Below are positions 1 to 64,000 of a stretch of DNA of 64,000 nucleotides, piece after piece (within the stretch, counting starts at the first letter, position 1; each line of letters opens with the position of its first letter). This DNA comes from Prorocentrum cordatum (Eukaryota; Sar; Dinophyceae; Prorocentrales; Prorocentraceae), in NCBI GenBank assembly GCA_963575745.1, contig CAUYUJ010014353.1, positions 66,501-130,500 on the forward strand, read 5' to 3'. The translations under genes and the position numbers were made by a program. The notes under the pieces were generated by a model. It ran no database searches and was not told the DNA's origin. It was given only the letters and a program-made list of their open reading frames with translations.

Positions 1-30
1 GGTTGGGGTGGCTTGGTGGGTGGTGACTTG
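1..30. repeat. Right-end fragment of TIR element MITE-A, cut by window edge
   Basis: The first 30 bases match the right terminus of the two complete copies at 22470-22665 and 30818-31003: a GGGTTGG.GTGG core followed by TTGGTGGGTGGTGA. The remainder of this copy lies outside the window. Confidence 0.5.
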
Positions 31-107
31 CACATCTGACAAGAGAAAGAGGAGGCGGGGCATGTGGGGGGCGAGAGGGCCAGGGGATGGCGGGCCAGAG
101 CCAAAGG

Positions 108-640
108 GACGACGACGAGCCACGAACCATGAAAATACAGGGTCTGGGGCGAGGAGGGCTGGGCCAAGGCCAGGGTCGGGGCGAGTGGGGCCAAGGCCTG
201 GGGACAGGCTGAGTTCAGCCAGGGCCAGAAGGAGGGCTGGGGCTCGGACCAGGGGCCGGAGGTCTGGGTTTGGGGGAGGGGGCGAGGGGAAGCGGGCCAC
301 AGCCAGGGGGACGGGGGCGAGGGGGCGAGGGGAAGCGGGCCACAGCCAGGGGGACGACGACGAACCACAAACCACGAAAATAAAAGGGCCGGGGCGAGGG
401 GGGCTGGGGCCAGGGCCAGGGGACGCCAGAGCCAAGGAGGGAGGTTGGGTTCAGGGCCAGGGCAGGTGGACGTGGGCGACGGGGCCAGGGGCCGGAGCCA
501 GGGGGGACGACGACGAACCACGAAAGTAAAGGGTCCGGGGCGAGGGGGGCTGGGGCCAGGGCCAGGGGAGGCCAGCACCAGGGGGGGAGGTTGGGTCCAG
601 GGCCAGGACCGGACCAGGGGGACGACGACGAGCGGAAATA
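108..640. repeat. G-rich tandem repeat, about 150-bp unit, 3 copies
   Basis: Three imperfect units each carry GACGACGACGA(A/G)CCACGA, then an AAAATA/AAGTAAA stretch, then a GGGGCGAGG.GGGCTGGG block. They start near 110, 354 and 507. The many runs of three or more G make quadruplex formation likely. Long open frames across it are a result of the composition and are not genes. Confidence 0.6.
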
Positions 641-819
641 AAGAGGTCCGAGCTCTAGAGCACAACTGTGCAAGAGAATAAATACAAACAAATCCCAGGA
701 TTCCCCATATTGTATACATTTTTTTCTGGGTTTTCGTCTTCCCCACCACTTCCATATGTTCTCATATTTTCCTGGGAATCGCCGATTGAATGTGTCTGTG
801 CGTTTTTTCCCCTCCTGAG

Positions 820-824
820 TCCAG

Positions 825-886
<62 letters not shown>

Positions 887-888
887 GG
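820..888. repeat. (CGT)n followed by (CGG)n microsatellite
   Basis: About ten CGT units pass directly into about ten CGG units. No gene is supported between 640 and 2700; the rest is pyrimidine-rich sequence (1200-1380) and simple repeats. Confidence 0.85.
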
Positions 889-1792
889 GAGCGTCGAGCA
901 GCGCACCGCACGTCCCTCGCAAGGGGACGTGCAGCGAGCTGCCCCCACTCAGTGCACAAGTTACGTAAGAACGATTGGGGGCACCCTCCTCCTGAACAAC
1001 AAAGCAGGGTCCCGACCGGCTCGAATCTTACAACAAATCTGGATCATCGCGAGAACAAGCCCTGATGTTGCTGCACCTGGACTGCAATCGGATCACCACT
1101 TGTGCGCACCCTAGCCCTTCTCTATTTGCGACCTTGTCGCAACCCGTCCGGGAGAAGTGCGAGTGTCGTCTTCTCTCCCCTCTCCCCCCTATCGCATCCA
1201 CCCAACCCATATTAGATCCTTCCCCCCCCCTACTCTCCCGTCATCCCCGCCCCGTGCCCTTCCTTCCTCCCCCTTCCCCCCCCCCCGACACCCCGCCCCT
1301 CCCGCCTTGCCCCCTCCCCCCCCCCCCCTTACGCCTCTCACCGCCCCCCCCCCCGTTCCATCACTTACTCTTACGGCAGGTTCGTGTCGTGCCGACCCCA
1401 GCGTTGGTTTTTGACACCGCAGGGATCGTTCCACCTTGAACGATCGGCCGCTGCCGCAACGTCCGATCGTTCAACATCGATCGATTCTGGGTCGCCGGCG
1501 GCGTTCAACCTTGAACGCCCGCGCTGGGGTCGCCGCTGGTCGACACGACGCAAACCTACCGTACCCTTCCCTCTCTCTTCCCCTTCCCTCGCCCACCCTG
1601 CCCTCACCTCCCCCACATTCGCCTCCTCCGCTGCACACAAGGTGTCCAGGCTGGCCGCCGCGCCCCGCTGCGCGCCCTGCCCGGCTCCCCACAGGAGGGG
1701 AACGCCCACGGCCCCCCAGAGGGGCCGCGTTGCCCAAACGCTGGGGTGGCGGGGCGGGGCCTTCCCGCTGCTTGCCCACGATACAAAAAGCA

Positions 1793-1917
1793 ATGACGAC
1801 AACAACGATGACGATCAATATCACAACGACATCGATAACGGTTGTTATCGTTGTGATCGTCATCGTGACCGTTGTGATTGTTATCGTTGCTATCGCTGTT
1901 GTCGTCATTGCTTCCAC
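1793..1917. repeat. Degenerate AACGATGACG repeat that can fold on itself
   Basis: The left half is rich in CAACGATGACGATCA and the right half in GTTATCGTTGTGATCGTCA, so the segment is an imperfect inverted repeat centred near 1842 (GATAACGGTTGTTATC). Confidence 0.6.
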
Positions 1918-2717
1918 TCCGTGCCGTGCGCATCCTTGGCAGCCTCGCGCAGAAAACCCGCCAATTCCCTCGCCGCCCTCGCCGACAGGCGCTGGCCTAG
2001 GTTTCGCACGCGCCAGGAGCGTGCACCCGCGCGCAGACCACCCCGTTCGATTACTTGCCGCCTTTGCACCTTTCGTCCCCGTCAACCGTCCCCCCATCCC
2101 TTCCTTCCTTCCTTCCTTCTGCCCTTCGCCCCATCGCCCCCCACGCCACCCGCCCCCCCCCTTCCATCCCCTTCCTCGTCCCGCGCTCCACCCTGCGAAC
2201 TTCCACGCGTCTCCCCCTCCCCTTCCTCCTCCCCCCCTTTGCCCCCTCTCCGCCCCCCCGCCTCCTCCACTTTCCGCCCCACGGGTGGCTGCCCCCCTGC
2301 CACACGCCGGGCGCGGGCTCCCTTCCCGGTCAACGCTGGGGGGGGGGCACCACCCCTCGAGCCTTCATTTCACGGGGCCCGCTAGACAGAAGCGGCAAGG
2401 GGTGGATGGGGGGACGAGGTGACGAGGCCGTTTGAGGCCCGACGTGTCTTGCAGCGTTAGACAGAGTTCTAGCTAGGCCAATGCGGACGCCCCCTTTTGC
2501 AAGACTGTCTTGGGACGCGCGGGGACATACCAGCACAATGTGTCCTCATCGGAAATGCGCGTCCAACCCGAACATATAATACACCAGCGTCGTCAGAGTG
2601 AGGGGGCCGAACGGTCACTCATTGTCCCTGGGCGCGTGGCTGAAAAAAACATGATGGACCCACGAACCCGGAAAGGGATATAGACATGTGGAGCATGGAC
2701 ACGTTTTCATGATACCC

Positions 2718-2872
2718 AACTGGGCAACACCTCACGAAACATCCCACGAGACACCTCACGAAACAGCCCACGAGACACCTCACGAAACATTCCACGAGAC
2801 ACCTCACGAAACATTTCACGAGACACCCCGCGAAACATTCCACGAGACACCCCACGAAACATTCCACGACGA
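2718..2872. repeat. 24-bp minisatellite (CACGAAACATCCCACGAGACACCT)
   Basis: Six to seven head-to-tail copies of a unit alternating CACGAAACAT and CACGAGACACC. The units are contiguous and without spacers, so this is not a CRISPR array. Confidence 0.8.
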
Positions 2873-2885
2873 CAGGCAACCACTC

Positions 2886-3925
2886 AACCAAGGCGGTGTG
2901 GTCGTGCTGGGGAGTGGTCGTGCTGGGGAGTGGTCGTGCTGGGGTGTGGTCGTGCTGGGGGGTGGTCGTGCTGGGGGGGGGTCGTGCTGGGGGGTGGTCG
3001 TGCTGGGGGGTGGTCGTGCTGGGGCGTGGTCGTGCTGGGGCGTGGTCGTGCTGGGGCGTGTCGTGCTGGGCGTGGTCGTGCTGGGGCGTGGTCGTGCTGG
3101 GGCGTGGTCGTGCTGGGGCGTGGTCGTGCTGGGGTGTGGTCGTGCTGTGGTAAGGTCGTGCTGGGGTGCGGTCGTGCTGGGGTGTGGTCTTGCTGGGGTG
3201 GGGTCGTGCTGGGGTGTGATCGTGCTGGGGTGGGGTCGTGCTGGGGTGTGGTCGTGCTGGGGTGTGGTCGTGCTAGGGTGGGGTCGTGCTGGGGTGGGGT
3301 CGTGCTGGGGAGTGGTCGTGCTGGGGTGTGGTCGTGCTGGGGTGTGGTCATGCTGGGGCGTGGTCGTGCTGGGGTGGGGTCGTGCTGGGGTGGGGTCGTG
3401 CTGGGGTGGGTTCGTGCTGGGGTGCTCCGCACCCTGTGATTTATCAATCGGGTCGTGCTGGGGTGTGGTCGTGCTGGGGTGTGGTCGTGCTGGGGTGTGG
3501 TCGTGCTGGGGTGTGGTCGTGCTGGGGTGTGGTCGTGCTGGGTCGTGGTCGTGCTGGGGCGTGGTCGTGCTGGGGTGTGGTCGTGCTGGGGGGTGGTCGT
3601 GCTGGGGGGTGGTCGTGCTGGGGGGGTGGTCGTGCTGGGGGGTGGTCGTGCTGGGGCGTGGTCGTGCTGGGGCGTGGTCGTGCTGGGGCGTGGTCGTGCT
3701 GGGGTGTGGTCGTGCTGTGGTGAGGTCGTGCTGGGGTGTGGTCGTGCTGGGGTGTGGTCTTGCTGGGGTAGGGTCGTGCTGGGGTCGGGTCGTGCTGGGG
3801 TGTGGTCGTGCTGGGGTATGGTCGTGCTGGGGTGGGGTCGTGCTGGGGTGGGGTCGTGCTGGGGTCTGGTCGTGCTGGGGTGTGGTCGTGCTGGGGTATG
3901 GTCGTGCTAGGGTGGGGTCGTGCAT
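2886..3925. repeat. 15-16-bp minisatellite GTGGTCGTGCTGGGG with higher-order structure
   Basis: More than 60 copies of GTGGTCGTGCTGGGG with single-base variants. The variant order repeats: CTGTGGTAAGGTCGTG at about 3146 and CTGTGGTGAGGTCGTG at about 3715 sit in matching contexts about 570 bp apart. A non-repeat island at 3426-3452 (GCACCCTGTGATTTATCAAT and following) occurs again at 4131-4155. Open frames on either strand are periodicity artefacts. Confidence 0.9.
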
Positions 3926-4200
3926 TTCGCTCGAGACATCCTGCCAAAATTCCAGGAAATCGTAAAAAAACAAAGGAATTAGTCGAGACATCATCGAAAT
4001 TCCTTCGCGCGGGGCGCTTTTCCGCGTCGCGGTCGGCTCTGCAAAACAAGCGTTTCGCTCGAGACATCCTCGGCAAACTCTGCGGAGCAAGCGTTTCGCT
4101 CGAGACATCCTCAACACACGAAAAAGTGGCCCGCACCCTGTGATTTATCGATCGGGATTTCAAAAACAAGCGTTTCGCTCGAGACATCCTCAAATTTTAA
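3926..4200. repeat. Four dispersed copies of TTTCGCTCGAGACATCCT
   Basis: Copies lie at about 3926, 4052, 4094 and 4172, separated by unrelated sequence of 20-110 bp. No coding signal is seen. Confidence 0.7.
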
Positions 4201-4518
4201 TTCGCCGGCCTCCTTCGACCTCGTTATTTATCAGGGAAAAAATTCGCCGGCCTCCCTCAAGTTGGCACCGGGGGACAGGTTTACCTACTAAAAGAGAACC
4301 CTGGGCCCCCGCCCTTTCCGGGAAAATCCGTGGTGAGAATTATGCTTGTTGCGTTGTTGTCGTTGAACTCTCACTTCTGAAGACTAATTATTGTTGATCC
4401 CTTCCCACGGGTGCATACTGTTTTTCTCCATCAAAGTGTGCCCCTCGACGCTCGCTCCCTGTTTTTTGACAGGGGAAATCCTGATGCTCACTCAAACTGG
4501 GCCCCTGGCACCCCGGAT

Positions 4519-4519
4519 T

Positions 4520-4562
<43 letters not shown>

Positions 4563-5150
4563 CGGCTCCCGCTTAAGATTTCCTCACAATTTAACCAAGA
4601 CCCCCGCTCCCGCCCGAGACTTCCTCGCATTTTATTCAGGACCCGCGCTCTCGCATGGGACGTCCTTGCAATTGGTTCAAGAATCGCTTTCCCGGCGCTC
4701 TGGAGTCGCGCTCTCGCTGGAGACTCGCTTGCAATCTACTGCAGAATAGCGCCCTTGCGTTGGAGTTTCCTGCAAATTGCTCAAGTGCCGCGCTCCCGAC
4801 ACCCAGGCACCCCGGAGTCGCGCCCGTTGTGGCCCCATGTGCGTGCCCTTCGTGGCCCCGCTGTCGCCGTTTGTGACCCCCTCACTGTCCTACGTGGCCC
4901 AGTTGCTACCCTCAGTGGCCTCATCGTTGCCTTCTGTGGCCCCGCATTGTATGCCCTTCGTGGCCCCCGCTCTTTGGCGCTCTTCGTGGCCCCAAACGCA
5001 TTCCCTTCGTGTCCCTGATGTCGCCCTTCGTGGCCTACTTCGTGTCCTTCGTGGCCCTGCTGTCGTTCTCTCTCGCTCGCGCTTTCGCTCGTCGTCGCCG
5101 TCGTCGTCGTCGCCGTCGTCGTCGACGTCGTCGTCGTCGTCGTGGTCGGT
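4519..5150. repeat. (CAA)n, ~50-bp and ~22-bp degenerate repeats, (CGT)n
   Basis: In order: (CAA)14 at 4519-4563; about four degenerate 50-bp units with CGCTCTCGC..GAGACTTCCT..GCAA (4570-4800); units based on CCCTTCGTGGCCCC (4810-5055); and (CGT)n at 5086-5150. No gene is supported here or on to 5755. Confidence 0.65.
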
Positions 5151-5754
5151 CCCCTGTCCGTCCCTCTTGGGGTCGGGTCGACGGTCCGCGGCCGCCCCGC
5201 CGATCAGCGCTGCCGCTGGCCAGGCCGACGGTCCGCGGCCGCCCCGCCGCTTGCCGGGGCCCGGCCTGCAGGGAAGAAAGGTATATACCTCCCAAAAGGG
5301 GTTCGATCGAAGACGAAGAGGGCAGGTATCGAGGGTTTGGGAAATACGCGTTATCCCACCAGCCCTTTGGGCGTGAGTGGTTTAGAGAGCCCGCTCTGTC
5401 CTCACCCCCCTTCTTCCCCTTCGGGGAGGGGTTTACCCCTCCCCCTACCCCCTCCCCCTGGACCTGGAGAGGGCGGGCCGAGCGTGGTCAGGGGGGTCTT
5501 TTTCGACTCCTAGAAGGGCCAACAAAAACGACGACCCTCACGAGGATTCTGGCCCCGACGGGGGGAACCACTTTGGCCCCTCTGCTCTTCTTGAAAGCCA
5601 AAATCATTGATCTTACTACGGTTTTGGCCCCATTTTGGCCTCCTGAGGGGGCCGCGCTCATCTTCCTTCCTAGCAAAATCATTGATTTTACGAGGGTTTG
5701 GGGCTCATTTTCTCCTTCTCAGGGGGCAGCGCTCCTTTGCGCTTCTGAGGAGGT

Positions 5755-5840
5755 CGCAAGAGGCCCCAAGATGGCCCCAAGAGGCCCCCAGGAGCCTCCC
5801 AAGAGGCCTCCAAGAGGCCCCCAAGAGGCCCCCAAGAGGC
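5755..5840. repeat. AAGAGGCCCCC minisatellite, LINE-1 3' flank
   Basis: About eight 10-12-bp units of (C)CAAGAGGCCCC. It abuts the poly(T) of LINE-1, and the same array resumes beyond the LINE-1 5' end at 13161, so LINE-1 sits inside one array. Confidence 0.85.
5824..5840 (+). repeat. LINE-1 target-site duplication, 3' side
   Basis: AGAGGCCCCCAAGAGGC (17 bp) is identical to 13161-13177, directly outside the other end of LINE-1. Because the target is an 11-bp minisatellite, part of the match could be array phase; the exact abutment to poly(A) and SL supports a real duplication. Confidence 0.75.
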
Positions 5841-5935
5841 TTTTTTTTTTCCACCCCAGATCCAGCGCCGCGGACTCCGCCACGCTGGAGGCTTGCCACA
5901 CTGAGCTCAGTGCGGCCCCGCGAGGCCCGCGGGCC

Positions 5936-8900
5936 TCACCCACCTCTCCTCGTGGGCACCATTTCGGCGGGGAGCGGCCTGCCCGTCTGCGGGTGACAGC
6001 CGCGGAGGATGCGGTCCCGCCTCTTCCTCCTGGAGTCTGCTCCTCCGTCGGCCCCTCGCGGCGGCAGGGGCCCAGGGCAGGCGCGGCCCAAGTTGGCCCT
6101 CCTCACCGCCGAGTGGGCCCCGCACACGCGGCAGACGACGTAGGGGCCGACGACCTCCACGACGTGCGCCCTCCTGAGGTCCTCCTCATCGCACGGCGGG
6201 CCCTCGAGGACAGGCACGTCCGCCGCCTCCCTGCGTCTCCGAGGCGACCTCGACCTCCGAGGTGACCTCCCCGCAGCACTGCCGTCATCTCCATCATCTC
6301 CACCTGCAGCTGCCGCCGCCACCGCCACGCCAGCGCAGGCCGCCGCCGCCCTCACAGCGCCGCCAGCCCCGCGCCCTGCAGCCGTGGACGCCTCCTGCCT
6401 TGCCGCCCTTTGCCTCCGTGCGCATGCGGCTCCCACTCTAGCCTCCAGCGAGCCCCTCTCCTCGCTGGACTGGTGGCCCACCGCCTGCCAGGGAGGGGGT
6501 GCGCAAGCGGAGGCCCACAGCTTCTTCCTCATCCTGGCCGAAGCTGCACGCTTGCCGCACCGCGTGCACACCAGCCAAGCTCCACACACCTCGACCTCGT
6601 GCCTCGTGAGGCTGACGTAGGGCCTCTGCTGCTTCCTCCTTCTGCTCGGCCCCGTCCTGGGCGGCACGTCGGGCCACCCTTCTTTCATCTCCTGGTGCCA
6701 CCAACCGATGTTCTGGATGGCCCACTTCACCTTCTCATCCAGGCTCTCCAGGGTCTGCTCCCTGCCGTACCCGAAGTCCTCCGCGGCTCCACGCTTGGCC
6801 AGGGCGTCCACCGCCTCATTGCCTCTGGCCACTTGCTGCGCCAAGCCCTCGAGCCTGCTGATGGCCGCTCTGGACCTGTGGGCCTTCACATGCATCACCC
6901 ACTCTGGCTCAAGTCCCACGTCCGCGATCTTGTGCCAGATCCTCCTCCAGACGTCCGCGCGCGGCCTTCCCCAACTTAAGCACCATCTCGGCCCCCGCCT
7001 GATACCGTCAAGGATGCCCTGGTGGTCCGTGAAGATCCTGCACGGCGGCAGCACCGTCTCCAAAGTCTTTAAGAAGGCCCACATCTCGGCCCTCTTGACC
7101 GTCTTCTGCTCCTTGAAGCGGCATGGCAGGGGGCCCCAGAGCTGCACCGCGGGGGCGCCTCCCGCGTCGATGGCCATCGCGGCCCACCCCGCCTGCGCCC
7201 AGCAGCTGGTGCCCAGCTTGGAGCCGTCGCACACGATGTCGCCCGACAGGAGGGCGTCCGTCCCCTGGAGGACGTCGCAGTGGAAGTCCGCCTCGTCGAC
7301 CGTCCTGTGGGCCCAGTCCGCCGAGGGGTCCCGCGCCAGCCCACGCGTCCAGAGCAAACTGTCCTCCTGCTGCTCCGCCACGTGCTGCCACTCCGCCTGC
7401 GCTCGCCTCCTGACCTCGAGCAGCGCGGGGCACCGAAAGAAACGATGATGCGGGGTGCCGACCGCCAGCCCACACCCAATGCAGATGTCGGTCGGCGTGA
7501 TGCTGACCTCGGCAAGCCTGTTCATGGTCCAGGCCCCCGCCAGCACCACCTTCCGAGCCGCCCGCTTCGCATGCGCAGGGAAAGCCCGCGCGGCCAGCTG
7601 CGCCACCACTGGCGGGAGCCTCGGGCCTGGGGCTAGGCTCTCCATGCCTGGCTGCTGCGCCGTCCACTGCTCCCACAGCACCTTGCGCAGGTCAGCCCTG
7701 AGGAGCGCCCCGACGTCAGTGGGGCACACCGCCGTGAGGTCCACCATCTCGCCGTCCTTTGTGCAGTAGACCGTCCACGACGGCCAGGTCCACCTCGCTC
7801 TCCTCAGTGACATGATGACCGCCCCCGCGGGTCCTTTGACCTTGGCCCACTGCGGGCTCATGCCCACCTCCTTCTGCTGCTGCCTCCATGCGTTGCTCAT
7901 CTGCTCGCTCAGGAGGACAGCCTCACTGCCGACACTCGTCCTCCTGCTTATCTTGTCCTCCGCGATCTCCATCTGGCTGCCCGCCACCAGCAGCAGCTCG
8001 ACCAGGCTCTCAATGGTGCTGACACCGAGGTAGCCTTCCTCTTCCCGCATGCCTCCTTCGCTTCCTGCCCAGGGACATTGCGCCCCTCTCGACACCAGCA
8101 GCCGCCGCACCACCTTCTGCAGCGCGACCTGCTCTTGCCTGTACTGCGAGATGACCTGGGCGCGGCAATCCTCGTCGAGCGCGTCGAGGTAACGGAAGGC
8201 TGCACGCCTTCTCCAGCACGCCCTCCGCCACGCACGCCGACACACCTCTGCAGCAAGATACTCCGCCTCCTGAGCCTCCTCCTGGGGCAAGCTTCCACCT
8301 GTGGCCTTGGAAGCCGCCTCCCTCCTGAGTTCACTGCGGAGGCCTGCCTGCGCTGCCTCCTGCAGATACTCTGCGACCAGGGGAACACTCCACTGGCTCC
8401 AGTCCTCCTGCCGCTGGTGCTTCTCGCCCCTCAGATCATTGATCCACAACGCCGTCCAGACACCGAGGGCATCCCTGAGCCTAGCACCCGCCTCAGGACA
8501 GAAGGCCTGCTGACGACAGGGTTGCGCCTGCCCCTGGCCCCCTGCAACGAGCACTCTCAGGTCTCCTGCCACGGCCTGCTCCCAGACGGCCCTCGCCCAC
8601 CTGACCACCGGCGCAAGTGTGGCCTCCTCGGTGGGGTCCTCCTTCAGCACCGCCAACTGCAGGGTGAGGCTCTTGGCTCCTCTGGAACCTGGAAGCAACT
8701 GACCTGCCGCTCTCCTTACCTGCTGCAGCTGGTGGTCTGGCATGCCCAGGCACTTGCACCCATACATTACCGATCTCTTGAGGCCGCACTTGTACACCAA
8801 ACCAATCCCTCTAGTCACACCTTTGCCTGAGCCTTTCAGCCCCTTTAGCCTGGCGACCCTGTTCCTCATGCGCTTGAACCTCTTGCCACTCTTGTTCTTT

Positions 8901-11749
8901 GCCGCCGTCCCGTGGGCCACCACGTCGACTCCGAGGTAAGGGCAGGCCAGCACCAAGGGCAACCCTCTCTCTGCTGCATCCTGCTTGAGAGCCTGCCTCA
9001 GCCACTTGGTGCTGGCCATGACCGCCCCCTTGCCCTGGTCGCCCAGGGAGAACTCGAGCCCCAAGGCCGCGAAGCCGTCCACGCTGTCGTCCACAACGGA
9101 CGGGAAGCTATCCACGATCCACTGCTGCGCCCCTCGCTGCTTGAGGCACAGGTCGTCGACATACATCCTCCATTGCACCAGCGGGTACTCCACTACCAAA
9201 CCGTCAATCGTGTCCTGGATGACCATCTTGAGGAAACCCACCGAGAACTTGCTGCCCGCGATGATCGTAGCCACAGTCCTCGTCTCCTCCGAGATGGCCT
9301 CCCCCGTGTTGACTCGCCTCGCCATGGCAAAATAGGAGCACACCACCGCCAGCACCCCCGTGTTGAAGCCCATGGCCTTGCCACGCTCCCACAGCACATG
9401 CAAGCTCACCCTCTCGAAAGCCTTGACCAGGTCGAGGATGGCCGTCACCGTCGCTAGGGTGCGCGGGTCCGAATCCTGCACCTCGTCGCCCTCGTTGGCG
9501 AGGAGAACCTCCCAAGCCGCGTCCTCCGCCGCCTTGCCGAAGGCCGTGCAATCCCAAGAGCGCTGGTTCGCCTTGGCCCACTCGATCATGTAGGGCTCCC
9601 TCATGATCTCCCACACCCTCACCAGGGTCGGGAGGAGGCCGATGGCACGATCGACCGCTACACTCTTCGGGATCAGGAAGAAAATGACCGTGGCTGCATG
9701 CTGCGGCCAGACGAGCGTGCGCCCCACCTCCCTCAGGATCTGCAGGAGCGTCCAGTGCGCTGCGTCCGAAGCCCCTAGCAGCATGGAGGGGTGCCATCGG
9801 TCCACTCCTTGTGCTGTCTTTCTCTTGAAGGTGCGCGCCACTTTCTTTAACTTGGCCAAGTCGCCCTCCGTGAACTCTGGCAACTCCTGGCGCGGCTCCG
9901 TCTCCCACCGCCGCTCCTGCTCCTGCATCGGGTCGTTCACCTTCCAGACTGCGTTCCACTCTCCCAGGGCCGCTTCCGCTGCCCGCAACGGGTCTGCCGA
10001 AGCTTGGGGTGCACTCGCTCTCCTCGGCCTCCAGATGTCCACTGGTTTGCTGATTCTGTGGAGTCCGCCCGCTGCTCCTTTCGCAGCCTCCTCCAGCTTC
10101 GCAGCCCACTGCCTCCTTCTTTCATTCATCAGGTCCTGGTCCTCCCGCCTGGACCGCTCCTTGGCCTCCAGGATCATCGCGTCCAGGCTGGCTTTCTGGT
10201 CAGCACTTCGCCAGCGCCCTTTCGCCAGCAAGGTACACCTTTCTCTCCACCGCTCCTTCTCCTCGCCGACCAGCTCGCACCTGAACTCGTGGCTCACGCT
10301 CCTGAAGCGTTCCTCCAGATCACTAGCTATCATGCACCACTCCTGGCGCGCACGGGCACTACCCGAGGACGACCTGAGCCTCTCGTAGTTCCCCGCCAGG
10401 GTCTGCAAAGAGCGCGCGAGCCACCTCCACCACAGGGCGTCTCCTTGCGGGGCTGGGTGGTTGCCGCCCCCTCTGAGGATCGCTCTCTCTTTCCAGCGTG
10501 GTGGGTCCGCACGCCCTGCGCACTCATGCCTGGGGTGCCACTCCAGCCCCCGCAGCGCGAAAGCCTCGCGCTCCAGCTTGCCAATGAAGGAAGCCCAGGT
10601 CCTGGTCGCTACCGTTACGTCGCTGAAAACCCCCACCTCGTCGTATACGGGCGGCTCAGGCGCGCACCCGATGCTGATTCCTTCCAACTTCTTCGGCGTG
10701 ATGAGAATCCGCTCCTTCCTCTCCTGCGGCCTCAGGTCGAGCGTGATCCCCACCGGCTTGTGCGGCGCCGAAGGCCACGACTCGTGGATGGCCACCTTCC
10801 TCACTTGGCCTGCCAACTCCCTCGATACTACGAAATAGTCAATTGTGGAGCATCCACTCGCAGACCGACAAGTTCCGCTCGCAGCAGAGGGGGCCACCAG
10901 CGTCGCGCCAATGAGCTTGATCGAATCCAAACCCGCCAGGACGGCAGGGGCATTCTGGAAGTCCCCGCACAACACCCACGGCATGTTGAGCTCGTGCAGC
11001 TTCCCCAGCACGTGGTCCATCAGCCCCCTGTTCCGCCGCGACATCTGCTCGGCCGTCCACAGGTACACCGTCGCGACCACTATGCCGCCTCTACCTACTG
11101 CAACCCATGCCGCTGCAGCTCTTCCTGGGGATCCTCTGGGGGACCAGTCCCAGCTGGTCTGCCCACACACATACGCCATACCAATCCTGTTCGGCACAGC
11201 AATTCCCACACCTGCAGAGGTTCCTGGCTCACCCATGGGGCCTAGCGTGGGCACGGCCACCGCCCCACCCACTTGGTAGCCTCTCTGACGCAAACTGTGG
11301 GTAACTCCAGCCCACTGGTCCTCTTTCAGGCGGTGCTCCTGGAAAGCGTAGATGTGCTTCTGCTACCCCACCTTCTTCTCCAAGAGCTTTTCTCTGATGG
11401 TCCCCCATCCCGAGCCGTTGAAGGTCCACACAATGACCACCTGCTTGTCGTCATTCACCTTGTCAACCAAAAGCCTCGTCATGCGATTGTCGTGCAGGAC
11501 CCTCGCGTATCCTCGCCACTGGCCCGAATCTGCCCCCTGACTCCTCGCCGTCGCCGCAGGCACGAAGCCGCGCGACGGCCCCGCGGGCGTGGACCTGGCC
11601 ACACTTCCCGCCCTCAAGGCACCGTGCTCACTCCTCGCCAATGCCGCAGGCCGTGGGCCGCGCACTGGCCCCGCGGGCGTGGACCTGGCCACACTTCCCG
11701 CCCTCTGGCTGGCTCCCGCTGCTGCGCGCCCGCCACGCTCATCATCCAT
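5936..11749 (-). CDS. LINE-1 ORF2: endonuclease / reverse transcriptase / RNase H
   Basis: The replication enzyme of LINE-1, nicking target DNA and copying RNA into it. From ATG 11749 it runs 1,937 codons, broken only by TAG at 11365-11363. An EEP endonuclease shows FNGSGW (Asn, near 11425), QEHRL (Glu, just after the TAG), GDFQNAP near 10965 and a STIDYFVVS segment. RT motif 0 is QGVDRWHPSML, motif A DLVKAFE near 9435 and motif C MYVDDLC near 9160. A C2HC knuckle (CIGCG...HHRFFRC) lies near 7480. RNase H follows with CDGSK (about 7235), RAEMWAF (7090), FTDHQG (7035) and NEAVDALAK (6820). The tail has two CxxC zinc motifs (CTRCGK, CRVCGA) around a basic SPRRSRSPRRRR stretch. The start is uncertain: the ATG is the first in frame after ORF1 ends. 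The catalytic residues look intact. Confidence 0.92.
11363..11365 (-). other. In-frame TAG inside LINE-1 endonuclease
   Basis: The frames before (from 13138) and after (to 5936) are identical and separated only by this codon. It lies between the Asn motif (FNGSGW) and the Glu motif (QEHRL), so it truncates ORF2 unless read through. CAG to TAG is the simplest origin: the next codon is CAG and the context reads KKVG-stop-QKHIY. Confidence 0.85.
11579..11712 (-). repeat. Direct duplication near the ORF2 N-terminus
   Basis: CCCCGCGGGCGTGGACCTGG and the following CCACACTTCCCGCCCT occur at about 11579-11614 and again at about 11671-11706, giving two copies of AGSVARSTPAGP in the ORF2 leader ahead of the endonuclease. 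The repeat keeps the frame. Confidence 0.7.
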
Positions 11750-11951
11750 CTGCTCTACGTCCCGTCGGTGCCCCTCACTCTCGCTCCCCCCGAACTCCGC
11801 CTCCCACCCCTCAGGGTTCCAGCGGCTGTCGTCCCAAGGGAGGGCCTTCCCGCTCTGGCGCAGCTGCACCTGGACCGCGCCTCTCCACGGCGACTCGGGG
11901 TAGCCGAGGTGGGTCCCATTGAGCACCAGGAACAAGAGGTCGCATGGCAAG

Positions 11952-13034
11952 CTACCCTTTTCGCTGTCTCTTGGCCAGCTGGCAGGAATGCACCGACATG
12001 AGCACCTCTTGGTACCGCTTGAACAAGTGCGGGTTCTCCTCCTGGTCGGGCACTGGCTCCTGCCCGTTAATCCACTTACGTTCGGTCTCGGTGACACCTG
12101 GTGGCAACTCCTCAGCCCCCACGATGTCTCCCATGGATTCGTCCTCTGTACCGTCCCCGTCGTCAGCCTGACCAGGCTGCTTAGCAGCACCAGTATCAGC
12201 AGCCTCAGCCTTTGCTGCCCCTTCCTTAGCCTTGGCCTCCAGGAGGGACTCGAGCGTGGCAAAATTGAGGCCGAGGGACTGGATGTCGCTGCCGACGGAC
12301 TTGGCGATGCACTCCAACTGCACTCGGATGACGTCGAGGTTTGAGGCTGGGGCCGCTGGGCCCGCCACCGCAATCTTCCCCTGGAGCTCCAGGATCGTGG
12401 TCGCCAGCTCCTCCTTGCGCTTCGCAGCCTCATCCCTCTCCTTCTTGACCTCGAGCAGCATCTGGTTGGCTTTCCTCTCGGTCTCTGCCAAGCGCTCAAG
12501 CTGCCTGTCGACCTGCCCCAGCTGGACCTGCGCCTCACGCAGCTGGCCAGACAAAGGCTTCGCCTGCGTGCGCTCCGCCTTGGCGTCCTGGATCTGCCTG
12601 TCGATGTCGGCCACCGCCTGGTCGAGGTGAGGCGCGTCACCCCCCCAGTCTTTGGCGCACTGGGCCAAGACCTTCCTGCGCTCCTCCAGCTTCTGCAAAG
12701 CCGTAGGCGCCTTGGCCTCCGCGGCCGCACGCCAAGGCCTGGCCGCCACTGGTGGGAAGGAGGTGCGGGACCACTGCCCCACCTCAGGCGTGGAAGTGAC
12801 CTTGCCCTTGCCTTTGTGCCCAGGACGACCCGCGCCACAGGCACGGCAGGACGTACGCGTACTCCAGTTCGCACCTGTACCGCAAGCCCCACACGTCCAT
12901 GTGTCACTCGGGCCCGTCCCCACCCAGGACGAGCCACCGCCTTTGCCTCCGACTGTCCACACCAGAGACGGCTTCTGCTTCCTGTTGCGCCGACCGCCGC
13001 CCTTGACCTCCCAGTCGTTTTCGCCGCCCGCCAT
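11952..13034 (-). CDS. LINE-1 ORF1: zinc-finger, coiled-coil RNA-binding protein
   Basis: Probably the nucleic-acid-binding partner of ORF2, packaging the element RNA. It is 360 aa from ATG 13034, the first in-frame Met after the SL (no other Met between 13138 and 13034). Residues 46-66 form a RanBP2-like zinc ribbon (WTCGAC...NWSTRTSCRACG, two CxxC pairs about an Asn-Trp). Residues about 112-222 are heptad-rich and very charged (LEERRKVL, LRE, RQLERLAETERKANQ), predicting a long coiled coil. The C-terminus is acidic (DDGDGTEDESMGD) and ends KRQRKG. ORF2 begins about 200 nt downstream in another frame. No RRM domain is visible. The role is inferred from position and architecture. Confidence 0.8.
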   Translation of the reverse strand: MAGGENDWEVKGGGRRNRKQKPSLVWTVGGKGGGSSWVGTGPSDTWTCGACGTGANWSTRTSCRACGAGRPGHKGKGKVTSTPEVGQWSRTSFPPVAARPWRAAAEAKAPTALQKLEERRKVLAQCAKDWGGDAPHLDQAVADIDRQIQDAKAERTQAKPLSGQLREAQVQLGQVDRQLERLAETERKANQMLLEVKKERDEAAKRKEELATTILELQGKIAVAGPAAPASNLDVIRVQLECIAKSVGSDIQSLGLNFATLESLLEAKAKEGAAKAEAADTGAAKQPGQADDGDGTEDESMGDIVGAEELPPGVTETERKWINGQEPVPDQEENPHLFKRYQEVLMSVHSCQLAKRQRKG

Positions 13035-13138
13035 CGGTGCGCCCCACGCGCCGACACGAGCCCACAAGGGCACTGGAGGTTGCTGCAGCGGCAGCTCTCG
13101 TGAATGCACGGAGGCTGAAAGCCTCCCGAGCACACCAT

Positions 13139-13160
13139 CTTGAGCCAAAATGGCTACGGA
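13139..13160 (-). other. Complete dinoflagellate spliced leader (22 nt) at LINE-1 5' end
   Basis: On the minus strand the sequence is TCCGTAGCC, ATTTT, GGCTCAAG in one run, matching the dinoflagellate SL consensus (first base D = A, G or T) at all 22 positions. Minisatellite target sequence follows immediately outside and LINE-1 leader immediately inside. There is no adjacent SL RNA gene body or donor GT, so this is a copied SL exon and not an SL RNA gene. Confidence 0.95.
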
Positions 13161-13335
13161 AGAGGCCCCCAAGAGGCCCCAAGAGGCCCCCAAGAGGCCC
13201 CCAAGAGGCCCCCAAGAAGAGGCCCCCAAGAGGCCTCCAGAGGCCCCACGAGGCCCCCAAGAGGCCCCCAAGAGGCCCCCAAGAGGCCCCCAAGAGGCCC
13301 CAAGAGGCTCCAAGAGGCCCCCAAGAGGCCCCACG
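13161..13335. repeat. AAGAGGCCCCC minisatellite, LINE-1 5' flank
   Basis: About 15 units of (CC)AAGAGGCCCC with small variants, the continuation of the array at 5755-5840. Its first 17 bases are the LINE-1 target duplication. Confidence 0.9.
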
Positions 13336-13740
13336 AGGAGCCCGAACGACTCACACCAGGACGAGGGGCCCGAACGACTCACACCACGAAGAGCCCGAAC
13401 GACTCACACCACAAGGAGGGGCCCGAACGACTCACACCAGGACGAGGCGCCCGAACGACTCACACCACGAGGAGCCCGAACGACTCACACCACGAGCCCC
13501 GAACGACTCACACCACGAGGAGCCCGAACGACTCACACCAGGAGGAGGGGCCCGAACGACTCACACCAGGACGAGGGGCCCGAACAACTCACACCACGAG
13601 AAGCCCGAACGACTCACACCAGGACGAAGAGCCCGAACGACTCACACCACGAAGAGCCCGAACGACTCACACCAGGAAGAAGGGCCCGAACGACTCACAC
13701 CAGGACGAGAAACCCCAAACGACTCAAACCACGAGGAGCG
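13336..13740. repeat. Minisatellite CCCGAACGACTCACACCA(C/G)GA(G)
   Basis: About 16 units of a 22-27-bp repeat, each with CCCGAACGACTCACACCA and a short variable CGAGGA or GGACGAGGGG end. The open frames across it in all frames come from the periodicity. Confidence 0.9.
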
Positions 13741-14033
13741 CTTTCTCTCCCTCCTCCTCCGCCTCGTCCTTCTCCCGCTCCCCCCACAAGGAGGATGTAC
13801 AAGGAGGCGGGAGGAAGGAGGAACAGGGGAGATATGCGGGGCCAAGCGGACACACGCCTGAAAAACACGACTGTCGGCATGCTTCGCGAGAGTTGCTGCT
13901 GTGAGATGGGCTGGTGGGGATACGCGAAGCGTAAAGAATTTGACACTCGAGCAGATAAGGGCGACCAATTTTAAAATGTGTGTTGCTGTTGTTGGTGTTG
14001 CTGTTGCTGTTGTTTGTTGTCGTCGTCCCACCC

Positions 14034-14372
14034 GCGACCCACCCGCGACCCACCCCGCGACCCACCCCGCGACCCACCCCGCGACCCACCCCGCGACCCA
14101 CCCCGCAACAGAACCCGCGACCCAACCCGCGACCCACCCGCGACCCACCCGCGACCCGCCCGCGACCCACCCGCGACCCACCCGCGACCCACCCCGCGAC
14201 CAATCCGCGACCCACCCACGACACACCCGCGACCCACTTGCGACCGACCCGCGACCCACCCAGCGACCCAGCCGCGACCCAGCCGCGACCCAGCCGCGAC
14301 CCAGCCGCGACCCAACAACGACCCACCCGCGACCCACCCGCGACAGATTTGCGACCCACCCGAGACCTACCC
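14034..14372. repeat. CGACCCACCCG minisatellite, about 10-11-bp unit
   Basis: More than 30 units of CGACCCACC(C)(G) with variants such as CGACCCAGC and CGACAGATTTG toward the right end. It is preceded by TGTTGTTG-type repeats at 13980-14025. Confidence 0.9.
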
Positions 14373-14374
14373 GC

Positions 14375-16880
14375 ATTGGTTTAACTAAAAAATAAGCGCC
14401 TGCGGCGGGCTCGTTGTATAATTTGTGAAACGTTGACGTCTGCGGCGGGCTTCTCCAAAGTCTCGCAGACTGCCGACGTCCCCCCCCCCACTCTTATCCG
14501 CATCTGTGGGGTGCTATGGTAGTGTATGGTTTCCCGAGCGGTAAAACCAAGAAAGCGCCCGCCACCAAGCTTGTACTATGACATTTCTCGACTCGCGGGT
14601 GTGACGCCGATGTTGCTCTGGAGGCTTCCTGGGGCGACCTGCTCCTGCAGGAGAAAGGGGGGGAACAGGACCAAGAGGAGTATGAGGGAGGCGTGCGCTA
14701 GCGCACCGCCGCCGTCTCCCCGGTCTTCGTGGTGTCGAAGAAGCCGATCTCCTGCCGCTGCCGCGCAAACATCTGCCCCCCTCTTGGATCAAACTCCCAC
14801 GCAATCCCCCCCCCATTCCCCTGAGCTCGATCTGCTCATCTGTTCTCTTTCGGCATGAAGGCAGAAAGCCCGGACGCTCGGTCATGCGGGACATGGGTCC
14901 AGCACATCCCAGGGATTCCCCTTGGACAACCTGCTCATCCCGAATAGCTTGTCAAGATCCTGGAACTCACACGGGCCGAAAACGATACAAGAGATCAGGA
15001 CTCCCCTTCTTTCGAGATTGCTTTCATCATGGTCCTTGCCATCGCTCGGACGTCCATTCCCTGTGTCTTTTCGGTTTCGTGCGTGTTTTTTCGCCAAATG
15101 ATCAAGGATGCTCCTCGATGGTCCTCGACGAAGGAAAAATGCACACGTCCGAGCGATGCCAGGGGCCACTATTCCGACTCCTGCTCGGATGTGCACCACT
15201 CGAAACCAGAATTCATGCAGATCCACCGCCTCGGGACCAGACGACCCAGGACTCCCCAGGAGGCAGCGAATCAGTTATTGCTAGTTATATTCTGCGACCC
15301 TTGGGGGGGGCGGGGGGGCCAATTATATACATTTCCACTGCCTGCTGGGGGGGTCGCTGAGAAATCGCTTCCCGATGCGGTGGATGTTTCTGAATTCTGT
15401 CCTCGGAGTGACGGGCTCACAAGTGGCGCCGCCACCGAGAAGGTCCCTGGGCATCGAGGGGCCATCGGCCCCCACAGCCAGTGGGCCATCGGTCCGAGGT
15501 CGACCGCTCCTCGAGTGCCCGATCTCCGACGCAGCCCCTACCCGCGCCATGCCTTTGCCCTCACTCCCCTCCCTCTCTCTGGGTGGCACCTCTCCATGGA
15601 CGCCGGCAGCCACCGAAGAAGCAAGAGGAATGGTCCTCTTCCTGATCTCCTGCCGCACACGCAGTCTTCGGACACCAGTCGTCCACCCACTGCTGACTCA
15701 CTACTCCTACTTATTCTATTACGCTCAGCTTGTTCCGTGGCGCAGTTGTTCATGACGCTCCCGCCAAACCAAATAATGCTAAAAGTAGGCGTTCGCTGGC
15801 GAGCGATGATCATGCGAACCCATTGCCAAATCTAGATAGCGCGCCGAGGGCACTCTTACTTATTCACCAAGGGTGCCAACGCCAGAATCAAGATCACCAA
15901 TTTCAGCATGCCGCATCAAGGGCATGGCACGTTGGGGCGGCATCGTCGCTAAACACTAGTCTGCGGCAATGAACTTATTGCTACCAACTAAATTGCGGGT
16001 TGGGGCCCCCCCCTACGATAAACTAAAGAAATTGACAGTACTGCTAGGACGTGTCACGCAGCCACGACAACCTGCACGAAATAGAAATGTAAGTCTGACG
16101 ACAAGGCGTCGACATCACAAACAAAACTCAGAAACTCAAGGAACGACGTGCCGCGCGACAAAAAAAACACCTCTCTTCCGCCACATCCAATGGGGCCTTC
16201 GTTGTGAGCCAAACAAGGCCTCAAGCGGTGAGGATGCAACCAGGGGGGGCAGAATAGATCGCGTCACCGCGATGGGGTAAGGATAAGGGTATGGACCCTT
16301 CAACGTTCAGAAGGCCGCCAAGTCCAAAGACGGTCGCGTCAACCGACGCCGGCAGCCTAGTGTGGGGGAAAAAGGACAAGTCAAGGGACAAATGTCAAAA
16401 CCCTGCACGCCATACCTGAAGCCCCGGAAGCCTAACAACAATTTCCCTGGGTCCGGTCTTTATCCCGAGCAGTTTCTGTGACGGCCCCGGGCTTTGGTAA
16501 GGGCCCCCCGAGGTCGAAGCTTGGCAAGAAACTGGCGTCGTGACTTTTCCGCGACGCGAGGATTTCCGGGTCACAACTGGGACGTCCAGCGGCCGTGCGA
16601 TACGATTCAGGCACCCCCAGAACGCTTTTGTCGAGGCACGGCCGCCGGAAAGCATCCCGAGACTGGAACAGCCTGTATCCCGAGGCTGGGAAACCTGTAC
16701 GAGATCGCGCAGGAACCTCATCACCTCGAACGACACCTCGAACCTCGAGCAGGTCTGGGTCTGAAGGGCATTGGAAGGAGGAACGAACGAACGAAAGAAA
16801 GAACGAACAAGCCTCATATTCTGCTTTCTGATCTCCTAAGAACCCTTGCTGTACTGGATTACCCGCCTCAAGGATAGGAG
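14375..16880. other. No supported gene; one dispersed-repeat copy
   Basis: I see no conserved protein motif and no repeat array of note. Short open frames (for example minus strand 14514-14894) lack coding character. 14520-14602 matches 29346-29428 (shared TTTCCCGAGCGGT and GCGCCCGCCAC) and is a dispersed repeat of unknown type. Confidence 0.5.
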
Positions 16881-16994
16881 ACCAAGACCAAGACCGGCTC
16901 ATGGAGTCCCCGCTGCCCCTGCCACAGCACACATCACTGCACACCAGGACCACGAGAACGCAGGCAGCTCCAGGGACAGGAGGAGGGAGGAGGA

Positions 16995-17380
16995 GGAAGG
17001 ACGACGACGACGACGACGACCTCTTACTTCTCCTCCTCCTCCTCCTCCTCCTCCTCCTCCTCCTCCTCCTCCTCCTCCTCCTCCTCCTCCTCCTCGTCCT
17101 ACGACGACGACAACGACGATCCCAGGCAGTTGGTCCCCACGGCGCGGCGCGGGGCGCCTGCACCAGCAGGGACTTGAAGAGGCGCTGCCGCAGACGCCTG
17201 GGCGTCTCAGGCTGCAGGAGCGATGCCCCGCCGCCCCCTCGCCTCCATTCTCGGAATCGCCTCTTCCTCCTCCTCCTCCTCCTCCTCCTCCTCCTCCCTC
17301 CTCCTCCCCTTCTCTCCCCCCTCCTCCTCCTCCCTCCTCCTCCTCCTCCACCTCCTCCTCCTCCTCCTCCTCCTGCTCCC
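16995..17380. repeat. (GAC)n and two (CTC)n microsatellites
   Basis: (GAC)8 at 16997-17021, (CTC)n at 17030-17094 and interrupted CTC at 17258-17376. The poly-Leu, poly-Ser and poly-Glu frames across them are artefacts. Confidence 0.9.
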
Positions 17381-17924
17381 CTTCTTCATTTCACTGGCGA
17401 CATCATCACGTATTGAAATGCCCTCAAGGTCACCCCCACCTCACGGGCCTCCTGGAAACTCTGCCGTGCGCTTCAGGGGCTTCTCGCTGAACTGTTTCCC
17501 ACTCGGGAACGATGCTCGAAATACACACCCCCAAAACGCCCGAAGGTGGTTCCAGGTGTCCGTGCCGGAGCCCTTTCGGGGGCCTCTGAGACGTGTGGCG
17601 GTCACAGGGGCTGGGTTTGAATGAGTTTCGTGTTTTCTTCCTTTCGGTCTCGAGGGCATCGGATGGTAATGTGCTGCCCCCCCCAGAGGCGGGGCTCAAG
17701 AAAAGGGGGTCGATGCAAACGGGGATCAGCCAGAACGCCAGATCGTGCAGGATCCTGCAGGGCCAAAGGTGCATTGACCTGGGCTATGGCGCAGGATCCT
17801 GCAAGATCTTGCAGGATCTTGCAGAAACCTGCGAAGCCTGAGTGGCCCAGGTTTGGATTGAGCCGTACTTGATTTGCTACGCCGCGACGTCGCGCGCGAC
17901 GCAAAGACCACCAAAAAGTGGATG

Positions 17925-18032
17925 TGCTTGCTTGTGCGTGTGCGTGTTTGTATGCGTGTGTGTGTGTGTGCGTGTGTGTGCGAGTGTGTGCGAGTGTGTG
18001 TGTGTGCGTGTGTGTGTGTGTGCGCGCGCGAG
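17925..18032. repeat. (GT)n / GTGTGC microsatellite
   Basis: An interrupted GTGTGTGC(GA) tract of about 100 bp. A short GATCCTGCA(G/A) repeat at 17745-17830 precedes it. Confidence 0.9.
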
Positions 18033-18194
18033 GGGGCGGCTTGACACCCATTGCACCTTGCGGTGCTTGCTGGCATTCCCACCACAAATGGCAATGCAAT
18101 CAGTTCACCACCCCGGACACATTACATCAAAATGTCATGCACAACGGACTACTTTCTTTGACGACGAGTCTGACAAAGTATGTAAGAACTAAGC

Positions 18195-18950
18195 GGTGGT
18201 TGTTACAAAACTGCGACCACAACGCCAATACTAGGAAGTGTCACTCCAAGAACGACGACGATCCCGCCGAACACTGAAGGGGTGTCATGAAACAGCGACG
18301 ACATTCCGCCGAACACTACTAAAGGAATGTCATGACACCGCGACGACACACACACACAAAAAACAATTGGTGCGATCAGAATCTGGACGAACAATTGGTG
18401 CGATCAGAATTGACACGACCGGAAACTAGGTTGTCACGCTGATATGTGAGCGCACACACACCTCTCTGCAACTGCACTTCCAGGCGCACGCACGCAGAGA
18501 CGACCAACGAACGCGCATGCATTCGGCTTCGAACTCCCGGGCGCAAGAGGGCCAATCTTGCCAAAGGGGTCCACGCACGGCCGCAGCAATAATCGCACGT
18601 GGCGTCTCGGGCCACGAGTGGCCCACGGCGGCCCCCCCCCCAAACCCCCATCCTCTGACCATGGGTTCCCCGGCGCCTGCGGGCGCCCGCCAAACGCTCC
18701 AGGCGCCTCGGAGCGCTCCCAGGCGCGCCCCCCTGGCACTCGGAAGCATTTGCAAAAGTGCGCGCAGGCGCTCCTAGGCGCCGCACTTTGCAAGCTCATG
18801 CAGAAAGGAAACGTGGGGGACAGCCAACAATGGGTGTCTGGAGCAAAAACTGCGACGACGATGACCCCCGACACCAAATGTCAAAAAAACGGCGACGACG
18901 GCGGCCACTGACACCAGGACACCTCATGTAACAAAACGGCGACAGCGATA
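18195..18950. repeat. About 45-bp dispersed tandem units with GCGACGAC...TGTCA core
   Basis: Units with (A)AAC.GCGACGAC, then CCGCCGAACACT or CCCGACACC, then TGTCA occur about three times at 18205-18345 and three times at 18845-18950, on either side of 500 bp of unrelated sequence. Confidence 0.5.
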
Positions 18951-18954
18951 TTTG

Positions 18955-20100
18955 CATCGAACACCCGTGGGGGATACATCGTGGACAGCGAAGCCCGATG
19001 CAACTCTAACAAAATTAACGACTGCACCCCATCGTCGCGTAGTGTTCTGCTTCTTTCCGGAAGGGGGTCGGGCGCTGATGCGCGACAACCACGCGGAAAT
19101 CCTAGATTCTATGCGTTATCCTCCAGCGCGTGGGGGGGTGGCGGGAGCGGATGACCTCCCCAAAAAGCGTGCATGCCACTGGTGGCCGAATAAAACCAAA
19201 TCGTTATGGTATACGTTTGGCTCCCTGCCAGATCAGGGTTCAGTTCTACGAGTTTCATATTCGCGAAACATGGCTGAACGATGTTGACCTACGAACCGCA
19301 GCAACTGATGCAGATGTGCATTGCTGTCGTATCCATCGGCGACAAGATATGTTCAGTATCGCTGTGGCCGCAAACCTGGTGAAGGTACGCTGGCAGCGTC
19401 GCGCATGGTCCAGGAGGACACCACCACGTACAACAAAAGCTGTCGTTTCCGTTGCCCAGAATGTATGCTGCGAGGTGACCGGTAAACCGTGACAGACAGA
19501 AAACCAATGGACCCGAGGAACAACACAGAACCGGGTGGTGCGAACATCTGAACTCAACTATACAGCAGGGCTCATACCGATCGCGACCGTGCCATCGCTC
19601 ACGAGCGCGAGAGCAGCAACACCCTATCGAGAGAGGAGCGAGCGTGAAACCATGTACGCGGTGTGCTAAACAACCTGGCGTCCTGGCTTGGAGACAGCCC
19701 CGGCTCGAACCGAGGCAGGGCAGGGGATACTGGCAGTAGGATGCAGCGCTAGCCCTAGTTGCTCAACAAACTTGGGGAATTCAATTGGGGGGCGTATGAT
19801 GAGCCTTTGCGGTGCTCGGCGTCGAGGGGGTGGATCGAGTGAGGGAGAGTGCCATGGGGGGGTGCTTATGGAACAGTCTGGAATATTGAAGTCACCGATA
19901 TGTTCCCGGCGAGATGGTCCCCCCATGTAAGCTACAATGAAGACCCAGGAGGCCAGGATTCCCGCACTCGAGGATTTCGGTCTGCCTATAAGCTGGAACG
20001 GTTGAGTCCGGTCATCCAGGCCGTATCTTTCCTCGTGGTGATTCCCAGGTTCCGAATCGCTCAATGGAGGCAATCTCGTTTATGATCCGAACGGGTGGCA
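18955..20100. other. No supported gene or repeat
   Basis: Open frames are short (maximum about 135 codons) with no recognisable motif; base composition is more balanced than in the flanking repeats. Confidence 0.4.
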
Positions 20101-20439
20101 GTAATGCATCCCGGCGGCATCGAGATCTCCAGCCCATCCGTTTCTCCTACACTCCCGCAGAAGGACGACTTTCACAACTCAACCTGCCGCTGCTGCGGCC
20201 ACCCTGACGCTCCTCGAGCCGATGGACCTCCAGCTCGGCGGGGCGGCACCAGGGCCGAGAACTGGGGAGACCAAAAGGTACCGCTACCGCTGCTCCCAGA
20301 GCTCTCCCAGGGGCGCGTTCCGACCAGGCCTTCGCGGCGAAGCCAGCCCCGTGACGACGAGAGGCCTCCCAGGACGCCCATCCAAGCGAACCCCAGGCAG
20401 GTGCAGCGGCAGGACAGCCGTCATTGCCGCCGCGGCCGC

Positions 20440-20489
20440 CGCCGCCGTCGTCGCCGTCGTCGTTGTCGTCTTCGTCTTCGTCGTCGTCT

Positions 20490-20527
<38 letters not shown>

Positions 20528-20945
20528 CTTTGAGGGGAGCCGTGGCATGGGCACTGACCGAGGGTCACGACCTCCGACGGGCTGGAGAGCGGATCGCCCG
20601 CACCTCCCGTGGCACAGCTCGGCCTCCGCCCGCCCGAGCGGCCCCGGCTCCCCGGCAGGCCCGAGCCGTCCGAGAGGCATCCCCGAGCTCTCTCCAAGAC
20701 GAAGCCAGGACGAGGATACCCGCCCGAGCGCCACGGCTCCCCGGCATGCCCGAGCCGTCCGAGAGGCATCCCCGAGCTCTCTCCAAGACGAAGCCAGGAC
20801 GAGGATAAAAATCGGTGAGGATCAAGCAGCGGCGGCTCTGGAGGATATGTCGGGCGCCGCGGCCTTTTCAGAGCGTTCTGGAACGCCCTGCAACGGATTT
20901 TACTCCGCGACGCCCTCGCCGCCGCCGCCGCCATCGTTGTCGTCG

Positions 20946-20977
<32 letters not shown>

Positions 20978-21025
20978 GTCCTCGCCGTCGACGTCGTCGT
21001 CGTCGTCGTCGTCGACGTCGTCGTA
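20440..21025. repeat. (CGT)n arrays around a tandem duplication of ~85 bp
   Basis: CGT/GTC arrays at 20440-20525 and 20935-21025 flank two copies of a unit containing CGAGCCGTCCGAGAGGCATC and CTCTCCAAGACGAAGCCAGG (about 20660-20725 and 20750-20805). Confidence 0.8.
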
Positions 21026-21431
21026 ACGCTCTGGAACAGATTCGTCCTCGTCCTAGCCCCGTCCGGCTCTCACGTCTGCAACGGGAGATCCCCTCGGCGC
21101 CTCTCGTCACAAGGAGCAGTGGTCTGCTCTAGGGGCCGCAGGCCCAGCAGGGCAGATGGCAGCAGGCATCGGCGGCGATGCGGATGTGGCCGGATTGGCA
21201 GATGCAGCAGAAACCATCAGCCAATACCCGTCGGTCGGAAGAAGTGGGCAGAAGCATGAAGTAGGAAGGCGGTGGAAGTAGATTGGGCTTCCGCCCATCC
21301 CCTGAAGAGGAGGGAAGGGGGAAGACCGCGCGACCCTTGAAGTCGGAAGGCGCTCAAGGTAGATTCGGATCTGGGGATCAACAAAAAAAACAACTTCATA
21401 CGACTGGCGTGTATCGCCGCTGACAAAATAG

Positions 21432-21596
21432 GAAGGCACCAACTATACACCAACACCGATCCTGGCCAGGATCACCCCGGGCCCAGGATCGGTGTATACG
21501 CCCTCCTGCCTTGCGCAAGAAGGCATATACACCGATCCTGGGCCCAGGGTGATCCTGTGCCAGGATCGGTGTTGGTGTATAGTTGGTGCCCTCCGA
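21432..21596. mobile_element. Foldback element FB-1, copy 1
   Basis: About 165 bp that is nearly all inverted repeat. GGCACCAACTATACACCAAC at the left is matched by its reverse complement near 21575-21594. Inside, CCAGGATCGGTG and its complement occur four times. A second, diverged copy is at 33388-33512, so this is a mobile or mobilised family and not a chance hairpin. Confidence 0.75.
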
Positions 21597-22193
21597 CAAA
21601 AAGAGAACGTCCCAGATGGCTGCGGCCACGACCAGCTTTGCCAAAACCGTGCGCAAGATTCTGAAGACCAAGGACAATCAAAGAAACTGAAAGGCGGCTC
21701 ACGATCCCACCGGCCTGGAGGCTGCCGGGGGGTCTGAACTGGATGAGGCCCCAGAAAATGGATCGAGTGTGGGGGGACGAGGCCAAATCCGCTCTGAGTG
21801 GGTCCCGAACGCCTCCCAGGGTCCATACTTTTTTGCTCCAGATCCGTTTCTGGCGGTCCCGGGGGCCGAAAACGGCTCCCGGAGGCCGAGACACGCAAAA
21901 CCCCTTCTCGAGCCCAGAACCTCGAACCTGCCCGCCCCTCCTGCTGGCCGAGGCCAGTGCTGGGCAGCCTCAGGCCCCTCCTAGACTTAGAGGCTCCGGC
22001 CCTCGGCGCCCTCCTCCCTCCCCCGGTCCGGGGGAGGAGCGCTCTTGCCCTGGCCCTCGACGGCCCCTTCCCCTGCCGCGCTGCATCCCTCCTCGAGGCC
22101 CAGGAGCCCACTCTGCGAGGGGGACACACCCTGCGAAATGCTGAAGAAATCATGGGTTAAGAAATTCATAGTCTCAGAACTTGAATAACAACC

Positions 22194-22234
22194 CAACGTT
22201 TCCATTAAAATCTGAAGATTTACATGGAAACGTT
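22194..22234. repeat. 41-bp near-perfect inverted repeat
   Basis: AACGTTTCCAT and ATGGAAACGTT form the outer arms and AAATCT/AGATTT the inner arms. It could be a cruciform, a terminator-like hairpin or the relic of a small MITE. Confidence 0.6.
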
Positions 22235-22469
22235 AAGAATAATCGAGACTCTGGCCGAAAACTTAGGTTTTCTTAAGCATCGCCTAAGGTGTAGGCGCAG
22301 AGTTGGGACCCGCTCCCGAGGGGGAGCAGCACGGAGAGCTGGAATCGGCGAGGCGCCGCCGACCAATCGGCGATAGGCCCCCGAATAGCGACACTCCGCA
22401 CGGCTCCTGGGGTGGGGGCTGGCTATCAGGCGTGTATGGGCGATGAGTGGGCGATTGGGGGTGGATGCG

Positions 22470-22665
22470 TTCCTGACTACCTCCCAGACCACCCCAACCC
22501 AACCCGAAGACCCGAATTTCGGGTTGGGGGGGGTAAGGGTTCCACATGTGTTTTTTCGATGTTCCCCGACCCCCCCCCCACTGGAAATCGAGGGTAAATC
22601 TGAGCCTTCGGGTTGGGTTGGAGTGGTTTGGTGGGTGGTGAGATTGGGGGTGGATGCGTTCCCCC
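22470..22665. mobile_element. MITE-A copy (short TIR element)
   Basis: About 195 bp with terminal inverted repeats. The left end contains ACCACCCCAACCCAACCCGA and the right end its near-complement near 22605-22632. The centre has GGTTCCACATGTGTTTT and CCGACCCCCCC. It matches 30818-31003 over its whole length and has no coding capacity. Confidence 0.75.
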
Positions 22666-23659
22666 CTGAGCCCACCCTTCTCCTCTCTCCTCCTACTCCT
22701 CTTCCATGCGGGCGTAGAGGGCGTGCCCTCCAAAGACCTGGACCGTGGAACCCCGAGGATCTACGGCGGCCGAACACAGACGTTCCCGGTGCGCTGGCGG
22801 CACCGGGAGCCCGCGGAGGCGCAAATCTTTCTGAAAACCGCGGAGGCACAGCGCGTAAGTACTGCCCGAGTCGAGGCTCCCTCAGGCTCAGGGGGCAGAG
22901 CAGAAGGGGCGTAGGGAAGGCCACTGTAGGATAGACTGCCATAGGGGCTTGGGGGGGGAGGGGGGCATGGGGCGTCAAGCAAAAAAACAAGCAGCGGTTT
23001 GGGAAATTAGGGGAGGTGCCCAATTGACACACACACACACACGCATTTCTGGGAGACGTGAAGCCTTGGCGATGCACATCCCATTGGTCCAAAGGGGAAG
23101 GAACAGGAAGGAAAGGGACACCACACTGGAGCATCGAGACCCCATCATTTGCTGACAACCGGAGTCCCAGGACAGGGAATCGGCTATACGCAGGAGTGAC
23201 TCCAGGCAAGAGTGACCTTTGGTGCTCGGCTTTAGGGGACCGCAGGGAGACCAAATTCAAGCGCCCACGCCAGCGCTGGGAGGACCCCGTGGGCCCGCAC
23301 CGAAGGTCACTCTGGCGAAGAGTCACTCTTACGCGTAGCCGATGCAACTGTCCTGCGACGTCGCCAGTTGCGCGCCAGAGCGACACTGGGCAAAAGCGAC
23401 CTTTGGCCCTCGAGTCGCCGATCGCTGCACGCGGTGCGACTGCAGCGGCTTGCGAGCTTCGATATGGCCCCCCCGGGCCCCGCCCCCAACCTAGAGCCGC
23501 GCACCAAAGGTCACTCTGGCGAAGGGTGACTCTTACCTACAGCCGATGGTATGACAGGCGTTGTGACACGACAGAAATATGATTATAGGAATGCTTTGGA
23601 ACTTCTCAGCGGATCCTACAGGGGCCGCTTAGGCGTCCTATATAGAGAATCCTATCAGG

Positions 23660-24850
23660 ATCCAGTTACCGCTGGCCACAGCTCTTGAGTAGCCAGGTAC
23701 AGCTGGCCAGAGATCTCACAAGAGTCTACTACCCCTGGCTGGAGCTCCAGTAGGGTCCTCTTGCAGCTGGCTGCAGCTCGACAGCGAGCCCGGTGCAGCT
23801 AGCGACAGTTCTACTGCGAGCCGACAGGAGCTGACGACAAGTATGGCCTATGGCAAGAACATGCTACAGGTGGCTACCGCACTAACACAGGCCTGCTTAA
23901 TGTTTCACTGGTTACAAGTTCGGCCGGGTCCTACTAGAGGCGGCTGCGGCACTAAGAGGATCCTGTCACGGATGGCTGCAGCTCGAATGTGAACCGACGT
24001 CGGCTGGCTACAGCTCTGATCCGCCACCGTCCCTTGTGCACGTTGAGGCGTGGAAGTATGCAAAATGCTGTATGGTAGGGCTCCGGTAGTCGGCTAATGC
24101 ACCCCCCCTCTCATCGCACCTCCTGAGGCTCCCTGGGCGCCTCCCTGGCGCTCCCTAAGATGTCTCAAACACCCCAAATGGCCTCCTAGACAAGCCTGAC
24201 AGGCTACCCAAGGCCGCCAAGGTGGTCCAAGAGGATTACACGACGGCCTCAGACGGCCCAAAATGCTCCCAAGACTGCCCAAGAGGGCTCCCATAGAGCC
24301 TCCAACAAAGCCCGAAGATGCCCAAACCATTGCCCCAGAGAACCCCTCAAGAGGCCCCCACAGAACTTTCAAGAGGCACGAAATGTCACACGAGACGGCC
24401 TCCCGCGCCCTCACAAAGAAAGTCGAGATCCTACCCCAAGTGGCTACAGCTGAAATGTGCGACTGCACCTCTCATAGGACACTACCACAGGTGGCTACAG
24501 CACTATTTCGAACATTCTGTTTTCAAATATACTAGGACCCTACTGCAGCAGGCTACAGCTCGAATGCAAATCGACCGCAACTCTGATAAGAGCCTGCTGC
24601 AGCTGTCAAGACTAGTCTAGCTGGATGCAGCTCCAGTGCAAGCTTCGTGCAGCTGGCTACAGCTTCACTGCAAGCCTGCTGCAGGTGGCTACAGTTCGGA
24701 TGCGGGCCTGTCACAGCTGGATACAGCTCTAGTAAGGGTCCTACTACAGGTGGCCACAACTCATCTCGAATCCTACAACCGCTGGCCACAGCTCCAATGG
24801 GAACCCACTGCAGATGGCTACAACTCTAAAGCGATCTTGCTACAACGAGC
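23660..24850. repeat. Degenerate ~36-bp satellite (GCTGGCTACAGCTC...)
   Basis: Units with (CAG)GTGGCTACAGCTC followed by 15-20 less conserved bases (often TGCGAGCCTGCT) run from 23660 to about 24010 and again from 24435 to 24850. The gap (24100-24400) holds degenerate CCCAAGA.GGCC units. Confidence 0.65.
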
Positions 24851-25031
24851 CCCATGGTGCATGGAGGCACGTTCGAAAGCCTAAAGAACCCACCCCATCC
24901 ACACTTCGCTGCATGCATCGCCCCCCCCCCTCCCTGGACCACGATCCCGAAAAAACTACCGCCCCGCGTTCCCGAGGCAACGGCCCATCGTAAAACAACA
25001 TGGATCCACACTCCCGAGTGTCCAAGACGGC

Positions 25032-25277
25032 TCAGGCAGGTACGTAACCAAGGCCGCCGAGAAAACCCAAGAAGGTGGCACCGAGTTTGAAGGGGGCTGG
25101 GAGGCCCAACCAACAGCTTCGCCTTAGGCGAAGCCAAGCTCCCGCTCTGTTGTACCGTAGTAGCGATAGTCCCAGTAGGAGAGGATGTGCCATCTTAAGC
25201 AATGGGAAGATCCTTTTGGTCTCGATAGCAATCGTGTGCCTCGCGATGTTGTCCAACGCCGCCGCCTTGAACCACAA
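25032..25277 (-). CDS. Small ORF directly behind tandem SL relics (possible retrogene)
   Basis: An 81-codon ORF starts within the third SL-like repeat, 18 nt from the second. It is hydrophobic and basic (MAHPLLLGLSLLRY, LGATFLGFLGGLGYVP), suggesting one or two membrane segments. I do not recognise it. The case for a gene is its position: on the minus strand it follows an SL relic string as a retroposed mRNA would. No poly(A) is evident downstream. It may equally be the translated 5' part of a longer, decayed retrocopy. Confidence 0.35.
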   Translation of the reverse strand: MWFKAAALDNIARHTIAIETKRIFPLLKMAHPLLLGLSLLRYNRAGAWLRLRRSCWLGLPAPFKLGATFLGFLGGLGYVPA

Positions 25278-25315
25278 TGGCTTGAACCAAAGGCTTGAGC
25301 CAAAACGGCTACGGA
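25264..25315 (-). other. Tandem spliced-leader relics
   Basis: On the minus strand 25315-25294 matches the SL at 21 of 22 positions (CCATTTT reads CCGTTTT). It is followed directly by CCTTTGGTTCAAG and then CCATTGTGGTTCAAG, each resembling the last 15 nt of the SL (CCATTTTGGCTCAAG). This full-plus-truncated series is the pattern described for dinoflagellate genes retroposed more than once, the TAG inside an old SL serving as a new acceptor. Confidence 0.8.
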
Positions 25316-26590
25316 AGGCCTCTTTGGCCGTCTTGGGGCGATCCTGGCGGCCTCTTGGGCTGTCTTGGAGCGCTGGAGCACAGAAAAAGCGAGAACGCTA
25401 AACCCCGCCAGAAAACCACCAGAACAAATATGGTTATGGCATCGTGGAGCCCCCGAGGGGGTCCTCTTGGAGCCACAAGGGGGGCGTCTGCAGGATGTCT
25501 TTGGCCGTCTCGAAGCCATTGTGAGCGTCTTGGAACGCTCTGGGGCCGTCTCGGAGCCCTCCGGGAGCAGCGCAATCGCACTCGAAGCTCACGCGAAATC
25601 TTTGAATACCTCAGGCTGGAATTCTTCTGAAGGCACTCCGAGCCTCAAGCCGAGCCGTGCAAGAAGAAGCATGTGTACAAACAGCGGATACATGGTGACC
25701 CCCCGCGTGGAAGCTAAACACAAATCTCTCTTGGGGCCTTCTTGGGTCTCTCTTGGGCCTTCTTGGAGTTTTCTAAGAGAGCACGAAATCCGCCGACCCC
25801 TTGTGGGTCTCTAGGCGTGTGAGATAGTTCCCCCCCCTATAGTCCCCCCCCCGGGACCCCAAACCGGCGATTTGACCCCCCCCCCCGGGCCCGGGACGAG
25901 CGCCCCCCCCGGGCCCGGGACGAGCGCCCCCCCCGGGCCCGGGACGAGCGCCCCCCCCGGGCCCGGGACGAGCGCCGCCGGGGCTTTTCCGGGCCCCAGG
26001 AAGCCTCAAGACGGGCCAAGATGGCCCCAAGAGGCCTTCAAGACGGCCCACGGGAGCCCCGAGACGCCAAACGAGCGCTCCAAGACGCCCAAGATGGCTC
26101 AAAGACGGGCTCAGAGGCCTCCAAGACGGCCCAAGAGGTCCCCAAGAGGCCCCAAGAGGCCTCCAAGATGCGTCCCACGAGGGTCCCTAGACGCAAAAAT
26201 TGGCCCATTCCCTTCGTAAAACGTACATTTTTCACGATTTCGCTTTTTGGGCTTTCCGACGCTCCCAGACGGCCCAAGAGGCCCTAAATACCGCCCCAAG
26301 ACGGTCCAAGAAGCCTCCAGGGAAGCTCCAAGGCAGCCCAAGAGAGCCCCAAGACAGCCCAAGAGGCGCCCAAGATTGCCCAAGAGGGCCCCGAAGACGG
26401 CCCCAAGAGCGTTCCAGGAGCGCTTCAAGTGGCCTCCAAGAGAGCTCAATATGGTCACAGACGGTCGAAGAGCGATCAAAGACACCGACGATCGCCTCCA
26501 GACGGCCCAAGACGGCCCCAAGAGGCCCCAAGAGGCCTCCAAGATGCGTCCAAGGAGGGCCTCTCAATCTTTTCTTCTGGCACTTGCCAC
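25316..26590. repeat. Degenerate CCCAAGACGGCC / CCAAGAGGCC minisatellite
   Basis: Irregular 10-12-bp units (AAGACGGCC, CAAGAGGCC, TTGGGCCGTC) on both strands, with a G/C island of four 26-bp units (GGGCCCGGGACGAGCG then a C run) at 25885-25975. No conserved coding signal. Confidence 0.6.
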
Positions 26591-26694
26591 TGCACTGTAA
26601 CGCCTGGCAGCTACGAGCAGTGAAGGCGGAAACGCGGCGATAGCCGCCGGTACGAATCAAGGGGTCGGCGGATGTGGCGTGAGCCTGGAGAATC

Positions 26695-26955
26695 TAACAT
26701 ACATTTCACACAAGACACTCTCTAATAAGGAGGCGCGTTGTCTGAAATGTGTGTTGAATTATTGGCTCTCCTAGATGCCTCGTAAGGCCCTCAGAGGTCT
26801 CCCGCAGGTGCCCAATGGGCCCAGGAGGGCCCCAAGAGGACCCCAAGATGACTTCAAGGTGGTCAACAATTTTTACACCAATTCAACACAAAACGCTCTC
26901 CAATAAGAAGGCGATTTGAGTTAAGTGTGCGTTGAATGCTTGGACCTCTCGGTGG
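26695..26955. repeat. Two diverged copies of a ~70-bp unit, ~185 bp apart
   Basis: Both copies contain ACAC/ACAA..ACNCTCT..AATAAG.AGGCG, then TGTGTGTTGAAT or TGTGCGTTGAAT, then TTGG.CCTCTC, at about 26700-26780 and 26880-26955. Confidence 0.55.
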
Positions 26956-27592
26956 CGTCTGACGGTCCTCAGAAGGCCCCCGCTGCGCCCCAAGAGGACC
27001 ACGAGGGCCACAAAAGGGCCCCAAAATGGCTCCAAGAGGACACCGACACTTAACACAGCACCAGCACCAGCACCACCGGCAGCCCAGGCAACACCAGCAA
27101 GATCAACGCGAGCAGCAACGACAACATCTGTAGCGACAACAACGAGAGAGGCAGCAACGGAAAGATGATTCCAAGATGGACACAACAGGGTTTGTTTGAA
27201 AGGATCACGAGATTAACCCTGTCGCCTCATAATGCCCACCCCTGCTAAGCAATGGCCCCAATATGACCCCAGGGCAACCCTGCGGCCCCAAGAGAACACC
27301 GAGACGAATCCATTGTCTTCCGACTGAACTAAGGCTACCGCGCGACCCCGATGTTACTCCGAGGTGGCCCAAGAACGACCCCATGAGTCCGAGACGACTT
27401 CGAGATTGCCCCAAGATGACCCCTTTAAACCTTAGTTGACCCCAAGATTGTGTCAATATGGCTCCAATATGACTCCGATGCGTTTCTTCCTTCTCCCCTT
27501 GCTCTTGGCTTGGGCCGATCGGACAGATAGGGGTGCTGGCCCTCCACCCCCTCGTCGTCGACTTCTTCCTCCTCCCCCTCGTCCTCGTCGCC

Positions 27593-27624
<32 letters not shown>

Positions 27625-27649
27625 TGTCCGCGTGGCCCCGTTGCCCACA

Positions 27650-28206
27650 CATAGCAGAAAACCGAATCCTCCCGAACACAAGCCGAATCCATCCATTCTC
27701 TGATCATACAATACGCACGTGCAAACACATGTCGCGGATTCCCCTTCTTGTGAATCAGCTCCTGCAAGATGGTCTTCGCGCGAACTCGCAGCGCAGTAGC
27801 CCGTCCAATTCGGAAGAGAAGCACACCATGAAATTGCAACGCTAAATCCTCACTCTTGTCACGCAGCTGGCTCTCAAACTTGGCATTGACTTCCGGGGAA
27901 TACGTGCCGTAATTGTTACGACCGTGATCTGCAAGAAGGAATTGGCCCCAATTGCAGCTGGGCAAATCGAAACAATAAGTACGAAGAGAGGACCAAGGAG
28001 CTGAAGGCCCAATCGGAGGATTCGTGTTATGGTGCCGGATCATCAACGCCATCGCGGCCGACGAGCACTACCAAGCCTCGAAAGAGGCTTTGGCTGCCGT
28101 TCGTACACATAACGCTGCGATCGAAAACCCAGACCAATTGATAGGCCAAATCTTATCGTCCAAATTCTGCAAGGCTTTCAACAAACACTCCGTGAAGCTG
28201 CACTGA
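27650..28206 (-). pseudogene. Possible decayed coding region, unrecognised
   Basis: One minus-strand frame from 28206 is open apart from a TAG near 28069 and reads with protein-like composition (DHGRNNYGTYSPEVNAKFES, LRVRAKTILQELIHKKGNPR, AYCMIREWMDSACVRE) before running into (CGT)n-encoded poly-Arg near 27625. The opposite strand at 28024-28206 also gives a plausible 60-aa frame, so the true strand is not certain. No family is recognised. Confidence 0.3.
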
Positions 28207-28239
28207 GCATCGTTTATCCGATCCCCATCCCCAGCGGCG

Positions 28240-28340
28240 TGGCCTTGGCCCCACTAGCCGATTTACCCCCCTGGATGGGGGTATAGGCCTTATCCTTCGG
28301 GTTTCGAGGGGTGTATCCCCAACTGGGGGGGGGAATTTGG
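28240..28340. repeat. Dispersed repeat R-B copy 1 (pairs with 35399-35502)
   Basis: Shares CCCCACT.GCCGAT.TACCCC, CCTGGATGGGG, TTCGGGT.TC.AGGGG and GTATCCC.AACTGGGGG with 35399-35502 in the same order and orientation. Confidence 0.6.
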
Positions 28341-28554
28341 TGGGGGTCTCGAAGGGGATGGGGATGGGTATGGGGGTCGGTGAAACGATACTGATGCACA
28401 TGCACATGGTCGTTTCGCCTGAGCTCAAGCCTGTTCTCCGCGCCGTGGTCACTGGCAGCGGAAGACGCAGGGGCAGGAGGCGAGCGGGTCACTGGCCCGC
28501 GAGTTGCAGACCAAGGTCGATAAGCTCCAAGAGCTGTTCGAGTAATAGGCTTCT

Positions 28555-28725
28555 GGCGTTTTGTCGGAGCGGAGCTGGCGATGCCGGTCATTCCAATGGC
28601 CCCAAGCTTTTTGTCGTATCGGCGCTGGTGGTGCCGGAAATTCCAATGGCAATATTTGTCGTAACGGCGCTGGCGGTGCCAGGGTTCCATTTGGCCCAAC
28701 ACTTCTTGTCGTAACGGCGCTGCTG
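28555..28725. repeat. ~48-bp tandem repeat, 3-4 units
   Basis: TTGTCGTAACGGCGCTGG, then GGTGCC, then TTCCAATGGC repeats at about 28558, 28610, 28658 and 28708. Confidence 0.7.
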
Positions 28726-28832
28726 CTTCTTCCTCCTCCTCCCCCTCCTCCTCTCAACGGCTTGTCGGTCCGATCCCTGAGGCTACGGATCGTCCACATC
28801 CAGCTTTGATCCCCTCTTGAACTGTGGGGGTA

Positions 28833-29062
28833 GAGGCCTCCTAGATGGGGTCCGAGTAGATGGGGTCGACGGATCGCGCCGCATCGCCAATGCATCGCCG
28901 ATGTATCGGCGATGCATCGGCGATGCATCGGCGACGTCGGCGATGCATCGGCAACGTCGGCGTGGGAAAACACGGTCTCCGCATCCAGCCGCATCGCCGA
29001 TGCATCGGCGATGCGGCGCGATCCTCCGACCCCATCTACTCTGACCCCATCTGGGAGGCTTA
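28833..29062. mobile_element. Foldback/TIR element FB-2, ~230 bp
   Basis: Long inverted repeats of about 60 bp: the left arm has CCTAGATGGGGTCCGAGTAG and GATCGCGCCGCATCGCC; the right arm has the complements (GGCGATGCGGCGCGATC, CTACTCTGACCCCATCT). The centre is a GATGCATCGGC microsatellite. No ORF of note, so a non-autonomous MITE or foldback element. Confidence 0.7.
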
Positions 29063-29429
29063 GAGGGGGAGATCTTGTGGGAGACTGCGGGCACCTCGCT
29101 CTCCGTGGGCCACGGTGTGTCTACGCGCAGGCGCTCCGTGGTCGGAGGGCGTGATGGGGCCTGTGCGGCCGCCCCCCCCCTCGTTTGCCGCTCGGGAGAG
29201 GGGGGGCCGTGGCCAGCGCGGACGCCACTGCTGTGGCGACCTGTGTGCCCCCTGCTCGCCCTTGGATGGGACGCACAGAGATATACTAATACTATATGTC
29301 CGCCTTGGAGGCGCGCGTCCGACCCGAACATATAGTATACCCATCTTGTAGTATATCGTTTCCCGAGCGGTGTGGCCAGACAGCGCCCGCCACGACGCAT
29401 ATACTATAAGATTTCTCGGTGCGCGCGTC

Positions 29430-30515
29430 GCCCCTGGGGGGGCGACGCACATATAGTATAAGTATGTTGGGGTGTTGCCGATTGGAGGCCTGTCCACAGT
29501 GGCGCCCGGAAGGAAGGCTGAGGGAAGCATCCGGGTATGTTTCCCACTCACGAACTCACGCACGTTCGACCCCAACGCACAGGCACGCACGGAACAGGCG
29601 GAGAGCGGACAAAAGCCGAGCGGAGTGGCTGACGACAGAGTCATTGACGAAGTGCCCATGGGGCAAGCCGCGAGGGCATGAGGTGCGCCATTGTCGACGG
29701 ACGGCGTACGGGCACCTGGCGCGGATGACAGCAGCCACACATGCAACTCAAGTGTTTTGAGACACCGATCTCGGTCAAAACATCATCGATTAAAATGTGC
29801 CACCCACACCGACTTCGTTCTGAGTCTGTCTTCGTTGACGGCCTCTCCGTCTGTCTCTGGCAAACGAAACACGTTGAAAGCATCATTGTGCCCCGCAGGA
29901 GGTCTCAAATTGACAGCGAAGGCCGAATAGGACTGTGACCAACGGCGCAATGTAAGCCCGACGAGTTCAAGCCTATCCTGGACTCTGCAAGCCAACGAGC
30001 CCGACGAGCCCACGCAAGGCGACTTAAGCTGCGCATCGGGCCTTGGCAAACGCGGCACCAACAAACAGTATAGACGCGAAACGCCCCCACGCTTCAACCA
30101 ACCACATGCAGCACAAAACGCGAAACCAGATGCGATGATGGTGGTAAATGGCAACGCTCCAAACACTTTCGATGAACAAGCTGGACTAACATCGGAGGCA
30201 ATCGAGTAGCAAACGAACAACCTCCACCGCCTAGAGACATGGAAGGAGGGCCCCTGTGGATGGGAATGGTCGCTCTTGACTCCTCTGGCCCGTGGCGCCG
30301 GGAGACGCGCGCGCCGATGACGATGAAGCACGCTCCTGCGGTCTGCTGCGTCCCTGCTGTTGTGCGGCCCCATCCAGTGTCATTCCCTTCCCTTCCTCCT
30401 CGTTCGTTCCATCGCTATCCTGCTCCTCCCCCTCCTCTTCTCCCTCCCTTTGCTCTCCATCCACTCTTTCCTCATCTTCCTGATGATTCTCCCCCTCTTC
30501 CCCCGATCCGCTTTG
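29430..30515. other. No supported gene
   Basis: Palindromic GTATACTATATGT-like motifs lie just upstream (29285-29460). Beyond these I see only short open frames without recognisable motifs. Confidence 0.4.
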
Positions 30516-30657
30516 GGGCGCCAATGTGGTCCATATTCTTGTCATCCGAGCCGCTGCAGTAGCAGGCAATGCTAAAACCATGTGGGCTCGGGCTGCGCAC
30601 CTGTGAAAAATCAGTGAGCGGAGTGAGTCAGTTACATCTGTACACGGTTAGTCTGCT
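30515..30657. repeat. Dispersed repeat R-C copy 1 (pairs with 34822-34985)
   Basis: About 140 bp shared at high identity with 34822-34985, including TGTGGTCCATATTC.TGTCAT, CCGAGCCGCTGCAG, AATGCTAAAACCATGTGGGC and ACATCTGTACACGGTTA. No coding frame is preserved in both. Confidence 0.7.
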
Positions 30658-30817
30658 TCTAGTTACCCTCGGTTCGTGGACCACTCCCGGCTGTTTGCGA
30701 CGGCGGTTCACGTGGCACCCTCAACTCTAGGTGCACGCCAGTCTCGCACAAACTGAGAGGATATGCCTGGGCCTTCATCCTTGCTCGTCACGTGTGTCAT
30801 CCAGGAGTTCTTCGTTT

Positions 30818-31003
30818 GACTACCTACCAGACCACCCCAACCCAATCCGAAGACCCGAATTTGACCCGAATTTCGGTTTGGGGGGGGGGTACGGGTTCCA
30901 TGTGTTTTCAATGCTCCCCGACCCACCCCCCACTGGAAGTGGAGGGCAAATCGAGGCCTTCGGGTTGGGTTGGGGTGGTTTGATAGGCGGTGATCGTTGA
31001 GGC
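30818..31003. mobile_element. MITE-A copy
   Basis: Second complete copy of the element at 22470-22665. The left end has CAGACCACCCCAACCCAA and the right end GGGTTGGGTTGGGGTGG. It has an internal duplication GACCCGAATTT. Palindromic GCTTCTAAGAAGC repeats follow at 31085-31135. Confidence 0.75.
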
Positions 31004-31482
31004 TTTGGGCGGTGACTGGGAGCATGCTCAGCGTTTCAGCGTTGGTTGGCGGCGCGCGCAAGGAGGTGGAGGGAGGGGGGAGGACTTCTTAGAAGGAGGC
31101 TGCTTCTAAGAAGCAGGGGTGCTTCTAAGAAGCCCTGCCACTCCCCCCCCCAACCCCCTCTGCGCGTGGCTGAGTTGGTGGTGTACGAGCTCTTCGGGAG
31201 CGCGGCCTGGTTTGTACTTCGGCCGTGTTGGTCTTGATCAATGCCTTCTTCAGCTTGGCCACCACCGAGCTTTGCCAGCCACGTGTCCACCAACACAGCG
31301 ATTCTGGGTTTTTTGCAGACTTCTTGACAAAGTCGAGCTCTTTTTGTTTCCAGCTTCTTAAATGACTCGGCGGCACGATGTCGATGCCGAACTGCTGTGG
31401 GGGGCGCTTCGTATCTGCCGGTCGGCCCTCTGGTTAAGAAAGAATTCGTGTTGCCGACAAGCTAGATCCATCTTGCTGGCAC

Positions 31483-33212
31483 TTGCTCCGAATCATCGTG
31501 ACATGCTTTGCTGCCCAGCTCGCCTCAGAGAAGCAGGGGGTGACGTTTGAGTTGCAGAGGCGTGCTTTGACGCTCCCACTTGAAGACACTAACCAGTTCG
31601 CTGTATATGCATGGGTTGGCACTGGCTTCCTCCATTTTGGATTGGCCAAGCGCTGTCGTGCTGTGAATCCACGGGGCCACGGTGGCGCCTTGTGCAGGTG
31701 GCTTGAGCACGGCTGCGGACGTGCTCGCTCGAGCCTCCCTGCTGCGAACAAGGTGCGGTACAGGTTGGCGAGGCGTGGGCAGCCTTCTCATTAAACATTT
31801 TGTGCTTGCGTACAGGACCTGCCGAGCTGATGCGGCTGATGCCGAGCGAATGAGCGAGTGGGGGTCGCACATTCGAGTTGTGCAGGTCGTTCCCCATCTC
31901 CCCACGTCCTCCGCAGCGAAAGTCCCTTCAAGGACAGCGGGAAAGGCGACATGTCGCTAGCATGATCGGCATATTCGACAGAGGCCTCCCGCAGGTGACT
32001 CACGCTGGTGTCAGCCCGGGTGTGCATCCTAGTATGCCGCCCACTTCAGCCAAACAGTGTGACGCCTTGAAGTCGGAGTGGTGGTGGAAGGAATCGTTCG
32101 CATACGTGTATGATGCATGGCAGCGTGCAACTGCTGGTGCCCAGGGTCTGGTCGATGCGTATAGTGAGCTGCATTGGCCATTGCTCGTCCTCTTCATGGG
32201 CACGCTGGGCGCGTCCATGGATTGGGGTTCCGAGCATAGCAGCCCAACTCCGTAGTGTAGTGGTTGGCCCTCTGCGGAAGCAACGTGCAGAACGAAGAAT
32301 GAACGCCGCTCCTCGAGCCCGTGGCCTTCCGCCCATGAACAGCTTGGTCGTTCAGGTTGGTTTCCGCTCCCAGATTGCATCTGTGAACCGTTGTCTCCGA
32401 GACTGTGCGATAATATGCAAGCGCCCTTTTGCTGAAAGAGTCTGGATGCGTAGTCACATCCGGGTGGCAGCAGGGCGTCCACGACTGCTTTCAGATATGG
32501 TGGACAGCTCCCGCACAGCGAAAACAGCCCCATGGGATGAGTGTGCCAGGCTGTCGTCCAGAGCTAGGGGCAAGGCGCTGGCAGGAATTGGCATTCAGTT
32601 GATGTCGAAGAGGCGGGACATTCCAATCCGTCCCTCGCTCGAGTCGTTAGAGCAGGTTTCATGGAGAGCAGCCTTCTCCTGTGCCCGACGGTGGTTCGGA
32701 ATACATGTCTGGAGAGCTGTCGGGAAAGTTTGGGGAATGCACCGGTTCTCCCAGGATCGGTCTTTGCGCCGTCAGGTGGCCATCTGGAACATAACTGGCG
32801 AAGATTTTGTTCCACGCATTTTTTTGGAGGAGAAGGAGGAAAGCTGAAGGGACGAAGCGGACAGAACGGATGACCACGCGAGCCGTCGAAACAGGCACCA
32901 GGGCAACCCAAGGAAGCACCCGAGCCAAAACTGATACATCTTGAAAGTCTGGCCATACTCTCGGAGCCGCACTTCAAGGAGAACATAACTGGCGGAGAAT
33001 ATTTGTATCACGTGGAGAATGTATCGCTGGACAAAGCTTGCCATCTTTGCCCAGATGGCAAAGCCAAGAAGTCGGCATGGGTGGAAAACAATCCTTCGTG
33101 GAGCTTTGCCCCGTTCACGCAGGAGATGGCCAACGGTCTGCTGCATACATCGCTCTCCGCTTGTGCTCCTGAGAGGCTGCACAAGTGGCTTGGCATTTCT
33201 AGGGAGGTGTGA
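31483..33212 (+). pseudogene. Scattered plus-strand coding-like remnants, unrecognised
   Basis: Open frames in shifting phase give protein-like stretches: QLASEKQGVTFELQRRAL (about 31520-31600), SEWWWKESFAYVYDAWQRAT (about 32070-32130), LSSRARGKALAGIGIQLMSK (about 32550-32610) and KACHLCPDGKAKKSAWVE (about 33036-33090). The CHLC knuckle followed by a W-rich stretch resembles the zinc region of the transposase-like gene at 41667-44403, but only weakly. I infer a decayed mobile-element gene. Confidence 0.25.
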
Positions 33213-33387
33213 CGTTTGCCGCACGTCTACAACACAAAGAAGCGCAAGTGCTTTGCAGGCCAGAGTGTCCTCACTCATGCACGCGCCAGGGGCGTAGCTG
33301 CTGCAGGAAGGTGGCAAGTTTCGCTGGGTGGCCGCGCAAGGCCAACTGGAGACTACTCTACCGAGGGCTTGATAGAGGAATGAGAAC

Positions 33388-33512
33388 TATGCACATACGC
33401 CGAACTGGCCCAGGATCGGTGCATACGCACTCCTACCTTGGCCAGCAAGGCATATGCACCGATCCTGGGTCAAGGATGGGCCTTGCCAGGATCGGTGCAT
33501 GTGCATAGTTCC
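33388..33512. mobile_element. Foldback element FB-1, copy 2
   Basis: About 125-bp inverted repeat: AACTATGCACATACGCCGA at the left and TGCATGTGCATAGTTC at the right, with the CCAGGATCGGTGCAT core and its complement repeated inside. Diverged copy of 21432-21596. Confidence 0.7.
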
Positions 33513-33899
33513 CTTCGCCCGAGCTTGAGACCGCTGCGAGGAGGTTCACAGCAGACTTTGAAAACTTGGCGGTTGTGGGATCGTGCCGACGTCTTCCAGC
33601 ACCGCGCAGCTCGAGGCACGCCGGGGCCCAGGTGCTGGCCCCTGTCGGTGCCTCCGATGCTCGGGTCCACGCCAGCTCCTCCCCGAACATCGTAAAGAAA
33701 AATAGTCCAGACATGGTCTGGGGACGATCTTTTGACTGTTTTTTGCTTTTGTTTTCTATTCTTCGTCGAGAATCCCCCTGCACTGGAGGGCACTGCTGCA
33801 GACGCAGGGCAGCTCTTCGGAGGCGTGCAGGCCTCGGGCGCCGACGACGCAGCGCTGTTCGCTCTGCTTCGGGCTGCCAGGCGCGCAGCCCCGGCGGAC

Positions 33900-34550
33900 G
33901 GTGACGGTGTTCCGAGCACGGAGCCGCCGGGCGTGCCTCGGCGGCAGGCCAGGGAGCCCTCGGAGAGATCTGGCCACACTCACTTCCGAGGAGCTTGCGA
34001 GGTGCCTCGCCGCTGGCACCCGCACGAGTCTCGCCAGCGCTGGAGATCGCGTCGTGCAGCTCGACGGGGTCCTCATCGGGGGGCTCCTGGGCAAGATCGC
34101 GTGCTCGCTGGTCAGCTGCGCGGCCGAGACAAGGTGGGAAGATAACGTGCCGTTGTCGGAGGCTTCTCCCGCCTGGCTGCCGATGGTCAGACGTCGCTGC
34201 TTGCGGCAGGCACGTCGATGACGCGGCGATGGTGTCCGCAATCCTTTGTAAACGTTGTCTCCGAGAGGCTTTGCGCCTGATGTAACTATCCAGTGTTGTT
34301 TGATATTGCTTCGGAAAGCCGTCGCCTCGAGTGGTTGGACATGGTGATCGATCTCGATGCGCGTACTTTGGACCTCCTGCCCAACAACTCAGTGCCGACT
34401 TGGTCAGCATCCCCACGGGCACTGCGGGCATACATGCTCGAACGCATTTCCAGGTGGAGGGAGATCGGCTTGAGTCTGGAACAGCTGGTGCACCACGCGG
34501 CCCGCATGGTGGTGGACATGCAGCGCAATGCAGCCCTGTGGCTGTGGTAG
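33900..34550 (+). pseudogene. Plus-strand coding remnant, unrecognised
   Basis: Two frames in succession: 33901-34221 (LATLTSEELARCLAAGTRTS, VVQLDGVLIGGLLGKIACSL) and 34293-34550 (LEWLDMVIDLDARTLDLLPN, RISRWREIGLSLEQLVHHAA, stop TAG). Composition is protein-like with a frame change between them. No domain recognised. Confidence 0.3.
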
Positions 34551-34821
34551 AGCTGCCTTCCGACATGTCCTGTACACTCTGCGCGGCCGTCTAGAGTCGA
34601 CTGAACTGCGGCTCCTGATGCATGCAATGAAAATTGCCACCCGCCCCGGAATGTCGGACTGATGGGTTTCCGCTTACGCGAATCCTTGTCTTGCCGTGCA
34701 TGCGTGCTCCATGCTGCTCTTCACTCCTGTCCGTATCTGCGGGGCTCTTGGATAAAACAAAAATCACTTGTAGTAGAAGCGTGTATGTTTCACCGACGCC
34801 GTTTCGGTTCATCAAGCACTG

Positions 34822-34985
34822 GTGTCGCCTTGGGGAGCCAGTGTGGTCCATATTCCTGTCATCCGAGCCGCTGCAGCAGCAGGCAATGCTAAAACCATGT
34901 GGGCTCGGGCTGCGCACCAGTGAAAAAACAGTGTGAACGGAGCCAGGCACATCTGTACACGGTTAATATGCTCCTCGTTACCCTC
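34822..34985. repeat. Dispersed repeat R-C copy 2
   Basis: See 30515-30657; the copies are in the same orientation about 4.3 kb apart. Confidence 0.7.
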
Positions 34986-35398
34986 GCTCACTTGCCTTCA
35001 CATCGTCATTCTTCTTTCTCCCTCCTCATGCGCTTCCTCCTCCTCCTCCGCCTCCTCATCCTCCTCCTCTTCCTCTGTGCTCGACGCCGTCCTGCTGCTG
35101 TGACTGGGATCTGGTGTCAGGGAGTGCGCCATGGCCTTGCAGAGCAAACCCACGCGGTGATACGTGCGAGGGTAGCTCCGGTAGAGGAGAAAAGAGAACG
35201 GCGAGGCTGGCGGGCGCGTGGTCGCCGAAACCGGTCCCCAAATCCCTACCGGAGACCACCCTTGCCAATCTCTCGTACTAAGTGATCCCCTACGGCAGTG
35301 GGGCCCGAAAGAATTCCCCGGAGGAGCCGAGAAGACACATGCGGCGCGAGGCTTCACTATCCTCCTCTTAGCTTCGTCTCACCAATGTCCTCCCTGGA

Positions 35399-35502
35399 GT
35401 GGCCTGTGCCCCACTGGCCGATCTACCCCCCTGGATGGGGACGTGGCAGAAACGGTTCTTTTCGGGTCTCCAGGGGCGTATCCCGAACTGGGGGAGAGAT
35501 GA
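35399..35502. repeat. Dispersed repeat R-B copy 2
   Basis: Same order of shared blocks as 28240-28340; it is followed directly by the GAG array. Confidence 0.6.
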
Positions 35503-35722
35503 GGAGGAGGAGGAGGAGGAGGAGGAGGAGGAGGAGGAGGAGGAGGAGGAGGAGGAGGAGGAGGAGGAGGAGGAGGAGGAGGGGGAGGAGGAGGACGAGG
35601 GGGAGGAGGGGGAGCAGGAGGAGCAGGAGGAGGAGGAGGAGGAGGAGGAGGAGGAGGAGGAGGGGGAGGAAGAGGAGGAGGGGGAGGAGAAGGAGGAGCA
35701 GGAGGAGAAGGAGGAGGGTATG
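35502..35722. repeat. (GAG)n microsatellite, ~220 bp
   Basis: Nearly pure GAG/GGA, with GGAGCAGGAGGAGCAG interruptions in the right half. All long frames over it are artefacts. Confidence 0.95.
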
Positions 35723-35779
35723 AGAGTATGAGACAACCTCGAGGTCAGGCCTCGCTCGCCACACGGGCGCAGACAACTA

Positions 35780-38700
35780 TTAGCCCTCGAAATCCGAGTG
35801 GCCTAACTCTGAGAGAACCGCCTCCCTGCGGACACGTCTGTGTTCGCAGGCGAACGCCACCACGTGGGAGGGGTCTGAAAAGCCGTGCAGTTTCGCCACC
35901 TCGAAATCAATGAGAGGCGACGGCATAGCGAGGCCGTAACCACTCCCTCCCGCCCCAGACGAGTCGGCACACTCCCCCCCCCCCCACCGTCCTGGAAGCC
36001 GCCGCCGAGCGACGGCAGCAGGCGAGACCACGCGTCGACGAGCGCCTGAGGAGGCGCGCGGACCTGGTCGATGGAGGCATTGACTCTGCCTGGAAACTGC
36101 ATCTTGCGGAGCCTAGCACGCTGCGTGCGGAGGCCTGGACTGTCAGGCCCTAAGCAGCGCGCGTCCAGTCCCTTGCCCCTGCAGAAGGACTTGGCCACCG
36201 AGGCCCCACAACTGTTGCAAAAGAGCACCTGAAGTCCAGGTTCGACAGGGTCCCCTTCAGGGACAAGCAAAACGTCGGCCAGGACCACGGAATGCCCGTT
36301 AAAACACCACGGGGTCCCCAAAAACTGAATCAGGCCAGACTGAGGGCCCAAGGAGGCGGCAGCAGCATCCGCAGCCGCAGCAGCATGGGGCTCAGCAGGA
36401 GGAGGAGGGGGAGACGGCATACCGACCCCCTGCTGGTAGGGACCGACTCCTTCCTCATTCCAGGCCTGATCAGAGCAGCACCCAATGGATCATCGGGCCT
36501 GATGTCAAACAAAACATCGCTGGTGCCTTCGACGCCATCAGAGTTCAAAAACTCGGCAGCCCCGAACTTAGCCTGCGCACGAGCATGCCACGAACAGGCA
36601 GCGAGAGATAACATTTCCAGACCCTCGATGGACATAACCTGTCGAGGGGGAACGGGCCAGAGCTGGGCTCCTTTCTTGGCCCATTCGCCAGCAAGGCGAT
36701 TGTTTTTCAAGCACCACTCTTCGTGGTCATTCGCCGCTGACTCGAGAGGAACATGCGCTCTGACCTGGTGGGCGCGAGCCCGAGTCCCCACCCCGCCCCA
36801 CCAAGACTCCCAGAAATGCTTCCTAGGGTTGCCTGGGTCCAGGGCCGTGCCAGAGTTGAGCGCGGCACCAATGGAGCCAAGGCAGTCTGAGTACACTTCG
36901 AGCGGATCCTCCTCAGTCCACTCAGCAATCTGAGAGAGAACAAAAAACGCATAATCTCCACCGTCCCTGGCAGTCTGCTCAGGGGCTAGGCGGGGGGGGG
37001 GGGGGCAATCCCGTAGACTGCAGCCACTAGCTGTCCAGCAGGGTCCGTTTTGATGATCGACCACCCAGCCCTGCTAAGGCCAGCCAACGTCGCGCGGCAC
37101 GCACTGCCGTCAACAAACACAGGTCCCGAGAACCGCCAGCCCACAGGAACCCCAAACCACCTCCGAAGGTGCTCAGGATTGGGAATGGCCTTGGGGAAGC
37201 AACGGGCAGGCGAAGGGAAGAGACAGCGACAAAAGAGTTCAGCAGCAGTCTCTCCGCATTTGTCCCTGACTCTTCTGGCCGCGCCCTGTAAGAACGCTGG
37301 GCGCTCCTCCCGCCCTATGTCCGCCAAGCAGGGGCATTCGTACATTCGATGGTAGAGGGTGCCGCGCGCACCTTCGCATAAACAACACCTGCCATGAACA
37401 CTCTTGCTGTGATCAAACAAACGAGCCTGGGTCGAGTGGCTGCCTCCCACCAAGGAACGCAGGACGTGACGTGGTGGTGGTGGCGGTGGTGGTGGGGGGG
37501 GGGCAGGTGTCAGAGAACTTTTCCCCAAGCAACTTTCGCAGCGGCGACCAATGGAGCGGGCTGACCCGGGCAACAGCAATGCGACGCATGGCCAGGACGT
37601 CCGAGGCCTCGAGCGCTGCGGAACGAATCCTCCCACAGCAAAACCCAGGGGAAACTCAAGAACGGAGAACTCGTCGTCCTGAGTCTGAAAGGTGAATGCC
37701 GACGGCATCCTAACACCGATCCCGGCCATGCAAAGCAAAAGAGCAGCCGCAGGGTCCACGCATTGGGCACAGGGGCGGGACCGAGAAAGAAGGGGGCGAC
37801 CAGCGCCCCAGCAAACCTCCAGGGGCCTGCGTCCAGGAAGAGCCGAGGTGGCCGCAACGGCCCAATGTTTAGTAACTTCCACAGCGTGGACCACAAACGG
37901 ATCTCGAAAGGCGCCTCGGGGAGTCGCGCGCAGGCGCAGTCCGACAGACGCGCCAGCTGGCAGCCGCCCCTCGGCCTTGAGGGCCGCGACGCGAAGGCCA
38001 TGCAGCTTATGATCCGACAACCCCGTCACCGCCGAAACCCGCGCCGCCGCCGCCGTAGGAGACCCCCATCATAGTCGTGCTGACTGCGGCGCCTGCTTCG
38101 CGGAGCTGCACAACTTTGCGCGCAACCCGTTGAGACTTAGCCAGGCGCTTGTTTTCTTCTGCCACTCTGCGGGCCGAGCCGTCGTGGGCGTCTGTGCCCA
38201 GATTGCGAGCACCGACCAGGCGATCATCTTCCTTGAGAGAACACCTGGTCGACAGCATCTCCGAAAGTTCACGACTACTGGACAGAAACCCCGTCTTGTC
38301 CCAGTTGACTTCAAGGCGCTTCTGCTCCAGGCCCTCAACAAGGGCCACCATTGCGCCAGGAAGCTGGCTGACAACTTGCGCCAGGGGCCCAACCGCCTGG
38401 AGAAGAAAATCACCCGCGAGGCTTTGAAAGCGGACCAAAAGAAACCTCCTCTGGAGCTCGATGAGGAGGGTGTGCACCAGCAGCCTGGCGAGAGCCAGCG
38501 CGCACGAGCAGCCCGCGGCCACTGTGCCATTAGCAGAGATGGGCGCCGAAACTGCCCGCTCCCACACCGCCCTGCGCAGGGGCCTGCACGCCGCGCACAG
38601 GCACTGCAGGAGAACGAGAGGGAAACCTGTGACCACCGCCTCCCTCACAAGCTCCTCGTGAGAGATGAATTCGTAGTATTTACCGAGGCCCAGTACACCA

Positions 38701-38948
38701 CTGGTAACACTGAAATTGCTGAGTCGAGCGAAACGCTGGAGGATATTGTGAACATGTCCAGACCTGCCACAAGTGTGCCCCGAATCACCCCAGAAGGCTG
38801 GGCTGGCAAGAGAACGCTCCCAGTTCCGAGCGACGGGTTGGCGAAGCGTGGACCAAACTCTGCGCCGCAATGGATAGAGCACAATGGGACGAACCCCATC
38901 CTGTGGGCTGGCTGTTAGAGAACACCAGGAGTGTCCACAAGTCAACGC
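35780..38948 (-). pseudogene. LINE-2 ORF2, 3' half: RT (from motif 1), RNase H, zinc tail
   Basis: Continues the LINE-2 RT that stops at 61294. It begins in the linker before GVRPIVLYPLRRRVWSTL and runs through a degenerate motif A (VLGLGKYYEF), degenerate motif C (SLAGDFLLQ), a C2HC knuckle (CCLCEGARGTLYHRMYEC), RNase H (FVDGSA; ARDGGDYAFF; VYSDCLGS; NNRLAGEWAKKGA) and a CxxC tail (FCNSCGASVAKSF), ending HRRVRREAVLSELGHSDFEG and stop at 35780. Frame changes occur near 38010, at the G14 run near 36996, near 36430 and at the C run near 35980. Several active-site acids are Gly, so the enzyme is dead. It belongs to the same element as 61294-63260. Confidence 0.85.
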
Positions 38949-38951
38949 TGT
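38949..38951. repeat. TGT target-site duplication, left of giant insertion
   Basis: TGT immediately outside the left TIR; the same triplet is at 61294-61296 immediately outside the right TIR. Confidence 0.6.
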
Positions 38952-38985
38952 CCCTGACCTCCACCGTCATGAGTTTCTCACGACG
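38952..38985 (+). repeat. Left terminal inverted repeat (34 bp)
   Basis: 33 of 34 bases match the complement of 61260-61292 and flanking base (C versus T inside CTCACGAC). The inner part already contains the subterminal motif CTCACGAC. Confidence 0.9.
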
Positions 38986-39056
38986 TCCTGAAACGTCATG
39001 AGTTTAACTCACGACGCCAGAGAAAACTCACGACATCGCGAAAAACTCAAGACAAC
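38986..39056. repeat. Left subterminal motif array
   Basis: GTCATGAGTTT (complement AAACTCATGAC) and AACTCACGAC or AACTCAAGAC recur four to five times within 75 bp of the left TIR. In EnSpm-type transposons such arrays bind the element's own protein; that role here is inference. Confidence 0.65.
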
Positions 39057-39299
39057 ACATCAAAATGATTATGGTAGTTCAAAACAACCAAGATAATGAA
39101 AAACATTGTTGTCTTTATAAAACAAAATGGCGACCCAATTAGTTCGAAACAAAACTGTCGTTGTGGCTGGAGTGGCCCAGATATTCGCGTTGGGCCTGTA
39201 GTTGTAGCATTGGAGCTTTTGCGAGAGCTTTGGGGTCCCTCGGAGCCTTTAACTGCGGGAGCACCGCGCGCGCGCGCTTCCTAGATTCAGTTTTGTAGT

Positions 39300-39590
39300 A
39301 TAAAAATATGGAAAAACGACGCGTTCCTTCGGCCTCCTTAAAGGGCACCAGAAATTTTCGAATTCGTTTTTGGAATGAAATGTGGATTTATTAGTGGTGA
39401 ATAATATACACGCGAAGCTCAGCGGAGCGCCGCCGCGCGCGCGGCGGCGCTCTGCTAAACTTAGCTTGTGTATTATTCACCATTAATAAATCTACATCTA
39501 ATTCCAAAAACGAAATCGAAAAATTCTGGTGCCCTTTAAGGAGGCCGAAGGAACGCGTCGGGTTTTCCATATTTTTATAGAATCTACTAT
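39300..39590. repeat. Long foldback: 130-bp arms around GC-rich centre
   Basis: The left arm 39300-39430 (GACGCGTTCCTTCGGCCTCC, AAAGGGCACCAGAAATTTTC) is repeated as its complement at 39450-39590, about a CGCCGCCGCGCGCGCGGCGGCG centre near 39442. A third copy in left-arm orientation is at 60850-60970, near the other end of the transposon. Confidence 0.85.

Positions 39591-39675
<85 letters not shown>
39584..39675. repeat. (CTA)n microsatellite
   Basis: About 28 CTA/ACT units directly inside the foldback. The complement (GTA)n lies at the mirror-image place at 60661-60840. Confidence 0.95.
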
Positions 39676-39676
<1 letters not shown>

Positions 39677-39699
39677 GGGGCAGAAAACAGATTCAGACA

Positions 39700-40940
39700 T
39701 GCCGTCGGTAGGAACCGCAGAAATTTGCATTATTAGTAATATTAGTAATATAGTACATGTGTATTTTGCGAAGAGGAATGCAGGGGGCATGTTTTTCACA
39801 ACACACATTGTTCAAGCACGCATGTGCAAGCAGCCTTTGCGACAAGGCCTTGTCGAGCAACGGCAACGCCCAGGTGACAACATTCAACTGGACATCTTCT
39901 GCCGAGGACCAGACAGAGAAATTATCGAGAATCTGTTTCTTTTCCGTTGAAGCCTTTGGAGCCTTTTGCGGGGGCTTTTGGGGCCATTTGCGGGGGCCTG
40001 CGTTTCTTTGTTTGTTTTTTTGTTTTTTTGTCGTTGTTTGTTGTTGTTTTGTTTTGTTTTCTGAGAGAGGGCAAGGAGGACAGTGCAAACTGCGAGAGGC
40101 AGACAAACAAGAAAAACAGCTGTGCCGTCGTCTGGATAACACTCGCTTGTGCTATATATGTATATATATATATGTATATATATATGTATTGAGTGTTTTC
40201 CAGGGGCGGCAACATACCAATCGTGCAGATGAAATGCGGGAACACGGCCTCGACCCGGCAGGGTAGCCACGCGGCCTCGACGTTGCGCCGACAAGCCTTG
40301 GCCATTCCTCTTCCCCCTCCCCCTCCTCCTCCTCCTCGCCCTCCTCCTCCTCCTCATCTTCCCCGAGCCTTTCGGGGAGATTCCTATATTTGCCCGTGCG
40401 TGACCCGAGGAACAAAGCAATCGTGAGGAGTGATGGGCACATATATGGAATACTATACCGACTAGTTCGGAACATTCCCATCTCCCCCGTGGGTCCAGGA
40501 AGTGGGGCGAGGATATATGGGCACATATGGAAGAATATTCAAAGTGGGGGTTTGGAGGGTTGGGAAAACGGAGGCAACCCCATGTCTCTTCACGCAGCGG
40601 ATCTGGCGTTCAGTACGCAGCCGCAGCGCCTACCGCCACGCTGCAGCCCACCACCTCGCATGGTGAACCCTCTCCTCCCGTTCCCCTCGTCCTCCTCCTC
40701 CCGTTCCTTATCTTCGTTTTCCTTCGCCCACCCCCTCGTATGGTGAGCCCTCTCGGGGGGGGGCGCCCCATGCATGGTGAGACATATTGAAACGGAGCGC
40801 CCCCCCCCCTGGTGAAACATATTCAAGCGGAGCGGGCCCGTGCCTCGCGTCCGCTCTTGCGTCCTCCTCCTCCTTCTCTTCTTTATCCTCATCTTGTTCC
40901 TCATTTTCCTTTTCCTCTGCTTCCGATTATGCCTCCTCCT
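39700..40940. other. No clear gene; short minus-strand coding-like segment
   Basis: 39770-39910 on the minus strand reads LLDKALSQRLLAHACLNN then CCEKHAPCIPLRK, which is protein-like but short and unrecognised. The rest is T-rich sequence (39995-40060), (TA)n at 40152-40190 and CTC tracts. Confidence 0.35.
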
Positions 40941-40944
40941 GTTC

Positions 40945-41442
40945 CACCTTCTTCCTTCCCGCGCTTGGTTCCGAGAGAGGAAACGCAGGCCTGCTGCGAA
41001 GTGCGCGGCCTGTCGTTTCTCGCTGGGGAAAAAAAGGGAACGCCATTTCCTTCCTCCTCCTCCTCCTCCTCTTCCTCCTCCTTCTCTTTCTTCCACCTTC
41101 CTTCCCGCGCTTGGCTCCGAGAGCGGAGGAAACGCAGGCCTGCTGCGAAGTGCGCGGCCTGTCGTTTCTCTCTGGAGAAAAAAATGGAACGTCATGTCCT
41201 TCCTCCTCCTCCTATTCCTCCGCCTTCTCTGTTTCCACCTTCCTTCCCACGCTTGGCTCCGAGAGCGGAGGAAACGCAGGCCTGCTGCGAAGTGCGCGGC
41301 CTGTCGTTTCTCTCTGGAGAAAAAATGGAACGCCATTTCCTTCCTCCTCCTCTTCCTCCTCCTTCTCTTTTTCCACCTTCCTTCCCACGCTTGGCTCCGA
41401 GAGCGGAGGAAACGCAGGCCCGCTGCGAAACGCGCGGCCTGA
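40945..41442. repeat. ~145-bp tandem repeat, 4 copies
   Basis: Each unit has CCTTCC(C)(A/G)CGCTTGG(C/T)TCCG, GGAAACGCAGGCC(T/C)GCTGCG, a CGCGGCCTGTCGTTTCTC block, AAAAA(T)GGAACG and a CTCCTC tract. Units start near 40948, 41097, 41240 and 41380. Confidence 0.85.
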
Positions 41443-41666
41443 TCATGAACAGCTCCGCCCTCAGGAGCGCCTGAAGCGCACCATGCTTCTGCCGCACGGC
41501 CCCTTGGTGAAACATACTCAAGGAAAGACGCAGCACGGGGCCCTCTGCGCTAAATTGCGATGATCGTTCGTCTCATGAGAAGCGAGATCGATGATCATTT
41601 GTCTGGTTAGAAGGGTTCCCCCTCATCATTCCTCATTGTTCCCTCTTCATTCACCATCCAAAGAAC

Positions 41667-44403
41667 TCAACAATGTTCGATGAGAACTTTCTCTAAAAAA
41701 CGGGTGTAGAACGTGGGGCCAGCGTGCAGCGATTTTGCGACCCGACCCATCAGACGGTTCTCTTGTTCGTCTGCGTAGGTCCAATAAAAACGGGGGTTCC
41801 CGTGGGTTTCCACGTATTCGGGGATGTGGAAGGCCATGTGGTGCTTAAAAAGTTTGTGGCCCCCAGCCCCTTTCCAAAAATGAAGAAACCTTAACATGGC
41901 CTTCTGAAGGCGATCGCGGCCACCATCGGACATCCGACGTGGCTCGCGCATCATCACATCCTGGGCTTCATGGAGAGCCTTGGCGGCGATGGCAATGTTG
42001 GGCCCATGAGGGCCTAAAAAACGCAAACTGTCCGAGCACAGCTGCACAGCAAACGGTATCAAATGGCGTGTCTCGGCGGCTTTAGCTTTCAACCTGGGGA
42101 ATTGGTTCTCTTTCGCGGGGGCGAACATCTTATAGGTGATCCGATTGATACGGCACCTTTTCCCACGAGGCAGCGGCGTTGCAAGGTAGAACGCCCGAAG
42201 TCGCCTGGGAATGGGACTCTCCCCAAGCACTGATCGAGACGCCACCTTCCTGGCTAGACGGCGTTCGCGTTGTTTTTTTGGGGTGCCCTCCAGCCCCTGC
42301 CTCCTCCTCCTCCTCCTCATCCTTGTCCTCGTCTCCCTCCTCATCCTCCTCCTCCGTCTCCTCCTCCTCCTCCCCTTGCCCCCCCAACGCCGCAATCCAC
42401 CATCTTGCCAGGAAGTGGTCATTCGAACAATGCCCGTGGGGAGCCCGATTCGGCCTCCTCAAGTGAAGCAGGTTGTCGTGTTTCCGTAACTTTGCGTTCG
42501 CTCTCAGCGAGCGTGCAAAGTTATTCTTACACACACGATGAAAGATCAAACCAATAAGGCATTGTGAGCACCCGAGATCCAATATGCGCATCACGTCAAG
42601 GTGAACATTGTTCACAGAAAAGCCAACAACCGAGAACAGGGGGCATAACAAGTTGAGACCCATTCCAGCTTTGTTGTCAAAGAAAGTCAACCGCAAGGGT
42701 GGAACGAGTTCGCGTAATCGATGAATGTCTTTGACAGGGCCAGCTTCGATGAGGCGCATCCCTGGTTCGAGGTTCAGTCCGCGAACTTGCTGAAACGTGG
42801 CGAAACCGCCGTAAACCTCGTCAAAACGCACGCAAGCTAACAGCATGTCAAACTGAGCTCTCGTGGGAACGTCGATTTCGATCGTAGATCGTTGCACCAT
42901 GATCTGGTAAGCGGTTGCATCCCGTGGGACCCACGTACATTGGGAGTAGGTTGCAGGCCAATTGTATAGCTCATTTTTTTTGCACCCACATTTGAAACAT
43001 GGGTTCTCGACGTTGGACCAGGTTTTAAATCCAAGCGCGCTGACGATATCCAGCAAGTCGGCCCTCAGTTCAGTGAGGGCCCCAATCCAACCAGATGCGA
43101 GGGGCTGACCAGCCCTAGCAATGCGGGCAGCATCCGTGAAAGGTTCACCGAGATGGTTGGACAACGGATGGCGCCCATCGCCGAGAATATTAAACGACCA
43201 AGCGATAACGCGAAGCAATGTCCCAAAGGTGCAATACCCACGACAACCGCACTTGCAAACGTCAGACTTCCTGAGGGCTGCTATCAGATACCTGCAGGCC
43301 CACCGTGGGAGACAAACAATATACAAAACCCCCATCACCCCCTCAACCCCCTATCATCCCCATCATCCCATCATCCCCTCATCCCTCTCCTGGATCCTGC
43401 CCCCCCTCCCCTCTATAGGAGCCCTGGTCCCTGTGCCTCAGCCTGGGCGTACTAGCGCGCGGGAGCACGCCACTCCGCCGATGTTGCTCGGGTCGGGCGC
43501 AGGATGGTCGAAACCACGTGCCAGCGCCCAACTCCGAGACAGTTCGGCTGATGGCTTCCCGGACTACACCAGGGTGTGCGACAGGAACAGGGCCCCAGGA
43601 CTCATGCGTCCTGGCGCCCTGTTCCCGTCACAGGAACAGGGCCCCAAGACACATGCACACATATTCATGTTTGTTTCCCAGTTGTGCCTCTTCCCAGTGA
43701 GGAGATTCGTACAGCAATGTGCAAAAAATGAATCTTTGCGCGTGTGTGGCACGCCGTCAGAGAAATACCCAACAGGCGCAGCACGACCTGGGCAGCGCTG
43801 AACCAGCTCGTGGTCAGCAAAGGTCGGCGACAGCATATCAGGATCAACATTGATGCATAGGGGGCCAAACTGCGCGCTGATGTGAGTGCGTGTGGTTCCT
43901 CCCCGCATCTCCTCCCCCTTTTCCCTCCTCCCTCTGTGCCGCGCGCACGCGCGCGCGCACCAACGTGCATGATGGCACCCTTAACTCGGATCCCAGTCAG
44001 CTGGGGAATCAGAAAACGCTCTCGAAAACTGTTCGTGCGGCAAGTTCATCGGAAACGGCACGAGCTCCCTTGAATTCGTAGCCTCGTCCCACATGGGAAC
44101 TTGGGTCCAGTAAAAGGAAGCGCCAGCACGAACTCCAATCGCGGTCCTCACGTGTTCAGCCTGGTGTGTAGACGATGGGTCCAGGGCTAAATCACAAACA
44201 CCGCGCGCACCAGCTCGCGTGGCATGGAACGCAAGGGAACACACGGCAGTGGCACTGAGCTCGCCACGCTTATAGGCCTCCAATATCCACGTCCGCAGGC
44301 CAGTGCCATCGAACGCCTCAGCCGCCTCATCGACCACCGACGCACCCTGGTGGCGGAGAGCAGAGCCCACGAGCAACCTCGTTCCAGCAGCCCTCGACGC
44401 CAT
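41667..44403 (-). CDS. Transposase-like protein, several exons, zinc motifs
   Basis: Best candidate for the enzyme that moved the 22-kb element. Exon 1 from ATG 44403 (MASRAAGTRLLVGSALRH) ends near 43985 (NLPHEQFSRAFSDSPADWDP). Exon 2, about 43870-43690, has VGYFSDGVPHTRKDSFFAHC and TNLLTGKRH. Exon 3 starts near 43290 with ALRKSDVCKCGCRGYCTF, then AGQPLASGWIGALTELRADL, ENPCFKCGCKKNELYNW, HLDVMRILDLGCSQ and VCKNNFARSLRANAK. After an acidic, CTC-encoded tract with a frame change near 42300 comes HLIPFAVQLCSDSLRFLGPH, then HIPEYVETHGNPRFYW and TYADEQENRLMG, and the stop at 41667. The late H-I-P-E...D-E-x-E order resembles the end of TNP2/Plavaka-type DDE transposases. I recognise it as a family multiplied in dinoflagellates; the transposase label is inference. 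About 700 aa in all. Confidence 0.6.
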
Positions 44404-44457
44404 CGAAGTGGAAGGCGGGATCCAGCGGAAAGATGGACATGCGAGGGAAGCCCGAAA

Positions 44458-44557
44458 TCTCGAATCAAAACAGCTACGGACAACTATTGGTATGTGAACC
44501 ACCTCGGAGCAAATCTCGGAACAACGGAAATCGCAGCAACCTCGAAACAAAACCGCT
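44458..44557 (-). other. Two SL-like degenerate motifs upstream of transposase-like gene
   Basis: 44480-44459 matches the SL at 17 of 22 positions, all five differences being transitions; 44556-44536 matches at about 15 of 21. Both read toward the ATG at 44403. They could be old SL relics of a retroposed ancestor or a chance repeat, since the two also resemble each other. Confidence 0.35.
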
Positions 44558-44646
44558 ACAGACACATACATCCCGATAGAGTCTACGACATCAAGACATG
44601 CGCTGGGTTGCCAGACGAACCTAGTTTGGAAGCATGGTTCGTGTTG

Positions 44647-44823
44647 TTACCCTTCTGATGTTGTTTCTGGTGATGCCGTTGCCGATGCATCCTTGAGATC
44701 GTAGGGCTCTAATGTGGTTGTTGTTGGTGTTGTTGTTGTTGTTGTTGTGGTGGTGGTTGTTGGTGTTGTTGGTGTTGTTGGTGGTGTTGATGTTGTTGTT
44801 GTTGTTGTTGTTGCTGTTGGTGC

Positions 44824-44860
<37 letters not shown>

Positions 44861-47340
44861 CTTGTTGTTGTTGTTGCTGTGGTTGTGGTTGTGGTTGTGG
44901 TTGTGGTTGTTGTTGTTGTTGTTGTTGTTGGTGTTGTTGTTGTTGGCGTTGGTGTTGTCGTTGGTTTTACGGGCCTCGCAGCCCTCGATGGAGAGCTAAC
45001 CTGAGACGTCAGAAGAACCAGAACGCTTGAGACGCGAGGGCGATGACCCGTCAAATTTTTGCCGATCGCTAGCGAGCACGTCTCGGACAGCAGAGCTGTC
45101 GCACCCGTCGCGTGCGCCCGCGGAGCACCAGCGTCAAAAGAACTCAATGGATGCCTTCCCTCCCTGGCCGCCTCCTCCTCCTCCTCCTCCTCCTCCTCTT
45201 GCTCCTCCTCATCCTCCTCCTCCTCCTCCTCCCCCTCCCCCTCGTCGTCCTCCTCATCCTCCACCTCCTCCTCCTCCTCCTCCTTCCCCTCTCCTCCTCG
45301 AGCATCCGTGCTCTTGGGTCCAGGGGGTCTTGGGTGCAAGCGCCGCGCTTCTGGCCGCGGCGAGCCTCGTATCATTCGGTCAGGGGCTATCCTCCTCCTC
45401 GTCCTCATCCTCCTCCTCGATCCTCATCCTCCGCCTCCTTCTCCTACCCCCCCCTCCTCCTCCCCCTCGTCCTCCTCCTCCTCTTCCTCTTCCTCTCCTC
45501 CTCCTCCTCCTGATCCTCCTACGCAGGAGGGCTGTCACCAGTACCTCACTGGTTGATGGCAGCTGCCGCCTTGGCGTACGTCTCGGCCAAAGGAGCGAGC
45601 GAACTCCACAGCGCAGCGGCCTCAGGGTACATCTCCATCTTCTGCATCCGTCTCGCTCCCCCTCTCGTCACGCTTCTCCTCCTCCTCCTCCTCCTCCTCC
45701 TCTTCCTCCTCCTCTCCTCTTCCTACTCATCATCGCCCTCATCCTCAACATCCCTCTTCCTCCTAATCCTCTTCCTCATCCTCCCCCTCGCCCTTCCCCT
45801 CCTCCTCATCTTCCCTCATCATCCTCTCCACCCCTCACCTCCTCGGTCATGGCCCGAGCAGGTACTCTCGGGATGGTCGGGGGAAGGGGTTCGAAACATG
45901 TTGGGAGCATCGGCCTTAGCGATGGCCTCCTTGGCCTGGTCCACGTCATCTGACCTGCGCCCCCACGACAGCGCCCGCGACGCTGACGACGCTGCGACAT
46001 CCACGCAGGACGCTGTGGCATCCTCACAGCGCCTCTTGCCTCCTCTTCCTCCTCCTCCTCATCCTTCTCTTCCTCTTCCTCCCCCCCTCCGCCTCCTCCT
46101 CACCATATTCCTTCTCCTGTCGTGATATTATTCCTGGTCCATCTCCTCCTTCACCTCATTCCCCTCATCCTTCTCGTCATCGTGTTTTTGTCTGGTTACG
46201 GTCTCTCTTCCTCCTGCTGCTCATCATCCTCGGCATCATCCAACGCTCCCTGACCCTGATCCTACTCCTACTCCGACTCCACATCCTCCAACTGAACTTC
46301 ACCCTCCAACAAGCAAGAGGACTTCCCCTGAATATGCTTGGTGATGTCCGAAGCCGCCGCGTCCAGGTCGGCGAGCGTCTCCGTCACCTGCTTCTTGAAG
46401 GGGGCCAGCCGCGCATTTTTGCCCACCTCCGACCCCCCTTCAAAAATGCGAGTGAGGATGATCATGCTGCCCTCTCCCTCCCTCTCTCCCTCCCTCCCTC
46501 CTTACACCCCTCCCTCCCTCCATCCCTCCACCCGTCCATCCATCCCTTCCCTCCGTCGCTCACCCCCCCCTCCATTCCACCATGCAAGTCGCTTCAGCGC
46601 GCGCCCCCGAAAGAGCAAGCAATCCCGAAACCCTGAGCCACCTGTAGGTCAGACAAGTGGACCCTGTAGGCCGACGCGTCCCCGAGGAGCTGCGCCATCT
46701 CGGCCGAGACGCGGTGCGTCGCCGAGCTCGCGCCAGGAGTGTCCTGGCGCAACCCCGTCACGAGGGAGGGGGAGAGGGGGGCGAGGGACGAGACCAGCGC
46801 ACGGGATAGGATTGATGACTCCAGGGGCAAACATCGATGGCGTGACAATGAAGGTGTGGACAGTGGCGGGGAAACCACGTAGACAATCTGGAAAAAAACA
46901 AGTAGGACGGCAACATAGCAACAAGAAACACGAGAGCAAGAGAGCGAAGATGCATTGCCGTCCTCATCCGAGCCTTCGTTGCTCGAGTACGACGAGTAGT
47001 AGGAGTAGTCGTCTTCGTCCTGGCCCATCCGCGCTGGCTCCGCGCCTCCTCCTTCCGTCCCCCCTTCCCTCCGCCTCTTTATCCCCCTCCTCCGTCCTCC
47101 TCCATACCTCCTCCTCGACGCCGATCCCCTAACTCTCATCAAGTCTAGCTGATCACCACCGTCCGCCAGACGGCCCCCACGGCAGGGCAGGCTCGAGCTC
47201 ATTGCTTCCGCAAATGCTTGTCAACAACATGATTCTCGTCCGCATCCTCTCCATCCTCACCGTTCTCCCTAGCATCCTCCTCCTTATCAGTTGCCGCATC
47301 CTCCTCCTCATCATGATCATCACCACCATCATCACCATCA

Positions 47341-47375
<35 letters not shown>

Positions 47376-49443
47376 CATCCTCATCCTCATCCTCATCCTC
47401 ATCCTCATCCTCTCCTCCTCCTCATCCTCATCATCCTCCTCATCCTACTCCTCCTCCTCATCCTACTCCTCCTCTCCTCCTCTTTCTCCCCATCCTCCTC
47501 CTCCTCATCCCTATTATCACCTTCTTCGCATGCGTTCGTGCATCTTGCACCTCCCTCCCTCGCCATCCTTCACCACGTTGGCCTTTCCCTGGCGGTGTTC
47601 CTCAGGGATCTCCTTGGCGTCGCTCTTCAGCAAGGTGCTCACCTTCTGAATGTGTCCCTCGCGGGCGAGGAAATGAGCAGGAGGGAGGGCGGGTGGACGG
47701 AAGACAGCAGACGGAATGACGGAAGGTGAGGGAGGAGGAGGGGGGGGATGAGGAGGAGGAGGATAAGATGGGGGAGGAGGAGGAGGAGGAGGAGGAGGAG
47801 GAGGAAAATGAGGATTCGGACGAGGACGAGGACGAGGAGGAGGGGGAGCGTGCCGAAGAACGAACGATGAGTAGGACGAGGAGGAGGAGGAGGATGAGGA
47901 GGAGGGGGATGAGGCGGTGGGGCACGAGGGTTGCTTAAGAAAGGTGGGCGGCATGGCGTCCCGTGCCTTCCGCTGCAGATCTTTGTAGTCGATCTGCTTG
48001 TAAAGGATCTCCTTGTGCTGCTCGTGCACCTCCGCAGGCGAGGGGGGGGTCATTATTCATGGCCCACCTCAGGTTCCTCCCCAATCTCCTCGTATAGTCT
48101 TCCTCATCCCCCTCATCATTATAATCGTCATTCCGCACTTCCGCATCCTCTGCATGGCCCTTCTCTTCACATTCTTCAAGTATGCTTATGATCCGCCTCC
48201 TCCTCCTCCTCCTCCTCCTCCTCCTCCTCCTCCTCCTCCTCATGGTCATCATCATCCTCATCCTTATCATCACCATCCTCACCCATCATCGTTCTCATGT
48301 TCTTCCTCCTCCCTCTCCCTGGTCGGCCTTCGTGAAGCCTTTGACCCGCTGGCAGTAGTGCTTGATCGCGTCGGCTCTGGCCATGGCCCTGTGGAGGGCG
48401 AGGGGCTGACACTCTCGGGGTCCCCCCTCGTCCTGACTCCTCCTCCTCCTCCTCCTGTTCCTGCTTCTGCTCCTCCTCTCTCTCCTCCTCCTCCTCCTCC
48501 CTCTCCTCGTCCTTCTCCCCCTCCTCCTATTCATCCTCCTCATCCTCCTCCTACTTATCCTCCCGTTCCTCCTCCTCCCCATCGATCCTTATCCTCATCC
48601 TCACTCGTATCCTCACCCTCATCCTCGTCATCCTAATCCTCGTCTCTCCCTTATATCTTCATTCATGCCCGCATGCGCGCCGTTGTCCGTACGGCGTCTC
48701 GCTGTTCTCAACCGTCCACTTCTGGGCGGCCAGCAGCTCGTCGTATGTGAACCTGGGCCGCCACATACGGAAGGGGAGAGGGCCTCAACACCAGCCCTTA
48801 GGCACACATATGGATAGGTATGCACATCGAGGTTTTAACACGGAAACAGGTTTAAGAACCAGGTTTAAGAAACAGGTTTCAGAAGGCCGTTGAACCAGGA
48901 GCCCAAGGTGTCGCCCTGATGAACTCTTTCTTTCTCCTCAAGCTTGCTGCTTTCAATTCTCTCGAAATGGCCGTCCTGCTGCCAGATCTGGAGCCACTCC
49001 TTTTTGGTGGTCTTCCTGGCTTTCTTGTATTGCTCCCAGAGGTGCGGCTTGTCTTTCTGCAGTTGGTCCCTCCCCTGCCCATGTGTGATCACGCGATATC
49101 GCCTGCCATAGCGTTTGTTCCTCATCATTCCTTCATCATCCTCTTCGCTCCCTCCTCCTCCTCCTCCTCCTCCTCCTCCTCCTCCTCCTCCCCCTGCCCT
49201 CCTCATCCCCCCACTCCTCCTCCTCGCCCTACCGCCCCTTCCTCATCCTTGTCGTTCTGAGCAAAAACGCCAGAAGCGCTGGTGCCAACCCTCCCTCACG
49301 CCTCAGACGGGCGAGCGTGTTCTCGTGCTCTTTATTTTCGGCCCTCTTCGCTTTCTCTGCTTCGCCACGTTTCGCTTTCCCACGCGAGTATTCTGACTGC
49401 CTGCTGTTGGCGCGCTTCTGGTTCCTGCTGCCCTTCGGCGGCA
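44647..49443 (-). CDS. Cargo gene 2: multi-exon, charged protein of unknown function
   Basis: Starts MPPKGSRNQKRANSRQSEYS at 49443 behind a (TA)n tract. Non-repeat, protein-like islands follow about every 300 bp on the minus strand: 49110-48880 (YKKARKTTKKEWLQIWQQDG), 48785-48670 (WRPRFTYDELLAAQKWTVEN), 48425-48325 (RAMARADAIKHYCQRVKGFT), 48030-47935 (EVHEQHKEILYKQIDYKDLQ), 47690-47520 (GHIQKVSTLLKSDAKEIPEE), 47300-47208 (acidic), 46750-46610 (VSAEMAQLLGDASAYRVHLS), 46440-46268 (KKQVTETLADLDAAASDITK), 46030-45875, 45645-45545, 45400-45300, 45165-44998 and 44705-44647 (stop). Between them are GAG/CTC, CAT and GTT arrays, read as introns. Exon borders are approximate and some islands could be pseudo-exons. 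Composition suggests a soluble, helical, possibly nucleic-acid-associated protein. Not recognised. Confidence 0.5.
44712..44965. repeat. (GTT)n array in last intron of cargo gene 2
   Basis: About 80 interrupted GTT/GTG units; its edges coincide with protein-like exons at 44998 and 44705. A CAG-GTTAGC donor-like junction lies at about 45000. Confidence 0.85.
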
Positions 49444-49459
49444 TGGCCTGCCCTGCCCG

Positions 49460-49495
49460 CATATATATATATATATACACATATATATATATACA
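49460..49495. repeat. (TA)n tract upstream of cargo gene 2
   Basis: ATATATATATATATACACAT and ATATATATATATAC lie 15-50 bp upstream of the start at 49443. A promoter or initiator role is possible, but dinoflagellate promoters usually lack a TATA box. Confidence 0.5.
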
Positions 49496-49814
49496 AGATC
49501 GCACACGCATATATAATATCAGAACGTGGCGACTCGAACGCATGCGAACACTAGACGATGCGCACCCATGTACACTAACCTGCATGTATACCCTTTCCCT
49601 GCACAATCAAGGGGGGGGGCACGGTAAGGGAAGGGGGCAGCAAGGAAGGGGGGGCAGCGTGGCCGGATGGGACACGGGGGACGAGGGCGGGGCAGAGGAG
49701 GGGGAGGGGGGCGGGCTTTTTTTTTGGCGCATATATATAATATACGCGCGATCGCTTGCTGCAAATCGAAGGCGCGCACATGCCAAGTGGCACAACGCAC
49801 CCACATGCACCCCC

Positions 49815-50738
49815 TGCCCGCGCTATATGCTATGCAAGAACCATGGCGGAACCATGATATAACCATCGCTGAACCATGACAGAACCAGGATATAGAACCA
49901 TGACGGAACCATGATAGAACCATGATAGAACCATGACGGAACCATGACGGAACCATGATGGAACCATGATAGAACCATGACGGAACCATGACGGAACCAG
50001 GATATAGAACCACGATATAGAACCAGGATATAGAACCATGATGGAACCATGACGGAACCATGACGGAACCATGACGGAACCATGATAGAACCATGACGGA
50101 ACCAGGATATAGAACCATGATATAGAACCGCGATATGGAACCATGACGGAACCATGATAGAACCATGGCGGAACCATGATATAGAACCATGATATGGAAC
50201 CACGATATAGAACCATGACGGAACCATGATATAACCATGATAGAACCATGACGGAACCAGGAAAGAGAACCACGATATAGAACCATGAAAGAGAACCATG
50301 ATATAGAACCATGATAGAACCATGACGGAACCATGACAGAACCGTGATATAGAACCGTGATATGGAACCATGATTTAGAACCATGACGGAACCATGACGG
50401 AACCATGATAGAACCATGATATAGAACCAGGATATAGAACCATGATATAGAACCATGACGGAACCATGACGGAACCATGATAGAACCATGACGGAACCAT
50501 GATATAGAACCATGATATAGAACCATGACGGAACCATGATAGAACCATGATAGAACCATGATATAGAACCAGGATATAGAACCAGGAAAAAGAACCATGA
50601 TATAGAACCATGACGGAACCATGCTAGAACCATGATAGAACCATGACGGAACCATGACGGAACCATGATGGAACCATGACGGAACCACGATGGAACCACG
50701 ATGGAACCATGACGGAACCATGACGGAACCATGATATA
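49815..50738. repeat. 12-bp minisatellite GGAACCATGA(C/T).
   Basis: More than 70 units of (C/G)GGAACCATGA(C/T) or ATAGAACCATGA with ATATAGAACC variants. The open frames over it (MVPSWFYHGS periodicity) are artefacts of a unit length divisible by three. It separates cargo gene 2 from cargo gene 1. Confidence 0.9.
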
Positions 50739-51499
50739 TCTATACGATGGAACCATGGGCCCCATCATAGAGCCGCCAGCATACCGCATGGCGGTTGCAT
50801 GGCGGGGGCTGCACCACCCGTCTGCCCCCCCATGGGGGGGGCGACGGGCTCAACGGTGCAGCGGTAGAGGTGTGAAACAGTAAGCCGCCGCGCCTCCGTT
50901 TGACATGTTGGCGACACCTGGGCGCGGGCAGGGGGGCGTGAGGGATGCCCTCTCTTCTCCTTCTCCCACTCCTTCCTGCTTCACCTGCTCACCGTTCCAC
51001 TTGTTACCTTAATAATCTCGTTCCTCATCGTTCCCCTCCTCGTCTCATCCTTGTTTCACCGTTCATTGCTCCTTCCACCATTCCTCCTCCTTCCACCGTT
51101 AACCTCCTCCAAAATGTGGCCTCCTTACGTCTCCGCCCTCCCATCTCATTCCTCTCCTCCTCGATTCCCGCCTTATCATCCCCAGCTGTAATACACACGG
51201 CCTGCTGCAACTCGCTTGCTGCAAATCGCACGTTGCACATCGCATGCTGCGCTGCAAATCGCACCCCATGCCCAATCGCCTGCTGCGAATCTTTGGGTCA
51301 AGATCTCCACCGCGCGCGTGCCCTTCGAGCCTCGACGTCCACGGTCGCATGGAAGTTCGAGGGCAGGGGGGTCGGCGGAGAATGGGTACTTGATCCTCTG
51401 ATCCCTCCCCCCTGCGCTAGAGGAGGGGGAGGAGGAGGAAGAGGAGGAGGGGGAGGAGGAGGTGTCCCTCTAGAGGAGGGGAGGGGGGAAACGAGGAGG

Positions 51500-53611
51500 A
51501 GGAGGAGGAGGACGAGTTGGAGGAGGAGGAAGTCGGTGGACCACCAGTTAAGGACCCCATACACAACGACGAGGACCTGATCCATTGTGACCCCAAACCC
51601 GAGCACCTTTCTCGGGGACGAGCGCCTCGAGCCCATCCGTCTGCCAGGGCCGAGGCTCGCACAATCAGAACGCTCGAGCGTTCTGAGTTCTTCTTCTTCC
51701 TCATCCTCCTCCTCCTCGGTTTCCCCCCCCTCCTCCTTCTTCCCCCTTCTCCTCGTATCCTCCTCATCCCTCCTCCCTCCTCCCTCCTCCCTCCTCCTCC
51801 CTCCTCCCTCCTCCCTCCTCCTCCTCCTCCTCCTCATCCTCCTTCTACTCCGCCGCCTCCTCCTTCCTCGATCGTATTATCATGTCTCCTCCTCCTCGTC
51901 ATCTCCCTCCTCTTCCTCCGCTTCCTCCCACGGGATGTCGCTCCCATCCTGAATCCCCTCCATCCTTGCCTCTCTATCCGTTACCGTACCTCGCTCTCCA
52001 CACTTGCTGTCTGCTCTTTCCGAGCTACCCCAGTCCCCCATTCCTCCTCACTCTTCTTCCTTCGTCTATCTCCTCGTGCCGAGCCCCCTCAGCCGTCGAT
52101 AGCCACGAGGACGGCGAGGAAGATGACCTCGTCGCCTCCCCTCTCACGGACAGCGGGAAACAAGACGCGTGGCGTGGGACTTCGCGGATGAGGATGAGCA
52201 CGAGGAGGAGGAGGAGGAGGAGGAGGAGGATGGGGAGGATGAGGAGAAGAGATGGAGAGGGATGATGATAATGTTGGAGGAGGAGAACGGGCAGGACGTC
52301 TTCCCCCCCCCCCCTCCCCCCCGATCTCTTCCTTATCCTCCCCTTCGTCCTCCTCGTCCTCCTCCCCCTCATCCTCATCCTCCTCGGATCCTTCCTCTTC
52401 CTGTTCGTCCTCCTTCTTCTCCTCCCTTCGTTCTCCTCGTGCCGCCGTCTCATCTTCGCCCCACTCCTCATCGAATGTCACATCCTCCTCCTCTTCTCAG
52501 GAGGAGAAGGCGGAGGAGGAGGAGGAGGGGGAGGAGGAGGAGGAGACGCGCGCCCCAGGGGGAGAACGCGGAGACGCGTGCCTCAGGAGGAGAAGGAGGA
52601 GACGCGCGCCTCAGGAGGAGGAGGGGAAGGAACAGGAGGGGGAGGAGGATGGCATGAGGAGAACGAAGAGAAGGAGGAGGATCATACGAGGAAAAGGAGG
52701 AGACGCGCGCCTCAAGAGGAGAAGTCGCACGCCTCCTCCTCCTGCTCCTTCTCCTCCTCCTCTTCTGCTCTGCTCATCCTCGATCCTCCGTCGCCTCCAT
52801 CCGTGCGAGCCCCTCGCCACGCTCTTCCGCTTCACCTTCCTCCTTCTCTGTCTCATCGTGCCGTTCCCGTTCCCTCCTCCTCGTCGCTCCCCCGTCCGTC
52901 CTCTCCTCATCCTCCTTCTCCCCCATCATTTCCTCCTCCACTTCCTGAAGATGGGTGGCACGGGGTAGAGAGGGGTGGCCCTCCTCTTCCTCAACCTCCT
53001 CCCTCCTCCCCTCATCGGATCTGAGTGTCATTTATCCTCATCCTCGTCCTGATGCGCTTCGTTCTTATCCTTCTCCTGCTCCATCCCAGGGGTGTGGTAT
53101 CCTCCCACGTTGTTGCTATCCGCTTGATCGGTCCTCCTCACCCTCCTCCTCCTACACATCCCCCCGTTCTCGTCGTGCCTTCTCCTCATCCTCGCTCCAC
53201 TCCTGATGCGCCTGGTCTTGGTCATGCTCGATCATCCTCCGTCTGATCATCATCCTGCTGTTTATCGCTATGCTCCTTCTCATGGTGCGCCCCTCCTCTT
53301 CACGCCGATCAGCGGCAGGATCGCCAGCATGAATGCCAACCGCCGCACCTGCCCCTCGCTCTGCGACGCATCATGCTCGACGCCGCAGCCGCCACCAAGA
53401 TAACGTCAACGTCACATGCATACGCGAACATGCACTGGCACACTCAACCAACAAGCACACACTGACGTCCCCCCCCTCCCCGCCAAAAACTGCATTCTAG
53501 TCGCGCACCGCCTTCTGCGCGATGTCCTCATTTGCCTCCGAAAGGCAGGTGTTGATCCTCCCCCCCCCTCATCCTCATCCTCATCGTCATCATCATCATC
53601 ATCATCATCAG

Positions 53612-53643
<32 letters not shown>

Positions 53644-55763
53644 CCATCAGCATCAGCATCAGCATCAGCATCATCATCATCGTCCTCCTCCTCCTCCTCA
53701 TCTCCTCCTCCTCCTCGTCCTCCTCGTCTTCCTCTTCCCCCGTCCTCGTCCTCCTCGAGGCACCTTCCCTTTCTCCTCCTCCTCCTTTCTCCTTATCCTC
53801 AGCTTCATCCTCCTCATCCTCCTCCTCCTCCTCTTCATCCTCCTCCTCCCCTTCCTCCTCCTAGCCCGCCTGGGCCGATGGCCAGTTTCTCAAGCACGTC
53901 ATCCCGCGCCTGCATCGCCTTGGCCCTGCTGGTGGCGCGGGTCTCCGCGATCCTGATCACCACGTAGTTGGCGATCAGCTTGGTCATGGTGCGGGCATCG
54001 GGCTGGCCCATCTTGCGCCACTGGGCCTCCGTCCACAGATTGTCGCGCACCTGGGTCACCTGCCAGCAGTTGCTCTTGCCGTCGGAGATGACGATGCAAG
54101 TGTGGCCGTCCGCATTATTCTGCCTCTGCTTGCATTGCCAGGTCTTGCCCTGGGCGTTGAACGTCCTCGAGGCCTTGCCTGGCGCGTCGGTCGGCTCCTC
54201 GCCATCTTCGCCTGCTGCCTCCTCGCCGCCTGCTGCCTCCTCGCCGTCTTCGCCTGCTGCCTCCTCGCCGTCTTCGCCTGCTGCCTCCTCGCCGTCTTCG
54301 CCTGCCTCCTCGCCGTCTTCGCCTGCTGCCTCCTCGCCGTCTGCGCCTGCCCCCTCGGCTGCGCCTGCTGCCTCCTCGTCTTCGCCTGCGCAGGCCTCCT
54401 CGGCTGCGCCTGCTGCCTCCTCGTCTTCGCCTGCTGCCTCCTCGCTTTCGCCTCCCTCGGCGTCACCTCCTGCCTCCTCGCTCTCCTCGTCCTCTGCCTC
54501 CTCCTGCGCGGCCTCGGGCGCTGCCTCCTCCTCTGGGGCCTTCGCCTTCTTCTGGGCTGTGGCGGTCCTCTTCGCGGCGGCCGCGCTGGCCTTTGCCTTT
54601 CCCTTCGGGCGAGGCTTCCTCCCAGCTTCTGCGTCCAGCCACGAAGGCTGCGGCGGCGCAACCACTGGAGCCGCCATCGGCAGTGCTGCCGACTGCTGCC
54701 TCTTCTTGTCCTTGTGCTTGTGCTTGCTCTTGCTCTTCTTGCTCGAGGTCTTGATCTTGTGCTCCTTCTTGGTCTTGATGCCGAGCAAGCTGCCATAGAA
54801 CTGCATCGAAGATGCCGACGATGATGATCCTGCTGGTCCCGACGCCGACACCTTAGCCCGCTTCGGCTGCTGCTCCATGCCCACCGCGCCTCTCGGGCCT
54901 GGAGCTTTCACAGCTGCCGCTGGCGGGCCTGGAGCCTTCACTGCTGGCGTCTTGGAGCCTGGAGCCTTCACCTCCGTCTTGGAGCCTGGAGCCTTGACTG
55001 CCGTCGTGGGGCCTGGAGCCTTCACTGCCGTCTTTGAGCCTGGAGCCTTCACTGCCGCCTTTGAGCCTGGAGCCTTCACTGCCGCTGCCGCTGCCGTCGA
55101 TGGGCCTGGAGCCTTCCCTGCCGTCGATGGGCCTGGAGCCTTCGCTGATGCTGCCGTCGACGGGCCTGGAGCCTTCACTGCCGCTGCCGTCGATGGGCCT
55201 GGAGCCTTGACCGCCGCTGCCGTCACTGGGCCTGGAGCCTTCACTGCCGGTGGCGCCGCCTCCTCCACCTCCTCCACCTCCTCCTCGACGTCCTCTTGCG
55301 CAGGCTCCTCCTCCACCTCCTCGCCCTCGGCCGCGGGATCCTCGACCTGGGCCGCGCAGGGCCCGAGGAGGTCCCCGCGCGACACTCCGACGATGCTTGC
55401 ATACTCTTCGACCAACTCGTCGTCGGTGACCTCCAGCACAGTCTGTGAGCTCGCATCATCCTGGCAGGGCCCTTGGAAGAAAAAAAAGAGGAGGAGCCTG
55501 CGCCTGCAGGCCTCCTCCTGGCAGGAGGAGGAGGATGAGGAGGAGAAGGAGGAGGAGAAGGAGGAGGGGGAGGAGATTGAAGATGAGGAGAGCAACGAGG
55601 CGGAGGAGGATAAGGAGGAGTAGAGGGAGGAGGAGGAACACATCAGGGGGGGAAGACGTCCCAGCCATTTCTTCTCTTCCCCCTTCCGTTCCTCCAACAC
55701 TCCTCCTCTCCTTCTTCCTCTCACTCTCAGCTCCTCCTCCTCCGCCTGCTCCTGCTCCTCGTG

Positions 55764-55823
<60 letters not shown>

Positions 55824-57377
55824 CATCATCAGCAGCAGCATCATCAACATCACCATCATCATCATCATCATCATCATCATCAGCATCAGCATCAGCATCA
55901 TCATCATTATCATCATTATCATCATCAACATCATCATCATCATCCTCGCCCTCGAAAAGATCTCGGTTTCTGATCCCCCACGTGTCCACAGGGCTCGGTC
56001 GACTTTCTCCTGCTGAGGGGGAGTAGGGCTCGCTGGAGTCTGAGCTGAGGAGTGGGGGGATGGTGGGGAATGAGGAGTGGAATGACGAGGATGACGACGA
56101 CAGCGACGAGGATCCGCTCGACGAAGCAAGAACGGATCCGAGGGAACGAGCAGTCTGCCATCGTGCAGCCCCTCCTCCGCTCCCTCGAGCGCTGCCCATT
56201 CTTCCCCAGTTATGTCAGCGTCCTCGGGCGAGCGGCAATCGAGAATGCGGAGGAGGGGTTCACCGAAAGAGAGGACGTGGACGACGTACGCAGTTTGAAT
56301 TCGCTCCTCCAGGGTCGCATTGCTGAAGAACGTCGCCAACTCTTCTGGCGACACGTCGCTGTCGTCGTCGGGGGCACGCTGCTGGGTGTCGGTCTCCTAG
56401 CGATGCCCCTTGCTGCTGCTCATGCTCGTGATCGGCCCTCCTCCTCGTCAGTCTGCTCTCCTCCTCCTCCTCCTCCTCCTCCTCGTCCTGACACTCGTCG
56501 GTTCCGTCCTCGCCTCCCCCATTTACTCATCCTCCTGCTCCGCCTCGTTCTCCTCCTGCTCCGCCTCTTTCTCCTCCTGCTCCGCCTCTGTCTCCTCCTG
56601 CTCTTCCACCCCATCCTCATATTCATCCGCGTTCCTCCTGCTGCTCATCTGCGGCCGCGCTCCTGCCCATCATCAGGGTGCGTGCGCAGATAGTGCGAGT
56701 ACATCATCCTCACCGTGCGGCTTTGCAAGTACCTGTCTTATAGGCTCGATCGGGCGTTTGCTTTGGGGGTATGATTTTGGATGGAGGTTCTGCGGTGGGA
56801 CGGTGGGGTGAGGTTTTCGGGTGAGGTTGTGCTCCAGGCGTTTTCCCAGCTGAATTGTGTTACACTGGGGCCCTGCGGACACTGGGGGGGGGGGGGGTCT
56901 TTCGGGGTTGCTGGGGGAAGGGGCCTCGATCGTCATCGGACTCTGGCTCGCGGCACTTCGAGGCCGAGGTAACTTCACAACGCAGCGCTACCATCCTCCA
57001 CCTCCTCTTCCTCATGACCCACGGTGTATCCTCACGAGCCCGCGGCATCCCCATGATGCGTTTCCCTCTTCGAGGCCCCTCCTCTTCTCCTCCTCCTCCT
57101 CCTCCGCCTCCTCCTCCTCCTTCCCCTCCTCATCATCATCCGTTTCCTTCGCCGCCTCATCCACGGGCGCTGCTGCATCCCCGCAGCGCTGCCCCGCTGC
57201 ATCACCGACGCCGACGCGCTGCCCCTATCCCCCGCCTCCTCCTTCTTCTCCCCGTACCTCCCAAACCAAGGAGGGAACATGATCCCGTTCAGGCGCCTGG
57301 CCTGCGGCTTCCTGCCCTTATCCGTGCGCCAACCGTCGATGTACCTCTGGTGGAACGCCTTGTGCCACGCGTCCTGC

Positions 57378-57436
<59 letters not shown>

Positions 57437-57557
57437 TCCCTCTCCTCTCTCTCTCTCTCTCTCTCTCTCCCTACCCCTCCTGCCCTCATCATCATCAGCA
57501 GCATCAGCATCGCCGTCATCATCATCATCATCGTCGTGGTCACCATCATCATCCTCG

Positions 57558-57598
<41 letters not shown>

Positions 57599-59167
57599 GC
57601 ATCAGCATCAGCATCAGCTTCACCATGCTCACCATCATCATCACACGTCTCATCTCTCTTCCCCTCGTCCTGATCGATTGCTGTCGCTGAGGCAATCGTC
57701 GCTGCCATCGCCGAGACTGTCGCCGACATGGCTGGGACCGTCGTCGAGACCGCCGTCATCGAGGGTAGCTTCGAAACCGCTGCTCCTCCTCCTCCTCCTC
57801 CTCCTCCTCCTCCTCCTTCCTCCTTTGGCACGCCTCCTCGTTTCCCTCCTCACTTCTCCTCTTCCTCCTTCCCCTCCTCACTTTCGCGTCATCCTCTTCC
57901 TCTTCCTCCGCATAGCTCCCATCTTCCGTATCCTAATGCCCTGCCGTTGCGGTCCATCATCAGCTTCTGGCTGTAGCGCTTGCCTGCGCCGATCATCTTG
58001 AGCGTGCTGATCAGCTTGACCTCGGCCTCGAGATGGGGGGGGGGGGGGCGAAGGGAGGGGTGGAGAATCTGCAGTAAGATGCAGGAGGGACTTAGACCAC
58101 ACGGACGGGAACGATCAGATCACGTGGACGAGAGCGTCCTTCACCACCTCATCCTCCTACAGCATCCTCTCACCTGCTCTCCTCCCTCATAATCCTTGTT
58201 CGCTTCATCCCCCTAAATCCTCATCTCACCTGCTCACCTGCTCTCCTCCCTCATGAGGCCCTCCTTCATCCGAAAACGTTCCTGCGCCTCTAAGTTGTTC
58301 CACTCGAGTCCAAGCTCCCCCCCCCCGAGCCTGCAGCTCGTCCACCTTCGGTCGATCTTCGAACTTCTCACAGCTGTAGCGGAACTCGGGGATCTTGCCT
58401 TCGAAGCCTTGACAGGCGACGGCTCATCGTTGGTCGTCGTCGAGGCCGACGTCGGAGCCATCGTCGACGCCGTTGCCAGTGCCATCGTCGGGGCCGTATC
58501 GAGGCCGTCGTCGAAGCCGTCGTCGAAAGCGTCGTCGAGGCCGTCGTCTCAGCGTCTCCTCGCCCTCATCTTCGTCCTCAGTACCCGCGTCCTCTTTGTC
58601 CTCATCCTCAGGCTCATCCTCCTCATCGCCGTCGTCTTCGTCCTCGTTCTCATCCTTATCCTCCTCGATCCTCTTCGTGGTCCTCATCCTTGGCTCACGG
58701 GCGCCTTCCAGGAACGCGTGGTCCCCGTCGAAGTCGAGGAGAGCCTCGCTCGGATGGAGGCGGATTGGAGGAAAGTGGAGGAGGAAAGTAGAGAAGAATG
58801 AGGAGGAGGAGGAGGAGGAGTGGGATGAGGAGGAGGCGTTGAGTGGGACCCAGGAGGAGTGGGAGGAGCAGGAGGAGTGGGAAGAGTGGGAGGAGTGGGA
58901 GGAGTCGGATCCCAGGAGGAGGAGGAGGAGGATCGAGGAGTGAGAGGAGGAGTGGCAGGAGGAGCGGGAGGAGGAGAGAAGAAACAGGATGAGGAGTGGG
59001 AGGAGGAGCGGGAGGAAGAGGAGTGGGAGGAGTGGGAGGGGTGGGAGGAGGAGTAGTGGGAGGAGGAGGAGTGGGAGGAGGAGACTAGAGCAGAGCCTGA
59101 GCCACCAGTTCAGCATCCACTCGAACCGTGGCCTCGAACCTGAACTTCTTCGCCTTCGGGGTCATGT
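51500..59167 (-). CDS. Cargo gene 1: multi-exon protein with KAPG repeats
   Basis: Starts MTPKAKKFRFEATVRVDAEL at 59167 after a TAG acceptor-like site. Islands on the same strand: 58768-58697 (LLDFDGDHAFLEGA), 58410-58272 (IPEFRYSCEKFEDRPKVDEL), 58036-57930 (LISTLKMIGAGKRYSQKLMM), 57372-57255 (AWHKAFHQRYIDGWRTDKGR), 57072-57008 (KRIMGMPRAREDTPWVMR), 56742-56672 (YLQSRTVRMMYSHYLRTHP), 56364-56165 (SPEELATFFSNATLEERIQT), 55480-53868 (large exon), 53552-53498 (CLSEANEDIAQKAVRD) and 53390-53290 (SEGQVRRLAFMLAILPLIGV). Weaker islands continue to about 51535 and the 3' end is not defined. The large exon has about 14 KAPG(P/S) repeats, a Lys/His/Ser-rich basic block and AAGEDGEE acidic repeats, like a linker-rich nuclear protein. 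No domain recognised. Introns hold GAG, CAT and TC arrays. Confidence 0.5.
53868..55480 (-). CDS. Large exon of cargo gene 1 (KAPG / basic / acidic repeats)
   Basis: About 530 codons. It opens DDASSQTVLEVTDDELVEEY, then an acidic stretch, then about 14 copies of (V/A)KAPGP/S..A (55240-54895), QQPKRAKVSASG, a basic block of Lys, Ser and His (54760-54690, nuclear-localisation-like), PRPKGKAKASAAAAKR, about ten AAGEDGEEA repeats (54480-54200) and a conserved-looking C-terminal domain (TWQCKQRQNNADGHTCIVIS, QVRDNLWTEAQWRKMGQ, KLIANYVVIRIAETRATSRA). The alternating Lys-Pro and Glu repeats resemble disordered chromatin or RNA-associated proteins; that is inference. Confidence 0.6.
55762..55945. repeat. 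(ATC)n / CAT microsatellite in intron
   Basis: About 55 interrupted ATC units between the 56165 and 55480 exon edges. Similar arrays are at 53585-53690 and 57555-57630 (also intronic) and 47330-47410. Confidence 0.9.
57378..57470. repeat. (TC)n microsatellite in intron
   Basis: About 45 CT units, directly 3' (plus strand) of the exon at 57372-57255. Confidence 0.95.
58800..59090. repeat. (GAG)n / GGAGGAGTGGGA array, first intron of cargo gene 1
   Basis: Interrupted purine array on the plus strand between the first and second recognised exons. Confidence 0.85.
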
Positions 59168-59749
59168 CGACGGAAGGAGCCTATCGGGGAAGAGCAGCGG
59201 CAGCGGCAGCAGAACCAGCAGCCGCGGGGGCCCAGGAATTAAGGCCGAGGCCACTTGGAGGACGGGGAAGGGGGCGAATCTGAAGAAGGAGGAGGGGGAA
59301 CATTTCAAAGTTAGCATCCTGCTCGTGTGCGCCCTCTTCCTGATCCTCCTGCTGATCCTGATTCTCCTCCTGACTTTTCCTCCTCCTCACTTTCTTCTTC
59401 CTCCCTCGTTCTTCCTCCTCCTCATGTTCTTCCTCCTCCTCATGTTCTTCCTTCTCCCTCGTTTCTTCCTCCTCATTTATTCCGCTCCTCCTCCTACTTT
59501 TCCTTCTCTCCTCCTCAAGCTTTTCCTCCTCCTCATTTTCTTCCTCCTCCCTCGTCTCCTCGATCCTCCTCCTCCCGTTTCTGATCTCCTCCCCCAGTTA
59601 GTCCATCCACTGCCTGACGCAGTGATGGACACGCCTGCCGCGTCCCAGGCGCGCGGCTGCGGGCGTGGCCGTACGATCGGCGCGTCGAGGTCGGTGTGCC
59701 CCTCGATCCACACGAACGTGGTGTACCTCGAGCGCTCGCAGGCGCATGA

Positions 59750-59793
59750 TCGGCCAATCCCGCAACCCCCATGGGGGTTGCGGGATTGGCCGA
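59750..59793. repeat. 44-bp perfect palindrome
   Basis: TCGGCCAATCCCGCAACCCC, then CATG, then the exact complement, with no spacer. It is the centre of a weaker, larger dyad (GCATGATCGGCC / GGCCGACGCATGG). Confidence 0.95.
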
Positions 59794-60660
59794 CGCATGG
59801 GCCCACGACCCCCGTCGATCCCAAGGAAATGCCACCCTTGCTTTAGAATGGGCACCCGGCGGCCCACGCGCGCTGGATGAGCTCTTCGCTGATGGGCCCT
59901 GGGGCCGGCCAGCCGCGCGCCCAGGGCCCTGGGACATCTGCAGGAGGCAGGCAATGTACACTCCAAGGGCGGCCAGGCGGCCAATTGAACTGCAGAGCCT
60001 CCTCGAAGCTCCGCCGCCATGGGGCTGGCTGCACCCACGCTGGCTCTCCTGGCCACCTGGGCCCAGGCTGGGCGTGGACTGGCCAGCCCAGCGGGTCTGA
60101 CCACGTGCGCGCATGTCGCGCGGAGACACGGCCGTGGCGGAGGACACGTGGAGTTCGCTCCCGCGGTCGCGAGCCACGCATATAACCCGAGGCGTTTCTC
60201 CTTTCGATCCATTGCTTTTCTGTTAGTCCTCCTCCTCCTCCTCCTCGTTTTCCTCCTTCCTCCTCTTCCTCCTACTTTTCCTCTTCCTCCTCCTCCTCCA
60301 CATCCTTCCCTTCCTACCTCCACCTCCTGGGTCGACGGAAAAAGGCCTCGAGGTGCGGCCGCCGCCGCGAGCGGGGGGGCGCGGCGCCGCGCGGCGCCGC
60401 GCTCGCGAGAGTTCGGAGAACTCTCGAGCACAAATGGCTGCCCGCGCGCGCGGTCGCGCGCTGGCAAGCGGGGGGATGTCAAGGACAGGCTGTCGAGCTG
60501 GAGAAGGGGAGAAAAGAGAAATATGAGGTTGGAAAGATAAAGGAATGTTAAGCGAACCGCCGCTGCTGGCCTGGACAAGCTCATTAATGGGTCACTGCCG
60601 TCGGGGGGTGGGTGAAAGGGGGGAACAAGATGAACGCCAGGATGGGGCACCGAGTAATAA

Positions 60661-60718
60661 CACCAGTATAGTAGTATTAATAGTCGTAGTAGTAGTCGTA
60701 CTAGTAGTACTAGTAGTC

Positions 60719-60767
<49 letters not shown>

Positions 60768-60778
60768 CGGTGGTAGTC

Positions 60779-60830
<52 letters not shown>

Positions 60831-60842
60831 TAGTAGTAGATT
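60661..60842. repeat. (GTA)n microsatellite
   Basis: About 50 interrupted GTA units, the mirror-image counterpart of (CTA)n at 39584-39675. A related CGTAGT tract is at 60965-61060. Confidence 0.95.
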
Positions 60843-60849
60843 ATTAAAA

Positions 60850-60970
60850 TATAAAATGCCGACGCGTTCCTTCGGCCTCTTTAAAGGGCCCCAGAAATTT
60901 TCGATTTCGTTTTTGGAATTACATGCAGATTTATTAATGGTGAATAATATAGCAGCGAAGCTTAGCGGTA
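60850..60970. repeat. Single arm of the 39300-39590 foldback
   Basis: GACGCGTTCCTTCGGCCTC, then TTTAAAGGGC.CCAGAAATTTTCG, TTTTTGGAAT, then GTGAATAATATA and GCGAAGCT.AGCGG, in the same order as 39320-39432. Confidence 0.85.
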
Positions 60971-61127
60971 GGTACTAGCCGTAGTCGTAGTCGTAGTCGT
61001 AGTCGTAGCCGTAGTCGTAGCCGTAGTCGTATAGTAGTCGTCGTAGTCGTAGTAGTAGTAATAATAGTAGTCATGCCATGTCATAAATGCCATTAAAGAC
61101 ACATCATGCTAATGGGTGTGGTCTGAA

Positions 61128-61258
61128 AACGAAACTCACGACAGCAAAGCAAAACTCACGACATCAAAACAAAACTCACGACATCATAACAAAACTCACG
61201 ACAACTTTGAGAAAAGCCACGATCTCACGACAATGCAAAATACTCACGACAAATGAGG
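61128..61258. repeat. Right subterminal motif array
   Basis: Six to seven copies of (AAA)ACTCACGAC spaced 15-20 bp, then CTCACGAC and ACTCACGAC near the TIR. Same motif as 38986-39056. Confidence 0.75.
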
Positions 61259-61293
61259 CGTCATGAGAAACTCATGACGGTGGAGGTCAGGGG
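61259..61293 (-). repeat. Right terminal inverted repeat
   Basis: Complement of 38952-38985 with one mismatch and one additional outermost G. Confidence 0.9.
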
Positions 61294-61296
61294 TGT
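61294..61296. repeat. TGT target-site duplication, right of giant insertion
   Basis: Matches 38949-38951. A 3-bp match alone has a chance of 1 in 64; its weight comes from restoring the LINE register. Confidence 0.6.
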
Positions 61297-62543
61297 GGCC
61301 TACGTTCTCAGGCGTGTAAGATGTCTAGGAAAGTGCCTATACGAAGGAGGCAGCCACAGCAGTCGTCGCGGGTGCAGCTTGTCCCAGCCAAGTCCAGCCG
61401 TCGACGAGTAGGCCCCCAGGACACGGTCAAGTTGCTCCAGAGTGAGGGGCGGAAGGGGCTCTAAGGGGTAGAGCGCCGCGCTGGACCCCCCAGGAGAGGG
61501 GTTGCCATCAGCGGCAAGACTGGCGCTCATACCTGCCCCGTGCCCAGGCAAAACAGTGTCACGACAGAGTGCCTCAAGGTCCCAGGCCTCAGGAGGTTCC
61601 TCATGCATCCTACAAGGAGCAACCCAGAGGGGCTCCCAGTCCTCCAAAATCTTGTCAAGAGCTTGAGAACCTGCAACTGGGAGGGGGGGGGGGGGCACCA
61701 TCCAAAGGCTGCGAAGCGACGACCGAGGGCCCCACACTGTCACGAACGAAGCGATAGGCCGCGCTGCCGCCCTCATCCCGAGCCGCGGCCTGAGACCAGG
61801 CCTCCCAGGCCTTGGCGCAGTCTTGTTTGCCCCTGAACAGGAGAGCCTGGAGGTGGTCCCGCAGCCCCTGTAAAAAGGCATTCACTTCTTGAATGAGGCC
61901 TAGCGGGCCGTCGGCGAGGAACCTAACCAAGTCAGGAAGAGGACGGCCCCCCCAGGGTCCGAGGGCCTCCGAGTCTGGCCAGGAGACAATCTTAAAACCA
62001 GCGGCCGTGCGCCTCTGTCTGCGGAGGGCGGCCAGGTTGGGCTCTCGTCGATCTCCGGCAGCGGGCCCCAGGGCCGCCCGGCGAAAGCGCGCCGAATAGA
62101 ACCTGGACCAGGATTTGCACTCCGCAGAGGTGTGTTGCCTGAGCGAATCACGCCAGGCGACTTCCAGAGGTTTGACAACGGTTGCAAATCCTTGGGGCGC
62201 GGCCTCGCCATCGCCCTTGGCTCCATTCGGCCAGGTCATGAAACTGAGCAAGGTACGCCTCAACATGCCCAAACCATTCAGCACGCGCCTCGCCGATAGC
62301 GCTCGGGAGAGCCTCGCCAATCTCCCAAGACCAGGGCAGCTTTTCGCGAGGCGCGGGCCTCACAGGGGGAGGCTTGACAAGCGGAAAGAGCAGGGGAAGC
62401 AGCGGCACGCAGACAGCGGCCTTGGCACCACGGCCAACAAACTTGACTGAGACGACAGAGTGGGTCTGCACAGGCGCGGCGGGAAGCAGTCCCACCGAGT
62501 CCACGAACTTGGCCAGGACCTCGCTGCACACCCCGAAATCGAT

Positions 62544-62546
62544 CTA
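62544..62546 (-). other. In-frame TAG inside LINE-2 endonuclease
   Basis: The frames 63260-62547 and 62543-62148 are identical; TAG sits immediately before IDFGVCS, the counterpart of STIDYFVVS in LINE-1. Confidence 0.8.
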
Positions 62547-63177
62547 GCGAGCACCACAGGTAGGCTGGAAAGGTCGAAGCACAGCTCCGTGGACTTTGTC
62601 CGCCCAGCTCTCAACGCCCGCGGGTGCCATGTTCCAATCTCCCAAGACAACCCATGGGGCGCGCAGGGCCCCCAGGTGGACGACCAGGGCCGCCAGGGTG
62701 TCCAGGTTGTCCTCGGCGAGCCCGATGGACGTGACCAGGTGCAGGGAGATGACGTAGAGCGGGACAGGCAGCCCGATGGTGACTTTCACCGTGTGCACGC
62801 GATGGGTCGGTACGTCCAGAGTGGCCAGCTGAGCCTCAGCAACAGCTGGCAGCCGTGAGAGCACGGCCACACCTCCTGAAGAACTGAGCACCCCGTCGCC
62901 AGTACTCACCGCCTTGCCACCGTGCGTGCCCAATCCGCGCTGCGCCGCCCAGCGTCGAGCTGAGCTCCAGAGACCGTCCTGCTTGATCCTGTGCTCCTGG
63001 AGGCAGAGGCAACGCGGGACACCCGTGTCCTGGTCGTACTTCAGCCACTCCATGAGCGCCTGACAAGTTGACCACTGCGAAGAGTTGACTGACATCAATC
63101 CCAGCTTTGCAGAAACATCAATCACGGCATCCTCGTGCCGCGGCTGCTGTAGGCCCGACCAGCCAGGCTGAGGGCCA

Positions 63178-64000
63178 TCACCCCAACCGTGTCCTCTTGG
63201 CGGCCGTGTCGCCGAGAAATTCCAACAAGCGCTTGAACTTGGCGCTGTCGGCGGCGACATCGAACCCAGCTACCGCGAACGCCGTGGTAACCTCGTCATC
63301 CTCGGGGTCAAACTCGACCTTGACGCCAGCATCGGACATGGTCTCATCCTGGCTTTCTCCTGGTGGGCCTCCGCCAGCAGCAGCAGCGGCCCCAGCCCCA
63401 TGAGGAACAGCACCTGGAGGCCCAGCAGGAGCTGGAGGGGGAGCGCGAGCCTGTAGCTTGGCCCTGGCCTCCTGCGCCTTGGCGCCGACCACCTCCGTCT
63501 GGGCCGAGAAGTCGAGCCCGAAGCGGGTGGCGGCTTTGCCCAGCAAGGCCGAGAGAGTCTCGAGGCTGGCGACAGTGGCTGCGGGATCGTCCTCATCCTC
63601 ATTCTTGACCTCTGGCACGAAGGCCTTGGCCTGGGCATATCTGATCGCGGCTTCGGTCTTAGCAAGAGACTCCGCATGATCAGCGATGGTTTGATTTGCG
63701 TCATCCAGCTGCTTCTGGGTCTGGGCGAGGGCGTCGCGGCAGACAGCCCCGCGGGCTTGCGCAGCTGTGAGTTGCTTCTCCTTCTTTGAGCGTCGCTGGA
63801 GCAAGTCCTGGACGCTCTTGGAGGTGAGGTCTGCAAGCTGCGGTTGCGGCTCAGGAGGAGAAGCTTCCGCATGCTGACGCAGCTCTGAGAGGTCCTTGCC
63901 AGAGCTCGCTGCAAACTCCTGAATGGCCCGCACAACCAGCTTCTTGTTCGTGGGAGGGGTCTGCGCGGTCCGCGGCAGACCATTGGCCCAGTTGCCTCTG
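63178..64000 (-). CDS. LINE-2 ORF1, C-terminal part (cut by window edge)
   Basis: Open to the window edge without a start. The frame reads GNWANGLPRTAQTPPTNKK, then a basic and coiled-coil region (DLLQRRSKKEKQLTAAQARG, LAQTQKQLDDANQTIADHAE, LAKTEAAIRYAQAKAF), a Pro/Ala/Gly linker and an acidic tail (VKVEFDPEDDEVTT) before KFKRLLEFLGDTAAKRTRLG and stop at 63178. The layout matches LINE-1 ORF1: a zinc ribbon, probably outside the window, then coiled coil, then acidic end. No internal stop in 274 codons. It probably binds the LINE RNA. Confidence 0.8.
   Translation of the reverse strand, partial: RGNWANGLPRTAQTPPTNKKLVVRAIQEFAASSGKDLSELRQHAEASPPEPQPQLADLTSKSVQDLLQRRSKKEKQLTAAQARGAVCRDALAQTQKQLDDANQTIADHAESLAKTEAAIRYAQAKAFVPEVKNEDEDDPAATVASLETLSALLGKAATRFGLDFSAQTEVVGAKAQEARAKLQARAPPPAPAGPPGAVPHGAGAAAAAGGGPPGESQDETMSDAGVKVEFDPEDDEVTTAFAVAGFDVAADSAKFKRLLEFLGDTAAKRTRLG

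Follow-up and report, generated by a model that had tools for sequence, protein, structure and literature searches.

A probable 22-kb cut-and-paste DNA transposon of the RAG1/Transib/CMC group in a LINE of the dinoflagellate Prorocentrum cordatum

In the stretch of Prorocentrum cordatum DNA analysed here (64,000 nucleotides, C13504:66501-130500, hereafter the window), LINE sequence on the minus strand breaks off and resumes about 22 kb further on. What separates the two parts, and how did it come to lie between them? According to the terminal inverted repeats (TIRs) and the comparison with empty sites, a single insertion of 22,341 bp spans positions 38952-61292. Very probably it is a cut-and-paste DNA transposon, full-length and of autonomous type, that belongs to the RAG1/Transib/CMC group and entered the LINE with a 2-bp target-site duplication. 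The TIRs, the 2-bp duplication, the empty sites and a multi-copy family at differing sites are directly established; the activity of the element is something that we infer rather than observe. An earlier note on the same DNA had proposed a TIR-bounded, gene-carrying DNA transposon, and TIRs, further copies with both TIRs, and a transposase with two conserved genes were indeed found. The features of the boundaries are as follows.

38010..38951, minus strand: LINE target, 3' part (RT), adjoining end A (Pfam RVT_1 and empty copies)
38950..38951, no strand: target-site duplication GT, left copy (direct sequence, empty LINE sites, TIR pairs)
38952..38985, plus strand: TIR of end A, beginning CCCTGACCTCC..., 33 of 34 bp equal to end B
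39454..39600, plus strand: inner inverted repeat, end A side (blastn and repeat search; partner 60823-60966)
60823..60966, minus strand: inner inverted repeat, end B side (blastn; partner 39454-39600)
61259..61292, minus strand: TIR of end B, 33 of 34 positions equal to end A
61293..61294, no strand: target-site duplication GT, right copy (direct sequence, empty LINE sites, TIR pairs)
61295..64000, minus strand: LINE target, 5' part, adjoining end B and running to the end of the window (Pfam Exo_endo_phos and empty copies)

The TIR sequence is CCCTGACCTCCACCGTCATGAGTTTCTCA.GACG at 38952-38985, and it is found inverted at 61259-61292. The left repeat and the start of the right one are where the earlier note had placed them, but the right edge is 61292, and 61293 already belongs to the flank. 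The inner inverted repeats are 86% identical over 147 columns (blastn). The interior of the element contains many simple repeats.

Minus-strand LINE sequence had been reported at both outer edges, and this holds: an endonuclease domain lies beyond end B in 62547-63269 (Pfam Exo_endo_phos, E 8.3e-9, above cut-off), and a reverse transcriptase beyond end A in 38010-38966 (RVT_1, E 0.0056, below its cut-off). When the two flanks were joined with one GT to give a 300-nt query, 15 matches were obtained in the genome. Six of them are LINE copies that cover the joined site uninterrupted, from about query position 3 to 299 (one from 3 to 294), at 81-85% identity, and two further matches cover it almost wholly at 66%. 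The remainder comprises three half-sites in the window and C12885, two half-matches at C9269 (94% identity) and two shorter matches (71% and 74%). The junction was read in three LINE copies. C14811 and C19546, both among the six, are gapless at the insertion point, so that the halves abut with neither loss nor gain of bases; C9269, a closer copy, reads CAACGCTGTGTGGCC over the junction, followed by a GAG run. The LINE is a retrotransposon that was in place before the transposon entered it. The length of the protein across the junction (about 42 residues against 43 in an intact LINE), which had been put forward as an argument for a complete target, is of little weight, because all three minus frames of the joined 300-nt site hold a stop.

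The genome searched comprises 4.13 Gb in 21,875 contigs, a size that agrees with a dinoflagellate host, as do the two GC-AG introns listed below. The terminal 28-mer CCTGACCTCCACCGTCATGAGTTTCTCA occurs at 53 sites with up to three mismatches, against none for the reversed control, and a looser TIR pattern of 24 places, with up to two mismatches allowed, finds 174 sites where its control finds 4, so that related TIRs are widespread. Among the 50 of the 53 sites that were read individually, 26 form 13 inverted pairs, the pair in the window included, which answers the question of other copies with both TIRs. Another 14 are solo copies of end A with one flank in common, 6 are further single ends, and 4, all with three mismatches, start with CCAGACC and appear unrelated or distant. 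The paired ends are 21.7-24.0 kb apart in 12 of 13 cases and 38.8 kb apart in C19633, where a CT run encloses about 16.5 kb of additional DNA that has LINE-like frames. Read at full length, the copies in C14589, C12885, C21037 and C19633 each align along the whole window copy; identity to it is 93.7-98.7% in the main blast pieces, with single 1-kb bins dipping to 86.7% in a repeat. A second subfamily (C17310 and C1403, both fetched over their length, with some stretches reading N) has the ends in common with the window copy, 82-84% DNA identity in the transposase region, and weak conservation of pieces of two further genes. The protein of transposase exon 3 has at least 149 matches in the genome (147 scored out of 4,141 first-look candidates), many of them in single open frames of at least 500 codons. 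The window element is one branch within a large family.

The 13 pairs also bear on the target-site duplication. The window reads CTGT to the left of the element and GTGTGG to the right, which, set against the empty site CTGTGTGG, makes GT the duplicated sequence. TGT, as noted earlier, is present on both sides, because the site is CTGTGTGG (locally GTGTG), but a 3-bp TGT duplication was rejected: joining the flanks with one TGT loses 2 bp that are present in the empty sites, and only one of the 13 pairs fits 3 bp. With CCCTGAC taken as the element end, the flanks of all pairs were compared by script, and nine matched over 2 bp (GT in the window, TA, CT, TT, TT, GC, AC, TT and CC); for a chance of 1/16 per pair, nine or more matches in 13 have P 8e-9. 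A match over 1 bp was seen in six pairs, and no pair matched over 4, 5 or 6 bp, so that the 5-bp duplication of RAG and Transib was found in 0 of 13. Tc1/mariner elements duplicate TA, whereas the nine matching pairs do not show a constant TA.

The pairs without a 2-bp match are C12885, C13911, C13744 and C16121. In C12885, the flank at end B is the LINE flank of the window (1,500 of 1,500 bp identical), and the flank at end A is different; C13911 and C14099 agree at 961 of 961 bp in one flank. Towards the shared flank (about 44.7-60.8 kb), 1-kb bins of C12885 are 99.0-100% identical to the window, apart from a last, repeat-rich bin at 96.8%, and away from it they are 95.3-99.0% identical. The pattern in C12885 and C13911 looks like recombination between copies. 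This would explain two of the four pairs; C13744 and C16121 are outside that explanation.

The coding features of the element, all on the minus strand, are listed next.

43984..44403, minus strand: transposase exon 1; its open frame aligns with the N-terminal region of the intact homolog P0001 (44403 is a tentative start codon, and the 3' edge is approximate)
43688..43869, minus strand: transposase exon 2, with the first catalytic D (FSDGVPHT; P0001 alignment, 5' edge approximate)
43292..43687, minus strand: transposase intron 2, GC-AG (by eye and P0001 alignment)
42455..43291, minus strand: transposase exon 3, with CxCxC, second D, CxxC and LDxM (tblastn of P0001 at 43293-42454, 40% identity)
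42205..42454, minus strand: transposase intron 3, GC-AG, with a low-complexity GAG run (by eye and P0001 alignment)
41667..42204, minus strand: transposase exon 4, with HxxxxH and catalytic E, then a stop (tblastn of P0001 at 42206-41673, 46% identity; splice point by eye)
46630..49459, minus strand: gene 2, candidate conserved coding pieces (protein conservation against subfamily 2; exon joins tentative)
53874..54167, minus strand: gene 3, conserved 98-aa stretch (protein conservation; within an 853-aa open frame, 53838-56396)

No stop interrupts the predicted transposase exons, exon 3 included, and they retain the catalytic order D, D, E, in which a CxxC follows the second D and an HxxxxH precedes E. 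The predicted fold of homologous transposases matches the core of RAG1, the recombinase of vertebrate antibody genes, from about residue 460 to 996, other folds being possible as well, and includes a RAG1-like RNase H core with a helical insertion. By analogy with these homologs, the window copy would itself adopt a RAG1-type fold. On account of the predicted fold, which is that of homologs, and of the motifs, the transposase can be placed as a putative DDE enzyme of the RAG1/Transib/CMC group. Searches of PDB sequences gave no match with one transposase exon, and nothing relevant with a profile of 25 homologs (one ATP synthase chain, E 1.2).

Genes 2 and 3 share the strand of the transposase and are located upstream of it. 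The pieces of gene 2 are 49391-49459 (ATG at 49444), 48871-49071, 48680-48754, 47961-48032 and 46630-46734. Gene 2 has at least 50 matches in the genome (150 of 418 candidates scored) and gene 3 at least 55 (150 of 169 scored). With 36 of the 149 transposase matches and 54 of the 55 gene 3 matches taken into the neighbour counts, at least 34 of the 50 matches to gene 2 are followed downstream, within 20 kb, by a transposase match on their own strand, 32 of these at 5.4-7.6 kb, and at least 37 of 50 have a gene 3 match 3.65-6.3 kb upstream; 7 of 50 have neither neighbour among the matches entered. The three genes occur in order at seven loci (C14813, C21377, C15683, C15166, C10335, C18689 and C17699), where the transposases are 54-67% identical to that of the window, and the two subfamilies are additional to these. 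The two partner genes keep a constant order. A six-frame scan of the whole element found no Pfam domain in either of them; they may have roles in transposition.

The ends of the element carry, in addition to the TIRs, copies of a short motif.

38966..39034, no strand: CTCAYGAC cluster of end A, five copies in both orientations (exact at 38966, 38977, 38995, 39008 and 39027)
61135..61278, no strand: CTCAYGAC cluster of end B, eight copies (exact motif matches)

On both strands of the window, CTCAYGAC occurs 14 times, and 13 of these copies are within 160 bp of the element ends. The ends of both subfamily 2 copies contain nine CTCAAGAC and zero CTCACGAC or CTCATGAC, and those of subfamily 1 contain one CTCAAGAC. 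The change of motif parallels the change of the TIR between the subfamilies, from GTCATGAG to GTCTTGAG. The simplest account would be one DNA-binding protein for both the TIR and the subterminal motif copies. In the most probable mechanism, a protein encoded by the element, perhaps the transposase or a partner gene product, would bind to both ends, each with its CTCAYGAC array and TIR; transposases would then bring the two ends together and excise the element, which would be joined to the target with a 2-bp stagger. Since RAG and Transib cutting leaves hairpins on the flanks, hairpins might be left here too.

Among known systems, RAG1/RAG2 and the RAG-like transposons ProtoRAG and BbRAGL resemble the element in the RAG1-core fold predicted for its homologs and in the order D, D, CxxC, HxxxxH, E, and in the multi-gene make-up. 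However, RAG and ProtoRAG have a 5-bp target-site duplication and ends that start with CAC (the heptamer), in contrast to 2 bp here and to CCCTGAC, with which either end of every one of the 13 pairs starts; the element measures 22 kb and has its three recognised genes on one strand, and by Pfam comparison no likeness to RAG2 is seen in genes 2 and 3. Transib elements are compact, and their 5-bp duplication and CAC ends also differ from the 2 bp and CCC found here. The CMC group (CACTA/EnSpm, Mirage, Chapaev), which is akin to Transib and RAG, has duplications of 2-4 bp and ends that start with CAC. The element is therefore not filed under RAG, Transib or CMC: duplication and ends do not fit the first two, and the ends do not fit the third. 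It could tentatively be regarded as a separate lineage at the level of a superfamily, a proposal that we hold at somewhat less than an even chance, the other option being a divergent branch of CMC. In this proposal, a transposase with the RAG1 fold, present outside animals and in great abundance in this genome, would move in giant elements with a fixed set of three genes, and the end motif would co-evolve with the TIR. The comparison with CMC behind this proposal covers profile, ends and duplication.

Alternatively, the element may be a large member of a CMC family that is already catalogued (CACTA, Mirage or Chapaev), its likeness to RAG1 reflecting the kinship of that group, and only the host would then be new. 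This is a serious possibility, although short of a probable one. The 2-bp duplication is that of Mirage, the DDE transposase has CxxC and HxxxxH, and subterminal motif arrays with accessory genes or proteins are known from EnSpm. On the other hand, no EnSpm-type Pfam model was among the matches of 22 transposase homologs at E up to 1, the EnSpm/CACTA profile was also absent for three sequences at E up to 10, and none of the 13 pairs starts with CAC at either end.

It is unlikely that the 22 kb of interior sequence are largely inert, with the transposase alone functional and genes 2 and 3 as passengers. The richness in simple repeats would suit such a reading, as would the fast evolution of gene 2 (the single piece compared has 37% identity and a dN/dS of 0.44), but order, strand and spacing of the three genes are kept at the seven loci with their divergent transposases and in two subfamilies. 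Size, TIRs and several genes might also recall a virus-like or Polinton-type element or a provirus. This is most improbable: with the entire element scanned in six frames, Pfam gave nothing at the curated cut-off, and hence no sign of viral genes, and no polymerase, capsid, ATPase or protease was found at E up to 0.01. Polinton/Maverick elements carry polymerase, integrase and capsid genes, none of them seen here by Pfam, and duplicate 6 bp instead of 2; the predicted RAG1-type transposase does not fit them either. Pfam hits to DUF6594, Tim54, CDC45, Mucin, New_glue and SR-25 fell in low-complexity frames below the curated cut-offs and were discarded, as was DUF2375, which scored 28.4 against a cut-off of 27 in a repeat-coded frame with no single stretch passing. 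Finally, two unrelated LINE fragments joined by rearrangement or misassembly, which the earlier note had already argued against, are just as improbable in view of the six uninterrupted LINE copies and the exact duplication of GT, even though flank exchange does occur, since C12885 has only one of the two flanks of the window.

To our knowledge, few DNA transposons of more than 20 kb carry a conserved set of genes, and the RAG1 relatives that we know of have been discussed mostly in animals. With its recent copies, the joint shift of motif and TIR between subfamilies and the predicted RAG1-core fold, this transposon family makes the protein that reads the ends testable, and likewise the roles of accessory genes in RAG-type transposition. 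Part of the bulk of the 4-Gb genome may be due to the large number of related transposases. If the element does represent a superfamily of its own, the family would be among the richest sets of RAG1 relatives for studying the origin of the RAG1 partner gene and of end specificity.

An additional inverted TIR pair with a spacing of 22 kb is present on another contig (C16778:777550-799621), and the sequence between these TIRs contains matches to gene 3, gene 2 and the transposase. On a second contig, TIR-like ends at C2007:59939 and 82284 are in equal orientation and separated by 22.3 kb, an arrangement that may possibly reflect tandem elements. At a third site, C12885:745789, 1,500 bp of one flank are identical to the flank at window position 61293, and the opposite flank is unrelated. 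This pattern could be due either to ectopic recombination between element copies or to an assembly join.

Further features lie inside the element and elsewhere in the window:

39312-39565, palindrome of 250 bp immediately interior to end A (arms of 132 nt, 89% complementary)
49859-50788, minisatellite of 11-bp repeat units in the interval from gene 2 to gene 3
5939-13153, minus strand, LINE with long open frames

The inner portion of the palindrome resembles, by sequence match, an inverted repeat close to end B, and the minisatellite translates as HGS..SWF protein repeats. In the LINE at 5939-13153, a frame of 1,808 aa is weakly similar to endonuclease, RT and RNase H, in each case below the Pfam cut-off, and is preceded upstream by an open frame of 596 aa.

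End A, with the TIR at 38952-38985, also occurs alone. The same outer flank is common to 14 solo copies (sites L001, L004, L008, L023, L024, L035-L040 and L042-L044), which retain about 510-730 bp of end A. The inward continuation over ~1.5 kb is likewise shared by all of them except L023 and L037 (12/14). Judged from these shared flanks and continuations, a fragment of end A has been amplified as a portion of a different dispersed repeat.
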